DNA from: Comamonadaceae bacterium | GTDB taxonomy: Bacteria; Pseudomonadota; Gammaproteobacteria; Burkholderiales; Burkholderiaceae_C | Direction of reading: 5' to 3' | DNA: 64,000 nt | NCBI GenBank assembly: GCA_027484105.1 | Contig: JAIXUG010000006.1 | Location: 62,001-126,000 of the forward strand | Part shown: one piece after another, positions 1 to 64,000 of the stretch | Numbering within the stretch: position 1 is the stretch's first letter | How the letters are laid out: the number at the start of each line of letters is the position of its first letter | Position numbers and translations under genes: made by a program | Notes under the pieces: model-generated | Told to the model about the DNA's origin: nothing | Seen by the model: the letters and a program-made list of their open reading frames with translations, nothing else | Databases searched by the model: none

Positions 1-2
1 GC

Positions 3-1085
3 CGCGTTCTCGAGGCCGTGATCGCCGAAGGCGCCGGCACCATCAACGTGCCTGATACGGTGGGTTATGCGGTGCCTGAGTTGTACGGCGAGTTCATCCG
101 CACCTTGCGCGAGCGCATTCCCAACTCGGACAAAGCGATTTGGTCCGTGCATTGCCACAACGACTTGGGGATGGCCGTGGCCAACTCCCTGGCGGGCGTC
201 AAGATCGGTGGTGCACGCCAGGTGGAGTGCACCATCAACGGTCTGGGTGAGCGTGCGGGCAATTGCTCGCTCGAAGAAGTGGTCATGGCTGTCAAGACGC
301 GCCGCGATTACTTTGGGCTGGAGGTGGGCATTGATACCAGCCACATCGTGTCGGCCAGCCGCATGGTCAGCCAGACCACCGGCTTTGTGGTGCAGCCCAA
401 CAAAGCGGTGGTCGGGGCCAACGCCTTTGCCCACGCCTCGGGCATTCACCAGGATGGCGTGCTCAAGGCGCGTGACACTTATGAAATCATGCGCGCCGAA
501 GATGTGGGTTGGACCACCAACAAGATTGTTTTGGGCAAGCTCAGCGGCCGCAACGCTTTCAAGCAGCGTCTTCAGGACCTCGGCGTCACACTCGACAGCG
601 AGACCGAAATCAACAATGCTTTTGCCAAGTTCAAGGAATTGGCCGATCGCAAAAGTGAAATTTTCGACGAGGACATTCTGGCTTTGGTCAGCGACGAGAG
701 CGTGACCAGCGAAAAAGAGCAGTATGGTTTTGTCTCCATGTCCCAGCGCAGCGAAACGGGTGAGCGGCCCCATGCTTCGGTGGTGTTCACCATTTCCGGC
801 AAAGAGGTGCGCAGCCAGTCCGATGGCAATGGCCCTGTCGATGCTTCGCTCAAAGCGATTGAATCCCAGGTCAAGAGTGGCGCCGAAATGGTCCTCTACT
901 CTGTCAATGCCATCAGTGGTTCGACAGAGAGCCAGGGTGAAGTCACTGTTCGTCTGCAAAACAGCGGCCGGGTGGTGAACGGGGTGGGATCCGATCCCGA
1001 CATCGTGGTGGCTTCGGCCAAAGCTTATCTGAGCGCGCTCAACAAGTTGCAAAGCAAGGCAGATCGGGTCGCCGCACAAGGTTGA
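3..1085 (+). CDS. leuA: 2-isopropylmalate synthase, 3' part (cut by left edge)
   Basis: This enzyme condenses acetyl-CoA with 2-oxoisovalerate in the first committed step of leucine synthesis. The reading frame is open from base 3, so the gene enters from the left and lacks roughly its first 150 codons. Visible motifs are [16 protein letters not shown] (metal ligands of the HMGL-like barrel), [13 protein letters not shown] and [12 protein letters not shown]. The C-terminal third from about base 640 matches the LeuA regulatory domain that binds leucine. A strong hairpin terminator follows 36 bp after the stop. Confidence 0.95.
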
Positions 1086-1120
1086 AAAACATACTTTTTA
1101 AGTATCATTCGGCTTGAATA

Positions 1121-1157
1121 AAGTCGCGCAAGTTATTGTTCTTGCGCGACTTTTTTT
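1121..1157 (+). terminator. Rho-independent terminator of leuA
   Basis: A perfect 12-bp stem, AAGTCGCGCAAG (1121-1132) with CTTGCGCGACTT (1141-1152), an 8-nt loop, then a T run. It sits 36 bp after the leuA stop. Confidence 0.93.
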
Positions 1158-1243
1158 ATTTATATACACTTTGAGGCTAGAATGATTTACCGACCTCACT
1201 GGATGTGCCATTGAACTCCGCTCACCTTCACTCCCTGTCTGCA

Positions 1244-2410
1244 ATGCGCCCCAAATCGATGCTCTGGGTGTTGACATTGCTGGTGTCATTGGGATGTGTC
1301 TTGCCATCCAGCATGGTCCAGGCACAAACCGCCAGTCAGTCGGTCAAGTCAACGGAAAAATCGGGCAAGAAGAAGGACAAACCGCCATCGGTGAGCAAGG
1401 CCTCAAGCGCCAAGGACAAAAACAAGCCCCGGGACAACGCCAAACACAAAGCGTCCTCCAACCGTTCTGTGCAGCAAGCCAAATCCAAATCAGCACCTTC
1501 AGCGGCCAAGAAGCCCTCTGCATCTGTCAAGCAGGCTCGCCTGGATAGAAATCAGAATGTGACACAGCAAGCACGGCCTGTGCGTGCTTCTTTTGGGCAA
1601 TTGGCGGGATTGCATGCCACCACGGATGCGCTGGACCTGCACTCCAGTGTGGCACTGGTGGTTGACCAGGATACCCATGAAATTTTGTACCGTAAAAACG
1701 ACCATGCGGTGTTGCCCATCGCCTCTTTGACCAAGTTGATGACAGGATTGGTGATCGCCGAGGCCAAACTGCCCATGGACGAGCCCATCAGGATCACGCA
1801 AGCGGATGTGGACACAGAAAAAGGCAGCACTTCTCGCTTGGCCGTCGGAACGGTGCTGAGTCGGGGAGAGTTGATGCATTTGTCCCTGATGTCCAGTGAG
1901 AACAGGGCGGCCAATGCCTTGGGCAGGTCCTATCCGGGCGGCCTGGGTGTTTTCGTTGAACGCATGAACCAGCGGGCCTCGTCATTGGGCATGAAGGACA
2001 CGCGGTATGTAGAGCCCACGGGCTTGTCAAGTCGCAACCAATCCAGCGCCAGTGATTTGGCTGTTCTGGTGGCTGCTGCCTACAAAGAGCCGATGTTAAG
2101 AGAGTGGTCCACATCCCACGGTCGCGAGGTCGAGGTCGGCACCCGCACATTGCAGTACAACAACACCAACCGTCTGGTGAAAAACCCTTCCTGGGATATC
2201 GGCTTGCAAAAGACAGGCTACATCTCCGAGGCGGGTCGGTGTCTGGTGATGCAAACCCAAGTTTCAGGCCGCAAGCTGATCATGGTGTTCCTGGATTCGG
2301 CGGGCAAACTCAGCCGTTTGGGCGATGCCGAGAGGGTTCGCCAATGGCTCGAAAGCAAGCCCGCCTTGCATTCCGGACAGCCTTTGCCAAGGCAGTACTT
2401 GCCAGGTTGA
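1244..2410 (+). CDS. pbpG: D-alanyl-D-alanine endopeptidase, PBP7 family (S11 peptidase)
   Basis: A periplasmic serine peptidase that acts on peptidoglycan cross-links. I chose the ATG at 1244 because it opens directly into a signal peptide (MRPKSMLWVLTLLVSLG) with a likely signal peptidase site near VQA-Q; an upstream GTG at 1205 would add 13 unrelated residues. After the signal comes a Lys/Ser/Ala-rich linker to about residue 120, a plausible wall-binding or flexible region. The S11 domain follows with all three catalytic motifs: SLTK (Ser161, Lys164), SEN (218-220) and KTG (323-325). The product has 388 residues. It is convergent with the IclR gene downstream. Confidence 0.9.
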   Translation: MRPKSMLWVLTLLVSLGCVLPSSMVQAQTASQSVKSTEKSGKKKDKPPSVSKASSAKDKNKPRDNAKHKASSNRSVQQAKSKSAPSAAKKPSASVKQARLDRNQNVTQQARPVRASFGQLAGLHATTDALDLHSSVALVVDQDTHEILYRKNDHAVLPIASLTKLMTGLVIAEAKLPMDEPIRITQADVDTEKGSTSRLAVGTVLSRGELMHLSLMSSENRAANALGRSYPGGLGVFVERMNQRASSLGMKDTRYVEPTGLSSRNQSSASDLAVLVAAAYKEPMLREWSTSHGREVEVGTRTLQYNNTNRLVKNPSWDIGLQKTGYISEAGRCLVMQTQVSGRKLIMVFLDSAGKLSRLGDAERVRQWLESKPALHSGQPLPRQYLPG

Positions 2411-2456
2411 CACGGGCGCCTGGCTCAGGTCTTTGCGCCGTCCATCAGCGGGGAGA

Positions 2457-3236
2457 TCAAGGGCCTGTGGGGTAACCCAAAGTGGCCGAGATGGCTTTGG
2501 CGGTCTCTTGCAGTTTGGCAAGCCAGCCGTCGTCCAAGCGGTCTGCAGGGGCCGAAATGGACAAACCTGCCAGGAGCTTTCCCTGGTCATCGTAAATGCC
2601 TGCTGCGATGCAGCGCACACCCAGTTCCAATTCTTCGTTGTCGCGGGCAAAGCCTGATTGCTTGACGCGAGAGAGTTCTCGCTCCAACACTTGCAACTGT
2701 GTGATGCTGTTGCGTGTTTGACCCGATAGACCCGTCCGGGTGGCGTAAGAGCGCACGCGCAAGGGGTCGTCTGCAGCCAGAAAAAGCTTGCCCACCGAGG
2801 TCAGGTGCAAGGGCGCACGACCGCCAATGGCACGCACCACCTGCATGCCGGATCGTTCGCTGAAGGCGCGCTCGATATACACGATTTCATCGCCTTGCCG
2901 CATGCTGAGGTTGACCGGTTGTTGAATGAGTTTGTGCAGATCGCGCATGGGAGCGAGCGCCGCATCACGCACGTTCAGGCGGCCCTTGACCAAGTTACCC
3001 AATTCGAGCAAGCGCATGCCCAGGCGGTAGCTGCCCGCTTCCGGTCGATCAACAAAGCGGCCCGAGGCCAAATCGTTCAGGATGCGGTGTGCGGTGGAGG
3101 GGTGGAGACCGGTTTTCTGACTGATCTCTTTGAGCGAGATGGCTTCTTCGCGAGAGGCCAGAACGTCTATCAAGTTGAACATCCGTTCAATGACCTGAAT
3201 GGTCGGCGTGGTCGTGTGGTCGGGATCTTTTTTCAT
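2457..3236 (-). CDS. IclR family transcriptional regulator
   Basis: A 259-residue regulator. The N-terminal winged helix (residues about 12-75) contains the IclR-type stretch SLKEISQKTGLHPSTAHRIL. The C-terminal effector domain contains the typical LHLTSVGKLFLA and GVRCIAAGIYDD motifs. I chose the ATG at 3236 (MKKDPDHTTT); the frame is open to 3317, but that extension does not look like a regulator N-terminus. The gene lies just downstream of bpt on the same strand and is convergent with pbpG. Its targets and effector cannot be told from the sequence. Confidence 0.9.
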   Translation of the reverse strand: MKKDPDHTTTPTIQVIERMFNLIDVLASREEAISLKEISQKTGLHPSTAHRILNDLASGRFVDRPEAGSYRLGMRLLELGNLVKGRLNVRDAALAPMRDLHKLIQQPVNLSMRQGDEIVYIERAFSERSGMQVVRAIGGRAPLHLTSVGKLFLAADDPLRVRSYATRTGLSGQTRNSITQLQVLERELSRVKQSGFARDNEELELGVRCIAAGIYDDQGKLLAGLSISAPADRLDDGWLAKLQETAKAISATLGYPTGP

Positions 3237-3317
3237 CGTACAGCCCAGATGCGACTTTATTTTACACTGTGAAATGAGATGGGGTGTGGCCAGCAAGCTT
3301 GTCCCGATGGTTTGCAC

Positions 3318-4055
3318 TCACGCCAATGGGACCCATTCCCCTTGCACCCGCAATTCACAGGGCCTGAACCGTGATTTGTAATTCATTTTCGGGCTCTGCT
3401 CGATCCAGTAACCCAGGTAAACATAGTCCAAACCCAATTGAGCCGCTTGCTCAATTTGCCACAGCACGCCGTAGGTGCCGTAACTGGCCTTGTCATCGGG
3501 GTCATAAAACGTGTACACCGCAGACAAGCCGTTGTTGAGCACATCGACAATGCTGACCATTTTCAGCTTGCCCAACTCGCCGTCAGAGGCCGGCTCTCTG
3601 AATTCGACAATGCGGGAGTTCACGCGGCTTTGCAGCAAAAACTGGCTGTATTGGTCGATGCTGTCATGGTCCATGCCACCGCCGGGATGCCGTGAGTTTT
3701 GGTAGCTCAAATACAGCGCGTAATGCTCGGCATGGAAGTGCAAATCCAAAACCCGTGCCTTCAAGTTCTGGTGCAGGCGAAGCGCACGGCGCTGGCTGCG
3801 GTCAGGATGAAATTGGGACACCTGCACACGCAAGGGTTGACAGGCCTGGCAGCCATCGCAGTAAGGGCGGTAGGTGAACAATCCGCTGCGCCGAAACCCT
3901 TGTGACACCAGGTCTGAGTAAACCTCGTTGTGAATCAGGTGGCTGGGCGTGGCCACTTGAGAGCGCGCTGAGCGCTCGGGCAAGTAGCTGCAAGCGTAGG
4001 GCGCGGTGGCATAAAACTGCAGTGCCTGAAGAGGGAGTTCTTTGAGATGGCTCAT
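3318..4055 (-). CDS. bpt: Aspartate/glutamate leucyltransferase (N-degron pathway, Bpt)
   Basis: It transfers leucine from Leu-tRNA to N-terminal Asp or Glu of proteins, marking them for ClpS/ClpAP degradation. The product has 245 residues. The N-terminal ATE domain carries conserved cysteines (Cys22 and the cluster Cys66, Cys69, Cys72 in [16 protein letters not shown]), and the C-terminal GNAT-like domain contains [16 protein letters not shown] and FRPCELR. The start codon overlaps the aat stop as ATGA (4052-4055), so the two genes are probably translationally coupled. The frame is open further upstream to 4478, but there it only shadows aat. Confidence 0.93.
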
Positions 4056-4831
4056 GCCGAACCTGCCAGTGACTGCAATGCAGGCCAATGCAAGGATTGT
4101 TGTCGCCAATCGATGGCAGGGCCACCTAAGGCTTGGGCGATACCAACCATGAACTCGCTGCGCGGCATTTCTCGCGCACCCAGAGAAGCCAAGTGCCTTG
4201 TGTTTTGCTGGCAATCGATGGTTTGAATGCCGTGCTGCAAACAAACACTGACCAAATTGACCAAAGCCATTTTGGAGCCATCCGTGATGGTGGTGAACAT
4301 GGATTCGCCAAAAACCGCATGCCCCAGGCTCACGAAGTAAAGCCCAGCCACCAATTGGCCATCCACCCAGACCTCGCTGCTGTGGGCCTGACCCAAGCGG
4401 TGCAGCGCCTCGTAGGCCTCCACCATTTGCGGCACGATCCAGGTGCCTTTTTGTCCGTTTCGCAAAGACGAAGCGCAACGCTGGATGACCTGCGAAAAGT
4501 CACGGTCGAAACACAGCTCAAAACCTGGGGATAAGGTCGACCGGTGAAGGGACTTGCGCAAGGATCGGTGCAGCCGAAATTGCGGCGTGACCAAAACCAT
4601 GCGAGGGTCGGGACTCCACCACAGCACGGGTTGCCCATCGCTGAACCAAGGGAAGATGCCTTGTCTGTAAGCCTCAATGAGTCGTGCGGCCGACAAGTCA
4701 CTGCTGGCCGCCAGCAGACCCGGTGCGGGCGAAGATGCACCCCAGGCCATAGCAGGGGGAGGCAAGGCTTGTCCTTCGGTGATCCAGGGCAGCTCAGGGG
4801 ATGGCGTTTGAGCTTGGGCGACTTCGGTCAT
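4052..4831 (-). CDS. aat: Leucyl/phenylalanyl-tRNA--protein transferase
   Basis: It adds Leu or Phe from the aminoacyl-tRNA to proteins with N-terminal Arg or Lys, creating N-degrons. The 259-residue product shows the family motifs [24 protein letters not shown] and [11 protein letters not shown] chose the ATG at 4831 because it gives a normal family length. It is the first gene of a two-gene operon with bpt (4-bp overlap), which puts both branches of the bacterial N-degron pathway under one promoter. Confidence 0.95.
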
Positions 4832-4888
4832 GCGGCAATTACACAATAAAAGCGCATTTCGCGTTGTCGCTGGCCTTATGATTTCTGA

Positions 4889-5677
4889 ATGAGCAGCCTT
4901 CCCTCCCATTGGATCCGCCCCGATTGGCCAGCACCCTCCAGAGTTCAGGCTGTCATGACCAGTCGCCACGGTGGGGTGTCCGGCCAAGCCTGGAGCAGCA
5001 TGAACTTGGGTGACCATGTGGGTGATTCACCCGCGCATGTTCAGGCCAACCGGGCGCAGTTGGGTGGCTGGATGGGGCGACGCCCTGTTTTTTTGAACCA
5101 AGTGCATGGTGTCTGCTCGGTCAGGTTGACCGCATCTACCCCCGATGGACAAATCGCCGATGCCTCTTGGGTCAGGGATGCCCCAGTGGCTTGTGCCGTT
5201 TTGGTTGCCGATTGTTTGCCTGTGCTTTTGTGTGATGCGGCAGGTCAGTGGGTGGCCAGTGCCCATGCAGGGTGGCGTGGATTGGCGGGTCAGCAGGGCA
5301 GGGGTGTTTTGGAGTGCTTGTTGGAAGACTTGCAAAGCGCTGGCTGTGATGTCTCGCATGTGTTGGCCTGGCTCGGGCCTTGTATCGGTCCTCAGGCTTT
5401 TGAGGTGGGCGCAGAGGTCAGGGCCGCCTTCGACGATGGTTCTCCCGCAGTCCAATCGATGTTTGCGTCAAAGCCCGAGCACAAGTTCATGGCCAATTTG
5501 GCGGGTTTGGCCCGCCTGCGCCTCAAGCAGCTGGGGGTGACGCGCCTGTTTGGCAACGATGGATCACCGTCATGGTGCACGGCCTCACAGCCTGAGGTCT
5601 TCTTTTCCCACCGCAGGGACAGCCGTGTTCTTGGCGCGACTGGGCGAATGGCTGCCTGCATCTGGCTGAACCACTGA
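4889..5677 (+). CDS. pgeF: Peptidoglycan editing factor PgeF (YfiH/DUF152 family)
   Basis: A cytoplasmic protein of 262 residues. Family members have been reported as a peptidoglycan-precursor editing factor and as purine nucleoside phosphorylases or polyphenol oxidases. The metal site is visible: His73 (NQVHG), Cys109 (VADCLPV) and His126 (SAHAGWRGLAG), followed by WLGPCIG. The gene is divergent from aat, and its last 93 bp overlap a convergent small gene. Confidence 0.92.
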   Translation: MSSLPSHWIRPDWPAPSRVQAVMTSRHGGVSGQAWSSMNLGDHVGDSPAHVQANRAQLGGWMGRRPVFLNQVHGVCSVRLTASTPDGQIADASWVRDAPVACAVLVADCLPVLLCDAAGQWVASAHAGWRGLAGQQGRGVLECLLEDLQSAGCDVSHVLAWLGPCIGPQAFEVGAEVRAAFDDGSPAVQSMFASKPEHKFMANLAGLARLRLKQLGVTRLFGNDGSPSWCTASQPEVFFSHRRDSRVLGATGRMAACIWLNH

Positions 5678-5908
5678 ACCGCTCGTCGAGCCCGAAGCCG
5701 CCCGTTCTTCCCTGGCCAACTGCTCCGACTTGCGAATGGCTTTTCGTCTCAAAGGGGTTCCCATGAGGTAAACCACCAGGGCCATGGGCAAAAGACCGTA
5801 GAACACAAAAGTGATGATCGCCCCCAGGACGCTGCCTTGTGTGCTGAAGGCCTCTGCCAAAGCCATCAGCAGCGTCACATAAAGCCAGGCAATGACAATC
5901 AAATACAT
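5585..5908 (-). CDS. Small two-helix membrane protein of unknown function
   Basis: A 107-residue protein with two hydrophobic segments (residues about 2-22 and 27-48), followed by a basic, Ser-rich cytoplasmic tail (TPLRRKAIRKSEQ). I do not assign a family; small proteins of this kind often lie between pgeF and phaC in related bacteria (recollection, not checked). Its 3' end overlaps the end of pgeF tail-to-tail by 93 bp. It is divergent from phaC, so the 92-bp gap at 5909-6000 should hold both promoters. Confidence 0.65.
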   Translation of the reverse strand: MYLIVIAWLYVTLLMALAEAFSTQGSVLGAIITFVFYGLLPMALVVYLMGTPLRRKAIRKSEQLAREERAASGSTSGSVVQPDAGSHSPSRAKNTAVPAVGKEDLRL

Positions 5909-6000
5909 CTTTTTTTCTCGCTTGTAATTTAGGTGACAACAATTTAAAAGATACTCTGTTGTACAGATTCATGAAAAACAGCTGAAACAGGAGACCGTGC

Positions 6001-7716
6001 ATGAGCGCTTCGACCCCCGAATTCTGGTCCCAATTGGGTGATGGTTTTCAAAGCCATCTGACGAAAAGCTGGGGTGAAGCCATGCGCCATTTTCAGACCA
6101 TCGACTTGGGTGGACTGAAAACGGGGCATGAAGGGGCGGCCATGATCAAGTTGATCCCTGAAAAACTCCAGGCCCTCCAGGGGCAGTATTTCAAAGACGC
6201 CACTGAATTATGGAACCAAGGCTTGCACAACAGCTTGCAGGTCAAAGATCGGCGCTTCTCAGGTGAGGCTTGGGCTGCCAACCCCTTGGCTGCTTTTAAC
6301 GCTGCCACCTATTTGCTCAATGCCCGCACCCTGATGGGTTTGGCCGATGCGGTGGATGCCGATGACAAAACCCGCACCCGGATACGCTTTGCCATCGAAC
6401 AGTGGGTGGCGGCCGCCGCACCCAGCAATTTTTTGGCCTTCAATGCCGAAGCGCAAAAGAAAGCCATTGAAACGCAAGGCGAGAGCATCGCCAAGGGCGT
6501 GAAGAACCTGATGCACGACATGCAACAGGGCCATGTGTCGATGACCGACGAGAGCCTGTTTGAAGTGGGTAAAAACGTGGCCACCACCGAGGGTGCGGTC
6601 GTTTTTGAAAACGAATTTTTCCAACTCATCGAGTACAAGCCCCTCACCGCCAAGGTCTACGAAAAGCCGTTTTTGCTGGTGCCGCCTTGCATCAACAAGT
6701 TCTATATTTTGGACTTGCAGCCCGAGAACTCGCTGATTCGCTACGCGGTCAGCCAGGGCCATCGCACCTTTGTGGTCAGCTGGCGCAACCCCGATGTGTC
6801 GATGCAGCGCAAGACATGGGACGACTACATCGAACATGCGGCCATCGAGGCCATCCAAACGGTGCAAGCCATCACCGGCGCGCCCAAGATCAACGCCCTG
6901 GGTTTTTGCGTGGGCGGCACCATTTTGTCCACCGCCTTGGCTGTGTTGGCCGCTCGAGGCGAAAAGCCCGTGGCCAGCGCCACCTTCTTGACCACGCTGA
7001 TCAACTTCACCGACACCGGCATTCTGGACGTGTTCATTGACGAAAATTTCGTCAAATTCCGCGAGCAGCAATTGGGCAAAGGCGGTTTGCTCAAGGGCCA
7101 GGACCTGGCTTCCACCTTCAGCTTTTTGCGTCCCAACGACCTGGTCTGGAACTATGTGGTGGGCAACTACCTCAAAGGCGAGACGCCGCCGCCGTTTGAC
7201 CTGCTTTACTGGAACAGCGATTCGACCAACCTGCCGGGACCCTTCTACGCTTGGTACCTGCGCAACACTTACCTTGAAAACAACTTGGTCAAACCCCGCA
7301 AGCTCAAGGTTTGCGGCGAGGTCATTGATCTGGGCAAGGTCGACATGCCGGTTTACATCTATGGCTCACGCGAAGACCACATCGTGCCCATCGGTGGTGC
7401 TTATGCCAGTACCCAGGTGCTGCCGGGCAAGAAACGTTTCGTCATGGGCGCCTCGGGTCACATTGCTGGCGTGATCAACCCGCCAGCGGCCAAAAAGCGC
7501 AGCCACTGGTTGAGCGAAGGCACCCAATTCCCAGCCGACGTGAACGACTGGATCGCCAAGGCCAAAGAGGTGCCGGGCAGCTGGTGGACCGATTGGTCGA
7601 ACTGGCTCAAAGGTCATGCGGGCAAGCAAATCGCCGCCCCCAAGACCTTTGGCAAAGCTGGCAAGTTCAAGGTCATCGAAGCGGCACCAGGCCGTTATGT
7701 TAAGGCCAAGGCCTGA
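6001..7716 (+). CDS. phaC: Class I poly(R)-hydroxyalkanoate synthase
   Basis: It polymerises (R)-3-hydroxybutyryl-CoA into PHB at the granule surface. The 571-residue product has the PhaC N-terminal domain and the alpha/beta-hydrolase catalytic domain. The lipase-like box GFCVGG places the catalytic cysteine at Cys303; the other triad members are Asp459 (REDHIVP) and His487 (ASGHIAG). The length and the lack of a phaE partner indicate class I. A clear ribosome site (CAGGAG) lies 8 nt before the ATG. It is the first gene of phaC-phaA-phaB. Confidence 0.97.
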   Translation: MSASTPEFWSQLGDGFQSHLTKSWGEAMRHFQTIDLGGLKTGHEGAAMIKLIPEKLQALQGQYFKDATELWNQGLHNSLQVKDRRFSGEAWAANPLAAFNAATYLLNARTLMGLADAVDADDKTRTRIRFAIEQWVAAAAPSNFLAFNAEAQKKAIETQGESIAKGVKNLMHDMQQGHVSMTDESLFEVGKNVATTEGAVVFENEFFQLIEYKPLTAKVYEKPFLLVPPCINKFYILDLQPENSLIRYAVSQGHRTFVVSWRNPDVSMQRKTWDDYIEHAAIEAIQTVQAITGAPKINALGFCVGGTILSTALAVLAARGEKPVASATFLTTLINFTDTGILDVFIDENFVKFREQQLGKGGLLKGQDLASTFSFLRPNDLVWNYVVGNYLKGETPPPFDLLYWNSDSTNLPGPFYAWYLRNTYLENNLVKPRKLKVCGEVIDLGKVDMPVYIYGSREDHIVPIGGAYASTQVLPGKKRFVMGASGHIAGVINPPAAKKRSHWLSEGTQFPADVNDWIAKAKEVPGSWWTDWSNWLKGHAGKQIAAPKTFGKAGKFKVIEAAPGRYVKAKA

Positions 7717-7740
7717 TGGTTTTTTTATTGGAGACAAAAA

Positions 7741-8922
7741 ATGGAAGACATCGTCATCGTTGCAGCCGCCCGCACCGCCGTGGGCAAATTTGGCGGCTCG
7801 CTCGCCAAGACCCCCGCCACCGAGCTGGGCAGCATCGTCATCAAAGGCTTGCTCGAGCGCAGCGGCTTGCCTGTGGACGCCATTGGTGAAGTCATCATGG
7901 GCCAGGTCTTGGCTGCAGGCGTGGGACAAAACCCTGCTCGCCAGGCCATGATGAAGGCCGGCTTGGCCAAAGAGACGCCAGCGCTGACCATCAATGCGGT
8001 GTGCGGCTCGGGCCTCAAGGCCGTGATGTTGGCCGCACAGGCCGTGGCCTGGGGCGACAGCGAGATCGTCATTGCCGGTGGCCAGGAAAACATGAGCGCC
8101 AGTCCTCATGTCTTGAACGGCAGCCGCGACGGCCAGCGCATGGGCGACTGGAAAATGACCGACACCATGATCGTGGACGGCCTGTGGGACGTGTACAACC
8201 AGTACCACATGGGCATCACCGCCGAGAACGTGGCCAAGGCCCACGGCATCACGCGCGAGATGCAAGACGCCCTGGCCGCAGGCAGCCAGCGCAAGGCGGC
8301 TGCTGCGCAAGAAGCAGGCAAGTTCAAGGACGAAATCGTCGACGTGCTGATCCCCCAGCGCAAGGGCGATGCGCTGGTGTTCAACACCGACGAATTCATC
8401 AACAAGAAAACCAGCGAAGAAGTGCTGGCAGGGCTGCGTCCTGCGTTTGACAAAGCCGGCAGCGTCACCGCCGGCAACGCCTCAGGCATCAACGACGGGG
8501 CTGCCGCCGTGATGGTCATGTCGGCCAAGAAGGCCGCTGCTTTGGGCCTCAAACCCCTGGCGCGCATTGCTGCCTTTGGCACCACCGGTCTGGACCCGGC
8601 CACCATGGGCATGGGCCCTGTGCCTGCCTCGCAAAAAGCGCTGGCCCGCGCCGGCTGGAAAGCCCAAGACGTGGACCTGTTCGAACTCAACGAAGCTTTT
8701 GCTGCGCAAGCCTGCGCCGTGAACAAGGCGCTGGACATCGATCCCGCCAAGGTCAACGTCAATGGTGGCGCCATCGCCATCGGTCACCCCATCGGGGCGT
8801 CCGGCTGCCGCATCTTGGTGACTTTGTTGCACGAAATGCAGCGCACCCAGGCCCAAAAAGGTCTGGCCGCTTTGTGCATTGGCGGGGGCATGGGCGTGTC
8901 CCTGGCCATCGAGCGCGTTTAA
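7741..8922 (+). CDS. phaA: Acetyl-CoA C-acetyltransferase (beta-ketothiolase)
   Basis: It condenses two acetyl-CoA to acetoacetyl-CoA, the first step of PHB synthesis. The 393-residue product matches biosynthetic thiolase length. Catalytic residues are Cys88 (NAVCGSGLKAV), His349 (AIGHPIGASGCR) and Cys379 (ALCIGGGMG). A GGAGA ribosome site precedes the ATG, and the gene starts 24 bp after phaC. Confidence 0.97.
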   Translation: MEDIVIVAAARTAVGKFGGSLAKTPATELGSIVIKGLLERSGLPVDAIGEVIMGQVLAAGVGQNPARQAMMKAGLAKETPALTINAVCGSGLKAVMLAAQAVAWGDSEIVIAGGQENMSASPHVLNGSRDGQRMGDWKMTDTMIVDGLWDVYNQYHMGITAENVAKAHGITREMQDALAAGSQRKAAAAQEAGKFKDEIVDVLIPQRKGDALVFNTDEFINKKTSEEVLAGLRPAFDKAGSVTAGNASGINDGAAAVMVMSAKKAAALGLKPLARIAAFGTTGLDPATMGMGPVPASQKALARAGWKAQDVDLFELNEAFAAQACAVNKALDIDPAKVNVNGGAIAIGHPIGASGCRILVTLLHEMQRTQAQKGLAALCIGGGMGVSLAIERV

Positions 8923-8957
8923 ACGGTTTCTTTCATCTCACACAACAGGAGACATTC

Positions 8958-9695
8958 ATGAGTCAAAAAGTAGCTTACGTCACCGGCGGCATGGGCGGCA
9001 TCGGTACTGCGATCTGCCAACGCCTGCACCAAGAAGGCTTCAAGGTCATCGCCGGTTGCGGCCCCACCCGCGACTACAACAAGTGGTTGGACGAGCAAAA
9101 AGCCCTGGGCTTCACCTTCTACGCCTCGGTGGGCAACGTGGGCGACTGGGACTCCACCGTCGAGGCCTTCACCAAAGCCAAGGCCGAGCACGGCACCATC
9201 GATGTGTTGGTCAACAACGCCGGCATCACCAAGGACCGCATGTTCCTCAAGATGTCCCGTGAAGACTGGGATGCGGTGATGAACACCAACCTGGATTCCA
9301 TGTTCAACGTGACCAAACAAGTGGTGGCCGACATGGTCGAAAAAGGCTGGGGCCGCATCATCAACATCAGCTCGGTCAACGGTGAAAAGGGCCAAGCCGG
9401 TCAAACCAACTACTCGGCCGCCAAAGCCGGTATGCACGGTTTCTCGATGGCCTTGGCACAAGAGCTGGCCACCAAGGGCGTGACCGTGAACACCGTGAGC
9501 CCAGGCTACATCGGCACCGATATGGTCAACGCCATCCGTCCCGATGTGCTGGAAAAGATCGTGGCCACCGTGCCCGTCAAACGTTTGGGCAAGCCCAGCG
9601 AGATCGCCTCCATCATCGCCTGGATGGCCAGCGAAGATGGCGGTTACACCACCGGCGCTGACTTCGCCGTCAACGGTGGTTTGCACATGGGTTGA
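8958..9695 (+). CDS. phaB: Acetoacetyl-CoA reductase (NADPH)
   Basis: It reduces acetoacetyl-CoA to (R)-3-hydroxybutyryl-CoA for PhaC. This is a 245-residue short-chain dehydrogenase with the nucleotide-binding motif TGGMGGIG at residues 9-16, NNAG, the catalytic serine in INISSVNG and the YSAAK Tyr/Lys pair. I chose the ATG at 8958, which follows an AGGAGA site; the frame is open upstream only because it runs into phaA. Last gene of the pha operon, closed by a terminator. Confidence 0.96.
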   Translation: MSQKVAYVTGGMGGIGTAICQRLHQEGFKVIAGCGPTRDYNKWLDEQKALGFTFYASVGNVGDWDSTVEAFTKAKAEHGTIDVLVNNAGITKDRMFLKMSREDWDAVMNTNLDSMFNVTKQVVADMVEKGWGRIINISSVNGEKGQAGQTNYSAAKAGMHGFSMALAQELATKGVTVNTVSPGYIGTDMVNAIRPDVLEKIVATVPVKRLGKPSEIASIIAWMASEDGGYTTGADFAVNGGLHMG

Positions 9696-9740
9696 CGCCA
9701 TGGCCCCGGGGCCAGCTAAGGGGCTTGTCGCCCACCCCCA

Positions 9741-9764
9741 AACCCGCTTCGGCGGGTTTTTTTG
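9741..9764 (+). terminator. Rho-independent terminator of phaCAB
   Basis: A 7-bp stem, AACCCGC (9741-9747) with GCGGGTT (9752-9758), a TTCG loop, then a T-rich tail. It lies about 45 bp after the phaB stop. Confidence 0.9.
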
Positions 9765-9854
9765 TTGGCAAGTCAGCTTCGCCGCCCACTGGTTTGCCTA
9801 GCTCACCCTATGCATGGCTGAGACGATCAGGCCAGCCAAGGATAATCAGCCCCC

Positions 9855-10856
9855 ATGCATTTCCCCGAACCCCAACGCTGGCGCCTGTCGGTGGCGCCCA
9901 TGATGGACTGGACCGACCGCCATTGCCGGTTTTTCCACCGCCTGCTGACCCGCCACACCTTGCTCTACACCGAGATGGTCACCACCGGTGCGCTGCGCCA
10001 CGGCAGCGTGCAGCGGCACCTGAGCTTCAATGCCGAAGAACACCCCGTGGCCTTGCAACTGGGCGGTAGCGAAGCCGCCGACTTGGCCCACGCCGCCAAA
10101 CTGGGCCAAGAGTGGGGTTACGACGAAATCAACCTCAACTGCGGCTGCCCCAGTGACCGCGTGCAACGCGGCGCATTTGGCGCTTGCCTGATGAACGAGC
10201 CGCGCACCGTGGCCGATGGCGTGAAGGCCATGCTCGATGTGGTGGATGTGCCGGTGACGGTGAAGCACCGCATCGGCATTGACCGCATTGAAAGCTACGA
10301 CTTTGTGCGCGACTTTGTGGGCACGGTGAGCGAGGCCGGTTGCAAGGTGTTCATCGTCCATGCCCGCAATGCCTGGCTCGATGGCCTGTCGCCGAAAGAA
10401 AACCGCGAAATCCCACCGCTGCGCTATGAGCTGGCCTACCAGCTCAAAAAAGATTTTCCGAGTCTGCTGATTGCCGTGAACGGCGGCATCAAAACCAACG
10501 ATGAAATCGCCCACCACTTGCAGCATGCCGACGGCGTGATGGTCGGGCGCGAGGCCTATTACAACCCTTGGCTGTTGGGCACTTGGGATGCCGCGTTTTA
10601 TGGCGATGCCCATGAAGTGCCCAGCCGCGAAGCGGTCGAAGAGGCCATGGTGGCCTACATGGAACGTGCCTTTGCCGAAGACGGCTGCCCTTGGTACGCG
10701 ATTGCGCGGCACATGCTGGGCCTGTACCACGGGCAACGCGGTGGGCGCTTGTGGCGTCAGGTTTGGAGCGACCACAAACTCAAGCCCTTGCCACCGAAAG
10801 ATGTGTGGCAGCTTGCGCGTGCCGCATTGGCACGGGGCGCGGTGGTGACCGACTGA
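9855..10856 (+). CDS. dusA: tRNA-dihydrouridine(20/20a) synthase
   Basis: An FMN enzyme that reduces uridines in the D-loop of tRNAs. The 333-residue product starts with the DusA-type signature LSVAPMMDWTDRHCR, followed by HPVALQLGGS and the active-site motif NLNCGCPS with catalytic Cys98. The phosphate-binding HARNAWL and NGGI motifs follow. DusA is preferred over DusB or DusC because of LYTEMVTTGAL and the long C-terminal helical part. The gene stands alone, with a terminator upstream. Confidence 0.94.
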   Translation: MHFPEPQRWRLSVAPMMDWTDRHCRFFHRLLTRHTLLYTEMVTTGALRHGSVQRHLSFNAEEHPVALQLGGSEAADLAHAAKLGQEWGYDEINLNCGCPSDRVQRGAFGACLMNEPRTVADGVKAMLDVVDVPVTVKHRIGIDRIESYDFVRDFVGTVSEAGCKVFIVHARNAWLDGLSPKENREIPPLRYELAYQLKKDFPSLLIAVNGGIKTNDEIAHHLQHADGVMVGREAYYNPWLLGTWDAAFYGDAHEVPSREAVEEAMVAYMERAFAEDGCPWYAIARHMLGLYHGQRGGRLWRQVWSDHKLKPLPPKDVWQLARAALARGAVVTD

Positions 10857-10908
10857 GATTCGATGGCAAGATGGTGCCTTCAGCTTTTTCACCATCCGAG
10901 CCGAGCCG

Positions 10909-11532
10909 ATGTACATCCCCGCCCATTTCCGCATCCAGAATCCGCAAGACATCCACACGATCATCCGGGAGCACCCTTTGGGTGCCCTAGTCACGGCAGG
11001 GCCAGACGGCTTAGATGCCAACCACATTCCCTTTGAGTTTGACCCGAGCCAGGGCCCGCATGGGCTGCTGACCGCGCATGTGGCGCGGGCCAACCCCGTA
11101 TGGCAACAATGCCAGGGCGGTGCGGATGTGCTGGTGATCTTTCGCGGCAACGAGAGCTACATCTCACCCAACTGGTACCCGAGCAAACACGAAACCCATC
11201 GGCAGGTGCCCACCTGGAACTACGAGGTGGTGCACGTCCATGGCCGACTCACGGTGATGGACGAGGAAAGGTTTGTCCGGGGCGTCGTGGCCAGGCTGAC
11301 GCGAGAGCATGAAACTTCCGAGCCGCGCCCCTGGAAGATGGGCGATTCGCCGCCCGAGTACATTGCCCAAATGCTCAAGGCGGTGGTCGGCATTCAGGTG
11401 GAGATCCAGCGCATCGAAGGCAAGGCCAAGCTGAGTCAAAACCGTGAGCCGCGGGACCGCTTGAATGCCGCCGATATCCTGCTGGCCAAGGGGGCGGAAG
11501 GTTTGGGCAAAGCGATGCGGGAGGCGGGCTGA
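10909..11532 (+). CDS. FMN-binding PaiB-family protein
   Basis: A 207-residue protein of the PaiB-like FMN-binding split-barrel family (named for B. subtilis PaiB, a putative negative regulator). Visible are the N-terminal MYIPAHFR, the central VIFRGNESYISPNWYP and PTWNYEVVHVHG. It starts 52 bp after dusA on the same strand and is convergent with the GntR gene. There is no evidence here for a regulatory role; a flavin-dependent oxidoreductase is equally possible. Confidence 0.85.
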   Translation: MYIPAHFRIQNPQDIHTIIREHPLGALVTAGPDGLDANHIPFEFDPSQGPHGLLTAHVARANPVWQQCQGGADVLVIFRGNESYISPNWYPSKHETHRQVPTWNYEVVHVHGRLTVMDEERFVRGVVARLTREHETSEPRPWKMGDSPPEYIAQMLKAVVGIQVEIQRIEGKAKLSQNREPRDRLNAADILLAKGAEGLGKAMREAG

Positions 11533-11580
11533 TCTTGTGCGGCCCACACAGGCTGTTGCGGCCTGGTGAAAGCGGATGGC

Positions 11581-12216
11581 TTACTGCGCCGCCTGAAGGC
11601 CGTTCATGAAGTGCGCCGACATGCGCTCGGCCGCTTGTTCCGGCTGGCGCCGGGTCAGGGCCTGCACGATGGCCTGGTGCTCGGCCAATGATTGTTCAAT
11701 CCGGCCTTCCTTGAACAAGGAGCTGTGTCTGTTGAGCTTCATCACCTTGCGCAGGTCGGCCACCATCTGGTAGCGCCAGCGGTTGTCGGCCAATTCCAGC
11801 AGCAGCATGTGAAAGGCTTCGTTGATCTCGAAGAAGCGATCGCGGTCGCCCACGGCCTCTTCCAGGTTCTGGTGCAGGGCCTCGATTTGCGCCATTTGTT
11901 CATTGCTGGCGCTTTGGGCCACCACGCGTGCCGCGTCGGATTCGAGCAAGGCCAGCAGGTGGTACACATCGCGCAGGTCTTTTTCGTTGACCTCGGTCAC
12001 ATAAGCGCCTCGGCGCACCTTCATGGTCACCAGGCCTTCGGCAGCCAGAACTTTCAGGGCTTCGCGCAGGGGGGTGCGGCTGATGCCCAGCGCCTCGGCA
12101 ATGCGCAATTCGTCGATCCAGCTGCCCGGTTCCAGCTCACGCGCGAAGATGCGCTGGCGCAAGAGTTCGGCCACTTCTTCATACAGGGCGCGGGGGGCAA
12201 GAGACAGGGCAGACAT
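11581..12216 (-). CDS. GntR family regulator, FCD (FadR) subfamily
   Basis: A 211-residue regulator. Residues about 10-75 form the GntR winged helix (AEALGISRTPLREALKVLAAEGLV), followed by an all-helical FCD ligand domain with likely metal-binding His and Asp residues (ALLESDAAR, NEAFHMLLLE). It is divergent from the methylmalonyl-CoA mutase gene, with 171 bp between the starts, so it probably controls the propionyl-CoA module. A repeated 12-mer lies in that gap. Confidence 0.9.
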   Translation of the reverse strand: MSALSLAPRALYEEVAELLRQRIFARELEPGSWIDELRIAEALGISRTPLREALKVLAAEGLVTMKVRRGAYVTEVNEKDLRDVYHLLALLESDAARVVAQSASNEQMAQIEALHQNLEEAVGDRDRFFEINEAFHMLLLELADNRWRYQMVADLRKVMKLNRHSSLFKEGRIEQSLAEHQAIVQALTRRQPEQAAERMSAHFMNGLQAAQ

Positions 12217-12267
12217 GGCAGGATGGGTCGCGAAGCGGCGTCGGGAGAATGCGTTTCAGATGCTGAA

Positions 12268-12328
12268 TTGTAAGCCGGTTAAAATATTCTGCATCAATAA
12301 TTATGAATCACGGCACTTGTAAGCCGGT
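12268..12328. promoter_or_regulatory. Direct repeat pair in the gntR/mcm promoter region
   Basis: The 12-mer TTGTAAGCCGGT occurs at 12268-12279 and again at 12317-12328, 49 bp apart start to start, in the gap between the divergent GntR and mutase genes. It may be a pair of operator sites for the GntR protein. This is inferred from position only. Confidence 0.4.
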
Positions 12329-12387
12329 AGGCGGCCACCAGCTGCCAAAATCCGGCTCAGCCATTTTTGTCCCGAAAGCACAGCGCC

Positions 12388-14565
12388 ATGACGTCCAAAT
12401 CCTTTGAATTCAACGCTTCCAATCTGGAAGCCTGGCAAAAAGCAGCGGTCAAATCCGCCCCCGGTGGCGATGTGAACGCCCTGAACTGGAAGACGCCCGA
12501 CGGCATCGTCGTCAAGCCGCTGTACACGGCCGAAGACACAGCCAACTTGCCCTATGCCAACACGCTGCCGGGCTTTGAGCCGTTCTTGCGTGGCCCGCAG
12601 GCCACCATGTACGCGGTGCGCCCTTGGACCATCCGCCAATACGCCGGCTTCTCTACAGCCGAAGAGTCCAACGCCTTCTACCGCAAGGCCTTGGCCGCAG
12701 GCGGGCAGGGCGTGTCGGTGGCCTTTGACTTGGCCACGCACCGCGGCTACGACTCCGACCACCCGCGTGTGACGGGCGACGTGGGCAAAGCCGGTGTGGC
12801 GATTGACTCGGTCGAAGACATGAAGATCTTGTTTGACCAAATTCCGCTGGACAAGGTATCGGTCTCGATGACGATGAACGGCGCGGTGCTACCCGTGCTG
12901 GCGGGCTACGTGGTCGCCGCCGAAGAGCAGGGCGTGTCGCAAGACAAACTGTCTGGAACCATTCAGAACGACATTCTGAAAGAGTTCATGGTGCGCAACA
13001 CCTACATTTATCCGCCTGAGCCGTCGATGAAGATCATCGGCGACATCATCGAGTACACGAGCAAGAACATGCCCAAGTTCAACTCGATCTCGATCTCGGG
13101 TTACCACATGCAAGAAGCCGGTGCCAACCAAGCGCTCGAGATGGCCTTCACCCTGGCCGACGGCAAGGAATACGTGAAGACCGCCATCGCCAAGGGCATG
13201 GACGTGGACGATTTTGCCGGTCGCTTGTCCTTCTTCTGGGCGGTGGGCATGAACTTCTACCTGGAAATCGCCAAGATGCGCGCGGCCCGCCTGCTGTGGT
13301 GCCGCATCATGAAGGGCTTTGATGCCAAGAACCCCAAGAGCCTCATGCTGCGCACGCACAGCCAGACCTCGGGCTGGTCGCTCACCGAGCAAGACCCGTA
13401 CAACAACGTGGTGCGCACCACCATCGAAGCCATGGCGGCCGTGTTCGGTGGCACCCAGTCGCTGCACACCAACTCGTTTGACGAGGCGATTGCCTTGCCA
13501 ACCGAATTCAGCGCGCGCATCGCTCGCAACACGCAACTCATCATTCAAGAAGAGACCCACATCACCAACGTGATCGACCCTTGGGCCGGTTCTTACATGA
13601 TGGAGAGCCTGACCCAAGAGATGGCCGACAAGGCCTGGGCCATCATCGAAGAAGTCGAAGCCATGGGCGGCATGACCAAGGCCGTGGGCAGCGGCTGGGC
13701 CAAACTCAAGATCGAAGCGGCTGCCGCTGAAAAGCAGGCCCGCATCGATTCGGGCAAAGACGTCATCGTGGGCGTGAACAAATACAAGCTGGCCAAAGAA
13801 GACCCGATCGAGACGCTGTCGATCGACAACGTCAAGGTGCGCGATGGTCAGATCGAGCGCTTGGCCAAGATTCGCGCCAGCCGCGACAGCGCCAAGGTGC
13901 AAGCCGCGCTGGACGCCTTGACCGCATCGGCCGAATCCGGTCAAGGCAACCTGCTGGACTTGTCCATCCAGGCCGTGCGCCTGCGCGCCACGGTGGGCGA
14001 GATTTCGGATGCGCTGGAAAAAGCCTTCGGCCGCCACCGCGCCGACACGCAAAAAGTCACCGGCGTTTACGCTGCGGCTTATGGCGACGGCGAGAACGTG
14101 GGAGACACCATGGAATACTGGAACCAGATCAAGGCCGACATCGCTGCCTTTGCCGACGATCAAGGCCGTCGCCCCCGCGTGATGATTTCCAAGCTGGGCC
14201 AGGACGGCCACGACCGTGGGGCCAAAGTGGTCGCCACCGCTTTTGCCGACCTGGGTTTTGACGTGGACATGGGTCCGCTGTTCCAGACCCCCGAAGAATG
14301 CGCCCGCCAAGCGATTGAAAACGACGTGCACGCCGTGGGTGTGTCCACCTTGGCTGCTGGCCACAAAACCCTGGTGCCCGCCATCATCGCCGAGCTCAAA
14401 AAGCAAGGCGCTGACGACATCATCGTGTTCGTGGGCGGTGTGATCCCACGCCAAGACTACGACATGCTGTATGAAGCCGGCGTCAAAGGCATCTACGGCC
14501 CCGGCACCCCGATCCCGGTCAGCGCCAAAGATGTGCTGGAGCAAATCAAAAAGGCGATCGGGTGA
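12388..14565 (+). CDS. scpA: Methylmalonyl-CoA mutase, adenosylcobalamin-dependent
   Basis: It isomerises (R)-methylmalonyl-CoA to succinyl-CoA. The 725-residue single chain holds both parts: the N-terminal substrate barrel ([51 protein letters not shown]) and a C-terminal B12 domain with the base-off motif GQDGHDRG, lower ligand His608. I chose the ATG at 12388; a TTG at 12367 is in frame but adds no recognisable sequence. Its stop overlaps the meaB GTG start. Confidence 0.96.
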
Positions 14566-15590
14566 ACCCTGGCCAGTTGCTCGACGGTCTGTTGCACGGC
14601 AACGCTGCCGGGCAACGCCGCGCCATGGCCAAAGCGATCACGCTGCTCGAATCCACGCGTGTGGACCACCGCGCCCTGGCCGACGCGTTGCTCACGGCCA
14701 TGCTGCCGCACACGGGCCAATCGTTCCGTTTGGGCATCAGCGGCGTGCCGGGGGTGGGCAAGTCCACCTTCATCGAGGCGCTGGGTTTGTATTTGATTGG
14801 CCAAGGGCACCGCGTCGCGGTGCTTGCGGTGGACCCGTCCAGCACCGTGTCCGGTGGCTCTATCTTGGGTGACAAAACCCGCATGGAGCACTTGTCCGTC
14901 CACCCGCAGGCCTATATCCGCCCCAGCCCCAGCAGCGGCACCTTGGGCGGTGTGGCCGAAAAAACCCGCGAGTCGATGCTGGTCTGCGAGGCTGCAGGCT
15001 ACGACGTGGTGATCGTCGAGACGGTGGGCGTTGGCCAATCGGAGACCGCCGTGGCCAACATGACCGACATGTTCGTGCTGATGCAGCTGCCCAATGCGGG
15101 CGACGATTTACAGGCCATCAAAAAAGGCGTGATGGAGATCGCCGATCTGGTGGTCATCAACAAGGCCGACATCGATGCCATCGCGGCCACCCGCGCCGAG
15201 TTGCAAATCACCAGCGCTTTACAGTTGCTGGGCATGCACGGCGGCTCGGGCCATGCCCATGCAGACGCCACCCAATGGCACCCCAAGGTGGTCAAGCTGA
15301 GTGCTTTGCTGAGCCAAGGCGTGGACAGTTTTTGGGCGGCGGTGAGTGAATTTCGAAGCCTGCAAACGGCCAATGGCCGTTTGGTGCAGCGCCGCCAACA
15401 GCAAGCCCTGTCGTGGATGTGGGAGCGCATCGACGCAGGGCTCAAACACAATTTTCGCGCGCAGCAGGGTGTCCAAACACTGCTGCCCCAACTCAGCCAA
15501 CAAGTCGCAGCCGGTCAGCTCGCTGCGTCCACAGCGGCCCGTCAACTGCTCAGTGCTTACCAGGCGCCGAGTGAAACCCCTTCTTCCTGA
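14562..15590 (+). CDS. meaB: Methylmalonyl-CoA mutase-associated GTPase MeaB (ArgK family)
   Basis: A G3E-family GTPase that gates cofactor loading and protects the mutase. The 342-residue product has the Walker A motif GVPGVGKST (residues 61-69), the ETVGVGQSE segment and the NKAD base-recognition motif. The GTG start at 14562 overlaps the mutase stop (GTGA), giving tight translational coupling that fits a chaperone for that enzyme. Confidence 0.95.
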
Positions 15591-15608
15591 GAAAAAGAGA
15601 GTACCACC

Positions 15609-17141
15609 ATGCAAGACATCCTTGAACAACTGGAAAAAAAGCGCGCTGCGGCCCGCCTGGGCGGCGGGCAAAAGCGCATCGACGCGCAACACGCCAAAGG
15701 CAAACTCACCGCGCGTGAGCGCATTGAAGTTTTGCTGGACGAAGGCACTTTCGAAGAGTGGGACATGTTCGTCGAACACCGTTGCACCGACTTTGGCATG
15801 GAGGACAACAAGATCCCCGGCGACGGCGTGGTCACCGGCTACGGCATGATCAATGGCCGCTTGGTGTTTGTGTACAGCCAGGACTTCACGGTCTATGGTG
15901 GCGCTTTGTCCGAAACCCATGCCGAGAAAATTTGCAAAGTCATGGACCAAGCGATGAAAGTCGGCGCACCCGTGATTGGCCTCAACGACTCGGGTGGCGC
16001 GCGTATTCAAGAGGGCGTGGCTTCACTCGGCGGTTACGCCGAGGTGTTCCAGCGCAACGTGATGGCCTCGGGCGTGGTGCCTCAGATCAGCATGATCATG
16101 GGCCCATCGGCCGGTGGTGCGGTGTACTCGCCCGCCCTGACCGATTTCATCTTCATGGTGAAAGACACCTCCTACATGTTTGTGACGGGCCCCGATGTGG
16201 TCAAGACCGTGACGCACGAAGAAGTCACGGCCGAAGAGCTGGGCGGTGCCCTGACGCACACCACCAAGAGCGGTGTGGCCGACATGGCGTTCGAGAACGA
16301 CGTGGAAGCGCTCCTCATGCTGCGCCGCCTCTTCAACTACCTGCCACTGAACAACAAAGAAAAAGCGCCGGTGCGCAAGAGCGGTGATCCGACCGACCGC
16401 ATGGACCTGAGCTTGGACACCTTGGTGCCCGAGAACCCCAACAAGGCCTATGACATGAAGGAGCTCATCGTCAAAACCGTGGACGATGGTGACTTCTTTG
16501 AGCTCCAACCCGATTACGCCAAGAACATCCTGATCGGCTTTGCCCGCATCGACGGTCAAACCGTGGGCATCGTGGCCAACCAGCCCTTGGTTTTGGCCGG
16601 TTGCCTGGACATCAAGAGCTCCATCAAGGCCGCCCGCTTTGTGCGCTTCTGCGATGCCTTCAACATCCCGGTCATCACCTTTGTGGATGTGCCCGGCTTC
16701 ATGCCCGGCACTTCTCAAGAGTTCGGCGGCATCATCAAACACGGCGCGAAGTTGCTGTATGCGTACGCCGAATGCACCGTGCCCAAGATCACCGTCATCA
16801 CCCGCAAAGCCTATGGCGGCGCCTACGACGTGATGGCCTCCAAGCACCTGCGCGGTGACGTCAACTTTTCTTGGCCCAACGCCGAGATCGCGGTCATGGG
16901 CGCCAAGGGCGCGGTGGAGATCATCTTCCGCGAAGACAAGGGCGACCCGGTCAAGTTGGCCGCCAAAGAAGCCGAATACAAAGCCCGTTTTGCCAACCCC
17001 TTTGTGGCCGGTGCCCGTGGCTTCATCGACGACGTGATCCAGCCGCACGAAACCCGCAAGCGCATTGCCCGTTCTTTGGTGATGCTCAAAGACAAGAAAA
17101 TTGAAAACCCATGGCGCAAGCACGGGAACATTCCACTGTGA
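15609..17141 (+). CDS. pccB: Propionyl-CoA carboxylase beta subunit (carboxyltransferase)
   Basis: It transfers carboxyl from carboxybiotin to propionyl-CoA, giving methylmalonyl-CoA. The 510-residue product has both carboxyltransferase halves: the N half with [19 protein letters not shown] and [11 protein letters not shown], and the C half with [12 protein letters not shown] and GGAYDVM, which carry the oxyanion-hole glycines. The length and the [16 protein letters not shown]-terminus fit PccB. It lies 18 bp after meaB and 20 bp before pccA in one operon. Confidence 0.95.
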
Positions 17142-17161
17142 TTGCCAAGGAGAAGAACACC

Positions 17162-19210
17162 ATGTTTACCAAAATCCTGATTGCCAACCGCGGCGAGATC
17201 GCCTGCCGAGTCATCGCCACCGCCCAAAAAATGGGCATCCAAACCGTGGCCGTTTACTCCGAAGCCGACAAGGAAGCACGCCATGTGCAACTGGCCGACG
17301 AGGCCGTGTTGCTCGGCCCCGCACCGTCGCGCGAGTCGTACTTGGTCGCGGAGAAAATCATCGCGGCGGCCAAGGCCACCGGCGCCCAGGCCATCCACCC
17401 CGGCTACGGCTTTTTGAGCGAGAACACCGACTTTGCCAAGCGCTGCGAAGACGAGGGCATTGCCTTCATTGGCCCCAAGGCCCACTCGATCGCAGCCATG
17501 GGCGACAAGATCGCGTCCAAGAAATTGGCCAACGAAGCCAAGGTCAACACCATCCCCGGCTACAACGACGCCATCGACACCGCCGAACAAGCGGTTGACA
17601 TTGCCAAAGGCATTGGCTACCCCGTCATGATCAAGGCTTCGGCCGGGGGTGGCGGCAAGGGCCTGCGCGTGGCCTTCAACGACAAGGAAGCCTTTGAAGG
17701 CTTCACCTCTTGCCGCAACGAAGCGCGCAACAGCTTTGGCGACGACCGCGTGTTCATCGAGAAGTACGTGCTGGAGCCGCGCCACATCGAGATCCAGATC
17801 TTGGGCGACAGCCACGGCAACGTGGTGTACCTCAACGAGCGCGAGTGCTCGATCCAACGCCGCCACCAAAAGGTGATCGAAGAGGCGCCGTCGCCTTTCA
17901 TCAGCGACGCCACCCGCAAAGCCATGGGCGAGCAGGCCGTGGCGCTGGCCAAGGCTGTGAAGTACCAGTCGGCCGGTACGGTCGAGTTCGTGGTCGGCAA
18001 AGACCAGGACTTCTACTTCCTTGAGATGAACACCCGCTTGCAGGTGGAGCACCCGGTCACCGAGTGCATCACCGGCCTGGACTTGGTCGAGCAAATGATC
18101 CGCGTGGCCGCGGGGGAGAAGTTGTCATTTGGCCAAGCCGACGTCAAGCGCGACGGCTGGGCCATCGAGTGCCGCATCAACGCCGAAGACCCTTTCCGCA
18201 ACTTCTTGCCCTCCACCGGCCGTTTGGTGCGCTTCCAGCCACCCAAACAGACCATGTTCCAAGGCAATACGGCCGACCTGCAAGGCGTGCGTGTGGACAC
18301 CGGCGTGCAAGACGGCGGCGAGATCCCGATGTTCTACGACTCGATGATCGCCAAACTCATCGTGCACGGCAAAGACCGAAATGAAGCAATCGCCAAGATG
18401 CGCGAAGCCTTGAATGGCTTTGTGATCCGGGGCATCAGCTCCAACATCCCGTTCCAGGCGGCTTTGTTGGCCCACCCCAAATTCGTCAGTGGCCAGTTCA
18501 ACACCGGCTTCATCGCCGAGCACTACGCACAAGGCTTCCGCGCCGAAGACGTGCCGCACGATGACCACGACTTCTTGGCTGCGCTGGCCGCTTTTGTGCG
18601 CCGCAAGTCGCGCGAACGCGCAGCGGGCCTGAGCGGTCAGTTGCCTGGCTACGACGTGAAGATCGGCCAGGACTATGCGGTGGTCGAACTCGGGCAGGGC
18701 GGCAAGAACCGCTATGTGTCCGTTCATGTGGACGAGTTCGTGGGCAAACCCGGCGTGGCGCAAATCACCATCGCGGGCAAAACCTACGCCATCGAGAGCC
18801 AATCGCGCTTGAACGACATCCGCATCCAGGGCATTTGCAACGGCAAGCCTTTTACCGCGCAGGTCGAACGCGGCACCTTGAAAAACCCGCTGGCACTGCA
18901 AGTGCAACACAACGGCACGCGCATCGAAGCCTTGGTGATGTCGCCCCGCATGGCCGAGCTGCACCAGCTCATGCCCTTCAAAGCCCCGCCAGACCTCAGC
19001 CGCTTTGTGCTCTCACCCATGCCAGGCCTCTTGGTCGAGGTCTCGGTGCAGCCGGGCCAAAAGGTGCAGGCCGGTGAACGGGTGGCCGTGATCGAAGCCA
19101 TGAAGATGGAAAACGTGCTGTTTGCTTCGGCCGATGGCGTGGTGAAAAAAGTGGTGGCGGCCAAGGGTGAGTCGCTCACGGTGGACCAGATGATCGTGGA
19201 GTTCGAATAA
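17162..19210 (+). CDS. pccA: Propionyl-CoA carboxylase alpha subunit (biotin carboxylase + biotin carrier)
   Basis: It carboxylates its own biotin with ATP and bicarbonate and passes CO2 to PccB. The 682-residue product has the N-terminal biotin carboxylase (FTKILIANRGEIACRV, KASAGGGGKG, EMNTRLQVEHPVTE), a middle BT domain and a C-terminal biotinyl domain with EAMKMEN; the biotinylated lysine is Lys648. I chose the ATG at 17162 because it follows AAGGAGA and begins the conserved N-terminus; the frame is open 51 bp upstream into pccB. Confidence 0.95.
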   Translation: MFTKILIANRGEIACRVIATAQKMGIQTVAVYSEADKEARHVQLADEAVLLGPAPSRESYLVAEKIIAAAKATGAQAIHPGYGFLSENTDFAKRCEDEGIAFIGPKAHSIAAMGDKIASKKLANEAKVNTIPGYNDAIDTAEQAVDIAKGIGYPVMIKASAGGGGKGLRVAFNDKEAFEGFTSCRNEARNSFGDDRVFIEKYVLEPRHIEIQILGDSHGNVVYLNERECSIQRRHQKVIEEAPSPFISDATRKAMGEQAVALAKAVKYQSAGTVEFVVGKDQDFYFLEMNTRLQVEHPVTECITGLDLVEQMIRVAAGEKLSFGQADVKRDGWAIECRINAEDPFRNFLPSTGRLVRFQPPKQTMFQGNTADLQGVRVDTGVQDGGEIPMFYDSMIAKLIVHGKDRNEAIAKMREALNGFVIRGISSNIPFQAALLAHPKFVSGQFNTGFIAEHYAQGFRAEDVPHDDHDFLAALAAFVRRKSRERAAGLSGQLPGYDVKIGQDYAVVELGQGGKNRYVSVHVDEFVGKPGVAQITIAGKTYAIESQSRLNDIRIQGICNGKPFTAQVERGTLKNPLALQVQHNGTRIEALVMSPRMAELHQLMPFKAPPDLSRFVLSPMPGLLVEVSVQPGQKVQAGERVAVIEAMKMENVLFASADGVVKKVVAAKGESLTVDQMIVEFE

Positions 19211-19693
19211 ATGACCCGCCCCTTCAAAGTGCTCGGCGTCCAGCAAATCGCCATTGGCGGGCCTGACAAGAGTCGCCTGCAAAAGCTCTGGGTTGAGATG
19301 TTCGGTCTGGAGGTGACGGGCACCTTCAAGAGTGAACGCGAGAACGTGGACGAAGACATTTGCGCCATCGGCACCGGCCCCTTCAAGGTCGAGGTCGATC
19401 TGATGCAACCGCTGGACCCCGAGAAAAAGCCCGCCGTGCACACCACACCGCTCAACCACATTGGTTTGTGGATCGACGACCTGCCTGTGGCCGTCGAGTG
19501 GCTCACATCACAAGGGGTGCGCTTTGCACCCGGTGGCATCCGCAAAGGGGCCGCCGGTTTTGACATCACCTTCTTGCACCCCAAGGCGAACGAGGAGTTC
19601 CCGATTGGTGGCGAAGGCGTGTTGATTGAGCTGGTGCAAGCACCGCCCGAAGTGGTGAAGGCATTCGCAGCGTTGGCGACCAACGCGCATTGA
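19211..19693 (+). CDS. VOC-family protein, probable methylmalonyl-CoA epimerase
   Basis: A 160-residue glyoxalase/VOC-fold protein with two beta-alpha-beta-beta-beta halves. Candidate metal ligands include Gln and His in VQQIAIG and LNHIGLW, and Glu in VLIELVQ. The ATG directly abuts the pccA stop, so it is the last gene of the mutase-meaB-pccB-pccA operon. PccAB makes the (S) isomer and the mutase needs (R), so an epimerase is the missing activity. The sequence is diverged from standard epimerases, so the assignment rests partly on context. Confidence 0.72.
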
Positions 19694-19731
19694 ATGCTTG
19701 TCGGTGGTTTCAGCCCCGACATGACCTTCAA

Positions 19732-19768
19732 GAGCCCGTCAGCCTCCGGCTTGACGGGCTTTTGCTTT
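19732..19768. terminator. Terminator between the pcc operon and rsxB
   Basis: Inverted repeat AGCCCGTCA (19733-19741) with TGACGGGCT (19752-19760), and a shorter inner pairing AGCC/GGCT, followed by TTTGCTTT. It overlaps the last codons of the convergent rsxB gene and could serve both strands. Confidence 0.75.
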
Positions 19769-20428
19769 GGCCAGTGCCGCTTCAATGATGGCGCGTTTGC
19801 GGTCCATTTCGGGGGCGTTGTCGGTGCCCTTGGTGTGTGCGGCCAAGTCGGCCAGTTTGTGCTCGGCCTTGGCCACCTGCTGGCGCTGGTGTACCGTCTC
19901 TTCGCGTTGCAGGCGCAGCTGGCGCGCTTCAAAACGGGAGCGGGCCGTTTGGGCCTGATCGGCTGACCAGGCGGCCCAGCCAGTTTGTTCGCCTGTCACA
20001 TTCTCCAGTGCAATGCAGTCCACCGGGCACACCGGAATGCACAGCTCGCAGCCCGTGCACCAGGGCTCGATCACGGTGTGCATCAGCTTGTTGGCGCCCA
20101 AAATCGCATCGGTCGGGCAGGCCTTGATGCACAGCGTGCAGCCGATGCACCAGGCTTCATCAATGATGGCCACTCGGCGCGGGCCTTCGGCGCCGTGCTC
20201 GGGGTTGAGCGCCAGCACCGGCTGACCGGTCAGCGCAGCCAGGCGTTCAATGCCGGCTTGACCGCCGGGGGGGCATTGGTTGATGGCCGCTTGCCCTTCG
20301 GCCATGGCGCGGGCGTAACTGGCGCAATCAGGAAAACCGCAACGTGTGCACTGCGTCTGGGGCAGGGCAGCGTTGAGCACAAGAAAAAGCGCCTGGTGCT
20401 CAGGCGCTGTGCTGGGCAGCGGGGGCAT
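19739..20428 (-). CDS. rsxB: RnfB/RsxB-type ferredoxin, orphan
   Basis: A 229-residue iron-sulfur protein. The N-terminal Fe-S domain has the cluster CTRCGFPDC and a later CPPGG; then come two 4Fe-4S motifs, CIGCTLCIKACP and CTGCELCIPVCP. The C-terminal third is a basic coiled coil (RLQREETVHQRQQVAKAE). Rsx/Rnf complexes normally also need subunits A, C, D, G and E, none of which lie nearby. It lacks the N-terminal membrane anchor of classical RnfB, so it is probably a soluble electron carrier. Confidence 0.88.
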   Translation of the reverse strand: MPPLPSTAPEHQALFLVLNAALPQTQCTRCGFPDCASYARAMAEGQAAINQCPPGGQAGIERLAALTGQPVLALNPEHGAEGPRRVAIIDEAWCIGCTLCIKACPTDAILGANKLMHTVIEPWCTGCELCIPVCPVDCIALENVTGEQTGWAAWSADQAQTARSRFEARQLRLQREETVHQRQQVAKAEHKLADLAAHTKGTDNAPEMDRKRAIIEAALAKAKARQAGG

Positions 20429-20433
20429 GGGCC

Positions 20434-21855
20434 TCAGGCTTTGGGAGTTACCCGTTTGGTTTTGACAGCGCCTTGTGGTTTGGCGCTTGCCTTGACGGCT
20501 TTTGCAGGCGCTTTGGCCGATGCCTTGACCGGTGTTTTGGCCGCAGCTTTGACTGCAACGCCCTTGGACACAGCCGATTTGGCTTTGGCTTTGGGTGCAT
20601 GGCTGGTGATGAACTTCACCAGCTGAGGGTAGACCATGTCGCGCCAGCGGCGGCCGCTGAAAATGCCGTAGTGGCCTGCGCCAGCCACTTCCAGATGTTT
20701 GCGCTCACTGGCTGGCACACCGGTGCACAGGTCTTGCGCTGCACGGGTTTGGCCCGAACCAGAGATGTCGTCCAGCTCGCCTTCGACCGTCATCAGGGCC
20801 GTGCCCTTGATGTCTTGTGGGCGAACGCGTTCGACCTTGCCGTCGACGCCTTTGACATCCCAGGTGCCGTTGACCAGTTTGAAGTCCTGAAACACCGTCT
20901 GGATGGTTTCCAGGTAGTAATCGGCGTCCATGTCCAAAACGGCGTTGTACTCGTCGTAGAACTTGCGGTGGGCTTCGGCGCTGGCGTCGTCACCCTTGAT
21001 CAGGTCCTTGAAGTAGTCGTAGTGGCTGTTGGCGTGGCGGTCGGGGTTCATGGCCACAAAGCCGGTGTACTGCAAAAAGCCGGGGTACACACGTCGCCCT
21101 GCACCGGGGAAGTTGGGCGGCACGCGGTAAATCACGTTGTTCTCGAACCACTCAAAACTCTTGTTGGTCGCCAGGTTGTTGACCGAGGTGGGGGATTTGC
21201 GCGCGTCGATGGGGCCGCCCATCATGGTCATGGTCAGCGGGGTCTTCTCGCCACGGCTGGCCATCAGGGACACGGCAGCCAACACAGGCACCGTGGGCTG
21301 ACAAACGCTGACCACATGGCAGTGGCCATAGATGGACTGCAGATGACGGATGAATTCCTGCACATAGTTGACGTAATCGTCGAGGTGGAATTCGCCATCG
21401 GACAGCGGCACCAGGCGGGCGTTTTTCCAGTCGGTGATGTAGACCTTGTGGTCTTGCAACATGGTCTTGACGGTGTCGCGCAGCAAGGTGGCGTAGTGGC
21501 CCGACAAAGGTGCCACGATCAGCACCACGGGTTGCGACTTGAGCAAGCTCAGGGTGGCGGCGTCGTCAGAAAAGCGTTTGAATCGGCGCAACTCGCAAAA
21601 AGGCTTGTCTATCTCGATGCGCTCATGGATGGCCACCTCGATTTTGTTGACCTTCACCGTCTTGATGCCGAATTCTGGCTTTTCGTAGTCTTTGCCCAAG
21701 CGGTGCATCAAGGCGTAGCCCGCAGACACGCGTTGTGCCAGAGGGGTTTGGGCCATGGGATTCAAGGGGTTGCTGTACAGCTTGGCCGCTGCTTGCGCCA
21801 GATCGGAAAAGGGTTCCATGATCGAGCGTTGCGTTTCGAAGATCTGGTAAAGCAT
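20434..21855 (-). CDS. phaZ: Intracellular PHA depolymerase with an H1-like C-terminal tail
   Basis: It hydrolyses stored PHB. The 473-residue product matches the intracellular PhaZ1 type of Cupriavidus: the N-terminus YQIFETQRSIMEPF, the catalytic cysteine box VSVCQPTVP (Cys185) and a late His in GAGHYGIFSGRRW. The catalytic part ends near residue 420 (VKFITSHAPK). It is followed by about 50 residues made almost only of Lys, Ala, Pro, Ser, Thr and Val (KTPVKASAKAPAKAVK), resembling the tails of histone H1, PhaF and PhaM. That tail is unusual for a depolymerase. AAGGAAA precedes the start. Confidence 0.93.
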   Translation of the reverse strand: MLYQIFETQRSIMEPFSDLAQAAAKLYSNPLNPMAQTPLAQRVSAGYALMHRLGKDYEKPEFGIKTVKVNKIEVAIHERIEIDKPFCELRRFKRFSDDAATLSLLKSQPVVLIVAPLSGHYATLLRDTVKTMLQDHKVYITDWKNARLVPLSDGEFHLDDYVNYVQEFIRHLQSIYGHCHVVSVCQPTVPVLAAVSLMASRGEKTPLTMTMMGGPIDARKSPTSVNNLATNKSFEWFENNVIYRVPPNFPGAGRRVYPGFLQYTGFVAMNPDRHANSHYDYFKDLIKGDDASAEAHRKFYDEYNAVLDMDADYYLETIQTVFQDFKLVNGTWDVKGVDGKVERVRPQDIKGTALMTVEGELDDISGSGQTRAAQDLCTGVPASERKHLEVAGAGHYGIFSGRRWRDMVYPQLVKFITSHAPKAKAKSAVSKGVAVKAAAKTPVKASAKAPAKAVKASAKPQGAVKTKRVTPKA

Positions 21856-21962
21856 TTGACAGTTTTCCTTGCAACAAAATGATGCGGTGCAACAATACTA
21901 CAGGAGACCCTTGGGTATTTTTTGAGTGTGGCCCCTAATTGGCAGTCACTTCCCGGACCGCC

Positions 21963-21992
21963 CAAAAATAAACCGCCCCGTCAAGGGCGGTT
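21963..21992 (-). terminator. Rho-independent terminator of the aminotransferase gene
   Basis: Stem AACCGCCC (21971-21978) with GGGCGGTT (21985-21992). Read on the minus strand it is followed by a T-rich tail (21970-21963). It lies about 20 bp after the aminotransferase stop. Confidence 0.88.
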
Positions 21993-22013
21993 GCAAGCCG
22001 AGTGTCAGTCAGC

Positions 22014-23210
22014 TCAAACGACCTTGGCGATCGAGGCGCACACGTAATCGATGTTTTTGCTGTTGAGCGCAGCCACACACATGCGGCCGGTGTCGGTGCC
22101 GTACACGCCAAACTCGTTGCGCAGGCGCACCATCTGGTCCTTGGTCAGGCCCGAATAGCTGAACATGCCAATCTGCTGGGTGATGAAGCCCATGTCTTGC
22201 TGAACGCCAGCGGCTTTGAGGCCGTCCACCAGCTTTTGGCGCATGGCCTTGATGCGCACGCGCATCTCGGCCAGCTCGCTTTCCCACTGGGCGCGCAGCT
22301 CGGGGTTGTTGAGCACTGCCGCCACCACCGCGCCACCGTGGATGGGCGGGTTGGAGTAGTTGGTGCGGATCGCGATTTTCAGTTGCGACAACACGCGCGA
22401 AGCTTCTTCTTTGTCCGAGGCCACCACCGACAGGGCGCCCACGCGCTCGCCATACAGGCTGAAGCTCTTGGAAAACGAGGTGGACACAAAAATGTTCAGG
22501 CCTGCAGCCACAAACTTGCCGATGACTGCGCCGTCTTCGGCGATGCCGTGGCCAAAGCCTTGGTAAGCCATGTCCAGGAAAGCCGTCAGGCCCTTGGCTT
22601 TGACCACTGCAATGACCTGGGCCCACTGGGCGTCGGTGATGTCATAGCCGGTGGGGTTGTGGCAGCATGCATGCAGCACCACGATGGTGCCGGGGGCGGC
22701 GGCGTTCAGGCTGGCCAGCATGCCTTCGAAGTTGACGCCGCGCTTGGCCGCGTCGTAATAGGCGTAGCTGTCGACCTCAAAACCGGCGTTCACGAAAATG
22801 GCGCGGTGGTTTTCCCAGCTGGGGTCAGAAATCAGCACTTTGGCCTTGGGGCTGACTTTTTTCAGGAAGTCGGCACCGATTTTCAGGCCGCCCGTGCCGC
22901 CAATGGCTTGCACGGTGGAGACGCGGCCCGACTTGACCACGTCAGAATCAGCGCCGAACACCAGCGCCTTGACCGCGTTGTCGTAGGCCACGATGCCGTC
23001 AATCGGCAGGTAGCCACGCGCAGTGGGGGTGGCCATCATGGTTTTTTCGGCCGCTTGCACGCATTGCAGCAGGGGCAGTTTGCCGTTGTCGTCGAAGTAC
23101 ACGCCCACGCCCAGGTTCACTTTGTTGGGGTTGGTGTCGGCGTTGAATTGCTCGTTCAAACCCAAAATAGGGTCGCGGGGGGCCATTTCGACGGCGGAAA
23201 ACAGAGACAT
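22014..23210 (-). CDS. tyrB: Aromatic amino acid / aspartate aminotransferase (PLP, class I)
   Basis: A PLP enzyme of 398 residues that moves amino groups between aromatic or acidic amino acids and 2-oxoglutarate. Visible are the fold-type I motif NPTGYD (185-190) and the PLP lysine Lys248 in STSFSKSFSLYGERVG. The start MSLFSAVEMAPRDPILGL is typical of the AspC/TyrB group. AAGGA precedes the start. AspC versus TyrB specificity cannot be told by eye. Divergent from uvrB. Confidence 0.93.
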   Translation of the reverse strand: MSLFSAVEMAPRDPILGLNEQFNADTNPNKVNLGVGVYFDDNGKLPLLQCVQAAEKTMMATPTARGYLPIDGIVAYDNAVKALVFGADSDVVKSGRVSTVQAIGGTGGLKIGADFLKKVSPKAKVLISDPSWENHRAIFVNAGFEVDSYAYYDAAKRGVNFEGMLASLNAAAPGTIVVLHACCHNPTGYDITDAQWAQVIAVVKAKGLTAFLDMAYQGFGHGIAEDGAVIGKFVAAGLNIFVSTSFSKSFSLYGERVGALSVVASDKEEASRVLSQLKIAIRTNYSNPPIHGGAVVAAVLNNPELRAQWESELAEMRVRIKAMRQKLVDGLKAAGVQQDMGFITQQIGMFSYSGLTKDQMVRLRNEFGVYGTDTGRMCVAALNSKNIDYVCASIAKVV

Positions 23211-23329
23211 GGAAAGTCCTTGGATGGTGTTCAGTGGTGGCAGGAAACCCGATCCTCGGTTAGGCTTTCGGGTTGTCCCTGATTTTAACGGCCCCTGCCG
23301 TCTGGTTTGGCCAGGCGGTCCTCACAAAG

Positions 23330-25456
23330 ATGTCCACCGTGCCCGAAGCCCCCGTTGTTGAAGTTGTGTCTGACGCTGACAAGTTCGCTGCGGGGACCTT
23401 CGTCAGTTACCCCGGCTCGCCCTTTGAGCTGTACCAGCCCTACCCCCCCGCAGGCGACCAGCCTGTGGCGATCGGGCAATTGGTCGAAGGCGTGCAGGAC
23501 GGCGAGGTGTTTCAAACCCTGTTGGGCGTGACCGGCTCGGGCAAAACCTTCACCATGGCCAATGTGATCGCCCAGCTGGGGCGGCCCGCCATCGTGTTTG
23601 CGCCCAACAAAACACTGGCCGCGCAGCTCTACAGTGAATTTCGCGAGTTCTTCCCCAAAAACGCGGTTGAGTACTTCGTCAGCTACTACGACTATTACCA
23701 GCCCGAGGCCTATGTGCCGCAGCGTGACCTGTTCATCGAAAAGGACTCGGCCATCAACGAGCACATTGAGCAGATGCGCCTGTCGTGCACCAAGAGCATC
23801 ATGGAGCGGCGCGATGTGGTGATCGTGGCCACGGTGTCGGCCATCTATGGCATTGGTGAGCCCGAGAGCTACCACCGCATGATCATGACGTTGCGCACCG
23901 GCGACAAGCTGGGCCAGCGCGATGTGATTGCCCAGCTGATCCGCATGCAGTACCAGCGCAACGACATGGAGTTTTCACGCGGCAAGTTCCGGGTGCGGGG
24001 CGACACCATCGACGTGTTCCCGGCCGAGCACTCCGAGCTGGCGATTCGCATCGAGCTGTTTGATGACGAGATTGAGAGCCTGCAGTTGTTTGACCCGCTC
24101 ACCGGGCGCATCCGGCAAAAAATCCCGCGCTTCACGGTGTACCCGTCCAGCCACTATGTGACGCCGCGCGACAAGGTGCTGGCGGCGGTAGAGACCATCA
24201 AGCTGGAGCTGGCCCAACGCCTCAAAGAGCTGGTGGGCATGGGCAAATTGGTCGAGGCGCAGCGCCTGGAGCAGCGCACCCGCTTTGATCTGGAAATGCT
24301 CTCGGAAGTCGGCCACTGCAAGGGCATCGAAAACTACACCCGCCATTTGTCAGGCGCAGCGCCTGGCGATCCGCCCAGCACCTTGACCGATTACATGCCG
24401 CCCGACGCCATCATGTTTCTGGACGAAAGCCACCAGATGATTGGCCAGCTCAACGCCATGTACAACGGCGACAAGGCGCGTAAAACCACGCTGGTGGAAT
24501 ACGGCTTTCGTCTGCCCAGTGCGCTGGACAACCGCCCGCTCAAGTTCGAAGAGTTTGAAAAGCGCATGCGCCAGTGCATTTTTGTCTCGGCCACGCCCGC
24601 CGACTATGAAAAGACGCATTCGGGCAAAGTGGTCGAGCAGGTGGTGCGCCCCACCGGTCTGGTGGACCCACAGGTCGAGGTGCGCCCTGCCACGCATCAG
24701 GTGGACGATGTGCTGCAGGAAATCCGCATCCGGGTGGACAAGCAAGAGCGTGTGCTGATCACCACGCTAACCAAACGCATGGCCGAGCAGCTGACCGATT
24801 ACCTCACAGACAATGGCGTCAAGGTGCGCTATCTCCACAGCGATGTGGATACCGTCGAGCGCGTCGAGATTTTGCGTGACCTGCGCCTGGGCGCGTTCGA
24901 TGTGCTGGTGGGCATCAACCTGCTGCGCGAAGGCCTGGACATTCCCGAGGTGTCCTTGGTGGCGATTCTGGACGCCGACAAAGAAGGCTTCTTGCGCGCC
25001 GAGCGCAGCCTGATCCAGACCATTGGGCGTGCAGCGCGCAACCTCAACGGCCGTGCCATTTTGTACGCCGACCGCATCACCGAGTCCATGAAGAAAGCCA
25101 TGGGCGAAACCGAGCGTCGGCGCGCCAAACAGCTCGCCCACAACGAAGCCCTGGGCATCAGACCCAAGAGCATCGTCAAAAAGGTCAAGGATCTGATTGA
25201 TGGGGTGTACAGCGAAAAGTCGGGCAAAGAGGCCGAACGACTCGAGCAGGCCGCGCTTCAAAGAGCCAAAGTTGAGGACATGAGCGAGAAAGACATCGCC
25301 AAAGCCATCAAACAACTGGAAAAGCAGATGATGGAACACGCCCGCAACCTGGAGTTCGAAAAAGCCGCCCAGGTGCGGGACCAGCTGACCATCTTGAAAG
25401 AGCAGGCTTTCGGGGCCACCGGCGGCGACAACATCGTGCCGCTGATTCGGGCTTGA
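23330..25456 (+). CDS. uvrB: UvrABC excinuclease subunit B
   Basis: The DNA damage-verifying helicase of nucleotide excision repair. The 708-residue product has Walker A GVTGSGKT (66-73), the beta-hairpin region [13 protein letters not shown], the DEAD-like DESH box, helicase motif [11 protein letters not shown] and the C-terminal UVR domain that binds UvrC ([12 protein letters not shown]). I chose the ATG at 23330 because the 19 extra residues from the upstream start at 23273 read like untranslated leader. I saw no convincing LexA box upstream. Confidence 0.97.
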
Positions 25457-25495
25457 ATAACCCTATAACCCGAGTGTTTTGATCGGGATTGGTTT

Positions 25496-25520
25496 ATACT
25501 TGACTTGTTTAGTCGGGAAC
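25496..25520 (+). promoter_or_regulatory. IscR type 1 binding site in front of iscR
   Basis: Half-sites ATACTTGACT and AGTCGGGAAC, separated by 5 bp, match the known type 1 IscR consensus (ATASYYGACT and AGTCRRSTAT) at nearly all positions. It lies 50 bp before the iscR start. This predicts repression of the isc operon by cluster-loaded IscR. Confidence 0.8.
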
Positions 25521-25569
25521 CTGCCAAGCAGGTTGCGGGCCAAGCCCCTCACCACTTCAGGAGTCTGCC

Positions 25570-26106
25570 ATGCGTTTAACCACCAAAGGCCGTTTTGCCG
25601 TCACCGCCATGATCGATCTGGCCTTGCGCCAGGATGCGGGTCCCGTGACCTTGGCCGCCATCAGCCAGCGCCAACAGATTTCACTGTCTTATCTGGAGCA
25701 GTTGTTCGGCAAGCTGCGTCGCCACAACCTGGTTGAGTCCACCCGTGGGCCTGGCGGCGGTTACACCCTGGGCCGTAAATCCACCGACATCACCGTGGCC
25801 GACATCATCTTGTCGGTGGACGAGCCCATCGACGCCACCCACTGTGGCGGCAAGGAAAACTGCAACGGCGGAGATGGCCGCTGCATGACGCACGACCTGT
25901 GGGCCTCGCTCAATTCCAAAATGGTGGAATTCCTGGACTCGGTCACCTTGCAAAAGCTGGTCGATGACCAATTGGCCAAAGGCCTCGTGGTTGAAAACAA
26001 ACCCACCATCAAGCGCGCCATTGCGCCCATGCCGATCGCCAAACCGATTCGGGTGAACGTGCCCAACTCGGTGTTCGACTTGGGCAATATGTTTGCCAAA
26101 CCCTGA
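25570..26106 (+). CDS. iscR: Fe-S cluster regulator IscR (Rrf2 family)
   Basis: A 178-residue winged-helix sensor of Fe-S cluster status. The [19 protein letters not shown] start and [13 protein letters not shown] recognition helix are typical. The [2Fe-2S] ligands are present at Cys92, Cys98, Cys104 and His107, the same spacing as in E. coli. It heads the isc operon behind an IscR site and has a longer C-terminal tail than E. coli IscR. Confidence 0.96.
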
Positions 26107-26126
26107 TTCAAAAAGAAGAAAACACC

Positions 26127-27344
26127 ATGACCACGCTCCATTTCCCCATTTACCTCGATTACGGCGCGACCAACCCCTGCGACCCCCGTGTGGTGGACGC
26201 CATCATTCCCTGGTTGCGTGAACACTTTGGCAACCCCGCATCGCGCAGTCACGCTTGGGGCTGGGAAGCCGAAGCCGCTGTCGAAAAAGCCCGCGAACAA
26301 GTGGCCGACCTGATCGGTGCCGACCCCCGCGAAATCGTCTGGACCAGCGGCGCCACCGAATCCAACAACCTGGCCATCAAGGGCGCAGCGCAGTTTTACA
26401 AGTCTCGTGGCAAGCACCTGATCACCGTCAAGACCGAACACAAAGCCGTGCTCGACACCATGCGTGAGTTGGAGCGCCAGGGTTTTGATGTCACCTACAT
26501 GGACGTGCAGGCCGATGGCTTACTCAGCCTGGACGCGCTCAAGGCCGCCATTCGCCCCGACACCATCCTCATCAGCGTCATGTTCGTGAACAACGAAATC
26601 GGCGTCATCCAGGACGTGACCGCCATTGGCAACCTGTGCCGCGAAAAAGGCATCATCTTCCACGTCGATGCGGCCCAGGCCACCGGCAAGGTCGAGATCG
26701 ACATGACCCAGTTGCCCATCGATTTGATGAGCTTGGCCTCGCACAAAACCTATGGCCCCAAGGGCATTGGCGCTTTGTATGTGCGCCGCAAGCCCCGTGT
26801 GCGCCTCGAAGCGCAAATGCACGGCGGCGGTCATGAACGCGGCATGCGCTCGGGCACTTTGCCCACCCACCAGTGCGTGGGCATGGGCGAGGCGTTTCGC
26901 ATCGCCAAGCTGGAAATGGCCCAGGACAACGCCAAGGCGCGCGCCCTGCACGATCGCCTGATCAATGGTCTGAGCGACATGGAGCAGGTGTTCCTGAACG
27001 GTCACCCCACCCAGCGTGTGCCCCACAACATCAACATGAGCTTCAACTTCGTCGAAGGCGAATCACTCATCATGGGCATCAAGGGCCTGGCGGTCTCGTC
27101 CGGTTCAGCCTGCACCTCGGCCAGCCTGGAGCCCAGCTATGTGTTGCGCGCCCTGGGCCGCAGCGACGAGTTGGCCCACAGCAGCTTGCGCATGACGATT
27201 GGCCGCTGGACTACCGAAGAAGACATTGACTACGCGATCAAGACTATCCGCGAAAACGTGGCCAAGCTGCGCGACTTGAGCCCCCTGTGGGAAATGCACA
27301 AGGATGGGATTGATCTGAGCACCATCCAGTGGGCCGCCCACTGA
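26127..27344 (+). CDS. iscS: Cysteine desulfurase IscS
   Basis: A PLP enzyme that takes sulfur from cysteine and hands it to IscU. The 405-residue product has the PLP lysine Lys207 ([10 protein letters not shown]) and the persulfide loop with Cys329 ([14 protein letters not shown]). The C-terminal IscU-binding end ([14 protein letters not shown]) is complete. It starts 20 bp after iscR. Confidence 0.97.
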
Positions 27345-27467
27345 GCCGCGTCGCCCAAACGGCCTAGGGCTTAGTCGCGTTGTCTTGCCGTGCTAAAGCA
27401 CTGTCTTCGACAACGCTCCGCGCCCTGAACCCTTTGGGCTTAGCGACCTAAATTAAGGAGAATTGAA

Positions 27468-27854
27468 ATGGCTTATTCTGAAAAAGTGGTTGACCACTAC
27501 GAAAACCCCCGCAACGTTGGCTCGTTCGACAAGGGCGACGACAGCGTGGGTACCGGCATGGTCGGTGCACCGGCTTGCGGCGACGTGATGAAGCTGCAGA
27601 TCAAGGTCAACCCGCAAACCGGTGTGATCGAAGACGCACGCTTCAAGACCTATGGCTGCGGCTCGGCCATTGCATCAAGCTCACTCGTCACTGAGTGGGT
27701 CAAGGGCAAGACGCTGGACGAAGCGGCGGCGCTGAAGAACAGCCAAATTGCTGAAGAGCTGGCGCTGCCACCCGTCAAGATCCACTGCTCCATCCTGGCC
27801 GAAGACGCCATCAAGGCCGCGGTGGACGACTACAAAAAGAAACACCTGAACTGA
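27468..27854 (+). CDS. iscU: Fe-S scaffold protein IscU
   Basis: The scaffold on which new clusters are built. The 128-residue product has the ligands Cys37, Asp39, Cys64 and Cys107, and the LPPVK motif (100-104) that HscA recognises. A TAAGGAGAATTG leader gives it a strong ribosome site. The 123-bp gap after iscS holds no other gene. Confidence 0.97.
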
Positions 27855-27855
27855 C

Positions 27856-28179
27856 ATGGCCATCTCACTGTCTGCTGCCGCAGCTCGGCATGTGACCCGG
27901 TACCTGGCTAAACGTGGCTCGGGTGTCGGTGTGCGCCTAGGGGTCAAGACCACAGGCTGCTCAGGCTTGGCCTACAAGCTGGAATACGTGGACGAGATTG
28001 CGCCAGAAGACGTGGTCTTTGAAGGCCACGGCGTCAAGGTGCTGGTGGACCCAAAAAGCCTGGCCTACATCGACGGCACCGAACTCGACTTTGTTCGCGA
28101 AGGCCTGAACGAAGGCTTCCGCTTTAATAACCCCAACGAGCGCGACCGCTGCGGTTGCGGAGAGTCTTTCCGGGTATGA
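27856..28179 (+). CDS. iscA: A-type Fe-S carrier IscA
   Basis: A 107-residue A-type cluster carrier with the three conserved cysteines Cys35 (TTGCSGLAY), Cys99 and Cys101 (RCGCGESF). It begins 1 bp after the iscU stop, so it is co-translated with it. A palindromic repeat separates it from hscB. Confidence 0.96.
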
Positions 28180-28219
28180 GTTTGTCGTCAACCCGAGACG
28201 CGCAGTGAGAAAATTATCG

Positions 28220-28283
28220 TCATCGCGAGGAGCGAAGCGACGTGGCGATCCATGGCTTGATGGCCACGCTTCGCTCGCCATGA
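28220..28283. repeat. Palindromic intergenic repeat inside the isc operon
   Basis: The element starts TCATCGCGAGGAGCGAAGCG and ends with the near-complement CGCTTCGCTCGCCATGA, with an inner pairing GTGGC/GCCAC, so the RNA would form a long imperfect hairpin. Sequences of this 'gcgaggagcgaagcgacg' type are dispersed repeats in several bacterial groups (recollection). It fills most of the 114-bp gap between iscA and hscB. Confidence 0.7.
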
Positions 28284-28293
28284 CCGTGGCTTC

Positions 28294-28812
28294 ATGATCA
28301 ACCTACAAACCAACGATTTCGAATTGTTTGATGTGCCTGCGCAATTTGCGCAGGACCGTGCCCAACTCGATGCCCGTTGGAAAGTCTTGCAGCGCGAAGC
28401 CCACCCCGACCGCTTTGCGGCAGAAGGCGCTGCCGCCCAGCGCGTGGCGATGCAGTGGTCTGTGCGCATCAACGAGGCCTATCAGCGCCTCAAAGACCCA
28501 CTCAAACGTGCCGCCTATTTGTGCGAACTGCAAGGCGCACCTGTCCAGGCCGAAAACAACACCGCCATGCCCCCAGCATTTTTGATGCAACAAATGGAAT
28601 GGCGCGAAAGTCTGGACGACATCGAGTCGGCAGACGGCCTGGAGGCCCTGGCTGATCAAGTGGCTGCCGAGCAGCGCCGTGTGCAACAAACGCTGGGCGA
28701 CTTGCTGGATGTGGCCAAAGACCCCGCGCAAGCTGTTGGGCAGGTGAGGGCGCTCATGTTCATTGAGCGCTTCACGCAAGAAGTGAACGCTAAACTCGAC
28801 CGATTGACCTGA
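28294..28812 (+). CDS. hscB: Fe-S assembly co-chaperone HscB
   Basis: A J-domain protein that delivers IscU to HscA and stimulates its ATPase. The 172-residue product has the HPD tripeptide at residues 37-39 (REAHPDRF) in an N-terminal J domain, then the C-terminal helical IscU-binding domain (FLMQQMEWRESLDD). It sits 16 bp before hscA. Confidence 0.95.
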   Translation: MINLQTNDFELFDVPAQFAQDRAQLDARWKVLQREAHPDRFAAEGAAAQRVAMQWSVRINEAYQRLKDPLKRAAYLCELQGAPVQAENNTAMPPAFLMQQMEWRESLDDIESADGLEALADQVAAEQRRVQQTLGDLLDVAKDPAQAVGQVRALMFIERFTQEVNAKLDRLT

Positions 28813-28828
28813 CCTTCCCTGATTGACC

Positions 28829-30694
28829 ATGGCGTTACTGCAGATTTCTGAACCGGGCCAGTCGCCCGACCCGCACCAGCGCCGCATCGCGGTGGGCATT
28901 GACCTGGGCACCACGCACTCGCTGGTGGCTTCGGTGCGCAACGGCGTGGCCGAATGTTTGCCCGACGACGATGGTCGGGTGATCCTGCCTTCGGTCGTGC
29001 GCTTCATGCCGGGCCAGGGCCGTCAGATTGGTTTTGATGCGGTGCAGTCGGCCGCCTCAGACCCGGTGAACACCATCGCCTCGGTCAAGCGCTTCATGGG
29101 CCGTGGCCTGAACGACATCGCCGACCGCAGCAAGCTGCCGTATCAGTTCGTCGCCAGCGAGCAAGGCATGCTCAGCATCCAGACGGTGCAAGGCCCCAAG
29201 TCGCCCGTCGAAGTCAGCGCCGAAATTTTGGCCACGCTGCGTTACCGTGCCGAAGACACCTTCAACGACGACTTGTATGGCGCGGTCATCACCGTGCCCG
29301 CCTACTTTGACGATGCCCAGCGCCAGGCCACCAAAGACGCCGCGCAGCTGGCGGGCCTGAATGTGCTGCGCCTGATCAACGAACCCACCGCCGCGGCCAT
29401 TGCTTATGGCCTCGACAACGCCAGCGAAGGTGTTTATGCCGTGTTCGATCTGGGTGGCGGCACCTTTGACATCTCCATCTTGCGCCTCACACAAGGCGTG
29501 TTTGAGGTCTTGTCCACCGGCGGCGACTCTGCACTGGGTGGCGACGATTACGACCAAGCCTTGGCCGATGCCGCCATGGCCCGTCAGCCCGGCTTGCAAG
29601 CGGCCACGGCCGAAGACAAAACCATTCTCAAGGCCGCTGCCCGCGCCGCCAAAGAAGCACTCACCAGCGCGGATGTGGTCACGCTGAATGCTGCCTTGTC
29701 CACCGGCAGCTTGTCAGTGCCCATCAGCCGCGCCGATTTCGAGCAAGCCACCCAGGCCCTCACGGCCCGGTGCATCACCGCGGTGCGCAAAGCGTTGCGC
29801 GATGCCCAGCTGGCCAAGGACGATGTGCAAGGCGTGGTCATGGTGGGCGGCTCCACCCGCATGCCGCAAATCCAGCAGGCCGTGGCCGACTTTTTTGGCC
29901 AGGCCCCGCTCAACAACCTCAACCCCGACGAAGTCGTGGCCCTGGGTGCGGCCATCCAGGCCAACCAGTTGGCGGGCAACAACGCTGCTGGCGAATTGCT
30001 GTTGCTTGATGTGATTCCGCTGTCGCTGGGCGTTGAAACCATGGGCGGCCTGGTCGAGCGCATCATCCCGCGCAACCAGACCATCCCCACCGCCATGGCG
30101 CAAGACTTCACCACTTACCAAGATGGCCAGACGGCCCTTGCGCTGCATGTGGTGCAGGGCGAGCGCGACCTGGTGCAAGACTGTCGCAGCCTGGCCCGCT
30201 TTGAGTTGCGCGGCATCCCGCCCATGGCCGCAGGCGCAGCCCGCATTCGAGTGACCTTCACGGTGGACGCCGATGGCCTGCTGAGCGTGGGGGCCAAAGA
30301 ACAAATCAGCGGCGTGGAAGCGCGCATTGACGTCAAGCCCTCGTATGGCCTGAGCGATGACCAGATCGCCACCATGCTGCAAGAAAGCTTCACCACGGCC
30401 CAGGCCGACATGAAAGCCCGCGCCTTGGTGGAAGCGCGTGTGGACGCCGACCGCATGCTGCTGGCCACCCGCAGCGCCTTGGCCGCCGACGGTCAATTGC
30501 TCAGCGATGACGAGCGTGTCCGCATCGACGCCCTGATGGCCACCTTGCAAGCCGCTGTCCAAACCGAACAAGATGCCAAAGCGCTGGAAGACTGCACCCA
30601 AGCCCTGGCCAAGGGCACCGAAGCCTTTGCGGCAGAACGCATGAACCACAGCATCCAGAAAGCCCTGGCGGGGCAAAATATCCAAGCGCTGTGA
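28829..30694 (+). CDS. hscA: Fe-S assembly chaperone HscA (Hsp70 family)
   Basis: A specialised Hsp70 that binds the LPPVK loop of IscU and drives cluster release. The 621-residue product has the N-terminal ATPase ([34 protein letters not shown]) and a substrate domain starting near [19 protein letters not shown] chose the ATG at 28829 over the TTG at 28823. It is part of the isc operon. Confidence 0.96.
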
Positions 30695-30728
30695 GCCCAC
30701 CCCACCGACACGATTTGCGAACACCCTT

Positions 30729-31067
30729 ATGCCCGTCATCAAAATCCTGCCCCACGTCGAGTACTGCCCCAATGGCGCAGAAATCACCGCGCCTGCGGGT
30801 ACCAGCATCTGCGAAGCCTTGCTGGACAACCACATCAACATCGAACACGCTTGCGACATGAGTGCTGCCTGCACCACCTGCCACGTCATCGTGCGTGAGG
30901 GTTTCAGAAGCCTCAATGCAATGGAAGAAACCGAGGAAGACCTGTTGGATCGCGCTTGGGGCCTCGAGCCCGACTCGCGCCTGAGCTGCCAGGCCTTTGT
31001 GGCCAAGCAAGATCTGGTCATCGAGATCCCGCGCTACACCATCAACCACGCCAAAGAAAACCACTGA
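30729..31067 (+). CDS. fdx: [2Fe-2S] ferredoxin, isc type
   Basis: An electron donor for cluster assembly. The 112-residue product has the adrenodoxin-type ligands Cys42, Cys48, Cys51 and Cys87 (CDMSAACTTC, RLSCQAF). It is the last isc gene: no iscX follows, and dnaQ begins 8 bp later. Confidence 0.95.
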   Translation: MPVIKILPHVEYCPNGAEITAPAGTSICEALLDNHINIEHACDMSAACTTCHVIVREGFRSLNAMEETEEDLLDRAWGLEPDSRLSCQAFVAKQDLVIEIPRYTINHAKENH

Positions 31068-31075
31068 AGCCCGAT

Positions 31076-31786
31076 ATGCGCCAAATCGTTCTGGACACCG
31101 AAACCACAGGCCTCTCGGCCGAAGGCGGCGACCGCATCATCGAGCTGGGCTGTGTGGAGCTGTTTGCCCGCAAGCTCACGGGCAACAACCTGCACTTTTA
31201 TTTCAACCCTGAGCGCGACAGCCACGAAGATGCGCTCAAGGTGCACGGTATCAGCAACGAGTTCTTGCGCGATAAACCCAAGTTTGGGCAATTGGTCGAC
31301 GAGATCCTCGAATACCTTGCTGATGCAGAGTTGATCATCCACAACGCGGCATTCGACATTGGCTTTTTGAACAAAGAGCTGGAGCGACTGGGTAAAAACC
31401 CACTCAAAGCCTACGTCAGCAACGTCATCGACACCTTGGCCATGGCCAAGGAAATGTTCCCCGGCAAACGCAACAGCCTCGATGCCCTTTGTGACCGCCT
31501 GGAAGTAGACAACTCAGGGCGCACCTTGCATGGCGCTTTGCTCGATGCCGAGTTGCTGGCCGATGTCTACATCAACATGACGCGCGGCCAGGAGGCCTTG
31601 CTCATCGACGCGGGCGATGCCACAGGCGATGCGCGCACCTCGGTGGTCAAGGCGGACCTGAGCCAATATGCACTGCCCGTGTTGACTGCCAATGCCCAGG
31701 AAATCGCTGCCCACGAAGACGTGTTGTCGCAACTGGACAAATCCAGCGGGGGTAAAACCGTCTGGCGTCAAACCCAGTTGGCTTGA
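31076..31786 (+). CDS. dnaQ: DNA polymerase III epsilon subunit (proofreading exonuclease)
   Basis: The 3'-5' exonuclease of the replicative polymerase. The 236-residue product has the DEDDh motifs: ExoI DTETTG (Asp7, Glu9), ExoII HNAAFDIGFL, and ExoIII HGALLDAELLADVY. I chose the ATG at 31076; the frame is open further upstream, but that part shadows fdx. It starts 8 bp after fdx, so it probably shares isc transcripts. Confidence 0.94.
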   Translation: MRQIVLDTETTGLSAEGGDRIIELGCVELFARKLTGNNLHFYFNPERDSHEDALKVHGISNEFLRDKPKFGQLVDEILEYLADAELIIHNAAFDIGFLNKELERLGKNPLKAYVSNVIDTLAMAKEMFPGKRNSLDALCDRLEVDNSGRTLHGALLDAELLADVYINMTRGQEALLIDAGDATGDARTSVVKADLSQYALPVLTANAQEIAAHEDVLSQLDKSSGGKTVWRQTQLA

Positions 31787-31896
31787 GCTTGCCCTTGAGC
31801 GGGCCGTCGCGCAGCGTCCATAGCGTGCCCGCAAGATGGGCCAAGCGAAATGCGTGGTTTTTTGTGACATAATGGCGGTCTTCGCTGCAAAGCGTA

Positions 31897-31971
31897 GGGC
31901 GATTAGCTCAGCGGTAGAGCACTGCATTCACACTGCAGGGGTCACATGTTCGATCCATGTATCGCCCACCA
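31897..31971 (+). tRNA. tRNA-Val (anticodon CAC)
   Basis: A complete 75-nt cloverleaf. The acceptor is GGGCGAT with ATCGCCC, the D stem GCTC/GAGC, the anticodon stem CTGCA/TGCAG around TTCACAC (anticodon CAC) and the T arm ACATG-TTCGATC-CATGT. The discriminator A and the CCA end are encoded. It is followed by a terminator. Its 3' half, from the anticodon loop on, is duplicated at 49528, which marks it as an integration target. Confidence 0.96.
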
Positions 31972-32023
31972 AAATTACCCATGAAATCAAGCACCTGGAG
32001 GCAACTCCAGGTGCTTTTTCTTT
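31927..32023 (+). other. Left attachment repeat (attL) of the tRNA-Val island
   Basis: These 97 bp recur without mismatch at 49528-49624, in direct orientation. The block runs from the tRNA anticodon loop through the T arm, the CCA end and the terminator. A direct repeat that begins at an anticodon loop and restores the tRNA is the classical mark of tyrosine-recombinase integration. Confidence 0.88.
31989..32023 (+). terminator. Terminator of tRNA-Val
   Basis: A perfect stem, AGCACCTGGAG (31990-32000) with CTCCAGGTGCT (32005-32015), a GCAA loop and a TTTTCTTT tail. Confidence 0.93.
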
Positions 32024-32470
32024 GGTTCAAAGTAGTATGGTCCGGTTTACGACTCCTCATAGATTTTTCGATGTCTTTTCACAGATTTCGGAACAGTCAA
32101 ACAAGCCTATATCAATGTCTACGCAATGAAGCGCGAATGGCTTCGGTGGGTTAGTGCGTTTCGACCCTGCGCAAACACGGCTAGCTCTGTCCGCAGCTTG
32201 AAAAAACGCTACGTTTGTTTTGATCGAAGACGAGCTACTCAGCCCACCGAGTCGAGGAAAAAACACGTTGTAGGGCTTTTTTGATGCCCGGACGGCTGCC
32301 GACTTGAAAAAAGCACAGCCTTAAGCTGACTTTGTATTAAAACTGTCGCTAAGGATGGTAGTAGTTGTGTCATTTACATTCATCGTGCACCTGGGTGAAC
32401 TGTTAACCCAACAAGAAATGTAGCAATCTAAAAATGCAGTGTCTTCCCCATATGCGGGTACTACTAGTTA
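32024..32470. other. Gene-free stretch at the left end of the island
   Basis: I see no credible gene in these 447 bp. Short open frames on either strand lack recognisable motifs. An integrase gene would be expected here, next to the intact tRNA, but I find no tyrosine-recombinase motif; decayed remnants cannot be excluded by eye. Confidence 0.6.
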
Positions 32471-33145
32471 TTACCTTACGTCAGACTTTTTTTCAGGTGG
32501 TGCAGGCTGATGCACCCATCCTTCGCCTCCAGGCGGGCGCTGCAGCATAGGCCGGTTGAAGATCTCCCCAAGTGCCGAGTAGTACGGACCACCTAAGCGC
32601 GCGACAGGGTTCATCGCCACGGAGTCAACCCGCTGTCCGTCGTAAATATCAGTCGACAAATGAAAGGCCACCACTTCGCCGATATAGAGTGTGTTGCGTC
32701 CCTTGCCAAGCACGATGAACTGGTCGAGCTTGCACTCCATCTGCACCGGGGAGGAAGCGATGCGCGGAGGCCGGACGTGTGTGCTGGTAAGCAATTCGAT
32801 GTTCAACGCGTCGGTTTCGCTGACGTCTGGCGGGTACTCTGAAGCGCTGGCGTGCATCACCGCCATCGTCGCTACATCGGCCACGTTGACGACGAACTCT
32901 CGCGTTTGACGGATATTGCGTGCGGTGTCTTTGAGAGTATCGCCTTTCGACGTGATATTTACTGCCAGCATCGGCGGGTCGGTGGCAACATAGTTGTAAG
33001 AGCTGAAAGGCGCTGCGTTAACCCGACCGCTTGCGTCAACAGTAGTAATCCAGGCAATCGGCCGCGGAACAACACAACCCACCAGTAGCCGGTAAGCCTC
33101 GGCGGTATCTAAGCCAAGTGCATCAACAAAAGCAAACTTATTCAT
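32471..33145 (-). CDS. Flavin reductase family protein (FMN split barrel)
   Basis: A 224-residue protein of the flavin reductase-like family. The N-terminal RLLVGCVVPRPIAWITTVD and AAPFSSYNYVATDPPML are the usual FMN-binding segments. Such proteins supply reduced flavin to monooxygenases or act as flavin oxidoreductases. No partner oxygenase is seen in the window. It is the first gene inside the island, 24 bp downstream of a Bug gene on the same strand, so probably co-transcribed with it. Confidence 0.85.
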   Translation of the reverse strand: MNKFAFVDALGLDTAEAYRLLVGCVVPRPIAWITTVDASGRVNAAPFSSYNYVATDPPMLAVNITSKGDTLKDTARNIRQTREFVVNVADVATMAVMHASASEYPPDVSETDALNIELLTSTHVRPPRIASSPVQMECKLDQFIVLGKGRNTLYIGEVVAFHLSTDIYDGQRVDSVAMNPVARLGGPYYSALGEIFNRPMLQRPPGGEGWVHQPAPPEKKSDVR

Positions 33146-33169
33146 GGTTGCTGGGCCGCAAAGGCGTTG

Positions 33170-34171
33170 TCAATCATCCAAGGAAATGTTGGCTTGCTTG
33201 GCGATTAATTGCCAAGATCTTAAATCATCACTGATGAACTGCGCGAACTGATCGCCCAGCAAGACAGCTGGGTCAAAGCCTTTCGCTTTTACGCTTTCCA
33301 GAAAGCTCTGGTCAGTCAAGACAGCACTCATACTCTTCAACAAAGTCGCCCGAGTGCCGGCTGGTAAATTTGCGGGCGCTGCAATTCCCCACCAGTTCAC
33401 GACAAGAAGTTTGGAATGGCCCAATTCAGTTGAGGAAGGAACGTCCGGCATCAGGGCGCTGCGCTGCTTGTCAAGCACCGCCAATACCCTCACCGCACCC
33501 TCTTGGGCCAAAGGTTGGACGGTGGCGGGACTCACAATCGAAGCGTCAATGTGACCCGCGCGCAGATCATTCAATACTTGGGACATGCCTTTGTAAGGGA
33601 TGATATTGAGTTCGATACCGAATACCGATTGCAAGAGAGATGCGCCCATGTAGTCCAGAGCCCCGACCCCAGAAGAACCAATGCGAAGAGCCCCTGGCTT
33701 GGATTTCGCCAATTTGACAAAGTCGGCGATGTTAGTGACGGGCAGTTTTGCATTTGTCACGAGAGCAAAAGGACTACTGGCGATTCGCGCCAATAAAGTG
33801 AAATCTCGCTCAACGTTGTAGCGCATGTTTTTTCGTATCGCCGGCAAGACGCCCATACTTGCACTCGCGCAAAGCAGCAGGGTCAAACCGTCTGGCTTAG
33901 CTTTGGCAACGAACTCCGCGCCCAGCAGCGAACCGGCACCAGGCTTGTTCTCCACAATCCAGCCTCTGCCCGAACTGCGGGCCATTGCGTCTGCGAACAT
34001 CCGGCCAACAATATCATTCGATGCGCCAGGCGTGAATGGCACAATCAAGCGCGTTACGGCAGCAGCCTGCGCAAAAACTGTAGGTATTCCCCCGCTTATG
34101 ACTAGTGCTGCACACCCTAACAAGGTTCGTCGTTTCATCGCCATGTTTTGGTGTGAGGGGTTTATTGTCAT
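33170..34171 (-). CDS. Bug/TctC-family periplasmic solute-binding protein
   Basis: A 333-residue extracytoplasmic receptor of the tripartite tricarboxylate transporter type. The signal peptide is around MKRRTLLGCAALVISGGIPTVFAQA; the mature part shows RLIVPFTPGASNDIVGR, VENKPGAGSLLGAEFVAKAKPDG and IPYKGMSQVLNDLRAGHIDA. AGGAG lies 9 nt before the ATG at 34171, which decides this start over ATGs 10 and 12 codons further in. No TctA or TctB membrane gene is nearby. The ligand is unknown, probably an organic acid. Confidence 0.9.
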   Translation of the reverse strand: MTINPSHQNMAMKRRTLLGCAALVISGGIPTVFAQAAAVTRLIVPFTPGASNDIVGRMFADAMARSSGRGWIVENKPGAGSLLGAEFVAKAKPDGLTLLLCASASMGVLPAIRKNMRYNVERDFTLLARIASSPFALVTNAKLPVTNIADFVKLAKSKPGALRIGSSGVGALDYMGASLLQSVFGIELNIIPYKGMSQVLNDLRAGHIDASIVSPATVQPLAQEGAVRVLAVLDKQRSALMPDVPSSTELGHSKLLVVNWWGIAAPANLPAGTRATLLKSMSAVLTDQSFLESVKAKGFDPAVLLGDQFAQFISDDLRSWQLIAKQANISLDD

Positions 34172-34216
34172 TTAGTGGGTCTCCTGATAGTCTGATGGGC
34201 GAAGCAAAAAATACGA

Positions 34217-35044
34217 TCAGTCAAGTGCCCCAAGAAAGCGAAGCACATGTTGATTGAATTCATGCGGCCGCTCCCAATTAAGAGAGTGTCCCGCGTCTGG
34301 TAGGTTGACGAAACTAGCGTTACGCAGGTGGCGCGCCCAACACTTCATTAATGGCGGCGGGGCCAGCAGGTCAGCACCGCCCATGATGATCAATGTCTCG
34401 GCTTGGATGTCAGATACCTTGGAGTAGGTGTTTGGCGTACGCATCAGTTGCGCTGGTGCAGCAGGTTGGCGGGCCGAATGCTCCATCTGAACAAAGCGGG
34501 CAAGTCCTTCGGGGTCTTCTGCACGGTAAGTCACCCCTACTTCAAGAAACGCGCGCAAGTCGGGGTTCCCTGTTAAACCGGGCACCGCAATTCGGTCGTA
34601 AAACGCCTGCATTTCAGGCTCTTTGAATTGCCCGTTGCTCGCGGCAACGACCAGACGGCGCAGGCGATCTGGACGCCAAGCAGCGTAGTCAAGTGCCACG
34701 AAACCACCGCCAGCGATACCGATCAGGTGAAAAGGCGGCAAATTCAAGTAATCAGCCAGTGCTTCTAGGTCTTCCGCCACCGTACCGGGTTGATTTCCCG
34801 TCAAGGGGTCAGCAGTGCTCTTGCCCCAACCGCGACGGTCAAAAGCGATGACTCGCAAGCCTGCCTTGGCGAAAACGTCGATCTGGTGTTGCCACGCTTC
34901 AACTGTCCCCGTGTTGGCGTGTAACAGCACCACGGGTGTACCTGCACCACCCGTGTCGACAAACCAAAGTCGTACCCCAGGAAGATCGGCGAAATTCCCT
35001 GCCTGAGCGTCGGTTGGAGCTGTCGGCTTTGCAGGGTTGATCAT
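34217..35044 (-). CDS. Alpha/beta-hydrolase-fold protein lacking the nucleophile
   Basis: A 275-residue alpha/beta hydrolase with the oxyanion region VVLLHANTG, the RGWGKS strand-4 motif and a late His in DAGHSLNW. At the nucleophile elbow, where G-x-S-x-G is expected, it reads G-I-A-G-G (residues 109-113), so Ala111 replaces Ser. It may be non-hydrolytic or use another mechanism. The start is uncertain: I use the ATG at 35044; the frame is open to a TTG at 35113. It lies 45 bp upstream of the Bug gene on the same strand. Confidence 0.8.
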   Translation of the reverse strand: MINPAKPTAPTDAQAGNFADLPGVRLWFVDTGGAGTPVVLLHANTGTVEAWQHQIDVFAKAGLRVIAFDRRGWGKSTADPLTGNQPGTVAEDLEALADYLNLPPFHLIGIAGGGFVALDYAAWRPDRLRRLVVAASNGQFKEPEMQAFYDRIAVPGLTGNPDLRAFLEVGVTYRAEDPEGLARFVQMEHSARQPAAPAQLMRTPNTYSKVSDIQAETLIIMGGADLLAPPPLMKCWARHLRNASFVNLPDAGHSLNWERPHEFNQHVLRFLGALD

Positions 35045-35242
35045 GGGCTGTGTAATCAATTCAAAATTAATTTTAGGATTTGAAATCCACCCATGTGATG
35101 CCAATAAGCGCAAGGCTGACTTGTTAATAACAAGAAACTTAACTTTCTTTCGTCCCAGATTTAATGGGCAATCAATGCTCTAGAGCTGTCAGCCCCTGCT
35201 GCAGATGCTGGCAGCCCAAACACGCGATCAAAGCACCATGCA

Positions 35243-35511
35243 AAGACTGGCGACCGATTGAGTCCAAGCATGAGCTGTCGGTGCAACTGCTGGGATAACG
35301 CGGTGGCTTAGTCGTTCTTCAGGAACCTGAAAAGTGAACGTATCAAAAGGCGGATTTACAGCACAAGGGCTGAGGCCAAGTCGGAAATCTTTGATTACTT
35401 TGCGGGTTTCTACAATCGAGTTCGGCGTCATAAGCACCTCGATCAATTCAGCCCCTATGAGTTCGAGCGGTAGCGTCAAACTGCGCTATAAAAACTGTCT
35501 AGGGATTTGGG
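35243..35511 (+). pseudogene. IS3-family transposase C-terminal remnant
   Basis: The frame through 35270 reads SMSCRCNCWDNAVA, then a TAG (35309-35311), then SFFRNLKSERIKRRIY, AKSEIFDYFAGFYN and SPYEFER before a final stop at 35471-35473. This is the end of an IS3-family OrfB (family pattern SMSRRGNCWDNAVAESFF). The TAG stands exactly where the catalytic DDE glutamate belongs. The sequence on to 35511 resembles that next to the second remnant at 49135. The rest of the element is gone. Confidence 0.82.
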
Positions 35512-35901
35512 AGGTTGCCACTCTTGAATGCAAACAAATGCGGTGCCAATCGGTCAGTGCATCAACTGCGCGACTCAATCCAGCATGGTCTTTGGCCGAG
35601 GTGTTATGAGTCGCTCACCAGGTTCAGTCAATTACCCATTGAGAACTGTCCATGGATTTGGGGGAATGCCAAACCATCATGGACTGCATCAGGCCGGCAG
35701 AATTGATGCCGCTCCAAGTTGCAGAATTAGGTCATATCGCCTAAGCTACATCTTCATTTCAACAACCTACATCAACGAAATTTTTTGAAAGTTGGTGTTG
35801 AGAGTGTGTATCTTTAATCTGTCTGTGGCTCAGCTGACCAATAATGGAATGCGATTTGATGACAGACGTACAGAGAAATTTTTTTATTTAAAGGATTGAT
35901 T
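35512..35901. other. Gene-free stretch upstream of the MBL gene
   Basis: About 390 bp without a credible gene, strongly A+T-rich at the right end. It contains a segment at 35551-35590 that is imperfectly repeated near 49728. The promoter of the metallo-hydrolase gene probably lies in the last 120 bp. The AAAGG ribosome site at 35889-35894 belongs to that gene. Confidence 0.5.
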
Positions 35902-36969
35902 ATGAAGATATTTGATTTTTTGAAAAATACAGCAAATAATGATTCTACTCAATTCAATAGAAGAAAATTTATAAATTTCGGATGTGCCTGCTGTTTTACT
36001 ACAGTTGGATTAATATCCAAGGCGCAAGCGCAAATTCCGGAAGTTCAAAAACATTTGAATGCCGCCCGAGTCGCTGCAGGAAAAGATTTGCTGCCTTATC
36101 TGAAATTGGCCGAAGTGGCAGATCCTGCTTTACGAGATCCAAAAAGTTTAACCCCCCAGCAGTTGATGGCTTTGCCTGCCCCTCCACCAGGAAAGGCATT
36201 TGATAATCTTTATTTTGTAGGTAGTAAATGGGTAAGCTGCTGGGCAATTACGACAAGTGACGGCATAATATTAATTGATGCAATGGATAATGACGATGAG
36301 GCAGAGCACATCATCGAAAAAGGTATGCGCGAAATTGGATTAGATCCTGCGCAAATCAAGATGATTGTGGTGACGCATGCACATGGTGATCACTATGGTG
36401 GTGTCGGTTACCTCAAGCGCCGCTATGGACCTGGCATTCACTTCAGTGAAATAGACTGGCAAATGATGTCAACGCAATTGGAGTTTGATCGTCCCTATTG
36501 GGGAAGGCCGCCTAAACGTGATCCATCGAAGGATTTAGCGCTAAGAAATGGTGATGTGATTCAATTGGGAAACACAAAAATTGAAGTCATGCTAACGCCT
36601 GGTCATACAGTTGGAACAATATCTTTGCTTTTTGATGTACACCAAGGTCAGAAAACTTATCGGACATTTTTGTGGGGCGGTACAGCGTTTAACTTCGGCA
36701 TGCGGCCAGAGCGGATGTCACGCATCCAAAGCTACATCGATGCAACGGATAAAGCAAGACAGATTGCATTGCAACAGAACATTGAGGTCTTTATTTCCAA
36801 CCATAACGGATACGATGAAGCCGTCGAAAAATTGGCAACGATTCGAGCTCAATCGCAGGTAGGAAAAAATCCCTTTGTCATCGGTGCACAAGCAACCTAC
36901 AGGGCTTTGACGGTCATGCACGAGTGTGCAACTGCCACCCAAATTGCTTGGCAAAATACTAAATCCTGA
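35902..36969 (+). CDS. Exported metallo-beta-lactamase-fold hydrolase (Tat signal)
   Basis: A 355-residue MBL-fold protein. The N-terminus has a twin-arginine stretch (NRRKFINFGCACC) and a hydrophobic segment ending near KAQAQ, suggesting Tat export. The metal site is HAHGDH (His159, His161, Asp163, His164), with a further His235 in TPGHTVGT. The layout resembles subclass B3 enzymes, but resistance cannot be inferred; in a catabolic cluster, lactone or ester hydrolysis is as likely. AAGGATT precedes the ATG. The gene is clearly more A+T-rich than the core genes. Confidence 0.85.
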   Translation: MKIFDFLKNTANNDSTQFNRRKFINFGCACCFTTVGLISKAQAQIPEVQKHLNAARVAAGKDLLPYLKLAEVADPALRDPKSLTPQQLMALPAPPPGKAFDNLYFVGSKWVSCWAITTSDGIILIDAMDNDDEAEHIIEKGMREIGLDPAQIKMIVVTHAHGDHYGGVGYLKRRYGPGIHFSEIDWQMMSTQLEFDRPYWGRPPKRDPSKDLALRNGDVIQLGNTKIEVMLTPGHTVGTISLLFDVHQGQKTYRTFLWGGTAFNFGMRPERMSRIQSYIDATDKARQIALQQNIEVFISNHNGYDEAVEKLATIRAQSQVGKNPFVIGAQATYRALTVMHECATATQIAWQNTKS

Positions 36970-37071
36970 GCGCGTGGCAAGCATCAAACAAATGCATATC
37001 TGTTTTGCTGATTGATGTATGTCGGGAACTCTCTGTATTTCGCATAATTGCAGGCGCAAAGGAATTCAACA

Positions 37072-38046
37072 GTGATTACACGTCATCAATTCATCAAACT
37101 TTTGGCTTTACCTTGCGCTGCTGTTTTATCTACAGCTTCATTGGCGCAGTCTTGGCCCAGTAAGCCAGTCCGAATTGTGGTGCCCTTTGCTGCGGGTGGC
37201 CCTGCTGATTCTCTCGCCAGATTCATTGGTACAAGGATGGCAAGCGACTTAGGTCAACCTGTTGTGATAGATAACAAGGCTGGCGCAGGCGGCACCTTTG
37301 GCGCTTCAGAGGTCATTCGATCCAATGATGGTCACTCTTTTCTGTTTTCGTCTACTGGCGCACTTTCAATTGTTCCGGCCCTGATGACGAATTTGACTTA
37401 CAACCCAGAACGTGACTTGACGGCTGTGGCCTATGCCGTAACAACGCCCTCCATGATCGTTGTTTCTGGCAAAAGCCCGTTCAATTCAATTGCTGAACTT
37501 GTTAAATTTGCGAAACAGAATCCTGGCAAATTGAACTTTGCCTCTGCTGGAAGCGGAACATCAACCCACCTTGGCGCGGAATTGTTGAAAAAAGAAGCCG
37601 GTATATTCATGACCCACATTCCTTACAGGGGTGCGGCACCTGCAACCACCGATTTGATCGCTGGCACGGTTGACCTCATGCTGGCCGATGTGCCCGCAGT
37701 TGTTTCTTTTGTGAAGGGTGGTCAGCTGAAAGCATTGGCTGTTACCGCGCCGCAAAGAGCCCCTGCATTGCCAGATGTTCCCACCACCACTGAGGTTAAT
37801 CTCAAAGGCGTTCAAGGTGGCACTTGGTATGGTCTGATGGCCCCATCTAAGACCCCAGTTGAGAACATTGCAAAGCTGAATTCAGCAATGAACAAGGTTT
37901 TGCAAAGTCCGGAAGCCATTGCGTTTTTTAGGGCGCAGGGTGTTCAGGCAGTGGGCGGCAGTCCAGAAGAGTTTGGCTCATTCATCAAGTCAGAGTCCCT
38001 CAAATGGGGTGCTTTGGCCAAAGCAGTTGGCGCCAAGCTAGACTAA
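37072..38046 (+). CDS. Bug/TctC-family periplasmic solute-binding protein
   Basis: A 324-residue receptor with a signal peptide (FIKLLALPCAAVLSTASLAQS) and the family segments RIVVPFAAGGPADSLAR, VIDNKAGAGGTFGASEVI, IPYRGAAPATTDLIAG and PDVPTTTEV. I chose the GTG at 37072 because AAAGGA lies 8 nt before it; a TTG at 37048 is less likely. It lies 102 bp after the MBL gene on the same strand and is convergent with the fumarase-type pair, 5 bp from its stop. The transported substrate may be what this cluster degrades. Confidence 0.9.
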   Translation: MITRHQFIKLLALPCAAVLSTASLAQSWPSKPVRIVVPFAAGGPADSLARFIGTRMASDLGQPVVIDNKAGAGGTFGASEVIRSNDGHSFLFSSTGALSIVPALMTNLTYNPERDLTAVAYAVTTPSMIVVSGKSPFNSIAELVKFAKQNPGKLNFASAGSGTSTHLGAELLKKEAGIFMTHIPYRGAAPATTDLIAGTVDLMLADVPAVVSFVKGGQLKALAVTAPQRAPALPDVPTTTEVNLKGVQGGTWYGLMAPSKTPVENIAKLNSAMNKVLQSPEAIAFFRAQGVQAVGGSPEEFGSFIKSESLKWGALAKAVGAKLD

Positions 38047-38051
38047 TTTCG

Positions 38052-38699
38052 TCATTCGGATTGACTTAACCTGCTTGCTTTCATCTCTGACAGGATGGCA
38101 GGCAGTTTTTCCCGTACCTTGTCTTGCGCTTGGCGATAAGTGCTTTGTCCATGCGAGTCAATGGCGACGGTGACGGGCCCCAATCCCTCAACTCGCAGGC
38201 GTACCAGTCTGTAATGCATCAGCATGTCGCTCCAACCCACCTCAAGCACCTCTTTCACACCCTTGGTGTGCAAGGTGGCACCCCCTCCTAAAAAAGACAA
38301 GTAGACGCAGCCCACCTTTTGCATGGCTTGCACGCAAGCTTCATCAAGACCGCCTTTACCACCAACTGCATGCAATTGAAGCTCTGTAATCAGGCGAGGC
38401 ATGAGTGGGTTAAAGCGCGTACTGGTGGTCGGATTGATGTACAGCAAGTCTAAATTGGGTGTGCCGTTGGCTGACGTTGTGATCTCTTGACTGTAACTAC
38501 CAAGATGGAAAATTGATTTGTCTTTTAGGTCCATCGGCATTGGTTCTTTGCCATCTAAACAACCAATAAGCCTTTGATGGGTTGGAAGTCCCGCTGTCAC
38601 AATAATTTCACCATCGATGATCAATTGATCACCCGCTTTTAATTTTCTGGCATCGCTGGCTGTCAATGGAAAATTCATTCGATGTGTTTGTATCGTCAT
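38052..38699 (-). CDS. Fumarase / L-tartrate dehydratase-type hydro-lyase, beta subunit
   Basis: A 215-residue protein matching the C-terminal domain of class I Fe-S fumarases (FumA-C / TtdB). Visible are AGDQLIIDGEIIVTAGLPTHQRL, INPTTSTRFNP, and YLSFLGGGATLHTKGV near the active site. It is preceded by the alpha subunit gene with a 3-bp gap. Two-subunit enzymes of this group hydrate fumarate, mesaconate or tartrate-type acids; which one cannot be read off. Confidence 0.9.
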   Translation of the reverse strand: MTIQTHRMNFPLTASDARKLKAGDQLIIDGEIIVTAGLPTHQRLIGCLDGKEPMPMDLKDKSIFHLGSYSQEITTSANGTPNLDLLYINPTTSTRFNPLMPRLITELQLHAVGGKGGLDEACVQAMQKVGCVYLSFLGGGATLHTKGVKEVLEVGWSDMLMHYRLVRLRVEGLGPVTVAIDSHGQSTYRQAQDKVREKLPAILSEMKASRLSQSE

Positions 38700-38702
38700 T
38701 GT

Positions 38703-39572
38703 TCACTCCAGGATTTCAACGGAGCAGTCGTTGAAGATGCGCGCCCGTGTTCTGCGATTGATCCAGCAATTGAACGCAACTGCAACTGGCGTAAAACCGT
38801 GCCCGGCTGCATAGTTGACGTGAACTGACATGGCTGTGTTGTCTCCGCCTGTGCCCATGGGGCCAAAACCAGTTTGGTTGATAGCATTTAACAAACGTTT
38901 TTCAATGGAGGCAACCAATGGCTCTGGGTGAGACTCTCCAATGGGTCGCAAGGTAGCTTCTTTGGCCATTTTGGCTGCGTAATCAAACGTGCCGCCAATA
39001 CCAACACCAATGACCACCGGAGGGCAAGGTTGTGAGCCGGCGCGAATTACAACGTCAAGCACATAGGCTTCAATGGTGTCCAAGTCCGGAAAGCTGAAAA
39101 TTTCAAGTGCAGCCCATCGACCTGAGCCGAGTGCTTTTGGCGAGCAGGTAATGTCAATGTAATCCGCATCATCTAACAAGTCGAAGGTCACAATGGGCAT
39201 GCCCTTACCTTCATATCCTCTTTCAAGCGTCAGCGGGTGCGTGACATGGGGCAAAAGGGGCGGGTGAATGGTTTTGACCAGATCTGCAAATCCTTCCGTG
39301 ATGGCTTGCCGCACGTTGCCAGAAAAATTGGCCTGAGTTCCGACGCGGATGAAAAAAACCGGGATGCCAGCATCCGAGCAAATGAAGTGTCCACCTTCAT
39401 AAGCAGCCTGTGCGCTCTGCATCATGATTTTTAAAGTGTGGCGAGCGGTTTCGTTGGATTCATTCCGATCGGCCAGCTCAAGTCCACGCATGGTGTCTGT
39501 AGGAATGCCGCGAAGCGACCGATCGTAAAGCTGTGCAGTGACCTGCTTGATTATTTCAGGAGTGATTGCCAT
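38703..39572 (-). CDS. Fumarase / L-tartrate dehydratase-type hydro-lyase, alpha subunit
   Basis: A 289-residue protein matching the [4Fe-4S] domain of class I fumarases (TtdA type). The three cluster cysteines are probably Cys65 (FICSDAG), Cys183 (SQPCPPVVIG) and Cys269 (FNCWINRRT). GIGGTFDYAAKMAKEA is a strongly conserved stretch. Its start overlaps the end of the PanE-like gene by 17 bp, so the three genes form one operon. The neighbouring CoA-transferase and acyl-CoA enzymes make a dicarboxylate substrate likely. Confidence 0.9.
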   Translation of the reverse strand: MAITPEIIKQVTAQLYDRSLRGIPTDTMRGLELADRNESNETARHTLKIMMQSAQAAYEGGHFICSDAGIPVFFIRVGTQANFSGNVRQAITEGFADLVKTIHPPLLPHVTHPLTLERGYEGKGMPIVTFDLLDDADYIDITCSPKALGSGRWAALEIFSFPDLDTIEAYVLDVVIRAGSQPCPPVVIGVGIGGTFDYAAKMAKEATLRPIGESHPEPLVASIEKRLLNAINQTGFGPMGTGGDNTAMSVHVNYAAGHGFTPVAVAFNCWINRRTRARIFNDCSVEILE

Positions 39573-40554
39573 TTTTAGCCTTTAACAATCCCATTGTTTC
39601 TGAACGCATTCTGGCTAGCGCAAAAACGGATTGAAGAGTGGGTGTGCTGATTTGGTGATGATTACCAATGGCCAAGACAGAGCCCAAGATGGCTTCTATC
39701 TCAACAAACTTTCCTGCTTCTGCATCTTGTAGCATCGAAGTTTTGATGTTGCCAAGCTTTCGTGTGGCTGCAATACGATCTGCAATCGAAGTTTCAATTT
39801 TGATGCCTAGGGCAGCGCCTACAGAAATAATTTCCGCCATCATCGACTTAAATAACTCGTAAACCAGCGGGTCATCGATTAGTAAGTCGGTTGAAGAATG
39901 GGTTAGCAAACTGACTGGATTAAAGCAAGCATTGCCTAGCAATTTTTTCCAAACTTCAGTGGTTATGTCTTCTGAGGCAATGGCATCTAAATCACAAGAC
40001 TTCAGCAACGATACAAAATTCTGCAGCCTGGGTGTTACTGGCGATCTAATATCTGGATGAGGTTCTCCAAAATATAGTCTCGTTCCACCATTGTGTTTAA
40101 CCTGACCTGGCGCAGTGCATTGGCAAGACGGATACGCGACTGCCCCCAAGATTTGATGCGGAGGGACAACCGATGAAATGCTGCCGAGAGAGGTTTCAAG
40201 ATGTTGACCTCTGAACCACCAAGGGACACCATTGATAACAGGGATAACAAGGGTGTGAGGGCCTAAAAGTCGAGGCAGTAGTGCGCTGATATCGTTCAAA
40301 GAATAAGACTTCACCGTGAGAAAAACGTAATCTTGAGGGCCTAAAGTTGAAGCGTCGCTCACGGCATTGACTTTGGAAACAATTCGTTGCTCAGCGCTTT
40401 CAAAGATCCATCCGTTTTCTTCCAATTGCCGAAGTGTTTCACCTCTTGCTATCACGTTCACACGTGGGTAATTTTGTGCCAGTTGGACTCCCAAAAAACC
40501 GCCGATGGCCCCTGCGCCAATGATGCATATTTGGGGATTGGCTAAATGTGTCAT
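39556..40554 (-). CDS. PanE/ApbA-family ketopantoate reductase-like protein
   Basis: A 332-residue NADP-dependent 2-oxoacid reductase of the 2-dehydropantoate reductase family. The Rossmann motif is ICIIGAGAIGGFLG (residues about 9-22), with the typical FLTVKS and INGVPWW segments; the C-terminal domain contains EVWKKLLGNACFNPVS. Its place in an operon with a fumarase-type hydratase argues for a role in catabolism rather than pantothenate synthesis. A second family member lies at 54985. Confidence 0.88.
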   Translation of the reverse strand: MTHLANPQICIIGAGAIGGFLGVQLAQNYPRVNVIARGETLRQLEENGWIFESAEQRIVSKVNAVSDASTLGPQDYVFLTVKSYSLNDISALLPRLLGPHTLVIPVINGVPWWFRGQHLETSLGSISSVVPPHQILGAVAYPSCQCTAPGQVKHNGGTRLYFGEPHPDIRSPVTPRLQNFVSLLKSCDLDAIASEDITTEVWKKLLGNACFNPVSLLTHSSTDLLIDDPLVYELFKSMMAEIISVGAALGIKIETSIADRIAATRKLGNIKTSMLQDAEAGKFVEIEAILGSVLAIGNHHQISTPTLQSVFALARMRSETMGLLKAKNGNHS

Positions 40555-40575
40555 TGTGAAATTAGCCGCTTCAAT

Positions 40576-41568
40576 TTAGGAGTGCCAAATGCCTTGCTTC
40601 GCCATTTCGCTAACAATCTTCACCATCGTTGAAGCCGTTGCGGTCATGGCACGTGAAGGCCCTTTTGATTTAGAGAATGACATAACCACTGAGCGTTGAA
40701 CGGATGGTTCTACAATTTTTGCCGCTTGCAATTGTCCAGACTGGATCTCGTGCCAAACGGCATGAATCGGCAACACCGTAAACAGTCTTTCTTGTTCTGT
40801 CAGTTGTTTTTGCAATGGCAAAGAATCGGCTTCAATTACAGGAGCAATGGACACATGCTCTTGTTTTGCAATGTTGTCTAAGGTTGTTCTCAGTCCGTTG
40901 GGGGAGGAGGGAAGTATGAACGGCAGACCATCCAGTTCTTTGAACTTCACAAACTCTTTGTTCGTGATCTTGTCACCTTTGTAACCGATTAAGTAGCTGT
41001 CAACCGTTGCCAGTAACTCTTCGTGATCGGGTTGTAAGTTTCCGTAGCGGTACAAAATTGCAATGTCTACTCTGGCATCATTGAGCCACTCCTCGACTTG
41101 ACCGCTTGAGCCTTCAACGATCTTGATCTTGACATTGGGGTGTTTTTCTTTGATCTCCACAAATAGTTTGCGCATCAGCATAGTGCCGATGGAGGGTAGT
41201 GTTCCAATAATGACAGTGCCACTGGGTTCGCGATGATCTGCACGGATGTGATGCTCTAAAGCTTGTGCACGCTCTAATAGGTCTTTGACCTCAACGAAAA
41301 GTTTGGCGCCTACTTCGGACAGTTCAACCCCGCGGCCTGTTCTGATAAAAAGCCTTGTGCTGCATTCGCGTTCTAAGGCGTTAATCAGTCTGCTCAAAAA
41401 AGATTGGTTGCTGTTTAAAAAAACTGCAGCGCGCGTTAAGCTTCCTAGTTCAGCAATTGCAACAAACGATCGCCATTTTTGGAGGTCAGATGTGATGTCA
41501 AGCTGGTAGCTTGTGGCACGGTGTTGGGTCATCGCTGAATTATCCTGACGATTGATCATATTGATCAC
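40576..41568 (-). CDS. LysR family transcriptional regulator
   Basis: A 330-residue LysR regulator. The N-terminal helix-turn-helix is SFVAIAELGSLTRAAVFLNSNQSFLSRLINALE; the periplasmic-binding-like effector domain begins with GTVIIGTLPSIG. Three in-frame ATGs (41568, 41559, 41532) compete; I list the longest. It is divergent from the enoyl-CoA hydratase gene, and its 3' side faces the PanE/fumarase operon, so it may control both sides. An inverted repeat in the 143-bp gap could be its site. Confidence 0.88.
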   Translation of the reverse strand: MINMINRQDNSAMTQHRATSYQLDITSDLQKWRSFVAIAELGSLTRAAVFLNSNQSFLSRLINALERECSTRLFIRTGRGVELSEVGAKLFVEVKDLLERAQALEHHIRADHREPSGTVIIGTLPSIGTMLMRKLFVEIKEKHPNVKIKIVEGSSGQVEEWLNDARVDIAILYRYGNLQPDHEELLATVDSYLIGYKGDKITNKEFVKFKELDGLPFILPSSPNGLRTTLDNIAKQEHVSIAPVIEADSLPLQKQLTEQERLFTVLPIHAVWHEIQSGQLQAAKIVEPSVQRSVVMSFSKSKGPSRAMTATASTMVKIVSEMAKQGIWHS

Positions 41569-41595
41569 AGCATAAACACTGATAAGAGCAGGCTA

Positions 41596-41628
41596 AGTTA
41601 TGGTCGAGAAGATTGAAACTGCATAACT
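41596..41628. promoter_or_regulatory. Inverted repeat in the lysR / enoyl-CoA hydratase gap
   Basis: AGTTATG (41596-41602) and CATAACT (41622-41628) are perfect 7-bp arms separated by 19 bp. They lie between divergent genes, where a LysR protein would bind. The spacing is longer than the usual T-N11-A core, so this is only a candidate. Confidence 0.35.
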
Positions 41629-41711
41629 GACTTGACGAAAATTAGCATACCTACTTGGCTGAGAGGTCAATAGACTGTGGCGATTAATGACAACAACTTT
41701 ATTGAGAGCAA

Positions 41712-42491
41712 ATGATGAATGATCTGACGCAATTGCAATATCAGCTCGAAAATTATGTGGCCATCTTAACTTTGGATGCGCCGCCTGTTAACGCGCTTAC
41801 GCGCACCCTGAACGATGAATTGACTGCTGCTTTGGACAGAATTTCTGAGATGGACGAAGTTCGAGCTGTCATTTTGACTGGCGCAGGCAAGGTCTTTTGT
41901 GCAGGCGCTGATTTGAAAGGCCGCGCTTCCGTCATCAAAGGCCCAGGAGACCTGCCCGCTCACTCGCGCCGTACCCGCGAATGCTTTCATGCGATTCGCG
42001 AATGCGCCAAACCCGTGATATGTGCCATCAATGGCGCCGCTTTGGGTTCTGGTTTGGCAATTGCCGCTTCTAGCGATATTTTGGTCGCTTCCGAAAAGGC
42101 AAGCCTGGGTCTCCCAGAGGTCGATGTTGGACTGTTAGGTGGCTGTAGTCACGCAATGCGTCTGTTCAGTCATTCCAGATTACGTCGCATGGCTTTGACA
42201 GGGCTGCGCGTCAATGGCGCCGAGCTCTATCGATTGGGTGTGGTGGAAGCCTGTGTTGAACACGATCAATTGATGCCAACTGCTTTGGAAATTGCACGCA
42301 GCATCGCATCCAAGAGCCCTGTTTCGACACGCATGGGCAAACACACATTGAACGTCATTGAAAACATGTCTTTGCGCGATGGCTATCGCTATGAACAAGA
42401 CATGACAGCACAAATTGGCAAAACAGAGGATGCCAAAGAAGCTCAGAAAGCCTTTGCCGAAAAGCGGCCGCCAGTCTTTGTTGGGCGATGA
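41712..42491 (+). CDS. Enoyl-CoA hydratase/isomerase family protein
   Basis: A 259-residue crotonase-fold protein. The oxyanion-hole segments are GKVFCAGADLKGR and ICAINGAALGSGLAIAASSD. The acidic residue position in LGLPEVDVGLLGG is compatible with hydratase activity. It probably hydrates the product of the acyl-CoA dehydrogenase that follows 100 bp later on the same strand. Confidence 0.88.
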   Translation: MMNDLTQLQYQLENYVAILTLDAPPVNALTRTLNDELTAALDRISEMDEVRAVILTGAGKVFCAGADLKGRASVIKGPGDLPAHSRRTRECFHAIRECAKPVICAINGAALGSGLAIAASSDILVASEKASLGLPEVDVGLLGGCSHAMRLFSHSRLRRMALTGLRVNGAELYRLGVVEACVEHDQLMPTALEIARSIASKSPVSTRMGKHTLNVIENMSLRDGYRYEQDMTAQIGKTEDAKEAQKAFAEKRPPVFVGR

Positions 42492-42591
42492 ATTTAAATT
42501 GCAGGTGTCTCTTGTGAGATAACATTTTTTTCCAAAATTGCATTTAATCATCTTTGAGCTGAAGCTTTTTAATTGTTTTCAAAGGATTTAA

Positions 42592-43833
42592 ATGTTTGCA
42601 GATTTGTCCCCTAAATCGAGAGTCTTGGTTGGCCGTTTGAAGGTGTTTTTTGACACCCATATTTACCCGAACGAAGAAAGACATCATCACGAAATGGCGG
42701 AGATGCGCCGTGAGGGCAACCCTTGGCGCCCTGTTCCCGTGGTTGAAGAACTTAAGGTAATTGCCAAATCACAAGGTCTGTGGAACATGTTTTTGCCCCA
42801 TCCTTATGAGGGGCAAGGCGGTATTTCTAATCTTGACTACGCACCCCTGTGTGAAATCATGGGCCGTGTTTCTTGGTCTGGCGAAGTCTTCAATTGCTCT
42901 GCGCCCGATACCGGCAATATGGAAACCATTGAGCGATACGGTACATCTGAACAAAAAAAGACGTGGTTGGAGCCGCTGCTTGATGGCAAGATTCGCTCTG
43001 CATTTTTGATGACAGAGCCTGCAGTGGCCTCTTCTGATGCCACCAATATTCAGTGTTCTATTCGCCGTGAAGGTGACGAGTATGTGATCAATGGTCGTAA
43101 GTGGTACTCCTCTGGCGCTGGCAGTTCCAGTTGCAAAATTTTCATCGTCATGGGCAAAACAGACGTGACCGCAGCAAGGCATTCACAACAATCCATGGTG
43201 CTTGTGCCTCGTGATACCCCAGGTGTCACTGTCATTCGACCTTTGTCTGTTTTAGGATACGACGACGCCCCGCACGGCCATATGGAAGTCCTCCTGGAAA
43301 ATGTGCGTGTTCCCGTTTCGAACGTTTTGTTGGGCGAAGGACGTGGTTTTGAAATTGCACAAGGCCGCTTAGGCCCTGGACGAATTCACCATTGCATGCG
43401 ATCCATTGGAGCAGCAGAGCGTGCTCTGGAAATGATGTGCGATCGTCTTCAAAGCCGCGTTGCTTTTGGCAAGCCACTTTCTGAGCAGTCTGTTTGGCAT
43501 GAGCGCATTGCGGAATCTCGCTGCATGATTGACCAAGCGCGTCTTTTGACTTTCAACGCAGCTTGGAAAATGGACACTGTTGGTAACAAAGATGCCAAAG
43601 CTGAGATCGCCATGATCAAGGTGGTTGCGCCTAACGTTTCTTGCAAGGTGGTTGACTGGGCCATTCAGGCGTTTGGCGCTGCCGGTGTCAGCCAAGATTT
43701 CTGGCTTGCTGAAGCTTATGCACATCAGCGTACGGTACGCTTGGTGGATGGCCCAGATGAAGTTCACCGGAATGCCATTGCCAAGTTGGAGTTGGCAAAG
43801 AGAGCTAAGCTTTCAATGGCCAAGCCTGCATGA
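42592..43833 (+). CDS. Acyl-CoA dehydrogenase, ACAD10/11-like
   Basis: A 413-residue FAD flavoprotein. Visible are [16 protein letters not shown] (FAD/substrate binding), [30 protein letters not shown] and a C-terminal [16 protein letters not shown]...[10 protein letters not shown]. The DGPDEVH ending is characteristic of the ACAD10/11 branch rather than of short- or medium-chain enzymes. It probably forms an operon with the enoyl-CoA hydratase. The substrate is unknown; a branched or hydroxylated acyl-CoA is possible. Confidence 0.88.
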
Positions 43834-43890
43834 GGTAATTCATTCGATGCATTCGCGTTTAGTCTATCCAGCTGAACGCGGCCGTGTTGT

Positions 43891-44712
43891 CTAGTTGTAG
43901 AGTGCCGAAGGGTTGGTTTTCAGAATCTTCTGAATTACCAACTCATCTTGGGTCCACTGCTTTAAAAGGTCCAGTAGATCTGGGGTGTTGGGTGTCGGTA
44001 CAACGCGGAGATGGGGCCAATCGCTGCCCCATACCAATCGATCTGGATTTTGTTGAATCATGGCTTTCATAAATGGTTTGCCAATTTCCCAGTCTGTTTG
44101 GTTCAGCAGGTTTCGATAGACGCAAAGCTTGATCCAAACATGCCCTGAATCAAGCAGCCGTAAAAGGTTTTGAAAGCCCGCATCATTGATGCCGTTTTGA
44201 GGGTTAAATCCACCCATATGATCGATCACAATCGGCACAGGCGAGGTCTTCAGAGTTTCGTAGATATCTTGTAGAGCAGCACAATCAGTCCAAATTTCAG
44301 CATGTAAATTGGCATTAGCCAAAGTCGATTTCAGACTTTGGAAGTCTTCGATTGTGGCGCTGCCTAGAAAGTTATTGGCAGCGCCGCTTCGGTGACTAAA
44401 GCGCGCAGCACGAATGCCCTGATCACGCAAGGCTGTGAAGTTCAAAGCGTTTTCAGCGCTGGCCACGATGACGCCTCTGATCCTGTGATTGTTTTGGAGC
44501 GTCTCGAAAAGTAATCGGTAGTCATCGCCGTAAGCACTCGGGTGAACCAGCACGCCATAATCGATGCCCATTTGATCAAGCAGACTCAAATATTGCTGTA
44601 CCAGGGCCTCGGGCGGCGTGTAAGTGCGGTTTGCCGCTAATGGGTAATGTTCGTAAGGACCAAAGACATGGGCATGACAGTCCCATATGCCCTTTGTCCC
44701 AGGGGTGCTCAT
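43891..44712 (-). CDS. Amidohydrolase, 2-pyrone-4,6-dicarboxylate lactonase-like
   Basis: A 273-residue TIM-barrel metal-dependent hydrolase of the amidohydrolase-2/LigI group. It shows WDCHAHVFGP (first HxH), VLVHPSAYGDD, IVIDHMGG and WGSDWPHLR with the late aspartate. LigI members open lactones such as PDC from lignin aromatics. I chose the ATG at 44712 because it overlaps the upstream stop as ATGA; an ATG at 44733 is in frame. It is last in a four-gene minus-strand operon. Confidence 0.87.
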   Translation of the reverse strand: MSTPGTKGIWDCHAHVFGPYEHYPLAANRTYTPPEALVQQYLSLLDQMGIDYGVLVHPSAYGDDYRLLFETLQNNHRIRGVIVASAENALNFTALRDQGIRAARFSHRSGAANNFLGSATIEDFQSLKSTLANANLHAEIWTDCAALQDIYETLKTSPVPIVIDHMGGFNPQNGINDAGFQNLLRLLDSGHVWIKLCVYRNLLNQTDWEIGKPFMKAMIQQNPDRLVWGSDWPHLRVVPTPNTPDLLDLLKQWTQDELVIQKILKTNPSALYN

Positions 44713-45278
44713 TTTTTCAAGTGTTGTGGCCATGGGAACTCGCCAGTGACACCATCTGGAAAAGGTATTTCATGGCAGTTAAGCGTCATCGCCACCATGG
44801 TGTAGTAACCAACCAATGCAGTCAGTTCCACAATGGTTTTGGAACCTAAACTAGCCAAGGTAGCTTGATAGGTGAGGTCTGATACAGAATTGTATTGGTT
44901 CAGTTCTACGCAAAATTGCCAGATCAATAGATCTTCGGCCGACAAATTCAAAGGTTGAGTTTGGTTCAATAATGCTTCAATGACTTCGGGCTCAATGCCT
45001 GCCTTTATGGCCTCAGGTTTGTGAGCAAACCATTCGAATGGTGATTGACACGCTCTGCCTGTGATGAGGATTGCCAATTCCGATTGACGGGGTGTCAATG
45101 ATGTTTTGTACCTTAAGAGAGCGCCAAGCGCTTGCCACTTGTCTGCTAATTCTGCGTTGTAAATAGCGGCTCTCAAGGGCCCTTGAATTCTTCCTCTGGG
45201 GCCAGAGACAATCTTGTCGTAGACTTTTCTTTGCTCTACGTCCATTGACTCAGGAGTGGGTAAAGGGATTCTTGACAT
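44709..45278 (-). CDS. Carboxymuconolactone decarboxylase family protein
   Basis: A 189-residue all-helical protein of the CMD/AhpD-like family. The conserved helix reads SELAILITGRACQSPFEWFAHKPEA; it has the E-W-x-x-H pattern and lacks the CxxC of AhpD, so a peroxidase role is unlikely. With the LigI-like gene (4-bp overlap) it suggests processing of a lactone or 2-oxoacid intermediate. Confidence 0.85.
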   Translation of the reverse strand: MSRIPLPTPESMDVEQRKVYDKIVSGPRGRIQGPLRAAIYNAELADKWQALGALLRYKTSLTPRQSELAILITGRACQSPFEWFAHKPEAIKAGIEPEVIEALLNQTQPLNLSAEDLLIWQFCVELNQYNSVSDLTYQATLASLGSKTIVELTALVGYYTMVAMTLNCHEIPFPDGVTGEFPWPQHLKK

Positions 45279-45311
45279 ATCAATACTTGAGTGAGGGGTA
45301 GTTAACCGACA

Positions 45312-45926
45312 TTAGCCATCGATAGGTTGAGTCGTTTGAAATGAGGGTCTGAGGCTTAGCTGGTTGTACCATTTAGCTAAATCAACGTACTTGGATTGCC
45401 ATTCAAGCGATTCAAACCGGTAATCGGCATAACCAAGAGCACACCCTAAGGTCAAGGTACCGATGTTGAATGAAGACTCCGAGAGTTCATTTATCTCAGA
45501 GGTTAGCAACTGCAAGCTGGCGTTGAATTTAAGTTCAAAAGCGTCCATAAGAGCGACCAGCGGTTGTTCGCGTTCTCTTTCATTGCGCCACAAGATAAGC
45601 GCGTCAAGCAGACCATCTCCTAAAGCATGCCATCGCAATGCTCGCCACTTTTCAGGACCGCTCATTGGAAACAAGGAGCCATTGCCTAAATCGTTGAGGT
45701 ACTCACAAATAACCAAAGAATCAAAAAGGTGGATGCCGTCAGCTGTCGTCAGGGTGGGAATTTTAGAAAGAGGGTTGTCTTGCATGATCCGAGCATTTGG
45801 CTTCAGCATGGCTGCAACAGATCTTAAGTTTTCGACTTGATCGTTCATACCAAGCTCGTGCAAGCAAATCATGACTTTGCGAACATAGGGCGATTTGGGT
45901 GACCAATGAAGTTTCATTTTTGGCAT
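45312..45926 (-). CDS. Glutathione S-transferase family protein
   Basis: A 204-residue GST-like protein. The N-terminal thioredoxin fold has LHWSPKSPYVRKVMICLHELG with a serine in the usual catalytic position and NPLSKIPTL (cis-Pro); DSLVICEYL completes the glutathione site. The C-terminal domain is all-helical. In such clusters a GST may isomerise or cleave a ring-fission product; the substrate is unknown. It lies 2 bp after the CoA-transferase gene. Confidence 0.87.
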   Translation of the reverse strand: MPKMKLHWSPKSPYVRKVMICLHELGMNDQVENLRSVAAMLKPNARIMQDNPLSKIPTLTTADGIHLFDSLVICEYLNDLGNGSLFPMSGPEKWRALRWHALGDGLLDALILWRNEREREQPLVALMDAFELKFNASLQLLTSEINELSESSFNIGTLTLGCALGYADYRFESLEWQSKYVDLAKWYNQLSLRPSFQTTQPIDG

Positions 45927-45928
45927 TG

Positions 45929-47152
45929 TTAGATGACTCCCTTGTCTTTGAGCGCTTTGATTTTTAACTCCCCATAGCCTAGCTCTTGAAGAATATCATT
46001 GCTGTGCTGCCCCAACATTGGTGGCGCCTTGCACTCTGGCAATTGAGCATCACTGAAACGCATGGGTGTAGCTACTTGCGGTAAGAGGACACCACAAGGG
46101 TGTTCAACATTGCGCAACATTTCTCTGGCTTTGACTTGCGGATCTTCAAAAACATCTGCAACTGAATTGATAGGGCCGCATGGAACGCCCGCTTGATCCA
46201 AGGCATCAATGATTTTGTTCCGTTCCCACTTCAGAAATTCAGCCCGAATTAAATCCATCAGTGCAGGTAAGTTGTTAATCCGCTGTGCGTTCGTTGAATA
46301 ACTTGGGTCGCTGGCATAGGTGGCTAATCCGATGACTTCACACAATTTCGTAAATTGGGCATCGTTGCCAACGACTAAAATCACGTCGCCGTCTTTGCAT
46401 GAAAACACGTCTTGAGGTTGGATGTTGGGATGTGCGTTCCCGTTGCGCTTAGGTACCTTGCCTGAAACAAGAAAATTCATGGCTTGATTGGCAAGTGAGG
46501 AGACCTGCACATCCAACATTGCGATGTCAATGTAATCGCCTTTACCGGTTTCATTGCGACGAGCCAATGCAGCTAAAACAGAAACGGCTGCGTACATGCC
46601 GGTCATTAAGTCAACAATTGGTACGCCAACCTTTTGTGGACCTGCTCCCGGTTTGCCATCGCGTTCACCTGTGACACTCATCAGTCCGCCCATGGCTTGA
46701 ATTAAAAAATCATAAGCAGGTTGTTCGCGCCTTGGGCCAGTTTGGCCAAATCCTGTGACAGAGCAATAAATGAGTTTGGGATTGATTTTTCGTAAAGAAG
46801 CTTCATCCAATCCGAACTTACTCAAAGTGCCAACTTTATAGTTTTCCAAAATGATGTCAGCCCGCATGGCCAAATCTTTGATGATTTGCTGTCCTTCAGG
46901 TTTTTCAATGCTTACCGTAATAGATCGCTTGCCGCGATTGACTGCAAGAAAATAGCCTGCCTCTGAGGTGTTTTGATTGTCTTTATCTTTCAGGTAAGGT
47001 GGGCCCCAGTGACGCGTGTCATCTCCTACGCCGGGACGCTCGACTTTGATGACCTCCGCCCCAAGATCCGCAAAAATTTGACCAGCCCAAGGCGCGGCCA
47101 AAATTCGACTCAGGTCCAAAACTTTGATGTGCGAAAGAGGGCCGCTGTTCAT
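45929..47152 (-). CDS. Class III CoA transferase (CaiB/BaiF family)
   Basis: A 407-residue enzyme that moves CoA between organic acids. Conserved segments are VLDLSRILAAPWAGQIFADLGAEVIKVE, the catalytic-Asp region LIQAMGGLMSVTGE with DLMTGMYAA, and the C-terminal GQHSNDILQELGY. It is the first gene of the operon CoA transferase, GST, CMD, amidohydrolase. It probably activates the imported acid as a CoA thioester for the acyl-CoA dehydrogenase and hydratase nearby. Confidence 0.9.
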   Translation of the reverse strand: MNSGPLSHIKVLDLSRILAAPWAGQIFADLGAEVIKVERPGVGDDTRHWGPPYLKDKDNQNTSEAGYFLAVNRGKRSITVSIEKPEGQQIIKDLAMRADIILENYKVGTLSKFGLDEASLRKINPKLIYCSVTGFGQTGPRREQPAYDFLIQAMGGLMSVTGERDGKPGAGPQKVGVPIVDLMTGMYAAVSVLAALARRNETGKGDYIDIAMLDVQVSSLANQAMNFLVSGKVPKRNGNAHPNIQPQDVFSCKDGDVILVVGNDAQFTKLCEVIGLATYASDPSYSTNAQRINNLPALMDLIRAEFLKWERNKIIDALDQAGVPCGPINSVADVFEDPQVKAREMLRNVEHPCGVLLPQVATPMRFSDAQLPECKAPPMLGQHSNDILQELGYGELKIKALKDKGVI

Positions 47153-47228
47153 ACTTTAAATCCTTGGAAAACTGCCCCATTTTGGCCCCAATTAACTTCG
47201 GGATTTAGCCTCCAAAATGCAACTCAGT

Positions 47229-47246
47229 CATGCAAATTTATGCATG
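47229..47246. promoter_or_regulatory. Inverted repeat between divergent CoA-transferase and hydrolase genes
   Basis: CATGCA (47229-47234) and TGCATG (47241-47246) are perfect arms around AATTTA. It lies in the 126-bp gap between divergent genes, a position suited to an operator. The binding protein is unknown. Confidence 0.35.
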
Positions 47247-47278
47247 TCGCAAATGTAGAAGGCTTTCTAAAATCCATC

Positions 47279-48070
47279 ATGGTCAATATGTCTCTTCAAC
47301 TACCAGACCAACACATGGTGCAAACACCTGATGCCAACATTCAGGTTTTTATGCATGGCCAAGGCCCCTCGGTCATCATCTTGCCATCCTTAGGTCGAGG
47401 CGTAGAAGATATGTTCGAATTTTCGAGCCTATTGGCTGCTGAGGGATTTCGCGTATGTCTGCTAAATCCCAGAGGAATAGGTGCCAGTCAAGGGAGCCTG
47501 GTGAACTTGAGCTTGGATCAGTTGGCAGACGATGTGGCGCATGTCATTGAAAAACTGTCGCCGTCTAAGGCCCACGTTGCAGGCCATGCTTTTGGAAATT
47601 GGGTTGCACGAAACTTAGCAACCCGACGTCCAGATTTGGTGAGAAGCGTGGCATTGATTGGCGCTGCCCACAAACAGTTCCCAGTTGAATTGAGGCATCA
47701 AATTGACATCTGTATGGACAGTTCGCTCAATGCTGACATCAGAATCCAGGCCTTAAAAACAGCTTTTTTTGCCAGTTGTAACGATCCAAGCAAATGGCTT
47801 GAGGGTTGGCACCCAGAAGTGGCTATCGCTCAGCGACAAGCAGCAGCAGCTTGTCCTAAAGCTGAATGGTGGCACGCGGGTAATGTGCAATTGTTGGATT
47901 TGCAAGGGGAAGAGGATCCTTTCGCGCCAATGGTTACTGCCTTTCAATTACAAGATGAACTCGGAAAAGATCGAGTGCGTGTTCATCGAATCCCCAGGGC
48001 CAGTCATGCGTTAATTCCCGAAAATCCAATGGAGGTCAGTCGGAAAATGACCAACTTTTTCAGACAGTGA
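47279..48070 (+). CDS. Alpha/beta-hydrolase-fold protein, Ala at the nucleophile elbow
   Basis: A 263-residue alpha/beta hydrolase. Motifs are VIILPSLGRG, LLNPRGIGASQG and a late His in PRASHALIPE. The elbow reads G-H-A-F-G (residues 102-106) with Ala104 where Ser is expected; GHA-type variants may form a real subfamily (recollection). The start is uncertain: I use the ATG at 47279; ATG at 47288 is an alternative, and the long upstream frame only overlaps the CoA-transferase gene. A Bug gene follows 21 bp later. Confidence 0.78.
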   Translation: MVNMSLQLPDQHMVQTPDANIQVFMHGQGPSVIILPSLGRGVEDMFEFSSLLAAEGFRVCLLNPRGIGASQGSLVNLSLDQLADDVAHVIEKLSPSKAHVAGHAFGNWVARNLATRRPDLVRSVALIGAAHKQFPVELRHQIDICMDSSLNADIRIQALKTAFFASCNDPSKWLEGWHPEVAIAQRQAAAACPKAEWWHAGNVQLLDLQGEEDPFAPMVTAFQLQDELGKDRVRVHRIPRASHALIPENPMEVSRKMTNFFRQ

Positions 48071-48091
48071 TGATTTTTTAGGAGCAATCAA

Positions 48092-49063
48092 ATGGATCAA
48101 TTTCTCAAATCCAAAAAAGGCTTGCTAGGCATTTTGCTAGTGACATTGATGTCCAGTGTTCATGCTTTTCCAAACAAACCCATCAAGTTGGTTGTGCCAT
48201 ATCCAGCAGGGGGTGCTGCCGATGTGATGGCTAGAGGTTTGGCCCTAAAAATGTCAACAGAGTTGGGGCAGCCCATTGTGATTGACAACAGGGGCGGTGC
48301 GAGTGGAACAACCGCCAGTGAGTTGGTGGCGAAGTCGAGTCCAGATGGCTACACACTTTTATTTGGAGCGATGCAAACTCACGCCATCAATCCGGCGCTG
48401 TACGACAAATTGCGTTACGACCCCATCAAAGATTTTGCGCCGATCAGCTTGACCCACATTAACCCCAGAGTTTTGGTGGTGAGCTCTTCATTGCAGATTA
48501 ACTCGGTTGCTGAACTTGTCGCACTTGCCAAGAAAAAACCAGACAGCGTCAGCTTTGGCTCCGCTGGCAACGGCAGTTCTAGTCACTTGGCAGGTGTCTT
48601 ATTTGCAAATTTGACGGGCACCGATTTATTGCATGTGCCCTACAAAGGAAGCGCACCCTTGGTGACTGATTTGCTCAGTGGCCGAGTCAACATTTCCTTC
48701 GATTCCTACACTGTGTATGCCGGCCATATTAAATCTGGCAAGGTGAAGGCATTGGCTGTGACTTCCAAAGACAGAATGCAAGTTTTACCAGATGTGCCTA
48801 CGCTTAACGAAAGCGGACTCAAAGGCTACGAGATATTGAATTGGCTCGGACTGTTGGCGCCAGCAGGCACGCCTGACGCAGTGATCAAATCTTTGAACAG
48901 AGTTGCCGTGCAATCGATGAAGTCTGCAGATCTACGTCAGCAACTGCTTGAAGTTGGCGTCGAGCCAGCTTTCAGTACGCCAGCACAATTTTCTGATTTG
49001 ATCAAGTCGGATGGCGTGAAATGGGCCGAGATTGTTAAAAAATCAGGCGCAACCATAGACTGA
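48092..49063 (+). CDS. Bug/TctC-family periplasmic solute-binding protein
   Basis: A 323-residue receptor with a signal peptide (GLLGILLVTLMSSVHAFPN) and the family segments IKLVVPYPAGGAADVMAR, VIDNRGGASGTTASELVAK, VPYKGSAPLVTDLLSGRV and PDVPTLNESGLKGYE. It is the last gene of the island, 21 bp after the alpha/beta hydrolase, with its own TTAGGAG-like ribosome site. No membrane subunits are present. Confidence 0.9.
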   Translation: MDQFLKSKKGLLGILLVTLMSSVHAFPNKPIKLVVPYPAGGAADVMARGLALKMSTELGQPIVIDNRGGASGTTASELVAKSSPDGYTLLFGAMQTHAINPALYDKLRYDPIKDFAPISLTHINPRVLVVSSSLQINSVAELVALAKKKPDSVSFGSAGNGSSSHLAGVLFANLTGTDLLHVPYKGSAPLVTDLLSGRVNISFDSYTVYAGHIKSGKVKALAVTSKDRMQVLPDVPTLNESGLKGYEILNWLGLLAPAGTPDAVIKSLNRVAVQSMKSADLRQQLLEVGVEPAFSTPAQFSDLIKSDGVKWAEIVKKSGATID

Positions 49064-49134
49064 AATTTAGCTTACTGAAATTCCCGTCAACTGTGTGCAG
49101 GGAGGGTCGCGAGAATTGGGCAAAGACTGGCTTT

Positions 49135-49339
49135 CCCCAAAACCCTAGACACTTTTCACAGCGCAGTTTGACGTTGCCGCTTTAGCTCTTGGGGACTGAG
49201 TTGATCGAGGTGCTTGTGGCCCTGAACCCGATTTTAAAAACCCTCGATGTAATCGAAGATTTCTGACTTGGCTTGTGCCCTGGTTGAGTAAATCCGTTTT
49301 TATCCGCTTGCTCTATAAGCTGCTGAAAAACGACTCCAC
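49135..49339 (-). pseudogene. IS3-family transposase C-terminal remnant, frameshifted
   Basis: Read on the minus strand from 49339: VESFFSSL, stop, SKRIKT, then a frameshift into IYSTRAQAKSEIFDYIEGF, stop, HKHLDQLSP. This is the same transposase region as the remnant at 35243, here with the catalytic Glu kept but with two stops and a frameshift. The sequence after the gene end (49173 down to 49135) resembles 35474-35511. The two remnants point towards each other. Confidence 0.78.
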
Positions 49340-49527
49340 ACTTTAAGAAGATGGAGCTGTGAGCAAAAAATCAAAAAAGCACTATAGGGACAGATGTCTA
49401 TCGTGTTCGAGGTGACGGCTTTGCAGCGGGGAGTGTGGCGCTGGCCACATGAGATGTGAGTCGGTGTTTGCTGCTTGTTTGCGTTAAGATTGTGTTCCGT
49501 TGCGGCGTCGCTGTTTCATGCGCTCCC
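49340..49527. other. Gene-free right end of the island
   Basis: No credible gene. A 79-residue minus-strand open frame here (49398-49637) is a by-product of the tRNA fragment. No recombinase motif is seen. Confidence 0.5.
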
Positions 49528-49624
49528 TTCACACTGCAGGGGTCACATGTTCGATCCATGTATCGCCCACCAAAATTACCCATGAAATCAAGCACCTGGA
49601 GGCAACTCCAGGTGCTTTTTCTTT
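49528..49624 (+). other. Right attachment repeat (attR): 3' fragment of tRNA-Val plus terminator
   Basis: A perfect 97-bp copy of 31927-32023. It holds the tRNA from the anticodon loop to the CCA end and the terminator stem-loop (49590-49624), without the 5' half, so it is not a functional tRNA gene. With the left copy it delimits 17,601 bp. Confidence 0.88.
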
Positions 49625-49796
49625 TGCGATGACTCATTTTTGGCGCATGGCGCTTAGCAGGTATTCGATCAGGGCCAGATTCCGAGAGATCTTTTTCCGC
49701 TCAGCGCGCCCAAGATCGCTTGCAGTCGGTCAGTGCTTCAACAGCGCATTTCAATCAACATGGTCAATGACTCATATTTCATGACTGCAAAGTCGT
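49625..49796. other. Intergenic region right of the island
   Basis: No gene seen. It contains the segment 49728-49765, imperfectly repeated at 35551-35590. Confidence 0.5.
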
Positions 49797-51539
49797 CTAC
49801 CCTTGGGTGGTGAGATTACTTTGATGGCGCCAAGTTTTTTCAGCACTGTCCCAAGCCCCCAGGGCCTGAAGGTCAGGCACCCATGCCAATCCGGATTTGG
49901 CATCAGAAGATGCAGCCTCGGGTGTGACCAAAACATCCAATAAAGCCGGCCTGTTGGCCAAGGCCCGTTGAATGGCCGCAGGTAAGTCGTCCGCTGAGGT
50001 CACGCGCTCAGCGTGCATGCCAAAGGCTCGCGCCATGGCGGCATGGTCGGCAAATTGCAATTGGGTGCCCACCACTTTACCGTGTGTCTCAAGTTGATCT
50101 CGCACTTCAATGGCCCAGGCACCGTTGTTAGCCACCACAATCAAAACGGGTGCCCGGTGCCTGACGGCGGTGTCAATTTCCATGGCATTGAAGCCAAACG
50201 CACCGTCACCTGTGGCCACCACCACGGTTCTATCGGGCAATGCCAAGCTTGCAGCAATGCCGAAGGGTGTACCTACGCCAATGCAGCCTAAAGAACCCGG
50301 ATCGAGATAGGTCGCTGCAGGTAAGCCCACTCGCGCAAAGCTTAGAAAGTCACCGCCATCAGCCACTACAACGGCATCATCTGGTAAAGCAGCGCGTAAG
50401 GTGGCCAGCAGCTTGTTGGGATGCATCAATCCATCGTTACCTGCTGGGGCTTGTTGCATGCTGGTGACCAATTTATCAGCCCTTTTTTCGTGTTGTTGCC
50501 TGATGTGAGTCACCCATTCACGATCTGTTTGCGGTTCTCTTTGGCCAGCCAGTTCCAGGATGGTTTCCAGCGTACTGGACACGCTTGCAAAAACCTCAGC
50601 CACACCTCTGCGGTTGTCCCGAAGCTCAGAAGGGCAGTCGGCAATTCGCACAAACTTGGCATCGCCAAACACGGCAGGAGAGCCATAGGCCAATTGAAAG
50701 TCGAGTTTGCGTCCGAGTGTCACCACCACATCGGCCTGTGACATGACATTGCCGCGCATGGCCGCTACCACAGATGGATGATTTTCCGGGACAAGGCCGC
50801 GGCTTTCACCTGTGTCCAAATACAGTGCTCCGAGTTTGTCAAGAAATTTGACCAATGCCTCTTGCGAACCTCTGGCGCCACGGCCCGAAATGATGAGAGG
50901 TCGTTTGGCTTGCCAAAGAACTTCCATCGCGGCTTGAGCGGCGCCCAGATCGGGCAGAATTTTTTGTTTATCGCGGGCTTGAAAAAATTCTGGCAGCTGA
51001 ACCGCATGACTCACATTCGCACGCAAAGTATCTACTGGAAAATCCAGATATGCCGGGCCCGGTTCACCACCGTGGCCTAAGGCTCTGGAAACCGCTTCAT
51101 CCAACTCTTGCAAGACCAAGTCTGGGTAACGTACGGTGCGCGCGTAACGTGTCAGCGGTTTGACAAACTCAATATGCGACATGTCTTGCAGTGCACCTCG
51201 ATTTTCTTGAGCTTGTGGCGGTGTGCCCGACAAAATAAGCACTGAGGCGCGCGCAGTGTGAGCGTTCGCAATGCCGGTCATGGCATTGGTCACCCCTGGT
51301 CCTGCTGTCACCAGCGCCACACCAATTTGTCCCGTCAGTTCAGAGTGGGCGTGGGCCATATAAACCGCAGCACGCTCGTCGCGCACATCCACGATTTGAA
51401 TACCTTGAGCGTCCAATTGCATCCATATGGGCATGATGTGCCCGCCGCAAAGCGCAAACACGCGAGAGACGCCTCGTGCTTTGAGAAATTTGGCAATCAA
51501 TGCCGCAGCACTGTTTGGGGAAATTTGAGGTGTGGTCAT
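49797..51539 (-). CDS. Thiamine-diphosphate-dependent enzyme, acetolactate synthase-like
   Basis: A 580-residue ThDP enzyme with the three family domains. The N-terminal PYR domain has the activating Glu55 in RDERAAVYMA and GPGVTNAMTGIANA. A central domain follows, then the PP domain with the cofactor motif GDGAFGFNAMEID...VVANN. It resembles acetolactate synthases, oxalyl-CoA decarboxylases and 2-oxoacid decarboxylases alike; no regulatory subunit gene is near. It is divergent from an acyl-CoA ligase gene, which favours a catabolic decarboxylase or carboligase. Confidence 0.85.
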   Translation of the reverse strand: MTTPQISPNSAAALIAKFLKARGVSRVFALCGGHIMPIWMQLDAQGIQIVDVRDERAAVYMAHAHSELTGQIGVALVTAGPGVTNAMTGIANAHTARASVLILSGTPPQAQENRGALQDMSHIEFVKPLTRYARTVRYPDLVLQELDEAVSRALGHGGEPGPAYLDFPVDTLRANVSHAVQLPEFFQARDKQKILPDLGAAQAAMEVLWQAKRPLIISGRGARGSQEALVKFLDKLGALYLDTGESRGLVPENHPSVVAAMRGNVMSQADVVVTLGRKLDFQLAYGSPAVFGDAKFVRIADCPSELRDNRRGVAEVFASVSSTLETILELAGQREPQTDREWVTHIRQQHEKRADKLVTSMQQAPAGNDGLMHPNKLLATLRAALPDDAVVVADGGDFLSFARVGLPAATYLDPGSLGCIGVGTPFGIAASLALPDRTVVVATGDGAFGFNAMEIDTAVRHRAPVLIVVANNGAWAIEVRDQLETHGKVVGTQLQFADHAAMARAFGMHAERVTSADDLPAAIQRALANRPALLDVLVTPEAASSDAKSGLAWVPDLQALGAWDSAEKTWRHQSNLTTQG

Positions 51540-51627
51540 GTTGGGATGGCGATTTTGAGAGGCGATGAATGATTTGAAACGAGTATTCAGATTTCAACTT
51601 GTCGCGTGTATTGGTGCTTTCCCTAGT

Positions 51628-51647
51628 GAACTCTGAATTCAGAGTTC
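51628..51647. promoter_or_regulatory. Perfect 20-bp palindrome between divergent ThDP-enzyme and acyl-CoA ligase genes
   Basis: The half-site GAACTCTGAA is followed at once by its exact complement. It lies in the 151-bp divergent promoter region, 43 bp before the ligase start. It has the form of a dimer operator; the GntR protein encoded at 53302 is the natural candidate. Confidence 0.65.
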
Positions 51648-51690
51648 TAAAATAAAGCCTTGCTATCCATGAAACTCTACGAAAATTGCC

Positions 51691-53256
51691 ATGAATTGCC
51701 TGTTGAACATTTCTGACGCTGTCGCCACACATGCCCGTTTAACGCCAAACAAAATAGGCGCACGAGATTCCAGGCGCTCCTTGACATTTGCCGCCTGGCA
51801 AACGCGGGCCAGTCAATTGGCCAATGGATTGATGGCACTTGGGTTGACAAAAGGTGACCGGGTGGCTTTGTTGGCATACAACCGGGTGGAGTGGATGGAG
51901 ATGTATGCCGGATTGGCCCGAGCAGGTCTTGTGGCGGTGCCTTTGAACTTTCGGCTGATGACCGCTGAGATTGAATACATCTTGGAGCACAGTGGCGCGG
52001 TGGCCATGATCGTTCAAGATGAATTGACCGAGCGCGTGGAGCCGTTGCGAAAAAAATTGAAGTTATCCAACAAAGCGTTCATCGCACTGGGCGAAACAAG
52101 CATTCAAGGCTGGACGATTTATGAGGAATTGTTGGCCGCAGCGCCGCAGCACATGCCGACAGTGACAGTGATGCCAAGTGACATGAGCGCGTTGATGTAC
52201 ACCTCGGGCACCACGGGTCAACCCAAAGGGGCCATTCGGAGTCATGAGGGCAGTTCCTTGATCGCGTTAGCCACAGCACTTGAAATGGGTTTCAAAGCGC
52301 AAGATACCGCGCTCTTGGTGATGCCCATGTGCCATGCCAACTCCCTGTATTTCAGTCACACATTCACTCAGTTGGGTGCAACGTGCGTCATTGACGATCG
52401 CAAAAGTTTTGATCCAGAAGCTTTATTGGCCACTTTGGCGGCCGAAAAAATTACCTTCACTTCCTTGGTGCCTACACACTACATCATGATGCTGGGTTTA
52501 CCGCCAGAGGTGAAGGCGAAGTACGACGTCTCGGCAGTCGAAAAATTGATGATCTCATCTGCGCCTGCACGAAAAGACACCAAATTGGCCATTCTGTCTT
52601 TCTTTAAAAACGGCAAACTCTATGAACTGTATGGTTCAACGGAGGCGGGTTGGGTCACATTGCTCAGGCCCGACGAGCAAATCGACCGATTGGGTTCTGT
52701 TGGGCGCGAGTGGGCTGGCTCGGGTGCCATCAAGTTGCTCAATAGCGATGGCATAGAAGTGAAGGACGGCGAAATTGGTGAACTGTTTTCTAAAACGCCA
52801 TATGTGTTCGATGGCTACTGGAAAAATCCAGACAAAACTCATGAAGCGTTTGCTGGGCAGTGGTGCTCCGTTGGAGACATGGCACTGCGCGATCAAGACG
52901 GCTTTATCCATTTGGTTGACCGAAAAAGCAACATGATCATCAGCGGTGGCGAAAACATTTACCCCTCTGAAGTGGAAGGGGTGTTGGGTTCCCACGAAAA
53001 AGTAAAGGATGTGGCAGTGCTGGGGATCCCGCATGAAAAGTGGGGCGAGGCCGTGATGGCCTTTGTTGTGTTGCACCTGCAAGCGAAGGCCACAGAAGAT
53101 GAACTGATCACTTGGTGCAAAACCCGGATGGCAGGATACAAACGTCCGCAGTCGATTGTCTTTCTTCTGGAGGATGAGATGCCGCGCACCGCCACGGGAA
53201 AAATATTGCACCGCGTGTTGCGTCAAAACCTGTTGCAAGCACCCACAAAACCATAA
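51691..53256 (+). CDS. AMP-forming acyl-CoA synthetase
   Basis: A 521-residue ANL-superfamily ligase that activates a carboxylic acid with ATP and CoA. Motifs are YTSGTTGQPKGA (A3), YGSTEAGWV (A5), DGYWKNPDKT, GDMALRDQDGF (A7), DRKSNMIISGGENIYPSEVE (A8) and the catalytic lysine in TATGKIL (A10). The substrate class cannot be read from the sequence. It is probably co-regulated with the divergent ThDP enzyme. Confidence 0.92.
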   Translation: MNCLLNISDAVATHARLTPNKIGARDSRRSLTFAAWQTRASQLANGLMALGLTKGDRVALLAYNRVEWMEMYAGLARAGLVAVPLNFRLMTAEIEYILEHSGAVAMIVQDELTERVEPLRKKLKLSNKAFIALGETSIQGWTIYEELLAAAPQHMPTVTVMPSDMSALMYTSGTTGQPKGAIRSHEGSSLIALATALEMGFKAQDTALLVMPMCHANSLYFSHTFTQLGATCVIDDRKSFDPEALLATLAAEKITFTSLVPTHYIMMLGLPPEVKAKYDVSAVEKLMISSAPARKDTKLAILSFFKNGKLYELYGSTEAGWVTLLRPDEQIDRLGSVGREWAGSGAIKLLNSDGIEVKDGEIGELFSKTPYVFDGYWKNPDKTHEAFAGQWCSVGDMALRDQDGFIHLVDRKSNMIISGGENIYPSEVEGVLGSHEKVKDVAVLGIPHEKWGEAVMAFVVLHLQAKATEDELITWCKTRMAGYKRPQSIVFLLEDEMPRTATGKILHRVLRQNLLQAPTKP

Positions 53257-53301
53257 GCTGAGTGCGTTCGAGATAAGTCGCTTGCGATAGACTTCTCTGC
53301 C

Positions 53302-53958
53302 ATGAAAGCCCTTACCACTCAACCTAATTTGGTCGATCAAGTCAAAGATGCTCTTCTTGCTGAGATCGCATCTGGAAAAATCAGTCAAGGTGAACGCATT
53401 ATTCAAGAGCAAATCGCTCACGCTTTGGGCGTTTCCAGACAACCTGTGCAGCAAGCCTTGCTGTTGCTTCGCAATCAAGGGGTTTTAAAAGATGCGCCCG
53501 GTCGGGGCCTGGTTGTGGCGCCACTTGATGCCGATCACGTAGCGCATATTTATGACATGCGCACAGCCATTGAGGGTATGGCGTGTCGGTTGGCTGCCAA
53601 CAACATCAGTGAACAGACCTTGAAACAAGGTGTTGCCATCTTAGAGGTGGGCCGAAAAGCAGTGGCCAGTGGTTCGATTCCCAAAATGATCGCTGCTGAC
53701 ATCCGATTTCATGAATTCTTGTACAGCCTGTCTGGCAACCCGCTCATCGGGCCTGCCATGGCCCCACATTTGACCTACACGCAACGCGTCATGGGTGAAG
53801 TGTTGATAGAAGATCAAGAACCTAGAGACATTTGGGATCAGCACGCCAAAATTTTGGATGCGATTGGTAAAGGTAAGGCGGATTTAGCCGAGAAGTTGGC
53901 CAAAGAACACCTTATTCATGCTTCGCACTTCATGGTCTCACGGTTAAAGGCTTCTTAA
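53302..53958 (+). CDS. GntR family regulator, FCD subfamily
   Basis: A 218-residue regulator with an N-terminal winged helix (IIQEQIAHALGVSRQPVQQALLLLRNQGVL) and an FCD effector domain (IYDMRTAIEGMACRLAA, ADIRFHEFLYSLSGNPL, with metal-binding His/Asp positions). It lies 45 bp after the acyl-CoA ligase gene and is probably the local regulator of this accessory cluster. Confidence 0.9.
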   Translation: MKALTTQPNLVDQVKDALLAEIASGKISQGERIIQEQIAHALGVSRQPVQQALLLLRNQGVLKDAPGRGLVVAPLDADHVAHIYDMRTAIEGMACRLAANNISEQTLKQGVAILEVGRKAVASGSIPKMIAADIRFHEFLYSLSGNPLIGPAMAPHLTYTQRVMGEVLIEDQEPRDIWDQHAKILDAIGKGKADLAEKLAKEHLIHASHFMVSRLKAS

Positions 53959-54047
53959 CCCCCCATGAGAGACTTTGCATTTCCACAAATCCGTTGAACG
54001 TTTTAGAGGTTGACTGATTCGTAGAAATTGGATTTCAAGGATTGATC

Positions 54048-54893
54048 ATGAATTATCAAAAACGCCTTGTTCAAGTCAATGGCTTGAATTTTGCCTATAT
54101 TGAAAAAGGGACTGGACCTGTCGTGGTCTTGCTGCATGGTTTTCCTGATCATGCATTGACATGGAGTCATCAGATCGAAGCGCTGAGTGCGCAGGGGTAC
54201 CGGGTGATTGCGCCGTATCTCAAGGGCTATCCACCCACAGAGGTTCCGCTGGATGGTTTTTATGACAAGGCAACGCTGGTTCACGACATGGCGCAGTTCA
54301 TCCAGATGGTTTGCCCGCAAGAAACCTGTCATTTGGTAGGACAAGATTGGGGCGCGATCATCGGTTATGGTTTGTTGGCAGCGTATCCCGAATTATTCAA
54401 GCGAGCTGTTCTCATGGCTGTGCCCCACCCGGAAAAGGTCGGGCAAAGTATTCTTGAGGCCAAGCATATCCATCGCTCATTTCATTGGTGGTTCTTTCAA
54501 CTGAAAGATTTACCCGAGAAAGCCCTCTTGCAAAACGACATGGCCTTCATTGACTACCTGTGGGCTTACTGGACTGTTGAAGGATTCCAAGACGAAGATC
54601 ACATTCGAAGTATCAAGCAGATGTTGTCTCAACCCGGTGTTCTGACCGCCACCTTGGGCTACTACCGCGCAATGTTTAATCCGGACAAATTCAATCCCGA
54701 GCATGCCGATTTGAGGATCAAAATAACGCGTCCCATCGGTGTGCCCACCCTCGCATTGTGTGGAGCAGATGATCTGCGTGCTGAGTTGATGCTGGATCAA
54801 TCGAAATACTTCACTTCTGACTATGACTTTCAATTGATCGAAAAAGCAGGTCATTTTTTGCATCGGGAGCAACCACAGGCGGTCACGGAATAA
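54048..54893 (+). CDS. Epoxide hydrolase-like alpha/beta hydrolase
   Basis: A 281-residue alpha/beta hydrolase with an Asp nucleophile: HGFPDH (oxyanion), GQDWGA (Asp100) and the late His in KAGHFLHREQP. This arrangement is typical of epoxide hydrolases and haloalkanoate dehalogenases. I chose the ATG at 54048, preceded by CAAGG. The usual C-terminal helix appears to continue past the TAA at 54891 (ILTWLKTKSI in the same frame), so the stop may be a recent mutation. Confidence 0.85.
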   Translation: MNYQKRLVQVNGLNFAYIEKGTGPVVVLLHGFPDHALTWSHQIEALSAQGYRVIAPYLKGYPPTEVPLDGFYDKATLVHDMAQFIQMVCPQETCHLVGQDWGAIIGYGLLAAYPELFKRAVLMAVPHPEKVGQSILEAKHIHRSFHWWFFQLKDLPEKALLQNDMAFIDYLWAYWTVEGFQDEDHIRSIKQMLSQPGVLTATLGYYRAMFNPDKFNPEHADLRIKITRPIGVPTLALCGADDLRAELMLDQSKYFTSDYDFQLIEKAGHFLHREQPQAVTE

Positions 54894-54935
54894 ATTTTGA
54901 CTTGGCTTAAAACCAAAAGCATCCATGGCTGACCA

Positions 54936-54946
54936 CTGAATTTCAG
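54936..54946. promoter_or_regulatory. CTGAA/TTCAG motif upstream of the second PanE-like gene
   Basis: CTGAATTTCAG, an inverted repeat resembling the core CTGAATTCAG of the 20-bp palindrome at 51628. It lies 39 bp before the TTG start at 54985. It may be a weaker site for the same regulator. Confidence 0.3.
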
Positions 54947-54984
54947 AAATCAGCTTTTATTTTTGAAGCAAATGAAGGTTCATC

Positions 54985-55941
54985 TTGAGCGTTTCCACTT
55001 TTAAACACATTGCCGTTGTGGGTGCAGGCGCCGTAGGCAGCTTTTACGGTGCCATGCTTGCACGGGCTGGGCACAAGGTGACGCTCATTGGACGTCCCGC
55101 ACATGCAGAGGCGATTCAGCGCCATGGCCTGAAACTGGATTTGGCTTCAGCACCTGCCACCGAGATCGTCCACATGGATGCAAGCACTGATTTATCGAGC
55201 TTGCAGACGGCAGACTTGGTGTTGTTCTGTGTCAAATCAACAGACAGCGCTTCGGTCGCACGCCAAATGGCGCCCCACTTGGCGCCGCATGCTTTGATCA
55301 TGAGTTTGCAGAATGGCGTGGAGAATGCGGCCCTGATTGCCCAACAGGTCCCCCATGCGGTGATTCCCTGCGTCGTCTATGTGGCCACAGAAATGCCCGC
55401 CCCAGGTTGTGTGAAGCACCATGGCCGCGGCGATCTTGTGATGGGCACGATGCAGACTTCACGGCTGCAGGATCCGCAAAAAACGCTTCAAGAATTGGTT
55501 GAGCTGTTCGGTTCGGCACAGGTTCCAGTTCAGATTTCGCAAAACGTGATGGCCGAGTTGTGGTCCAAATTGCTGATCAACTGTGCGTTCAATGCGATTT
55601 CAGGCTTGGCTCAAATTCAATACGAAAAACTTGCGGCCCTGGAATCGGTTCGCAGCACCCAGACGGCTTTGGTGAAGGAAGTCATCGCAGTGGCGCTGGC
55701 CGACGGCATCCATTTGTCGGAGCCCGTCGCTCTGGAGGCAGTGGCCAAAATATCTGTCACGATGGGGGGTCAAAAATCATCCACCGCACAAGATATGGCG
55801 CGCTCCAAATCCAGTGAAATTGACCATCTGAATGGTTTCATTGTGAGACGCGGTCAAGCGCTTGGCGTTGCAACCCCTGTGAACCAAGCTTTATTCGCAT
55901 TGGTCAAACTGGTTGAATCGACTTACACCGATCATGTCTGA
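54985..55941 (+). CDS. PanE/ApbA-family ketopantoate reductase-like protein
   Basis: A 318-residue NADP-dependent reductase with the Rossmann motif IAVVGAGAVGSFYGAML, LVLFCVKSTD, SLQNGVEN and the catalytic-lysine region MAELWSKLLINCAFN. It starts with TTG, supported by AAGG 9 nt upstream. It overlaps the following kinase gene by 8 bp, so the two are co-translated. A metabolic role in the kinase/enolase pathway is more likely than pantothenate synthesis. Confidence 0.88.
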   Translation: MSVSTFKHIAVVGAGAVGSFYGAMLARAGHKVTLIGRPAHAEAIQRHGLKLDLASAPATEIVHMDASTDLSSLQTADLVLFCVKSTDSASVARQMAPHLAPHALIMSLQNGVENAALIAQQVPHAVIPCVVYVATEMPAPGCVKHHGRGDLVMGTMQTSRLQDPQKTLQELVELFGSAQVPVQISQNVMAELWSKLLINCAFNAISGLAQIQYEKLAALESVRSTQTALVKEVIAVALADGIHLSEPVALEAVAKISVTMGGQKSSTAQDMARSKSSEIDHLNGFIVRRGQALGVATPVNQALFALVKLVESTYTDHV

Positions 55942-56941
55942 ATCCGAAGTCCCCACAGAGTTTGTTCGGGCTTTGAACGAACTGGGTCTTTCAAATGCTT
56001 CTTCCCTTTGGGGTGCCCCTCTGACGGGTGGTGTGTCGTCAGATATTTGGCGCATTGACACAGAAAAGGGTGCTGTGTGCGCCAAACGTGCATTGTCCAA
56101 ATTACGGGTGAAAGCCGATTGGTATGCGCCTGTAGAGCGCAACCTTTTTGAAGCCAGATGGTTACAAGTCGCCCACCAAGCTGCTGCAGCTTGCGCGCCA
56201 AAGTTATTGGGCCAACACCCTGAACTGGGGGTTTTGGTGATGCAATTCCTGGACCCTGACCTCTACCGCGTCTGGAAGCAAGAATTGCGTGCGGGCCATG
56301 CCGATTCCCAAACTGCCCACGCGATGGGACAAATCCTTTCCAAGATTCACAGCCACGCCGCAAAAAATAGCCACTTGGCCTGCGAATTTCCAACGGACAA
56401 AATATTTTTTGAAATCAGACTGGCACCTTACTTGCTCGCCACAGCCGAGTGTCACCCCCAACTTGCGCACGCGTTGCAAGCGTTGGTCTTGCAAACCCAA
56501 AACAATGCCAAAACACTGGTGCATGGTGATGTCAGCCCCAAAAACATCCTGTTAGGACCACAAGGCCCCGTGTTGCTCGATGCAGAGTGCGCCACCTGGA
56601 GTGACCCCGCATTTGACTTGGCGTTTTGCCTCAACCACTTGTTGCTCAAGTGTCTGTGGACGCCAGCATCATCGTCAGATTTTTTGCATTGCTTTGAAGT
56701 GCTGACCACCAGCTACTTGGCATCGGTAGATTGGGAGCTGCCCAGCGATCTTGAAGCCAGGGCGGCACGCCTGCTGCCAGGCCTTTTTCTGGCCAGAGTG
56801 GATGGCAAGTCTCCTGTCGAATATGTGACGCAAGAACATCAGCGCGAGCAGGTCAGACGCGTGGCCAGTGCCTTCCTCATCAAGCCAGCCAGCCATTTGC
56901 AAGACATTGCCCAAGCGTGGGCCAAGGACATCAAAACATGA
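55934..56941 (+). CDS. APH-fold small-molecule kinase
   Basis: A 335-residue phosphotransferase of the aminoglycoside-phosphotransferase/choline-kinase superfamily. The Brenner motif is HGDVSPKNILL (catalytic Asp and Asn), followed by VLLDAECATWSDPAFDLAF with the metal-binding Asp. The N-terminal lobe has GGVSSDIWRIDTEKGAVCAKRA with the ATP-binding lysine. It overlaps the enolase-like gene by 4 bp (ATGA) and the reductase gene by 8 bp. A metabolic kinase is more likely than a resistance gene; the substrate is unknown. Confidence 0.85.
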   Translation: MSESEVPTEFVRALNELGLSNASSLWGAPLTGGVSSDIWRIDTEKGAVCAKRALSKLRVKADWYAPVERNLFEARWLQVAHQAAAACAPKLLGQHPELGVLVMQFLDPDLYRVWKQELRAGHADSQTAHAMGQILSKIHSHAAKNSHLACEFPTDKIFFEIRLAPYLLATAECHPQLAHALQALVLQTQNNAKTLVHGDVSPKNILLGPQGPVLLDAECATWSDPAFDLAFCLNHLLLKCLWTPASSSDFLHCFEVLTTSYLASVDWELPSDLEARAARLLPGLFLARVDGKSPVEYVTQEHQREQVRRVASAFLIKPASHLQDIAQAWAKDIKT

Positions 56942-58224
56942 CACCGTTTGCCATCCAATCGATCTTTGCAAGACGCGTCTGGGACAGTCGTGGGCGACCC
57001 ACCGTAGAGGCCGAGGTCACTCTCCACGATGGTGCAATGGGCAGAGCCATTGCGCCAGCTGGCGCGTCCAAAGGCACGCGTGAAGCACTGGAGTTAAGGG
57101 ACGGGGGCGATCGGTTCGGTGGGCTGGATGTGATGCAGGCGGTCGGTCATGTCAACGATGAAATCTCGAAGGCTCTTGTGGGAACAAGGGCGGACAACCA
57201 ATCGGCGCTTGATCAGGCACTCATTGACCTGGATGGAACGGTCAACAAGTCACGCTTAGGCGCCAATGCCACCTTGGCCGTTTCAATGGCCGCCGCGCAT
57301 GCCATGGCTGCTGCCTCTGACATGCCCTTGTACCGCTACCTTGGCCATGGAAAAATTGGCCGCCTGCCCATGCCTCAAATTCAAATTTTTGGCGGAGGTG
57401 CGCATGCCGGCAGGCGTGTCGATGTTCAGGACTTCATGGTGGTGTGTCCTGGCGCAACCAGTTTCGCTCAGGCCTTGGAGTGGACGGCAGAGGTTTACCG
57501 CCATGCAGGTTTGCTGATGGCGCACCGCGGCTCAATGCTTGGCGTTGCCGACGAAGGGGGTTGGTGGCCTGACTTTGCAAGCAACGAGCAAGCTCTGGAA
57601 ATGCTTGTGCTTGCCATCGAACGCGCAGGTTTTATTCCGGGTGATCAAGTGGCCATCGCTTTGGACATTGCAGCATCCGAATTTGGGCAACAGGGCCAAT
57701 ACCGCCTTGGACTTGAATCTCGGGCACTGGACTCCGACGGCATGATTGAAATGCTCCTGGGATGGGTTGAGAAGTACCCCATCGTCTCCATCGAAGACCC
57801 ATTGGCCGAAGACGATCCTGTCGGGTTTGCTCGCTTTACCCAAGCCATTGGCCATCGCCTGCAAATTGTGGGCGATGATTTTTTGGTCTCCAATTCAAAG
57901 CTCATTCGCGAAGCCGCCCAGATGGGCGCTGCCAACACGGTGCTCCTCAAACCCAACCAACAGGGCACACTGAGCGAAACTTTGCAAGCTTGGCAGGTGG
58001 CCAAAGAGATGGGCTACTCAGCCATCGTGTCTGCCCGCTCTGGTGAAACCGAAGACACCACCATCGTCGACCTGGCCATTGCTTGGGATGTGGGACAACT
58101 CAAAGTCGGATCGTTCGCCAGAAGTGAACGCATGGTCAAGTGGAATCATGCACTGCGCATCGAAGAACAACTGGGGGCACAAGCCAGTTTTGCTGGCGGC
58201 AGCGTGTTCAGAAAAGCGCCCTGA
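56938..58224 (+). CDS. Enolase-family paralogue with altered active site
   Basis: A 428-residue protein aligned over its whole length to enolase. Kept residues are the Mg ligands Asp243, Glu286 and Asp313 (ALDIAASEF, SIEDP, VGDD), the acid Glu206 (DEGG), and the lysines Lys338 (LLKPNQ) and Lys389 (GQLKVGS). Changed are the residue matching E. coli Glu167, now Asp165 (QDFM), and the substrate-loop His369, now Ala366 (SARSGETED); the GGEHA loop reads GGAHA. A normal enolase would not need these changes, so another 2-phospho acid is a likely substrate. It is coupled by overlap to the kinase. Confidence 0.85.
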   Translation: MTPFAIQSIFARRVWDSRGRPTVEAEVTLHDGAMGRAIAPAGASKGTREALELRDGGDRFGGLDVMQAVGHVNDEISKALVGTRADNQSALDQALIDLDGTVNKSRLGANATLAVSMAAAHAMAAASDMPLYRYLGHGKIGRLPMPQIQIFGGGAHAGRRVDVQDFMVVCPGATSFAQALEWTAEVYRHAGLLMAHRGSMLGVADEGGWWPDFASNEQALEMLVLAIERAGFIPGDQVAIALDIAASEFGQQGQYRLGLESRALDSDGMIEMLLGWVEKYPIVSIEDPLAEDDPVGFARFTQAIGHRLQIVGDDFLVSNSKLIREAAQMGAANTVLLKPNQQGTLSETLQAWQVAKEMGYSAIVSARSGETEDTTIVDLAIAWDVGQLKVGSFARSERMVKWNHALRIEEQLGAQASFAGGSVFRKAP

Positions 58225-58302
58225 CGCGCATCTTCCGAGCAACAGTTGGCATTGCCCTGAATCCCTGGGGCCGTGGTGGGTCGCCAAAACGTTTTGACAT
58301 GC

Positions 58303-59412
58303 TCAGAACAAAGCGCGCGGGATTTCACGTGTCGAGTCTATGCATCCCCCATTGGCGTAAACACCTGCAGGATCGCGATACGCCATCATTTTTGACATGA
58401 CGAGATTCAATTGATCAGGAGACTGTCGTGTGAGTGCGACCTGTTGCTCAACGATGCTTTCATCCATTGACAATTTGCCGCTGGAATTCACGCAGGCACC
58501 ATCACGCCAGTGGTAGATTTCGAGGCATTTGGAAGCCAAGTCAAAGGGCTGGTCGCGTCGCCAGAAATTGCTGAACAAACCCCCACCCAAGTAAAACACC
58601 CAAGAGCCTTCAAAACCTTTGACATCCGAGGACCGATCGTCAGGGTTCTTGAACCACAAACGATCACCCGGGACGTAATAGCGCATGGGAATTGGGTTTT
58701 CAGGCGTCCCGTATTCATAGACATAGGTGGTGTGGAATGGATCCGACCTGGGGACTGCCAGACGACACTGTGCTTCCAGCTCGTTCAAATAAGTCGGATT
58801 CACGAGCTTGGCTTCCTGTGCCAGACCGAGCAGCACCAAATATTCAGCTGCCCGGTAGCAAGAAAACTCATACTGACGACCTGTGACTTCGGGCTGGGTG
58901 GCCGCGATGATGGCATCTTCCAGACTGACACCTTGCCGGATGACAAACCCCTTTTCGGAGTCTCCTTGCCAGTATTCTGAAGGGCGCTCGGCCGCTTCGG
59001 TGTTGAATGCCAAGGAGGTTTTGGCTGCTGCCCTGGCGATGTTGACGCGTACACGAATGTGTGATTCGAGTTGCGCCACACTTTTAAATGACATGGGCAC
59101 AGGCGCAGCCAACATGGTCAGAACCACTTCACGCGCCAGAGTCTGCTCACCTGACAGGCCCAAGTCATGTGCAAGCGTTCTCACCTGCAGTGTGTCAAAG
59201 CCCGGGCACCAACGGTCGAAATACCGATCCTGCAGGCGGGCCTCCAAACCGAGATCGGCCTTGTGGGCAGAGGGCGAGATCAGGGCAAGGTCTTGCAGGT
59301 CAAGGCGCTGGAAAAAACGATGACATTCGTCAGCCGTGGAAGCAGGAGAGAAATCATGGCCGCCTTCAATCAGGATGCCTGCGGGTGTCGACGCGTTGAC
59401 CTTTTCGGGCAT
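58303..59412 (-). CDS. Divergent homologue of Bacillus protein-glutamine gamma-glutamyltransferase (Tgl)
   Basis: A 369-residue protein. The middle resembles Bacillus spore transglutaminase Tgl: SFKSVAQLESHIRVRVNIARAAAKT, a YW then a segment ending in QYEFSCYRAAEYLVLL with a cysteine (Cys185) where Tgl has its catalytic cysteine, and YYVPGDRLWFKNPD. The glutamates that support catalysis in Tgl are not obviously conserved (Ser before the Cys; Ser in the later GEN position). About 80 extra N-terminal and 50 extra C-terminal residues are present. I chose the ATG at 59412, with AAGGGAG 5 nt upstream. The cross-linking function is unproven. Confidence 0.7.
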   Translation of the reverse strand: MPEKVNASTPAGILIEGGHDFSPASTADECHRFFQRLDLQDLALISPSAHKADLGLEARLQDRYFDRWCPGFDTLQVRTLAHDLGLSGEQTLAREVVLTMLAAPVPMSFKSVAQLESHIRVRVNIARAAAKTSLAFNTEAAERPSEYWQGDSEKGFVIRQGVSLEDAIIAATQPEVTGRQYEFSCYRAAEYLVLLGLAQEAKLVNPTYLNELEAQCRLAVPRSDPFHTTYVYEYGTPENPIPMRYYVPGDRLWFKNPDDRSSDVKGFEGSWVFYLGGGLFSNFWRRDQPFDLASKCLEIYHWRDGACVNSSGKLSMDESIVEQQVALTRQSPDQLNLVMSKMMAYRDPAGVYANGGCIDSTREIPRALF

Positions 59413-59433
59413 GGAACTCCCTTGTTGTCCCAA

Positions 59434-59883
59434 TCAAAGCGAAGCGCTGTGTCCCTTGATGTAAGTCTCTAAAAAACCAATCTGCTGACCCATTTGGCGA
59501 ATGTTGTCCTTGACGACATCACCAATGGAAATCACACCAACGACCCGTCCAGCTTCCACCACCGGAAGATGACGGAAATTGCGCGACGCCATCAAGCCTG
59601 TGCAGGCTTCGATGGGGTCTTCTGGCTTGACGGAGATCGGGTTGGCGGTCATGACGTCTTGGACCAGCACTTGTTTGGCATCCAGGCCGGGTAACAGTAC
59701 CTTGATGGCGCAGTCGCCTTGGGTGATGATGCCCATCAGTTTTTCGTCCTTGATCACCAGGATCGCACGCACCCGGTTGTCGCGCATCAGCTGTAAAGCG
59801 ACGACCACTTTTTCATCGGGCCTGACGCTGATCACGGCAGCGGATGTTCCTTTTTGCGCAAGGCATGCTTTGACGCTGGTCAT
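59434..59883 (-). CDS. Two-CBS-domain protein
   Basis: A 149-residue protein made of two CBS domains: residues about 8-65 (VVALQLMRDNRVRAILVIKDEKLMGIITQGD) and 75-135 (ACTGLMASRNFRHLPVVEAGRVVGVISIGDV). Stand-alone pairs of this kind bind adenine nucleotides as sensors. It ends 21 bp before the Tgl-like gene on the same strand and may be co-transcribed with it. Confidence 0.9.
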   Translation of the reverse strand: MTSVKACLAQKGTSAAVISVRPDEKVVVALQLMRDNRVRAILVIKDEKLMGIITQGDCAIKVLLPGLDAKQVLVQDVMTANPISVKPEDPIEACTGLMASRNFRHLPVVEAGRVVGVISIGDVVKDNIRQMGQQIGFLETYIKGHSASL

Positions 59884-59974
59884 GTGAATTCCTATGGATG
59901 GGTTAAGGTTGATGAAATTTTCTCATAGACATCGAAATCGTGCCTGCGCTGCATTTCTGTGCCAGCGCCTTGGG

Positions 59975-60334
59975 TCAATCGCGGTCTTGTATTTTGCTGA
60001 TCACCCAACAGGCAATGGCAATCATCAAAATGGCCCCACTTTCATACAAAAGAATGGAAGGGTCACCGTCTTTGCCCTGAAGGATGATCAGGCGGCTCAA
60101 TGCCGTCATTGCAATGACCAAAGGTATGGTGATTGGAATTCGGTGGCTGCTGTAAAAGGCGCCCAACATGCCCAATACTTCCGCATAGATAAACATCAGC
60201 AACAGGTCTTTCAGCGCTACGCTGCGCTGCTCGATCAGCAGCATGACTTCTTGCAACATTGCACCCACAGTGAACAGTGCGATGGTGACCAGAAAAACTT
60301 TTTCAGTCACATCAATGATTTTTTTGATGGGCAT
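59975..60334 (-). CDS. PsiE-family membrane protein
   Basis: A 119-residue protein with about four transmembrane helices, matching the phosphate-starvation-inducible PsiE family (KVFLVTIALFTVGAML, LLMFIYAEVLGMLGAFYSSHRIPITIPLVIAMTALSRLII). The function of the family is not established. It is monocistronic as far as can be seen. Confidence 0.82.
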   Translation of the reverse strand: MPIKKIIDVTEKVFLVTIALFTVGAMLQEVMLLIEQRSVALKDLLLMFIYAEVLGMLGAFYSSHRIPITIPLVIAMTALSRLIILQGKDGDPSILLYESGAILMIAIACWVISKIQDRD

Positions 60335-60502
60335 AAACTTTCCAGTTCCGGGGGTTGATCAAGTCATTATGAAATGGATCCCGTCATGGATGCGGCCCAT
60401 TTCTGAATAATCTTGGGTTTGCTGAGTCCAACTGGATCGCCATTGGTTCGTCTGAGCCAAAACGCCAGACGGCTTGGACATGGCGGCAGTGCATCTGCAA
60501 GA

Positions 60503-61723
60503 TCAGGTCTTGTCGACGCCCGCTTGTGTCTGAGCTGGACGCGGTGATCTCGCCTTCGCCGGTAAGCTCAGCGCCAACAATGCACCGAGCAGGTTCACGC
60601 CAGCGGCAATGCGCATGGCTTGGTCATAGCCCTGGGTCTGGTCGTACAGCCAGCCCGCCAGCACCGGCAAACTGATGGCCGCGATGCACCAGGCAATGTA
60701 CAACTGACTCGCCACCCGGCCAAAGGCATTGGGATGCCAGTAGCGCGCAATGGCACCCGCCGTCAGACCCGAAATGAAGCCATAACCGCAGCCGATCAGC
60801 GTCATGGACAGGACCGCCATGCCTGGCCCCGGCCAGGTCAGCAGCAGGCACGAACCACTGAGGGCGATCAGGTGGGCCATGCAGGCCACGCGCGGTACCG
60901 CGAAACGATCGATGAGCCAGCCCCCACCGATGCGTGCAGCAGCAATCGCACCGGTGATGAATGTGGTGCCGCCCAGCGCAAACAGGCTTTTGGCGCCATA
61001 GGCCTGCAAAATGCCTGCGGCCTGGCTCATCACCATCAGACCCGCCGAGGCGGCCAGAAAGAAAACGGTGAACAGCCGGGCAAACAAGCCCCAGTGGCGG
61101 GCCTCGCTGTCGGCTGCACTCGCACCAGGGTCTTGCATCCGAACCTGGGCACGACGCCAAAGCATGGCAGCGATGGCGCAGCAGCTCAGCACTGTCAGCG
61201 CAAGACCCGCCAGGGTGGCGCGCAGGCCGAAGGCCTCGATGGCCCAGCCAAAAACCGGTGCACCCAACATGGCACCCATGGGATACAGGCTCACCACGTA
61301 GCCGTTGGCCAGCCCGCTCATCGGGCTGATGGTCTGGTTCAGACCCTGCTGCATCATGATGAAAGCCACCCCGCCGCCCAGCCCGAACAGAACGCCGTAG
61401 CCCAGCAGCAAATGCGCAATACCTTGTGCAGTGGCGCAGATCAAGAGGCCAGAGGCGCTCAATGCGCCGCACACCAGCAGCAGGGGCACAGGTGCAAAAC
61501 GACGGTAAAGGGCGGGACCGATGAGCATGCCGATCGTGAGGAAGATCGACGCCATGGAAAACACGATGGCCATCTCGGCCCGACCAATTCCGAGCAGGGC
61601 CTCCATGGGCTTGAGGAAGACCGAAAACGCATAGACGGTGCCGAAGGGCAGATTCACCACGGTGGCCGCCGCCAGCACGAGTGCCCCTCGGCTCATGCCG
61701 CGTGAGGTGGGCAAATCGCTCAC
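60503..61723 (-). CDS. MFS transporter, oxalate/formate antiporter-like
   Basis: A 406-residue protein with about 12 membrane helices. The N-terminus PFGTVYAFSVFLKPMEALLG and the loop GPALYRRFAPVPLL recall the OFA group of monocarboxylate carriers; ANGYVVSLYPMGAMLGAP and ARIGGGWLIDRF are further MFS features. The substrate is probably an organic anion. It lies downstream of the Crp/Fnr gene on the same strand. Confidence 0.87.
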   Translation of the reverse strand: MSDLPTSRGMSRGALVLAAATVVNLPFGTVYAFSVFLKPMEALLGIGRAEMAIVFSMASIFLTIGMLIGPALYRRFAPVPLLLVCGALSASGLLICATAQGIAHLLLGYGVLFGLGGGVAFIMMQQGLNQTISPMSGLANGYVVSLYPMGAMLGAPVFGWAIEAFGLRATLAGLALTVLSCCAIAAMLWRRAQVRMQDPGASAADSEARHWGLFARLFTVFFLAASAGLMVMSQAAGILQAYGAKSLFALGGTTFITGAIAAARIGGGWLIDRFAVPRVACMAHLIALSGSCLLLTWPGPGMAVLSMTLIGCGYGFISGLTAGAIARYWHPNAFGRVASQLYIAWCIAAISLPVLAGWLYDQTQGYDQAMRIAAGVNLLGALLALSLPAKARSPRPAQTQAGVDKT

Positions 61724-61809
61724 CGCTGGCCCCCAAGACGGCCGAGATCACGCCTAGAAAGACCCATCCGATGGGACAAGACAGGATGGGGCATGCGTCG
61801 CGTTTCCAT

Positions 61810-61820
61810 GGTGAATTCAG
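61810..61820. promoter_or_regulatory. GAATTCAGAG-containing motif upstream of the MFS gene
   Basis: GTGAATTCAGAG shares an 11-bp core (GAATTCAGAGT) with the right part of the 20-bp palindrome at 51628, but the left arm is not complementary. It lies about 90 bp before the MFS start. It may be a half-site or chance. Confidence 0.2.
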
Positions 61821-61894
61821 AGTGTCAGTTTATCGGACTGAATCAGGCGGGCAAATTTGGCCTGCCTTTTCGCATCGGTCAAGTCGGGCGATTT

Positions 61895-62608
61895 TTAGTC
61901 GGCCCTTTCGATCAATCCCCGCAAATTCAACACCTCAATCCAGCCGCGACCCAGTTTCAAAACACCGTCGCCCTCCAGCCCTTTGAGGGCAATGGAGGCT
62001 TTCGGACGGCTGATGCCGCAGCTGGCCGCAATCTGTTCATGCGTGGCGACGACGACGGTGCGCCCGTCGGAACGGTTGGGCAAATCAGCCGCCATGCGCG
62101 CCAAACCGGCACACAGCCGGTGCTGCACGCCTCTTGACGCCCAACTGCGCTCACGTGCTTGCACCTCCCGCAGGCGCTGCCCGAGAAACCGCACCAGCAT
62201 CAGCAACAAGCCTTGGTCATGGAGCAGGCAAGACTCAATGTCTTGCAGGGGAAGCCATTGAATGGTGCTGGGCTCTGCCACCACCAAGTCACTGCCGCTG
62301 GGCAGCTGGTTGAACAAATAAGACAAAAAAGCCATCTCACCCGCGCGAAACGAGATCGGAACAATTTGCCCGCCTTGGACGCCCGGCACGTGCACCACGG
62401 CATCGAGCCGCCCGCTCATGACGTAGGGCAGTTGCGTCACGCGATCTCCCGCTTTGCACAAGCTCACGCCCGCATCCAATCGGTGCAAGGGTCTGCTCTT
62501 GAAGGCCAGCGGTTGCGCCAAGGCGTTCGCAAACTTGCGGCCCAATCGGCGGCTTTGCAAAAGTTCTGCAGCGAAGCGATCGTTGGCGTTGGGCAGAGTA
62601 GGGGTCAT
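61895..62608 (-). CDS. Crp/Fnr family transcriptional regulator
   Basis: A 237-residue regulator. The N-terminal cyclic-nucleotide-binding-like barrel contains LDAGVSLCKAGDRVTQLPYVMSGRLDAVV and GEMAFLSYLF; the C-terminal helix-turn-helix is THEQIAASCGISRPKASIALKGLEGDGVL. No Fnr-type cysteine cluster is seen. I chose the ATG at 62608; the frame is open to 62662. It is divergent from a Bug gene and upstream of the MFS gene, so it may control both. Confidence 0.88.
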   Translation of the reverse strand: MTPTLPNANDRFAAELLQSRRLGRKFANALAQPLAFKSRPLHRLDAGVSLCKAGDRVTQLPYVMSGRLDAVVHVPGVQGGQIVPISFRAGEMAFLSYLFNQLPSGSDLVVAEPSTIQWLPLQDIESCLLHDQGLLLMLVRFLGQRLREVQARERSWASRGVQHRLCAGLARMAADLPNRSDGRTVVVATHEQIAASCGISRPKASIALKGLEGDGVLKLGRGWIEVLNLRGLIERAD

Positions 62609-62736
62609 CCCTTGATTGTTACCGAAGATACTGAAACAAGCACAGGCCCGGCACATGATCATTCCGTTTGTTCATGGGCTTCACAGCGAACATGCCCTCA
62701 TCCAATGCTGATTTCAGCTTCCTTGAAAGGATCAAC

Positions 62737-63705
62737 ATGTTGAATCGTCGTCACTGCTTGAGCTACATCGGAACCAGTGCTGTCGCGGGTCTCGCCCCGA
62801 GTCTGGCCTTCGCGCAAGGCAAACCATTGAAGATCCTGGTGGGCTACCCTGCCGGGGGCGCTGTGGATGTGGTGGCTCGCCAAGTCGGTGAAGAGCTTCG
62901 CGCTGCAGGCTACAACGCGATTGTTGAAAACCGCACGGGTGCCGCAGGTCAATTGGCCACCGAGGCAATGCTGGCCGCACCCGCCGACGGCAGCACGATT
63001 GTGATGATGCCAGGGGGCAACGCGACGATATTCCCGCATGTCTATCCCAAGCTGCGTTATGCGATGGGTGATCTCGCACCGCTGGCCAGTGTGTGTTCTT
63101 TCCAGTTTGCTTTGGGGGTCGGGCCAGGTACGCCTGCCAAGACACTCAAGGAGTTTGTGGATTGGGCCAAGGCCAACCCTGGCAAAGCCAGCTACGGCAC
63201 GCCGGGCGCTGGCACGGCCATGCACTTCATGGGGGTGATGTTTGCACGCAGGGCGGGCATCGATTTTCAGCATGTGCCCTATCGGGGTGGCGCAGCGGCG
63301 ATGACGGATGTGTTGGGCGGGACGATTCCCTCACTGGCCACCACGCTGCCCAACCTGGTGACGCATCACAAGTCCGGCAAACTTCGCATTCTGGCGTTCA
63401 GCGGCGACAAGGCCTTGCCGAGCCTGCCGGGCGTGCCCACTTTCAAAGACCAAGGCTATCCAGACTTGCAACTGACCGAGGTGTTTGCGTTCTTTGCATC
63501 GAGCAAAACACCCACAGCGGTCCAACGCGAACTGGAGGCAGCGATCACAGTTGCAGCGCGCAGCCCGCGCTTGGTCGCCGCCATTGAAAAGCTGGAGTTT
63601 GATTCTGACATCAGGTCTTCGGCTGATTTGGCACGCCATCTCAAACAAGATTTTGAACGCTGGGGACCGGTCATCAAAGCCACGGGATACACCGCTGACA
63701 ACTGA
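62737..63705 (+). CDS. Bug/TctC-family periplasmic solute-binding protein
   Basis: A 322-residue receptor. The signal peptide MLNRRHCLSYIGTSAVAGLAPSLAFAQ has paired arginines and may use Tat. The family segments are LKILVGYPAGGAVDVVAR, IVENRTGAAGQLATEAML, VPYRGGAAAMTDVLGGT and LPGVPTFKDQGYPDLQ. The ATG at 62737 follows AAAGG. It sits 33 bp before a sulfatase gene on the same strand, so it may bind a sulfated compound or its product. Confidence 0.9.
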   Translation: MLNRRHCLSYIGTSAVAGLAPSLAFAQGKPLKILVGYPAGGAVDVVARQVGEELRAAGYNAIVENRTGAAGQLATEAMLAAPADGSTIVMMPGGNATIFPHVYPKLRYAMGDLAPLASVCSFQFALGVGPGTPAKTLKEFVDWAKANPGKASYGTPGAGTAMHFMGVMFARRAGIDFQHVPYRGGAAAMTDVLGGTIPSLATTLPNLVTHHKSGKLRILAFSGDKALPSLPGVPTFKDQGYPDLQLTEVFAFFASSKTPTAVQRELEAAITVAARSPRLVAAIEKLEFDSDIRSSADLARHLKQDFERWGPVIKATGYTADN

Positions 63706-63738
63706 TGCACTTCACTCCGCGAACTTCGGTAACCCGCT

Positions 63739-64000
63739 TTGAAACGACCTAATATATTGCTGATCATGAGCGATCAGCACCGCGCTGATTGCTATGGATT
63801 CGAAGGGCGCAGGGTGCGCACACCGCATCTTGATTTGCTGGCACGGCAAGGCACGCGCTTCACAAATTGCATCACGCCCAATGTGGTGTGTATGCCCTCA
63901 AGAAGTGCCATCTTGACCGGCATGCTGCCGCTGACCAGCGGGGTGCACGACAACGGCATCGACCTGGACGAGTCCATCGCCGCGCAAGGCTTTGCAGGGT
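63739..64000 (+). CDS. Type I sulfatase, N-terminal part (cut by right edge)
   Basis: The frame from 63739 gives KRPNILLIMSDQHRADCYG, the metal-binding start of type I sulfatases, and NVVCMPSRSAILTG, the C-x-P-S-R signature whose cysteine (Cys51) becomes formylglycine. I chose the TTG at 63739 because the next ATG (63766) would remove the conserved RPNILLI strand. The gene runs out of the window. Confidence 0.85.
   Translation, partial: MKRPNILLIMSDQHRADCYGFEGRRVRTPHLDLLARQGTRFTNCITPNVVCMPSRSAILTGMLPLTSGVHDNGIDLDESIAAQGFAG

What the first reader, a model, noticed from the sequence alone, without database searches (positions are those of the whole stretch)
31897..49624. 17.6-kb genomic island at tRNA-Val(CAC), bounded by a perfect 97-bp direct repeat
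The 3' part of an intact tRNA-Val gene, from the anticodon loop through the terminator (31927-32023), recurs without mismatch at 49528-49624. The DNA between is visibly more A+T-rich than the flanking core and consists of catabolic and uptake genes. Known biology: tyrosine recombinases often cross over in the anticodon loop and leave such a repeat. The island brings a self-contained organic-acid degradation set.
Basis: partly seen in the sequence, partly recalled or inferred. Interest (0 to 1): 0.85.

Follow-up and report, generated by a model that had tools for sequence, protein, structure and literature searches.

The report
Decayed catabolic island at tRNA-Val
A lake bacterium carries a stretch of acquired food-processing genes inserted in the middle of a transfer-RNA gene; the insertion site is a busy docking point in its genus, the machinery that did the inserting has decayed to scraps, and the acquired DNA reaches further than first thought.

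Summary
The repeat is real: tRNA-Val(CAC) 31897-31971 is intact and 31927-32023 recurs without mismatch at 49528-49624. It marks insertion at the anticodon loop of a tRNA that is a recurrent target in the genus (Limnohabitans, inferred): 22 of 90 genomes hold two or more copies of this 3' half. Three genome pairs show the site with and without an insert, one of them on a single contig. So the tRNA-island reading holds, but the repeat does not bound one complete, self-contained island. No integrase gene was found inside. What remains are 3' tails of one recombinase family at 35516-35609 and 49711-49772, the first next to a truncated IS3-type transposase. Low-GC catabolic DNA runs past the second repeat to about 60.4 kb. 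In relative G043 the block matching 54.9-60.4 kb starts 1.7 kb after the intact tRNA; here it lies beyond the displaced fragment, so the 17.6-kb segment was inserted in front of an older resident. Best reading: tandem, decayed integrative elements in an additive, tRNA-anchored island; a new member of a known kind. Open: whether integrase-free segments with conserved ends are moved in trans.

The parts
31897..31971 (+). tRNA-Val(CAC), intact; integration target
   Evidence: ARAGORN
31927..32023 (+). left copy of 97-bp repeat: tRNA 3' half from the anticodon loop plus terminator
32024..32361 (+). conserved left end of an integrative element (type A), no ORF called; TCAAAGTAGTA arm-like motif at 32027
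   Evidence: about 76-87% over 200-350 bp to DNA after tRNA-Val halves in relatives; absent from the insert-free relatives of G017 and G042; motif
32471..33145 (-). flavin reductase-like protein
   Evidence: PF01613
33170..34171 (-). TctC-type solute receptor
   Evidence: PF03401
34217..35113 (-). alpha/beta hydrolase
   Evidence: PF00561
35333..35476 (+). truncated transposase C-terminus, IS3-family by its rve_2 match (family name recalled); one arm of inverted repeat I1
   Evidence: PF13333 rve_2 5e-07; inverted repeat
35516..35609 (+). 3' tail of a G081-type tyrosine recombinase gene (scar)
   Evidence: nhmmer 5e-17; tblastn residues 294-322 of 324, 8.9e-06
35896..36969 (+). metallo-beta-lactamase-fold hydrolase (below the cut-offs of all NCBIfam models shown)
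   Evidence: PF00753
37048..38046 (+). TctC-type solute receptor
   Evidence: PF03401
38052..39572 (-). two-subunit TtdAB/fumarase-type hydro-lyase (38052-38699 and 38703-39572)
   Evidence: PF05683, PF05681
39556..40554 (-). ApbA/PanE-type reductase
   Evidence: NF005089 312 bits over cut-off 223
40576..41568 (-). LysR-type regulator
41712..42491 (+). enoyl-CoA hydratase
   Evidence: NF005073 437 bits over cut-off 296
42592..43833 (+). acyl-CoA dehydrogenase
   Evidence: PF00441
43891..44733 (-). amidohydrolase, resembles pyrone-dicarboxylate and sulfomuconolactone hydrolases (166 of 500 bits, below cut-off)
44709..45278 (-). carboxymuconolactone-decarboxylase-like protein
   Evidence: PF02627
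45312..45926 (-). glutathione S-transferase
   Evidence: PF13409
45929..47152 (-). class III CoA-transferase, nearest succinate-glutarate CoA-transferase (490 of 750 bits, below cut-off)
   Evidence: PF02515
46973..48070 (+). alpha/beta hydrolase (overlaps its neighbour; start probably further in)
48092..49063 (+). TctC-type solute receptor
   Evidence: PF03401
49136..49301 (-). second, more decayed copy of the transposase remnant (other arm of I1, 80%)
49497..49527 (+). right end of an integrative element (type C); among the copies read, shared only with two in G009
49528..49624 (+). right copy of repeat: displaced tRNA 3' half plus terminator
49711..49772 (+). second, short tail of the same recombinase family (scar)
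   Evidence: nhmmer 2.3e-06; DNA match 80% over 56 bp, 1.6e-06
49797..51539 (-). 2-hydroxyacyl-CoA lyase
   Evidence: NF058623 810 bits over cut-off 600; PDB 7pt1 3.3e-176
51691..53256 (+). acyl-CoA synthetase
   Evidence: PF00501
53302..53958 (+). GntR/FCD regulator
54947..60380 (.). older resident block (ApbA-type reductase, APH-type kinase, second enolase, TGL-like protein, CBS protein, ORF 59894-60358), matching a tRNA-Val-bounded interval of G043 in three pieces, one of them inverted there
   Evidence: 82-89% DNA identity; parts also in G014, G018, G020; families
60503..61723 (-). MFS transporter: first landmark to the right of the low-G+C stretch
   Evidence: PF07690; 87-91% in seven relatives

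Best explanation
The window shows a tandem pile-up of at least two, probably three, decayed integrative elements at tRNA-Val(CAC) in a Limnohabitans genome. Tyrosine recombinases entered at the anticodon loop. Each entry rebuilt the tRNA with the 3' half carried by the element and pushed the old 3' half to the element's far end. The 17.6-kb segment was added in front of an older resident (now 49.6 to about 60.4 kb), leaving the displaced 3' half at 49528. Deletions and IS activity then removed the recombinase genes and internal boundaries, leaving tails of one recombinase family at 35.5 and 49.7 kb, an A-type left end and a C-type right end. Shown: the repeat, a shared crossover position in relatives, filled and empty sites in relatives, absence of a Pfam integrase and presence of scars, and homology of the right-hand block to a tRNA-bounded interval of G043. 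Inferred: the number of elements, the order of events, how the integrases were lost, and that the catabolic genes are used.
For: Perfect repeat. Composition. An exact pattern for the tRNA 3' half matches 69 of 90 genus genomes; 22 of 90 have two or more copies. Of the 96 copies listed there 74 were read: 45 intact, 29 displaced; likeness to the tRNA begins at the same anticodon-loop position in 27 of 29, and 3 and about 8 nt earlier in G051 and the first G054 copy (the pattern itself begins at that position, so fragments cut nearer the 3' end are missed). Empty versus filled: G048/G051 97.3% over 829 bp left and 99.3% over 1533 bp right, breaking at the tRNA, both sides on one contig; G046/G042 and G040/G017 with the filled sides on two contigs each. 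Chimeric intact tRNAs in G017 and G018, 2 of 45. PF00589 occurs 3 times in the own genome, none near. Integrase tails. Right-hand block in G043. Recombinases of matching families at the same site in relatives.
Against: No uninterrupted twin of our exact junction was found. The 97/97 identity, against 70-96 of 97 in 12 other intervals, looks young while the integrase decay looks old; gene conversion between the copies or a recent re-insertion would be needed. Boundaries inside 32.4-49.1 kb are inferred from scars only, and the second scar is short. Absence of an integrase rests on PF00589 and on comparison with recombinases seen in relatives; an unrecognised one is not excluded. In G043 the matching block is in three pieces with other genes between them and one piece inverted.
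Confidence: 0.8

Rival explanations
1. The 17.6-kb segment is one intact autonomous island with its own integration function.
For: Correct order and orientation of tRNA and fragment, suitable size, perfect repeat.
Against: No PF00589 domain in the interval; no relaxase or phage gene among the ORFs scanned with Pfam; integrase reduced to a tail.
Confidence: 0.04
2. Integrase-free catabolic segments at this site are not mere wrecks but cargo units with conserved ends, moved in trans by recombinases of neighbouring elements (satellite- or tycheposon-like).
For: 7 of 13 single-contig intervals lack a PF00589 match. G001a and G045 (both 8.1 kb, without such a match) share 237 bp of left end (87%) and 143 bp of right end (91%) and no other stretch by BLASTN, and no protein pair by BLASTP at 1e-5. 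G043's integrase-free 26-kb interval has an A-type right end, and an A-type recombinase lies on the same contig about 38 kb further.
Against: Our interval carries integrase scars and ends of different types, and our genome showed no recombinase of the families seen at this site. A 49-aa remnant in G001b and tails elsewhere fit decay. One of the 7 intervals is only 0.9 kb. No excision was tested.
Confidence: 0.2
3. Cargo is swapped by homologous recombination between tRNA-Val copies and conserved ends, without a site-specific recombinase.
For: 97/97 identity of the copies, the highest of 13 intervals; conserved left ends of some 240-340 bp before differing interiors.
Against: A common breakpoint at the anticodon loop and several dissimilar recombinases inside intervals at this tRNA fit site-specific recombination better.
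Confidence: 0.12
4. The 35.6-49.1 kb catabolic block came in as an IS3-flanked composite transposon that landed in an older tRNA-Val element.
For: Transposase remnants in inverted orientation at 35333-35476 and 49136-49301.
Against: The remnants are only 80% alike and truncated, and the right one has stops in frame; no target duplication was sought.
Confidence: 0.1

Closest known systems
tRNA-gene genomic islands as defined in the Islander database (PMC4383910; passages seen)
   Same: tRNA gene plus displaced 3' fragment in direct orientation, anticodon-centred crossover (2083 of 3919 Islander islands), size in range
   Different: Islander requires an integrase gene in each island, also in tandem arrays; here none was found, only scars
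Additive flexible genomic islands with tRNA-anchored cassettes (Alteromonas, PMC4119200, passages seen; Methylophilaceae fGI-2 with 20-nt tRNA-Lys repeats, PMC10872708, passages seen)
   Same: fixed tRNA location across a genus, variable cassettes, repeats of the tRNA end, metabolic cargo
   Different: longer repeat (97 bp) that starts in the anticodon loop; displaced halves preceded by several distinct end types
Tycheposons (described for Prochlorococcus; reported for Methylophilaceae in PMC10872708, passages seen)
   Same: tRNA-anchored, nutrient-related cargo, aquatic bacterium
   Different: a tyrosine recombinase is named as part of those elements and was not found here; the original tycheposon paper was not read

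Membership tests
tRNA-targeted genomic island (Islander definition) | intact tRNA gene plus displaced 3' fragment in the same orientation | tested here: met
tRNA-targeted genomic island (Islander definition) | length 2-200 kb | tested here: met
   17.6 kb
tRNA-targeted genomic island (Islander definition) | integrase gene inside the interval | tested here: not met
   no PF00589 match near; only a tail
Additive flexible genomic island | same location across species of a genus | tested here: met
   upstream dnaQ-like gene found in 14 of the 20 loci; tRNA halves
Additive flexible genomic island | presence/absence of cassettes at a tRNA target | tested here: met
   empty and filled sites; 13 intervals
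Integrative conjugative or mobilizable element | relaxase or conjugation genes | tested here: not met
   none among the 30 ORFs between 32471 and 63705 scanned with Pfam; smaller ORFs not scanned
Prophage | phage structural genes | tested here: not met
   none by Pfam in the same 30 ORFs; PHROGs not run
Tycheposon | tyrosine recombinase together with a tRNA end | tested here: not met
Integron cassette array / CALIN | attC sites | not tested
   no attC search was run

The most novel reading that the evidence does not exclude
Limnohabitans tRNA-Val(CAC) hosts a class of integrase-free metabolic cassettes with conserved left and right ends, which exchange whole uptake/catabolic operons between strains and are moved in trans by any of several unrelated anticodon-loop recombinases; our 17.6-kb interval would be such a cassette or a fusion of two.
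Probability: 0.2. Interest if true: 0.7.

Novelty: new member of a known kind. Interest (0 to 1): 0.4.

Why it matters
It gives a map of one tRNA docking site across 90 genomes of a lake bacterium's genus, with tandem inserts, empty and filled sites, exchanged tRNA halves and several dissimilar recombinases at one position. That makes it possible to test how catabolic genes spread among freshwater bacteria and whether integrase-free segments still move. The island itself is an ordinary, partly decayed example.

Tried and rejected
Single-island reading with 49624 as the right boundary: rejected because low G+C runs to about 60.4 kb, an integrase scar follows the second repeat and the block beyond matches a tRNA-bounded interval elsewhere.

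32024-32361 as core flank: rejected, because G017 and G042 carry it after the tRNA and their insert-free relatives G040 and G046 do not.

G010 as the empty site of our locus: in L049 the MFS gene follows tRNA-Val by about 1.2 kb, but the contig is 3.4 kb, the assembly 75% complete, and an A-type left end is still there, so it is only suggestive.

First integrase search of the window found nothing convincing because queries of the family that left scars lacked C-termini; it was repeated with full-length recombinases.

An integrase-bearing C-type element was sought in 399 family genomes: only our own copy matched (few genus genomes were drawn, and G009, which has C-type ends, was not among them).

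Hotspot outside the genus: of 80 named loci next to the dnaQ-like gene, 74 had an intact tRNA-Val start and 5 a further or different hit. Three of the 5 are the only hit in their locus (L157, L164, L181) and one (L183) follows TAGAGCACCGCC, so they look like tRNA variants or a second tRNA gene; only L205 (Limnohabitans) is a clear fragment. This test reached at most 10 kb downstream.

Literature: 'Limnohabitans' + 'genomic island' (13 papers, 12 listed) and 'Limnohabitans' + 'integrase' (19 papers, 10 listed). By title and start of abstract none of those listed describes this hotspot; none was opened, and most subscription papers are not held.
Full report
Observation. The intact tRNA is the only tRNA gene ARAGORN finds in the window. 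The window is G000:C13:62001-126000 of a 3.1-Mb, 29-contig genome. The closest named loci found through the neighbouring dnaQ-like gene are Limnohabitans and other Comamonadaceae; several unnamed contigs of the same genus match Limnohabitans records in length and position, so the genus is taken as Limnohabitans (inference).

Extent. G+C is 0.606 upstream (8001-31926), 0.486 between the repeats, 0.527 from 49625 to 60450 and 0.605 after. GC3 is 0.77 (11 upstream ORFs), 0.497 (17 ORFs between the repeats), 0.568 (9 ORFs, 49.8-59.9 kb) and 0.718 (3 ORFs, 60.5-63.7 kb). The foreign-looking stretch therefore ends near 60.4 kb, just before an MFS transporter. In G007 and G014 a homologue of that transporter lies on the same contig as a displaced tRNA half, about 49 and 56 kb beyond it.

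The site in the genus. The dnaQ-like gene upstream of our tRNA is found in 14 of the 20 relative loci; the other 6 (L031, L036, L038, L041, L042, L044) were fetched for displaced copies or weak hits. Of the window's proteins downstream of the tRNA, only two matches above 40% identity appeared in those 20 loci, the better at 47%. An exact pattern for the tRNA 3' half matched 69 of 90 genus genomes (51 of 56 of good quality), and 22 of 90 had two or more copies. I read 74 of the 96 copies listed there, including every copy in those 22 genomes: 45 intact and 29 displaced, ours included. By eye, displaced copies are preceded by DNA of type A (14), B (7), C (3: ours and two in G009) or other kinds (5). 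Likeness to the tRNA begins at the same anticodon-loop position in 27 of 29, and 3 and about 8 nt earlier in G051 and the first G054 copy. The pattern starts at that position, so fragments cut nearer the 3' end are missed. One further A-type right end in G083 (L221) turned up later and is not in these counts.

Empty and filled sites. G051 carries 42.9 kb between tRNA-Val halves on one contig and G048 has no such insert; their flanks match at 97.3% over 829 bp and 99.3% over 1533 bp, breaking at the tRNA. G046/G042 (89.9 and 88.7%) and G040/G017 (95.2 and 84.9%) give the same picture, but there the two sides of the filled site are on different contigs. In G017 the displaced half has the sequence and terminator type of insert-free relatives, while the intact gene has another 3' half and terminator, so the insert brought them. 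G017 and G018 are the 2 of 45 intact genes whose halves belong to different lineages.

Recombinases. Several dissimilar tyrosine recombinases lie at this tRNA. A-type: G007, G017, G043, G054 and G084 (94-99% alike), with a 63-64% relative in G047. G081-type: G081, G071 (88%), G083 (94%), G014 (91%, with a stop inside) and, at 67-70%, the partial G012 copy. Single ones lie inside the G051 and first G054 intervals. G004 and G021 share another type (55%) 35 and 22 kb downstream of the tRNA, where no displaced half was found. Small recombinases of 190-208 aa also occur inside some intervals. The motif TACTACTTTGA (one mismatch allowed) lies within 100 bp upstream of 19 of 29 displaced copies, against 0.003 per 100 bp in all loci held, which include these; not in ours. 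I read it as a recombinase arm site (inference).

Our interval. It has an A-type left end (32024-32361) and a C-type right end (49497-49527). PF00589 occurs three times in the whole genome, none near; two look like XerC/XerD (inference from score and length), the third is on C28 and gave no BLAST match to the recombinases at this site. A profile built from the ends of three G081-type genes (G081, G071, G014) finds the same tail in our window at 35516-35609 (5e-17) and 49711-49772 (2.3e-06), and in relative loci away from full-length genes: L054, L068, L057, L148, L038 (twice), L059, L051. Just before the first tail is the end of a transposase (rve_2; IS3 family recalled), with a decayed inverted copy at 49136-49301. 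This is how integrase loss by insertion and deletion would look (inference).

Beyond the second repeat. A 2-hydroxyacyl-CoA lyase (810 bits, cut-off 600; PDB 7pt1) and an acyl-CoA synthetase suggest a 2-hydroxy-acid pathway (inference); the pair is matched at 79-80% in 4 (one in part) and 70% in 1 of 89 other genus genomes, on contigs other than that of tRNA-Val or, in G001, another contig than the one with tRNA-Val. The block 54947-60380 matches G043 at 82-89% in three pieces, the third inverted and with other genes between; it starts 1.7 kb after the intact tRNA inside a tRNA-bounded interval. In our genome it begins 5.3 kb after the displaced half. I conclude that the 17.6-kb segment was placed between the tRNA and an older resident.

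Cargo. Between the repeats lie three lone TctC receptors, a TtdAB-type hydro-lyase, an ApbA-type reductase, LysR, enoyl-CoA hydratase, acyl-CoA dehydrogenase, CoA-transferase, an amidohydrolase near pyrone-dicarboxylate hydrolases, a GST, a metallo-beta-lactamase-fold protein, a flavin reductase and hydrolases. Organic-acid breakdown is likely; the substrate is not settled. In a DNA search with 35620-53300 (E 1e-60 or better, three places scored per genome), the part before the second repeat matched other genus genomes only at the acyl-CoA dehydrogenase (85% in G001, about 70% paralogues in most), the hydro-lyase (71% in G002) and 210 bp at the right transposase remnant (G085). So the cargo looks strain-specific at that sensitivity; 32.4-35.6 kb was not in that query.

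Wider pattern. Of 13 intervals between consecutive halves on one contig in 10 genomes, 7 have no PF00589 match: G000, G001a, G001b (49-aa remnant), G009a, G009b (0.9 kb), G043, G045; 6 have one: G047, G051, G054a, G054b, G070 (partial), G084. G001a and G009a carry transport and catabolic genes by Pfam; G045 and G043 were judged by eye from translated ORFs, G045 as TctC, TRAP-type uptake and catabolic enzymes, G043 as mixed. G001a and G045 share both ends but not cargo. Decay explains much of this, but trans movement of conserved-end cassettes is not excluded and is my novel case.

Comparison with print. Islander reports 3919 tRNA/tmRNA islands, 2083 anticodon-centred, and requires an integrase (passages of PMC4383910). 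tRNA-anchored additive islands are described in Alteromonas (passages of PMC4119200) and freshwater Methylophilaceae (passages of PMC10872708). The review PMC11389934 (passages) places tycheposons among proposed phage satellites. The kind is known; I saw no description of this site in the two listings searched.

Noticed in passing
window 54985-58224; L055, L066, L100: ApbA-type reductase, APH-type kinase and a second enolase form a conserved three-gene set (84-89% in G014, G020, G043), perhaps feeding a phosphorylated acid into glycolysis (inference).
   Followed up: partly
window 49797-53958: 2-hydroxyacyl-CoA lyase, acyl-CoA synthetase and GntR regulator: candidate 2-hydroxyisobutyrate-type module; the first two matched at 79-80% in four other genus genomes.
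   Followed up: partly
L037 4286; L045 4934: Intact tRNA-Val genes in G017 and G018 whose 5' and 3' halves come from different lineages: a natural record of half-tRNA exchange.
   Followed up: yes
L026, L112: Two 8.1-kb integrase-free intervals (G001, G045) with the same ends and unrelated operons.
   Followed up: partly
L221 near 7871 to 6746: In G083 an A-type right end is followed at once by a G081-type recombinase gene: two element families in direct tandem.
   Followed up: no
L048 52-1290 (G000:C28): The third PF00589 protein of this genome, 412 aa at a contig end, without BLAST match to the recombinases at tRNA-Val.
   Followed up: no
window 35333-35476 and 49136-49301: Inverted, truncated transposase remnants flank the catabolic block; possible old composite transposon.
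   Followed up: partly
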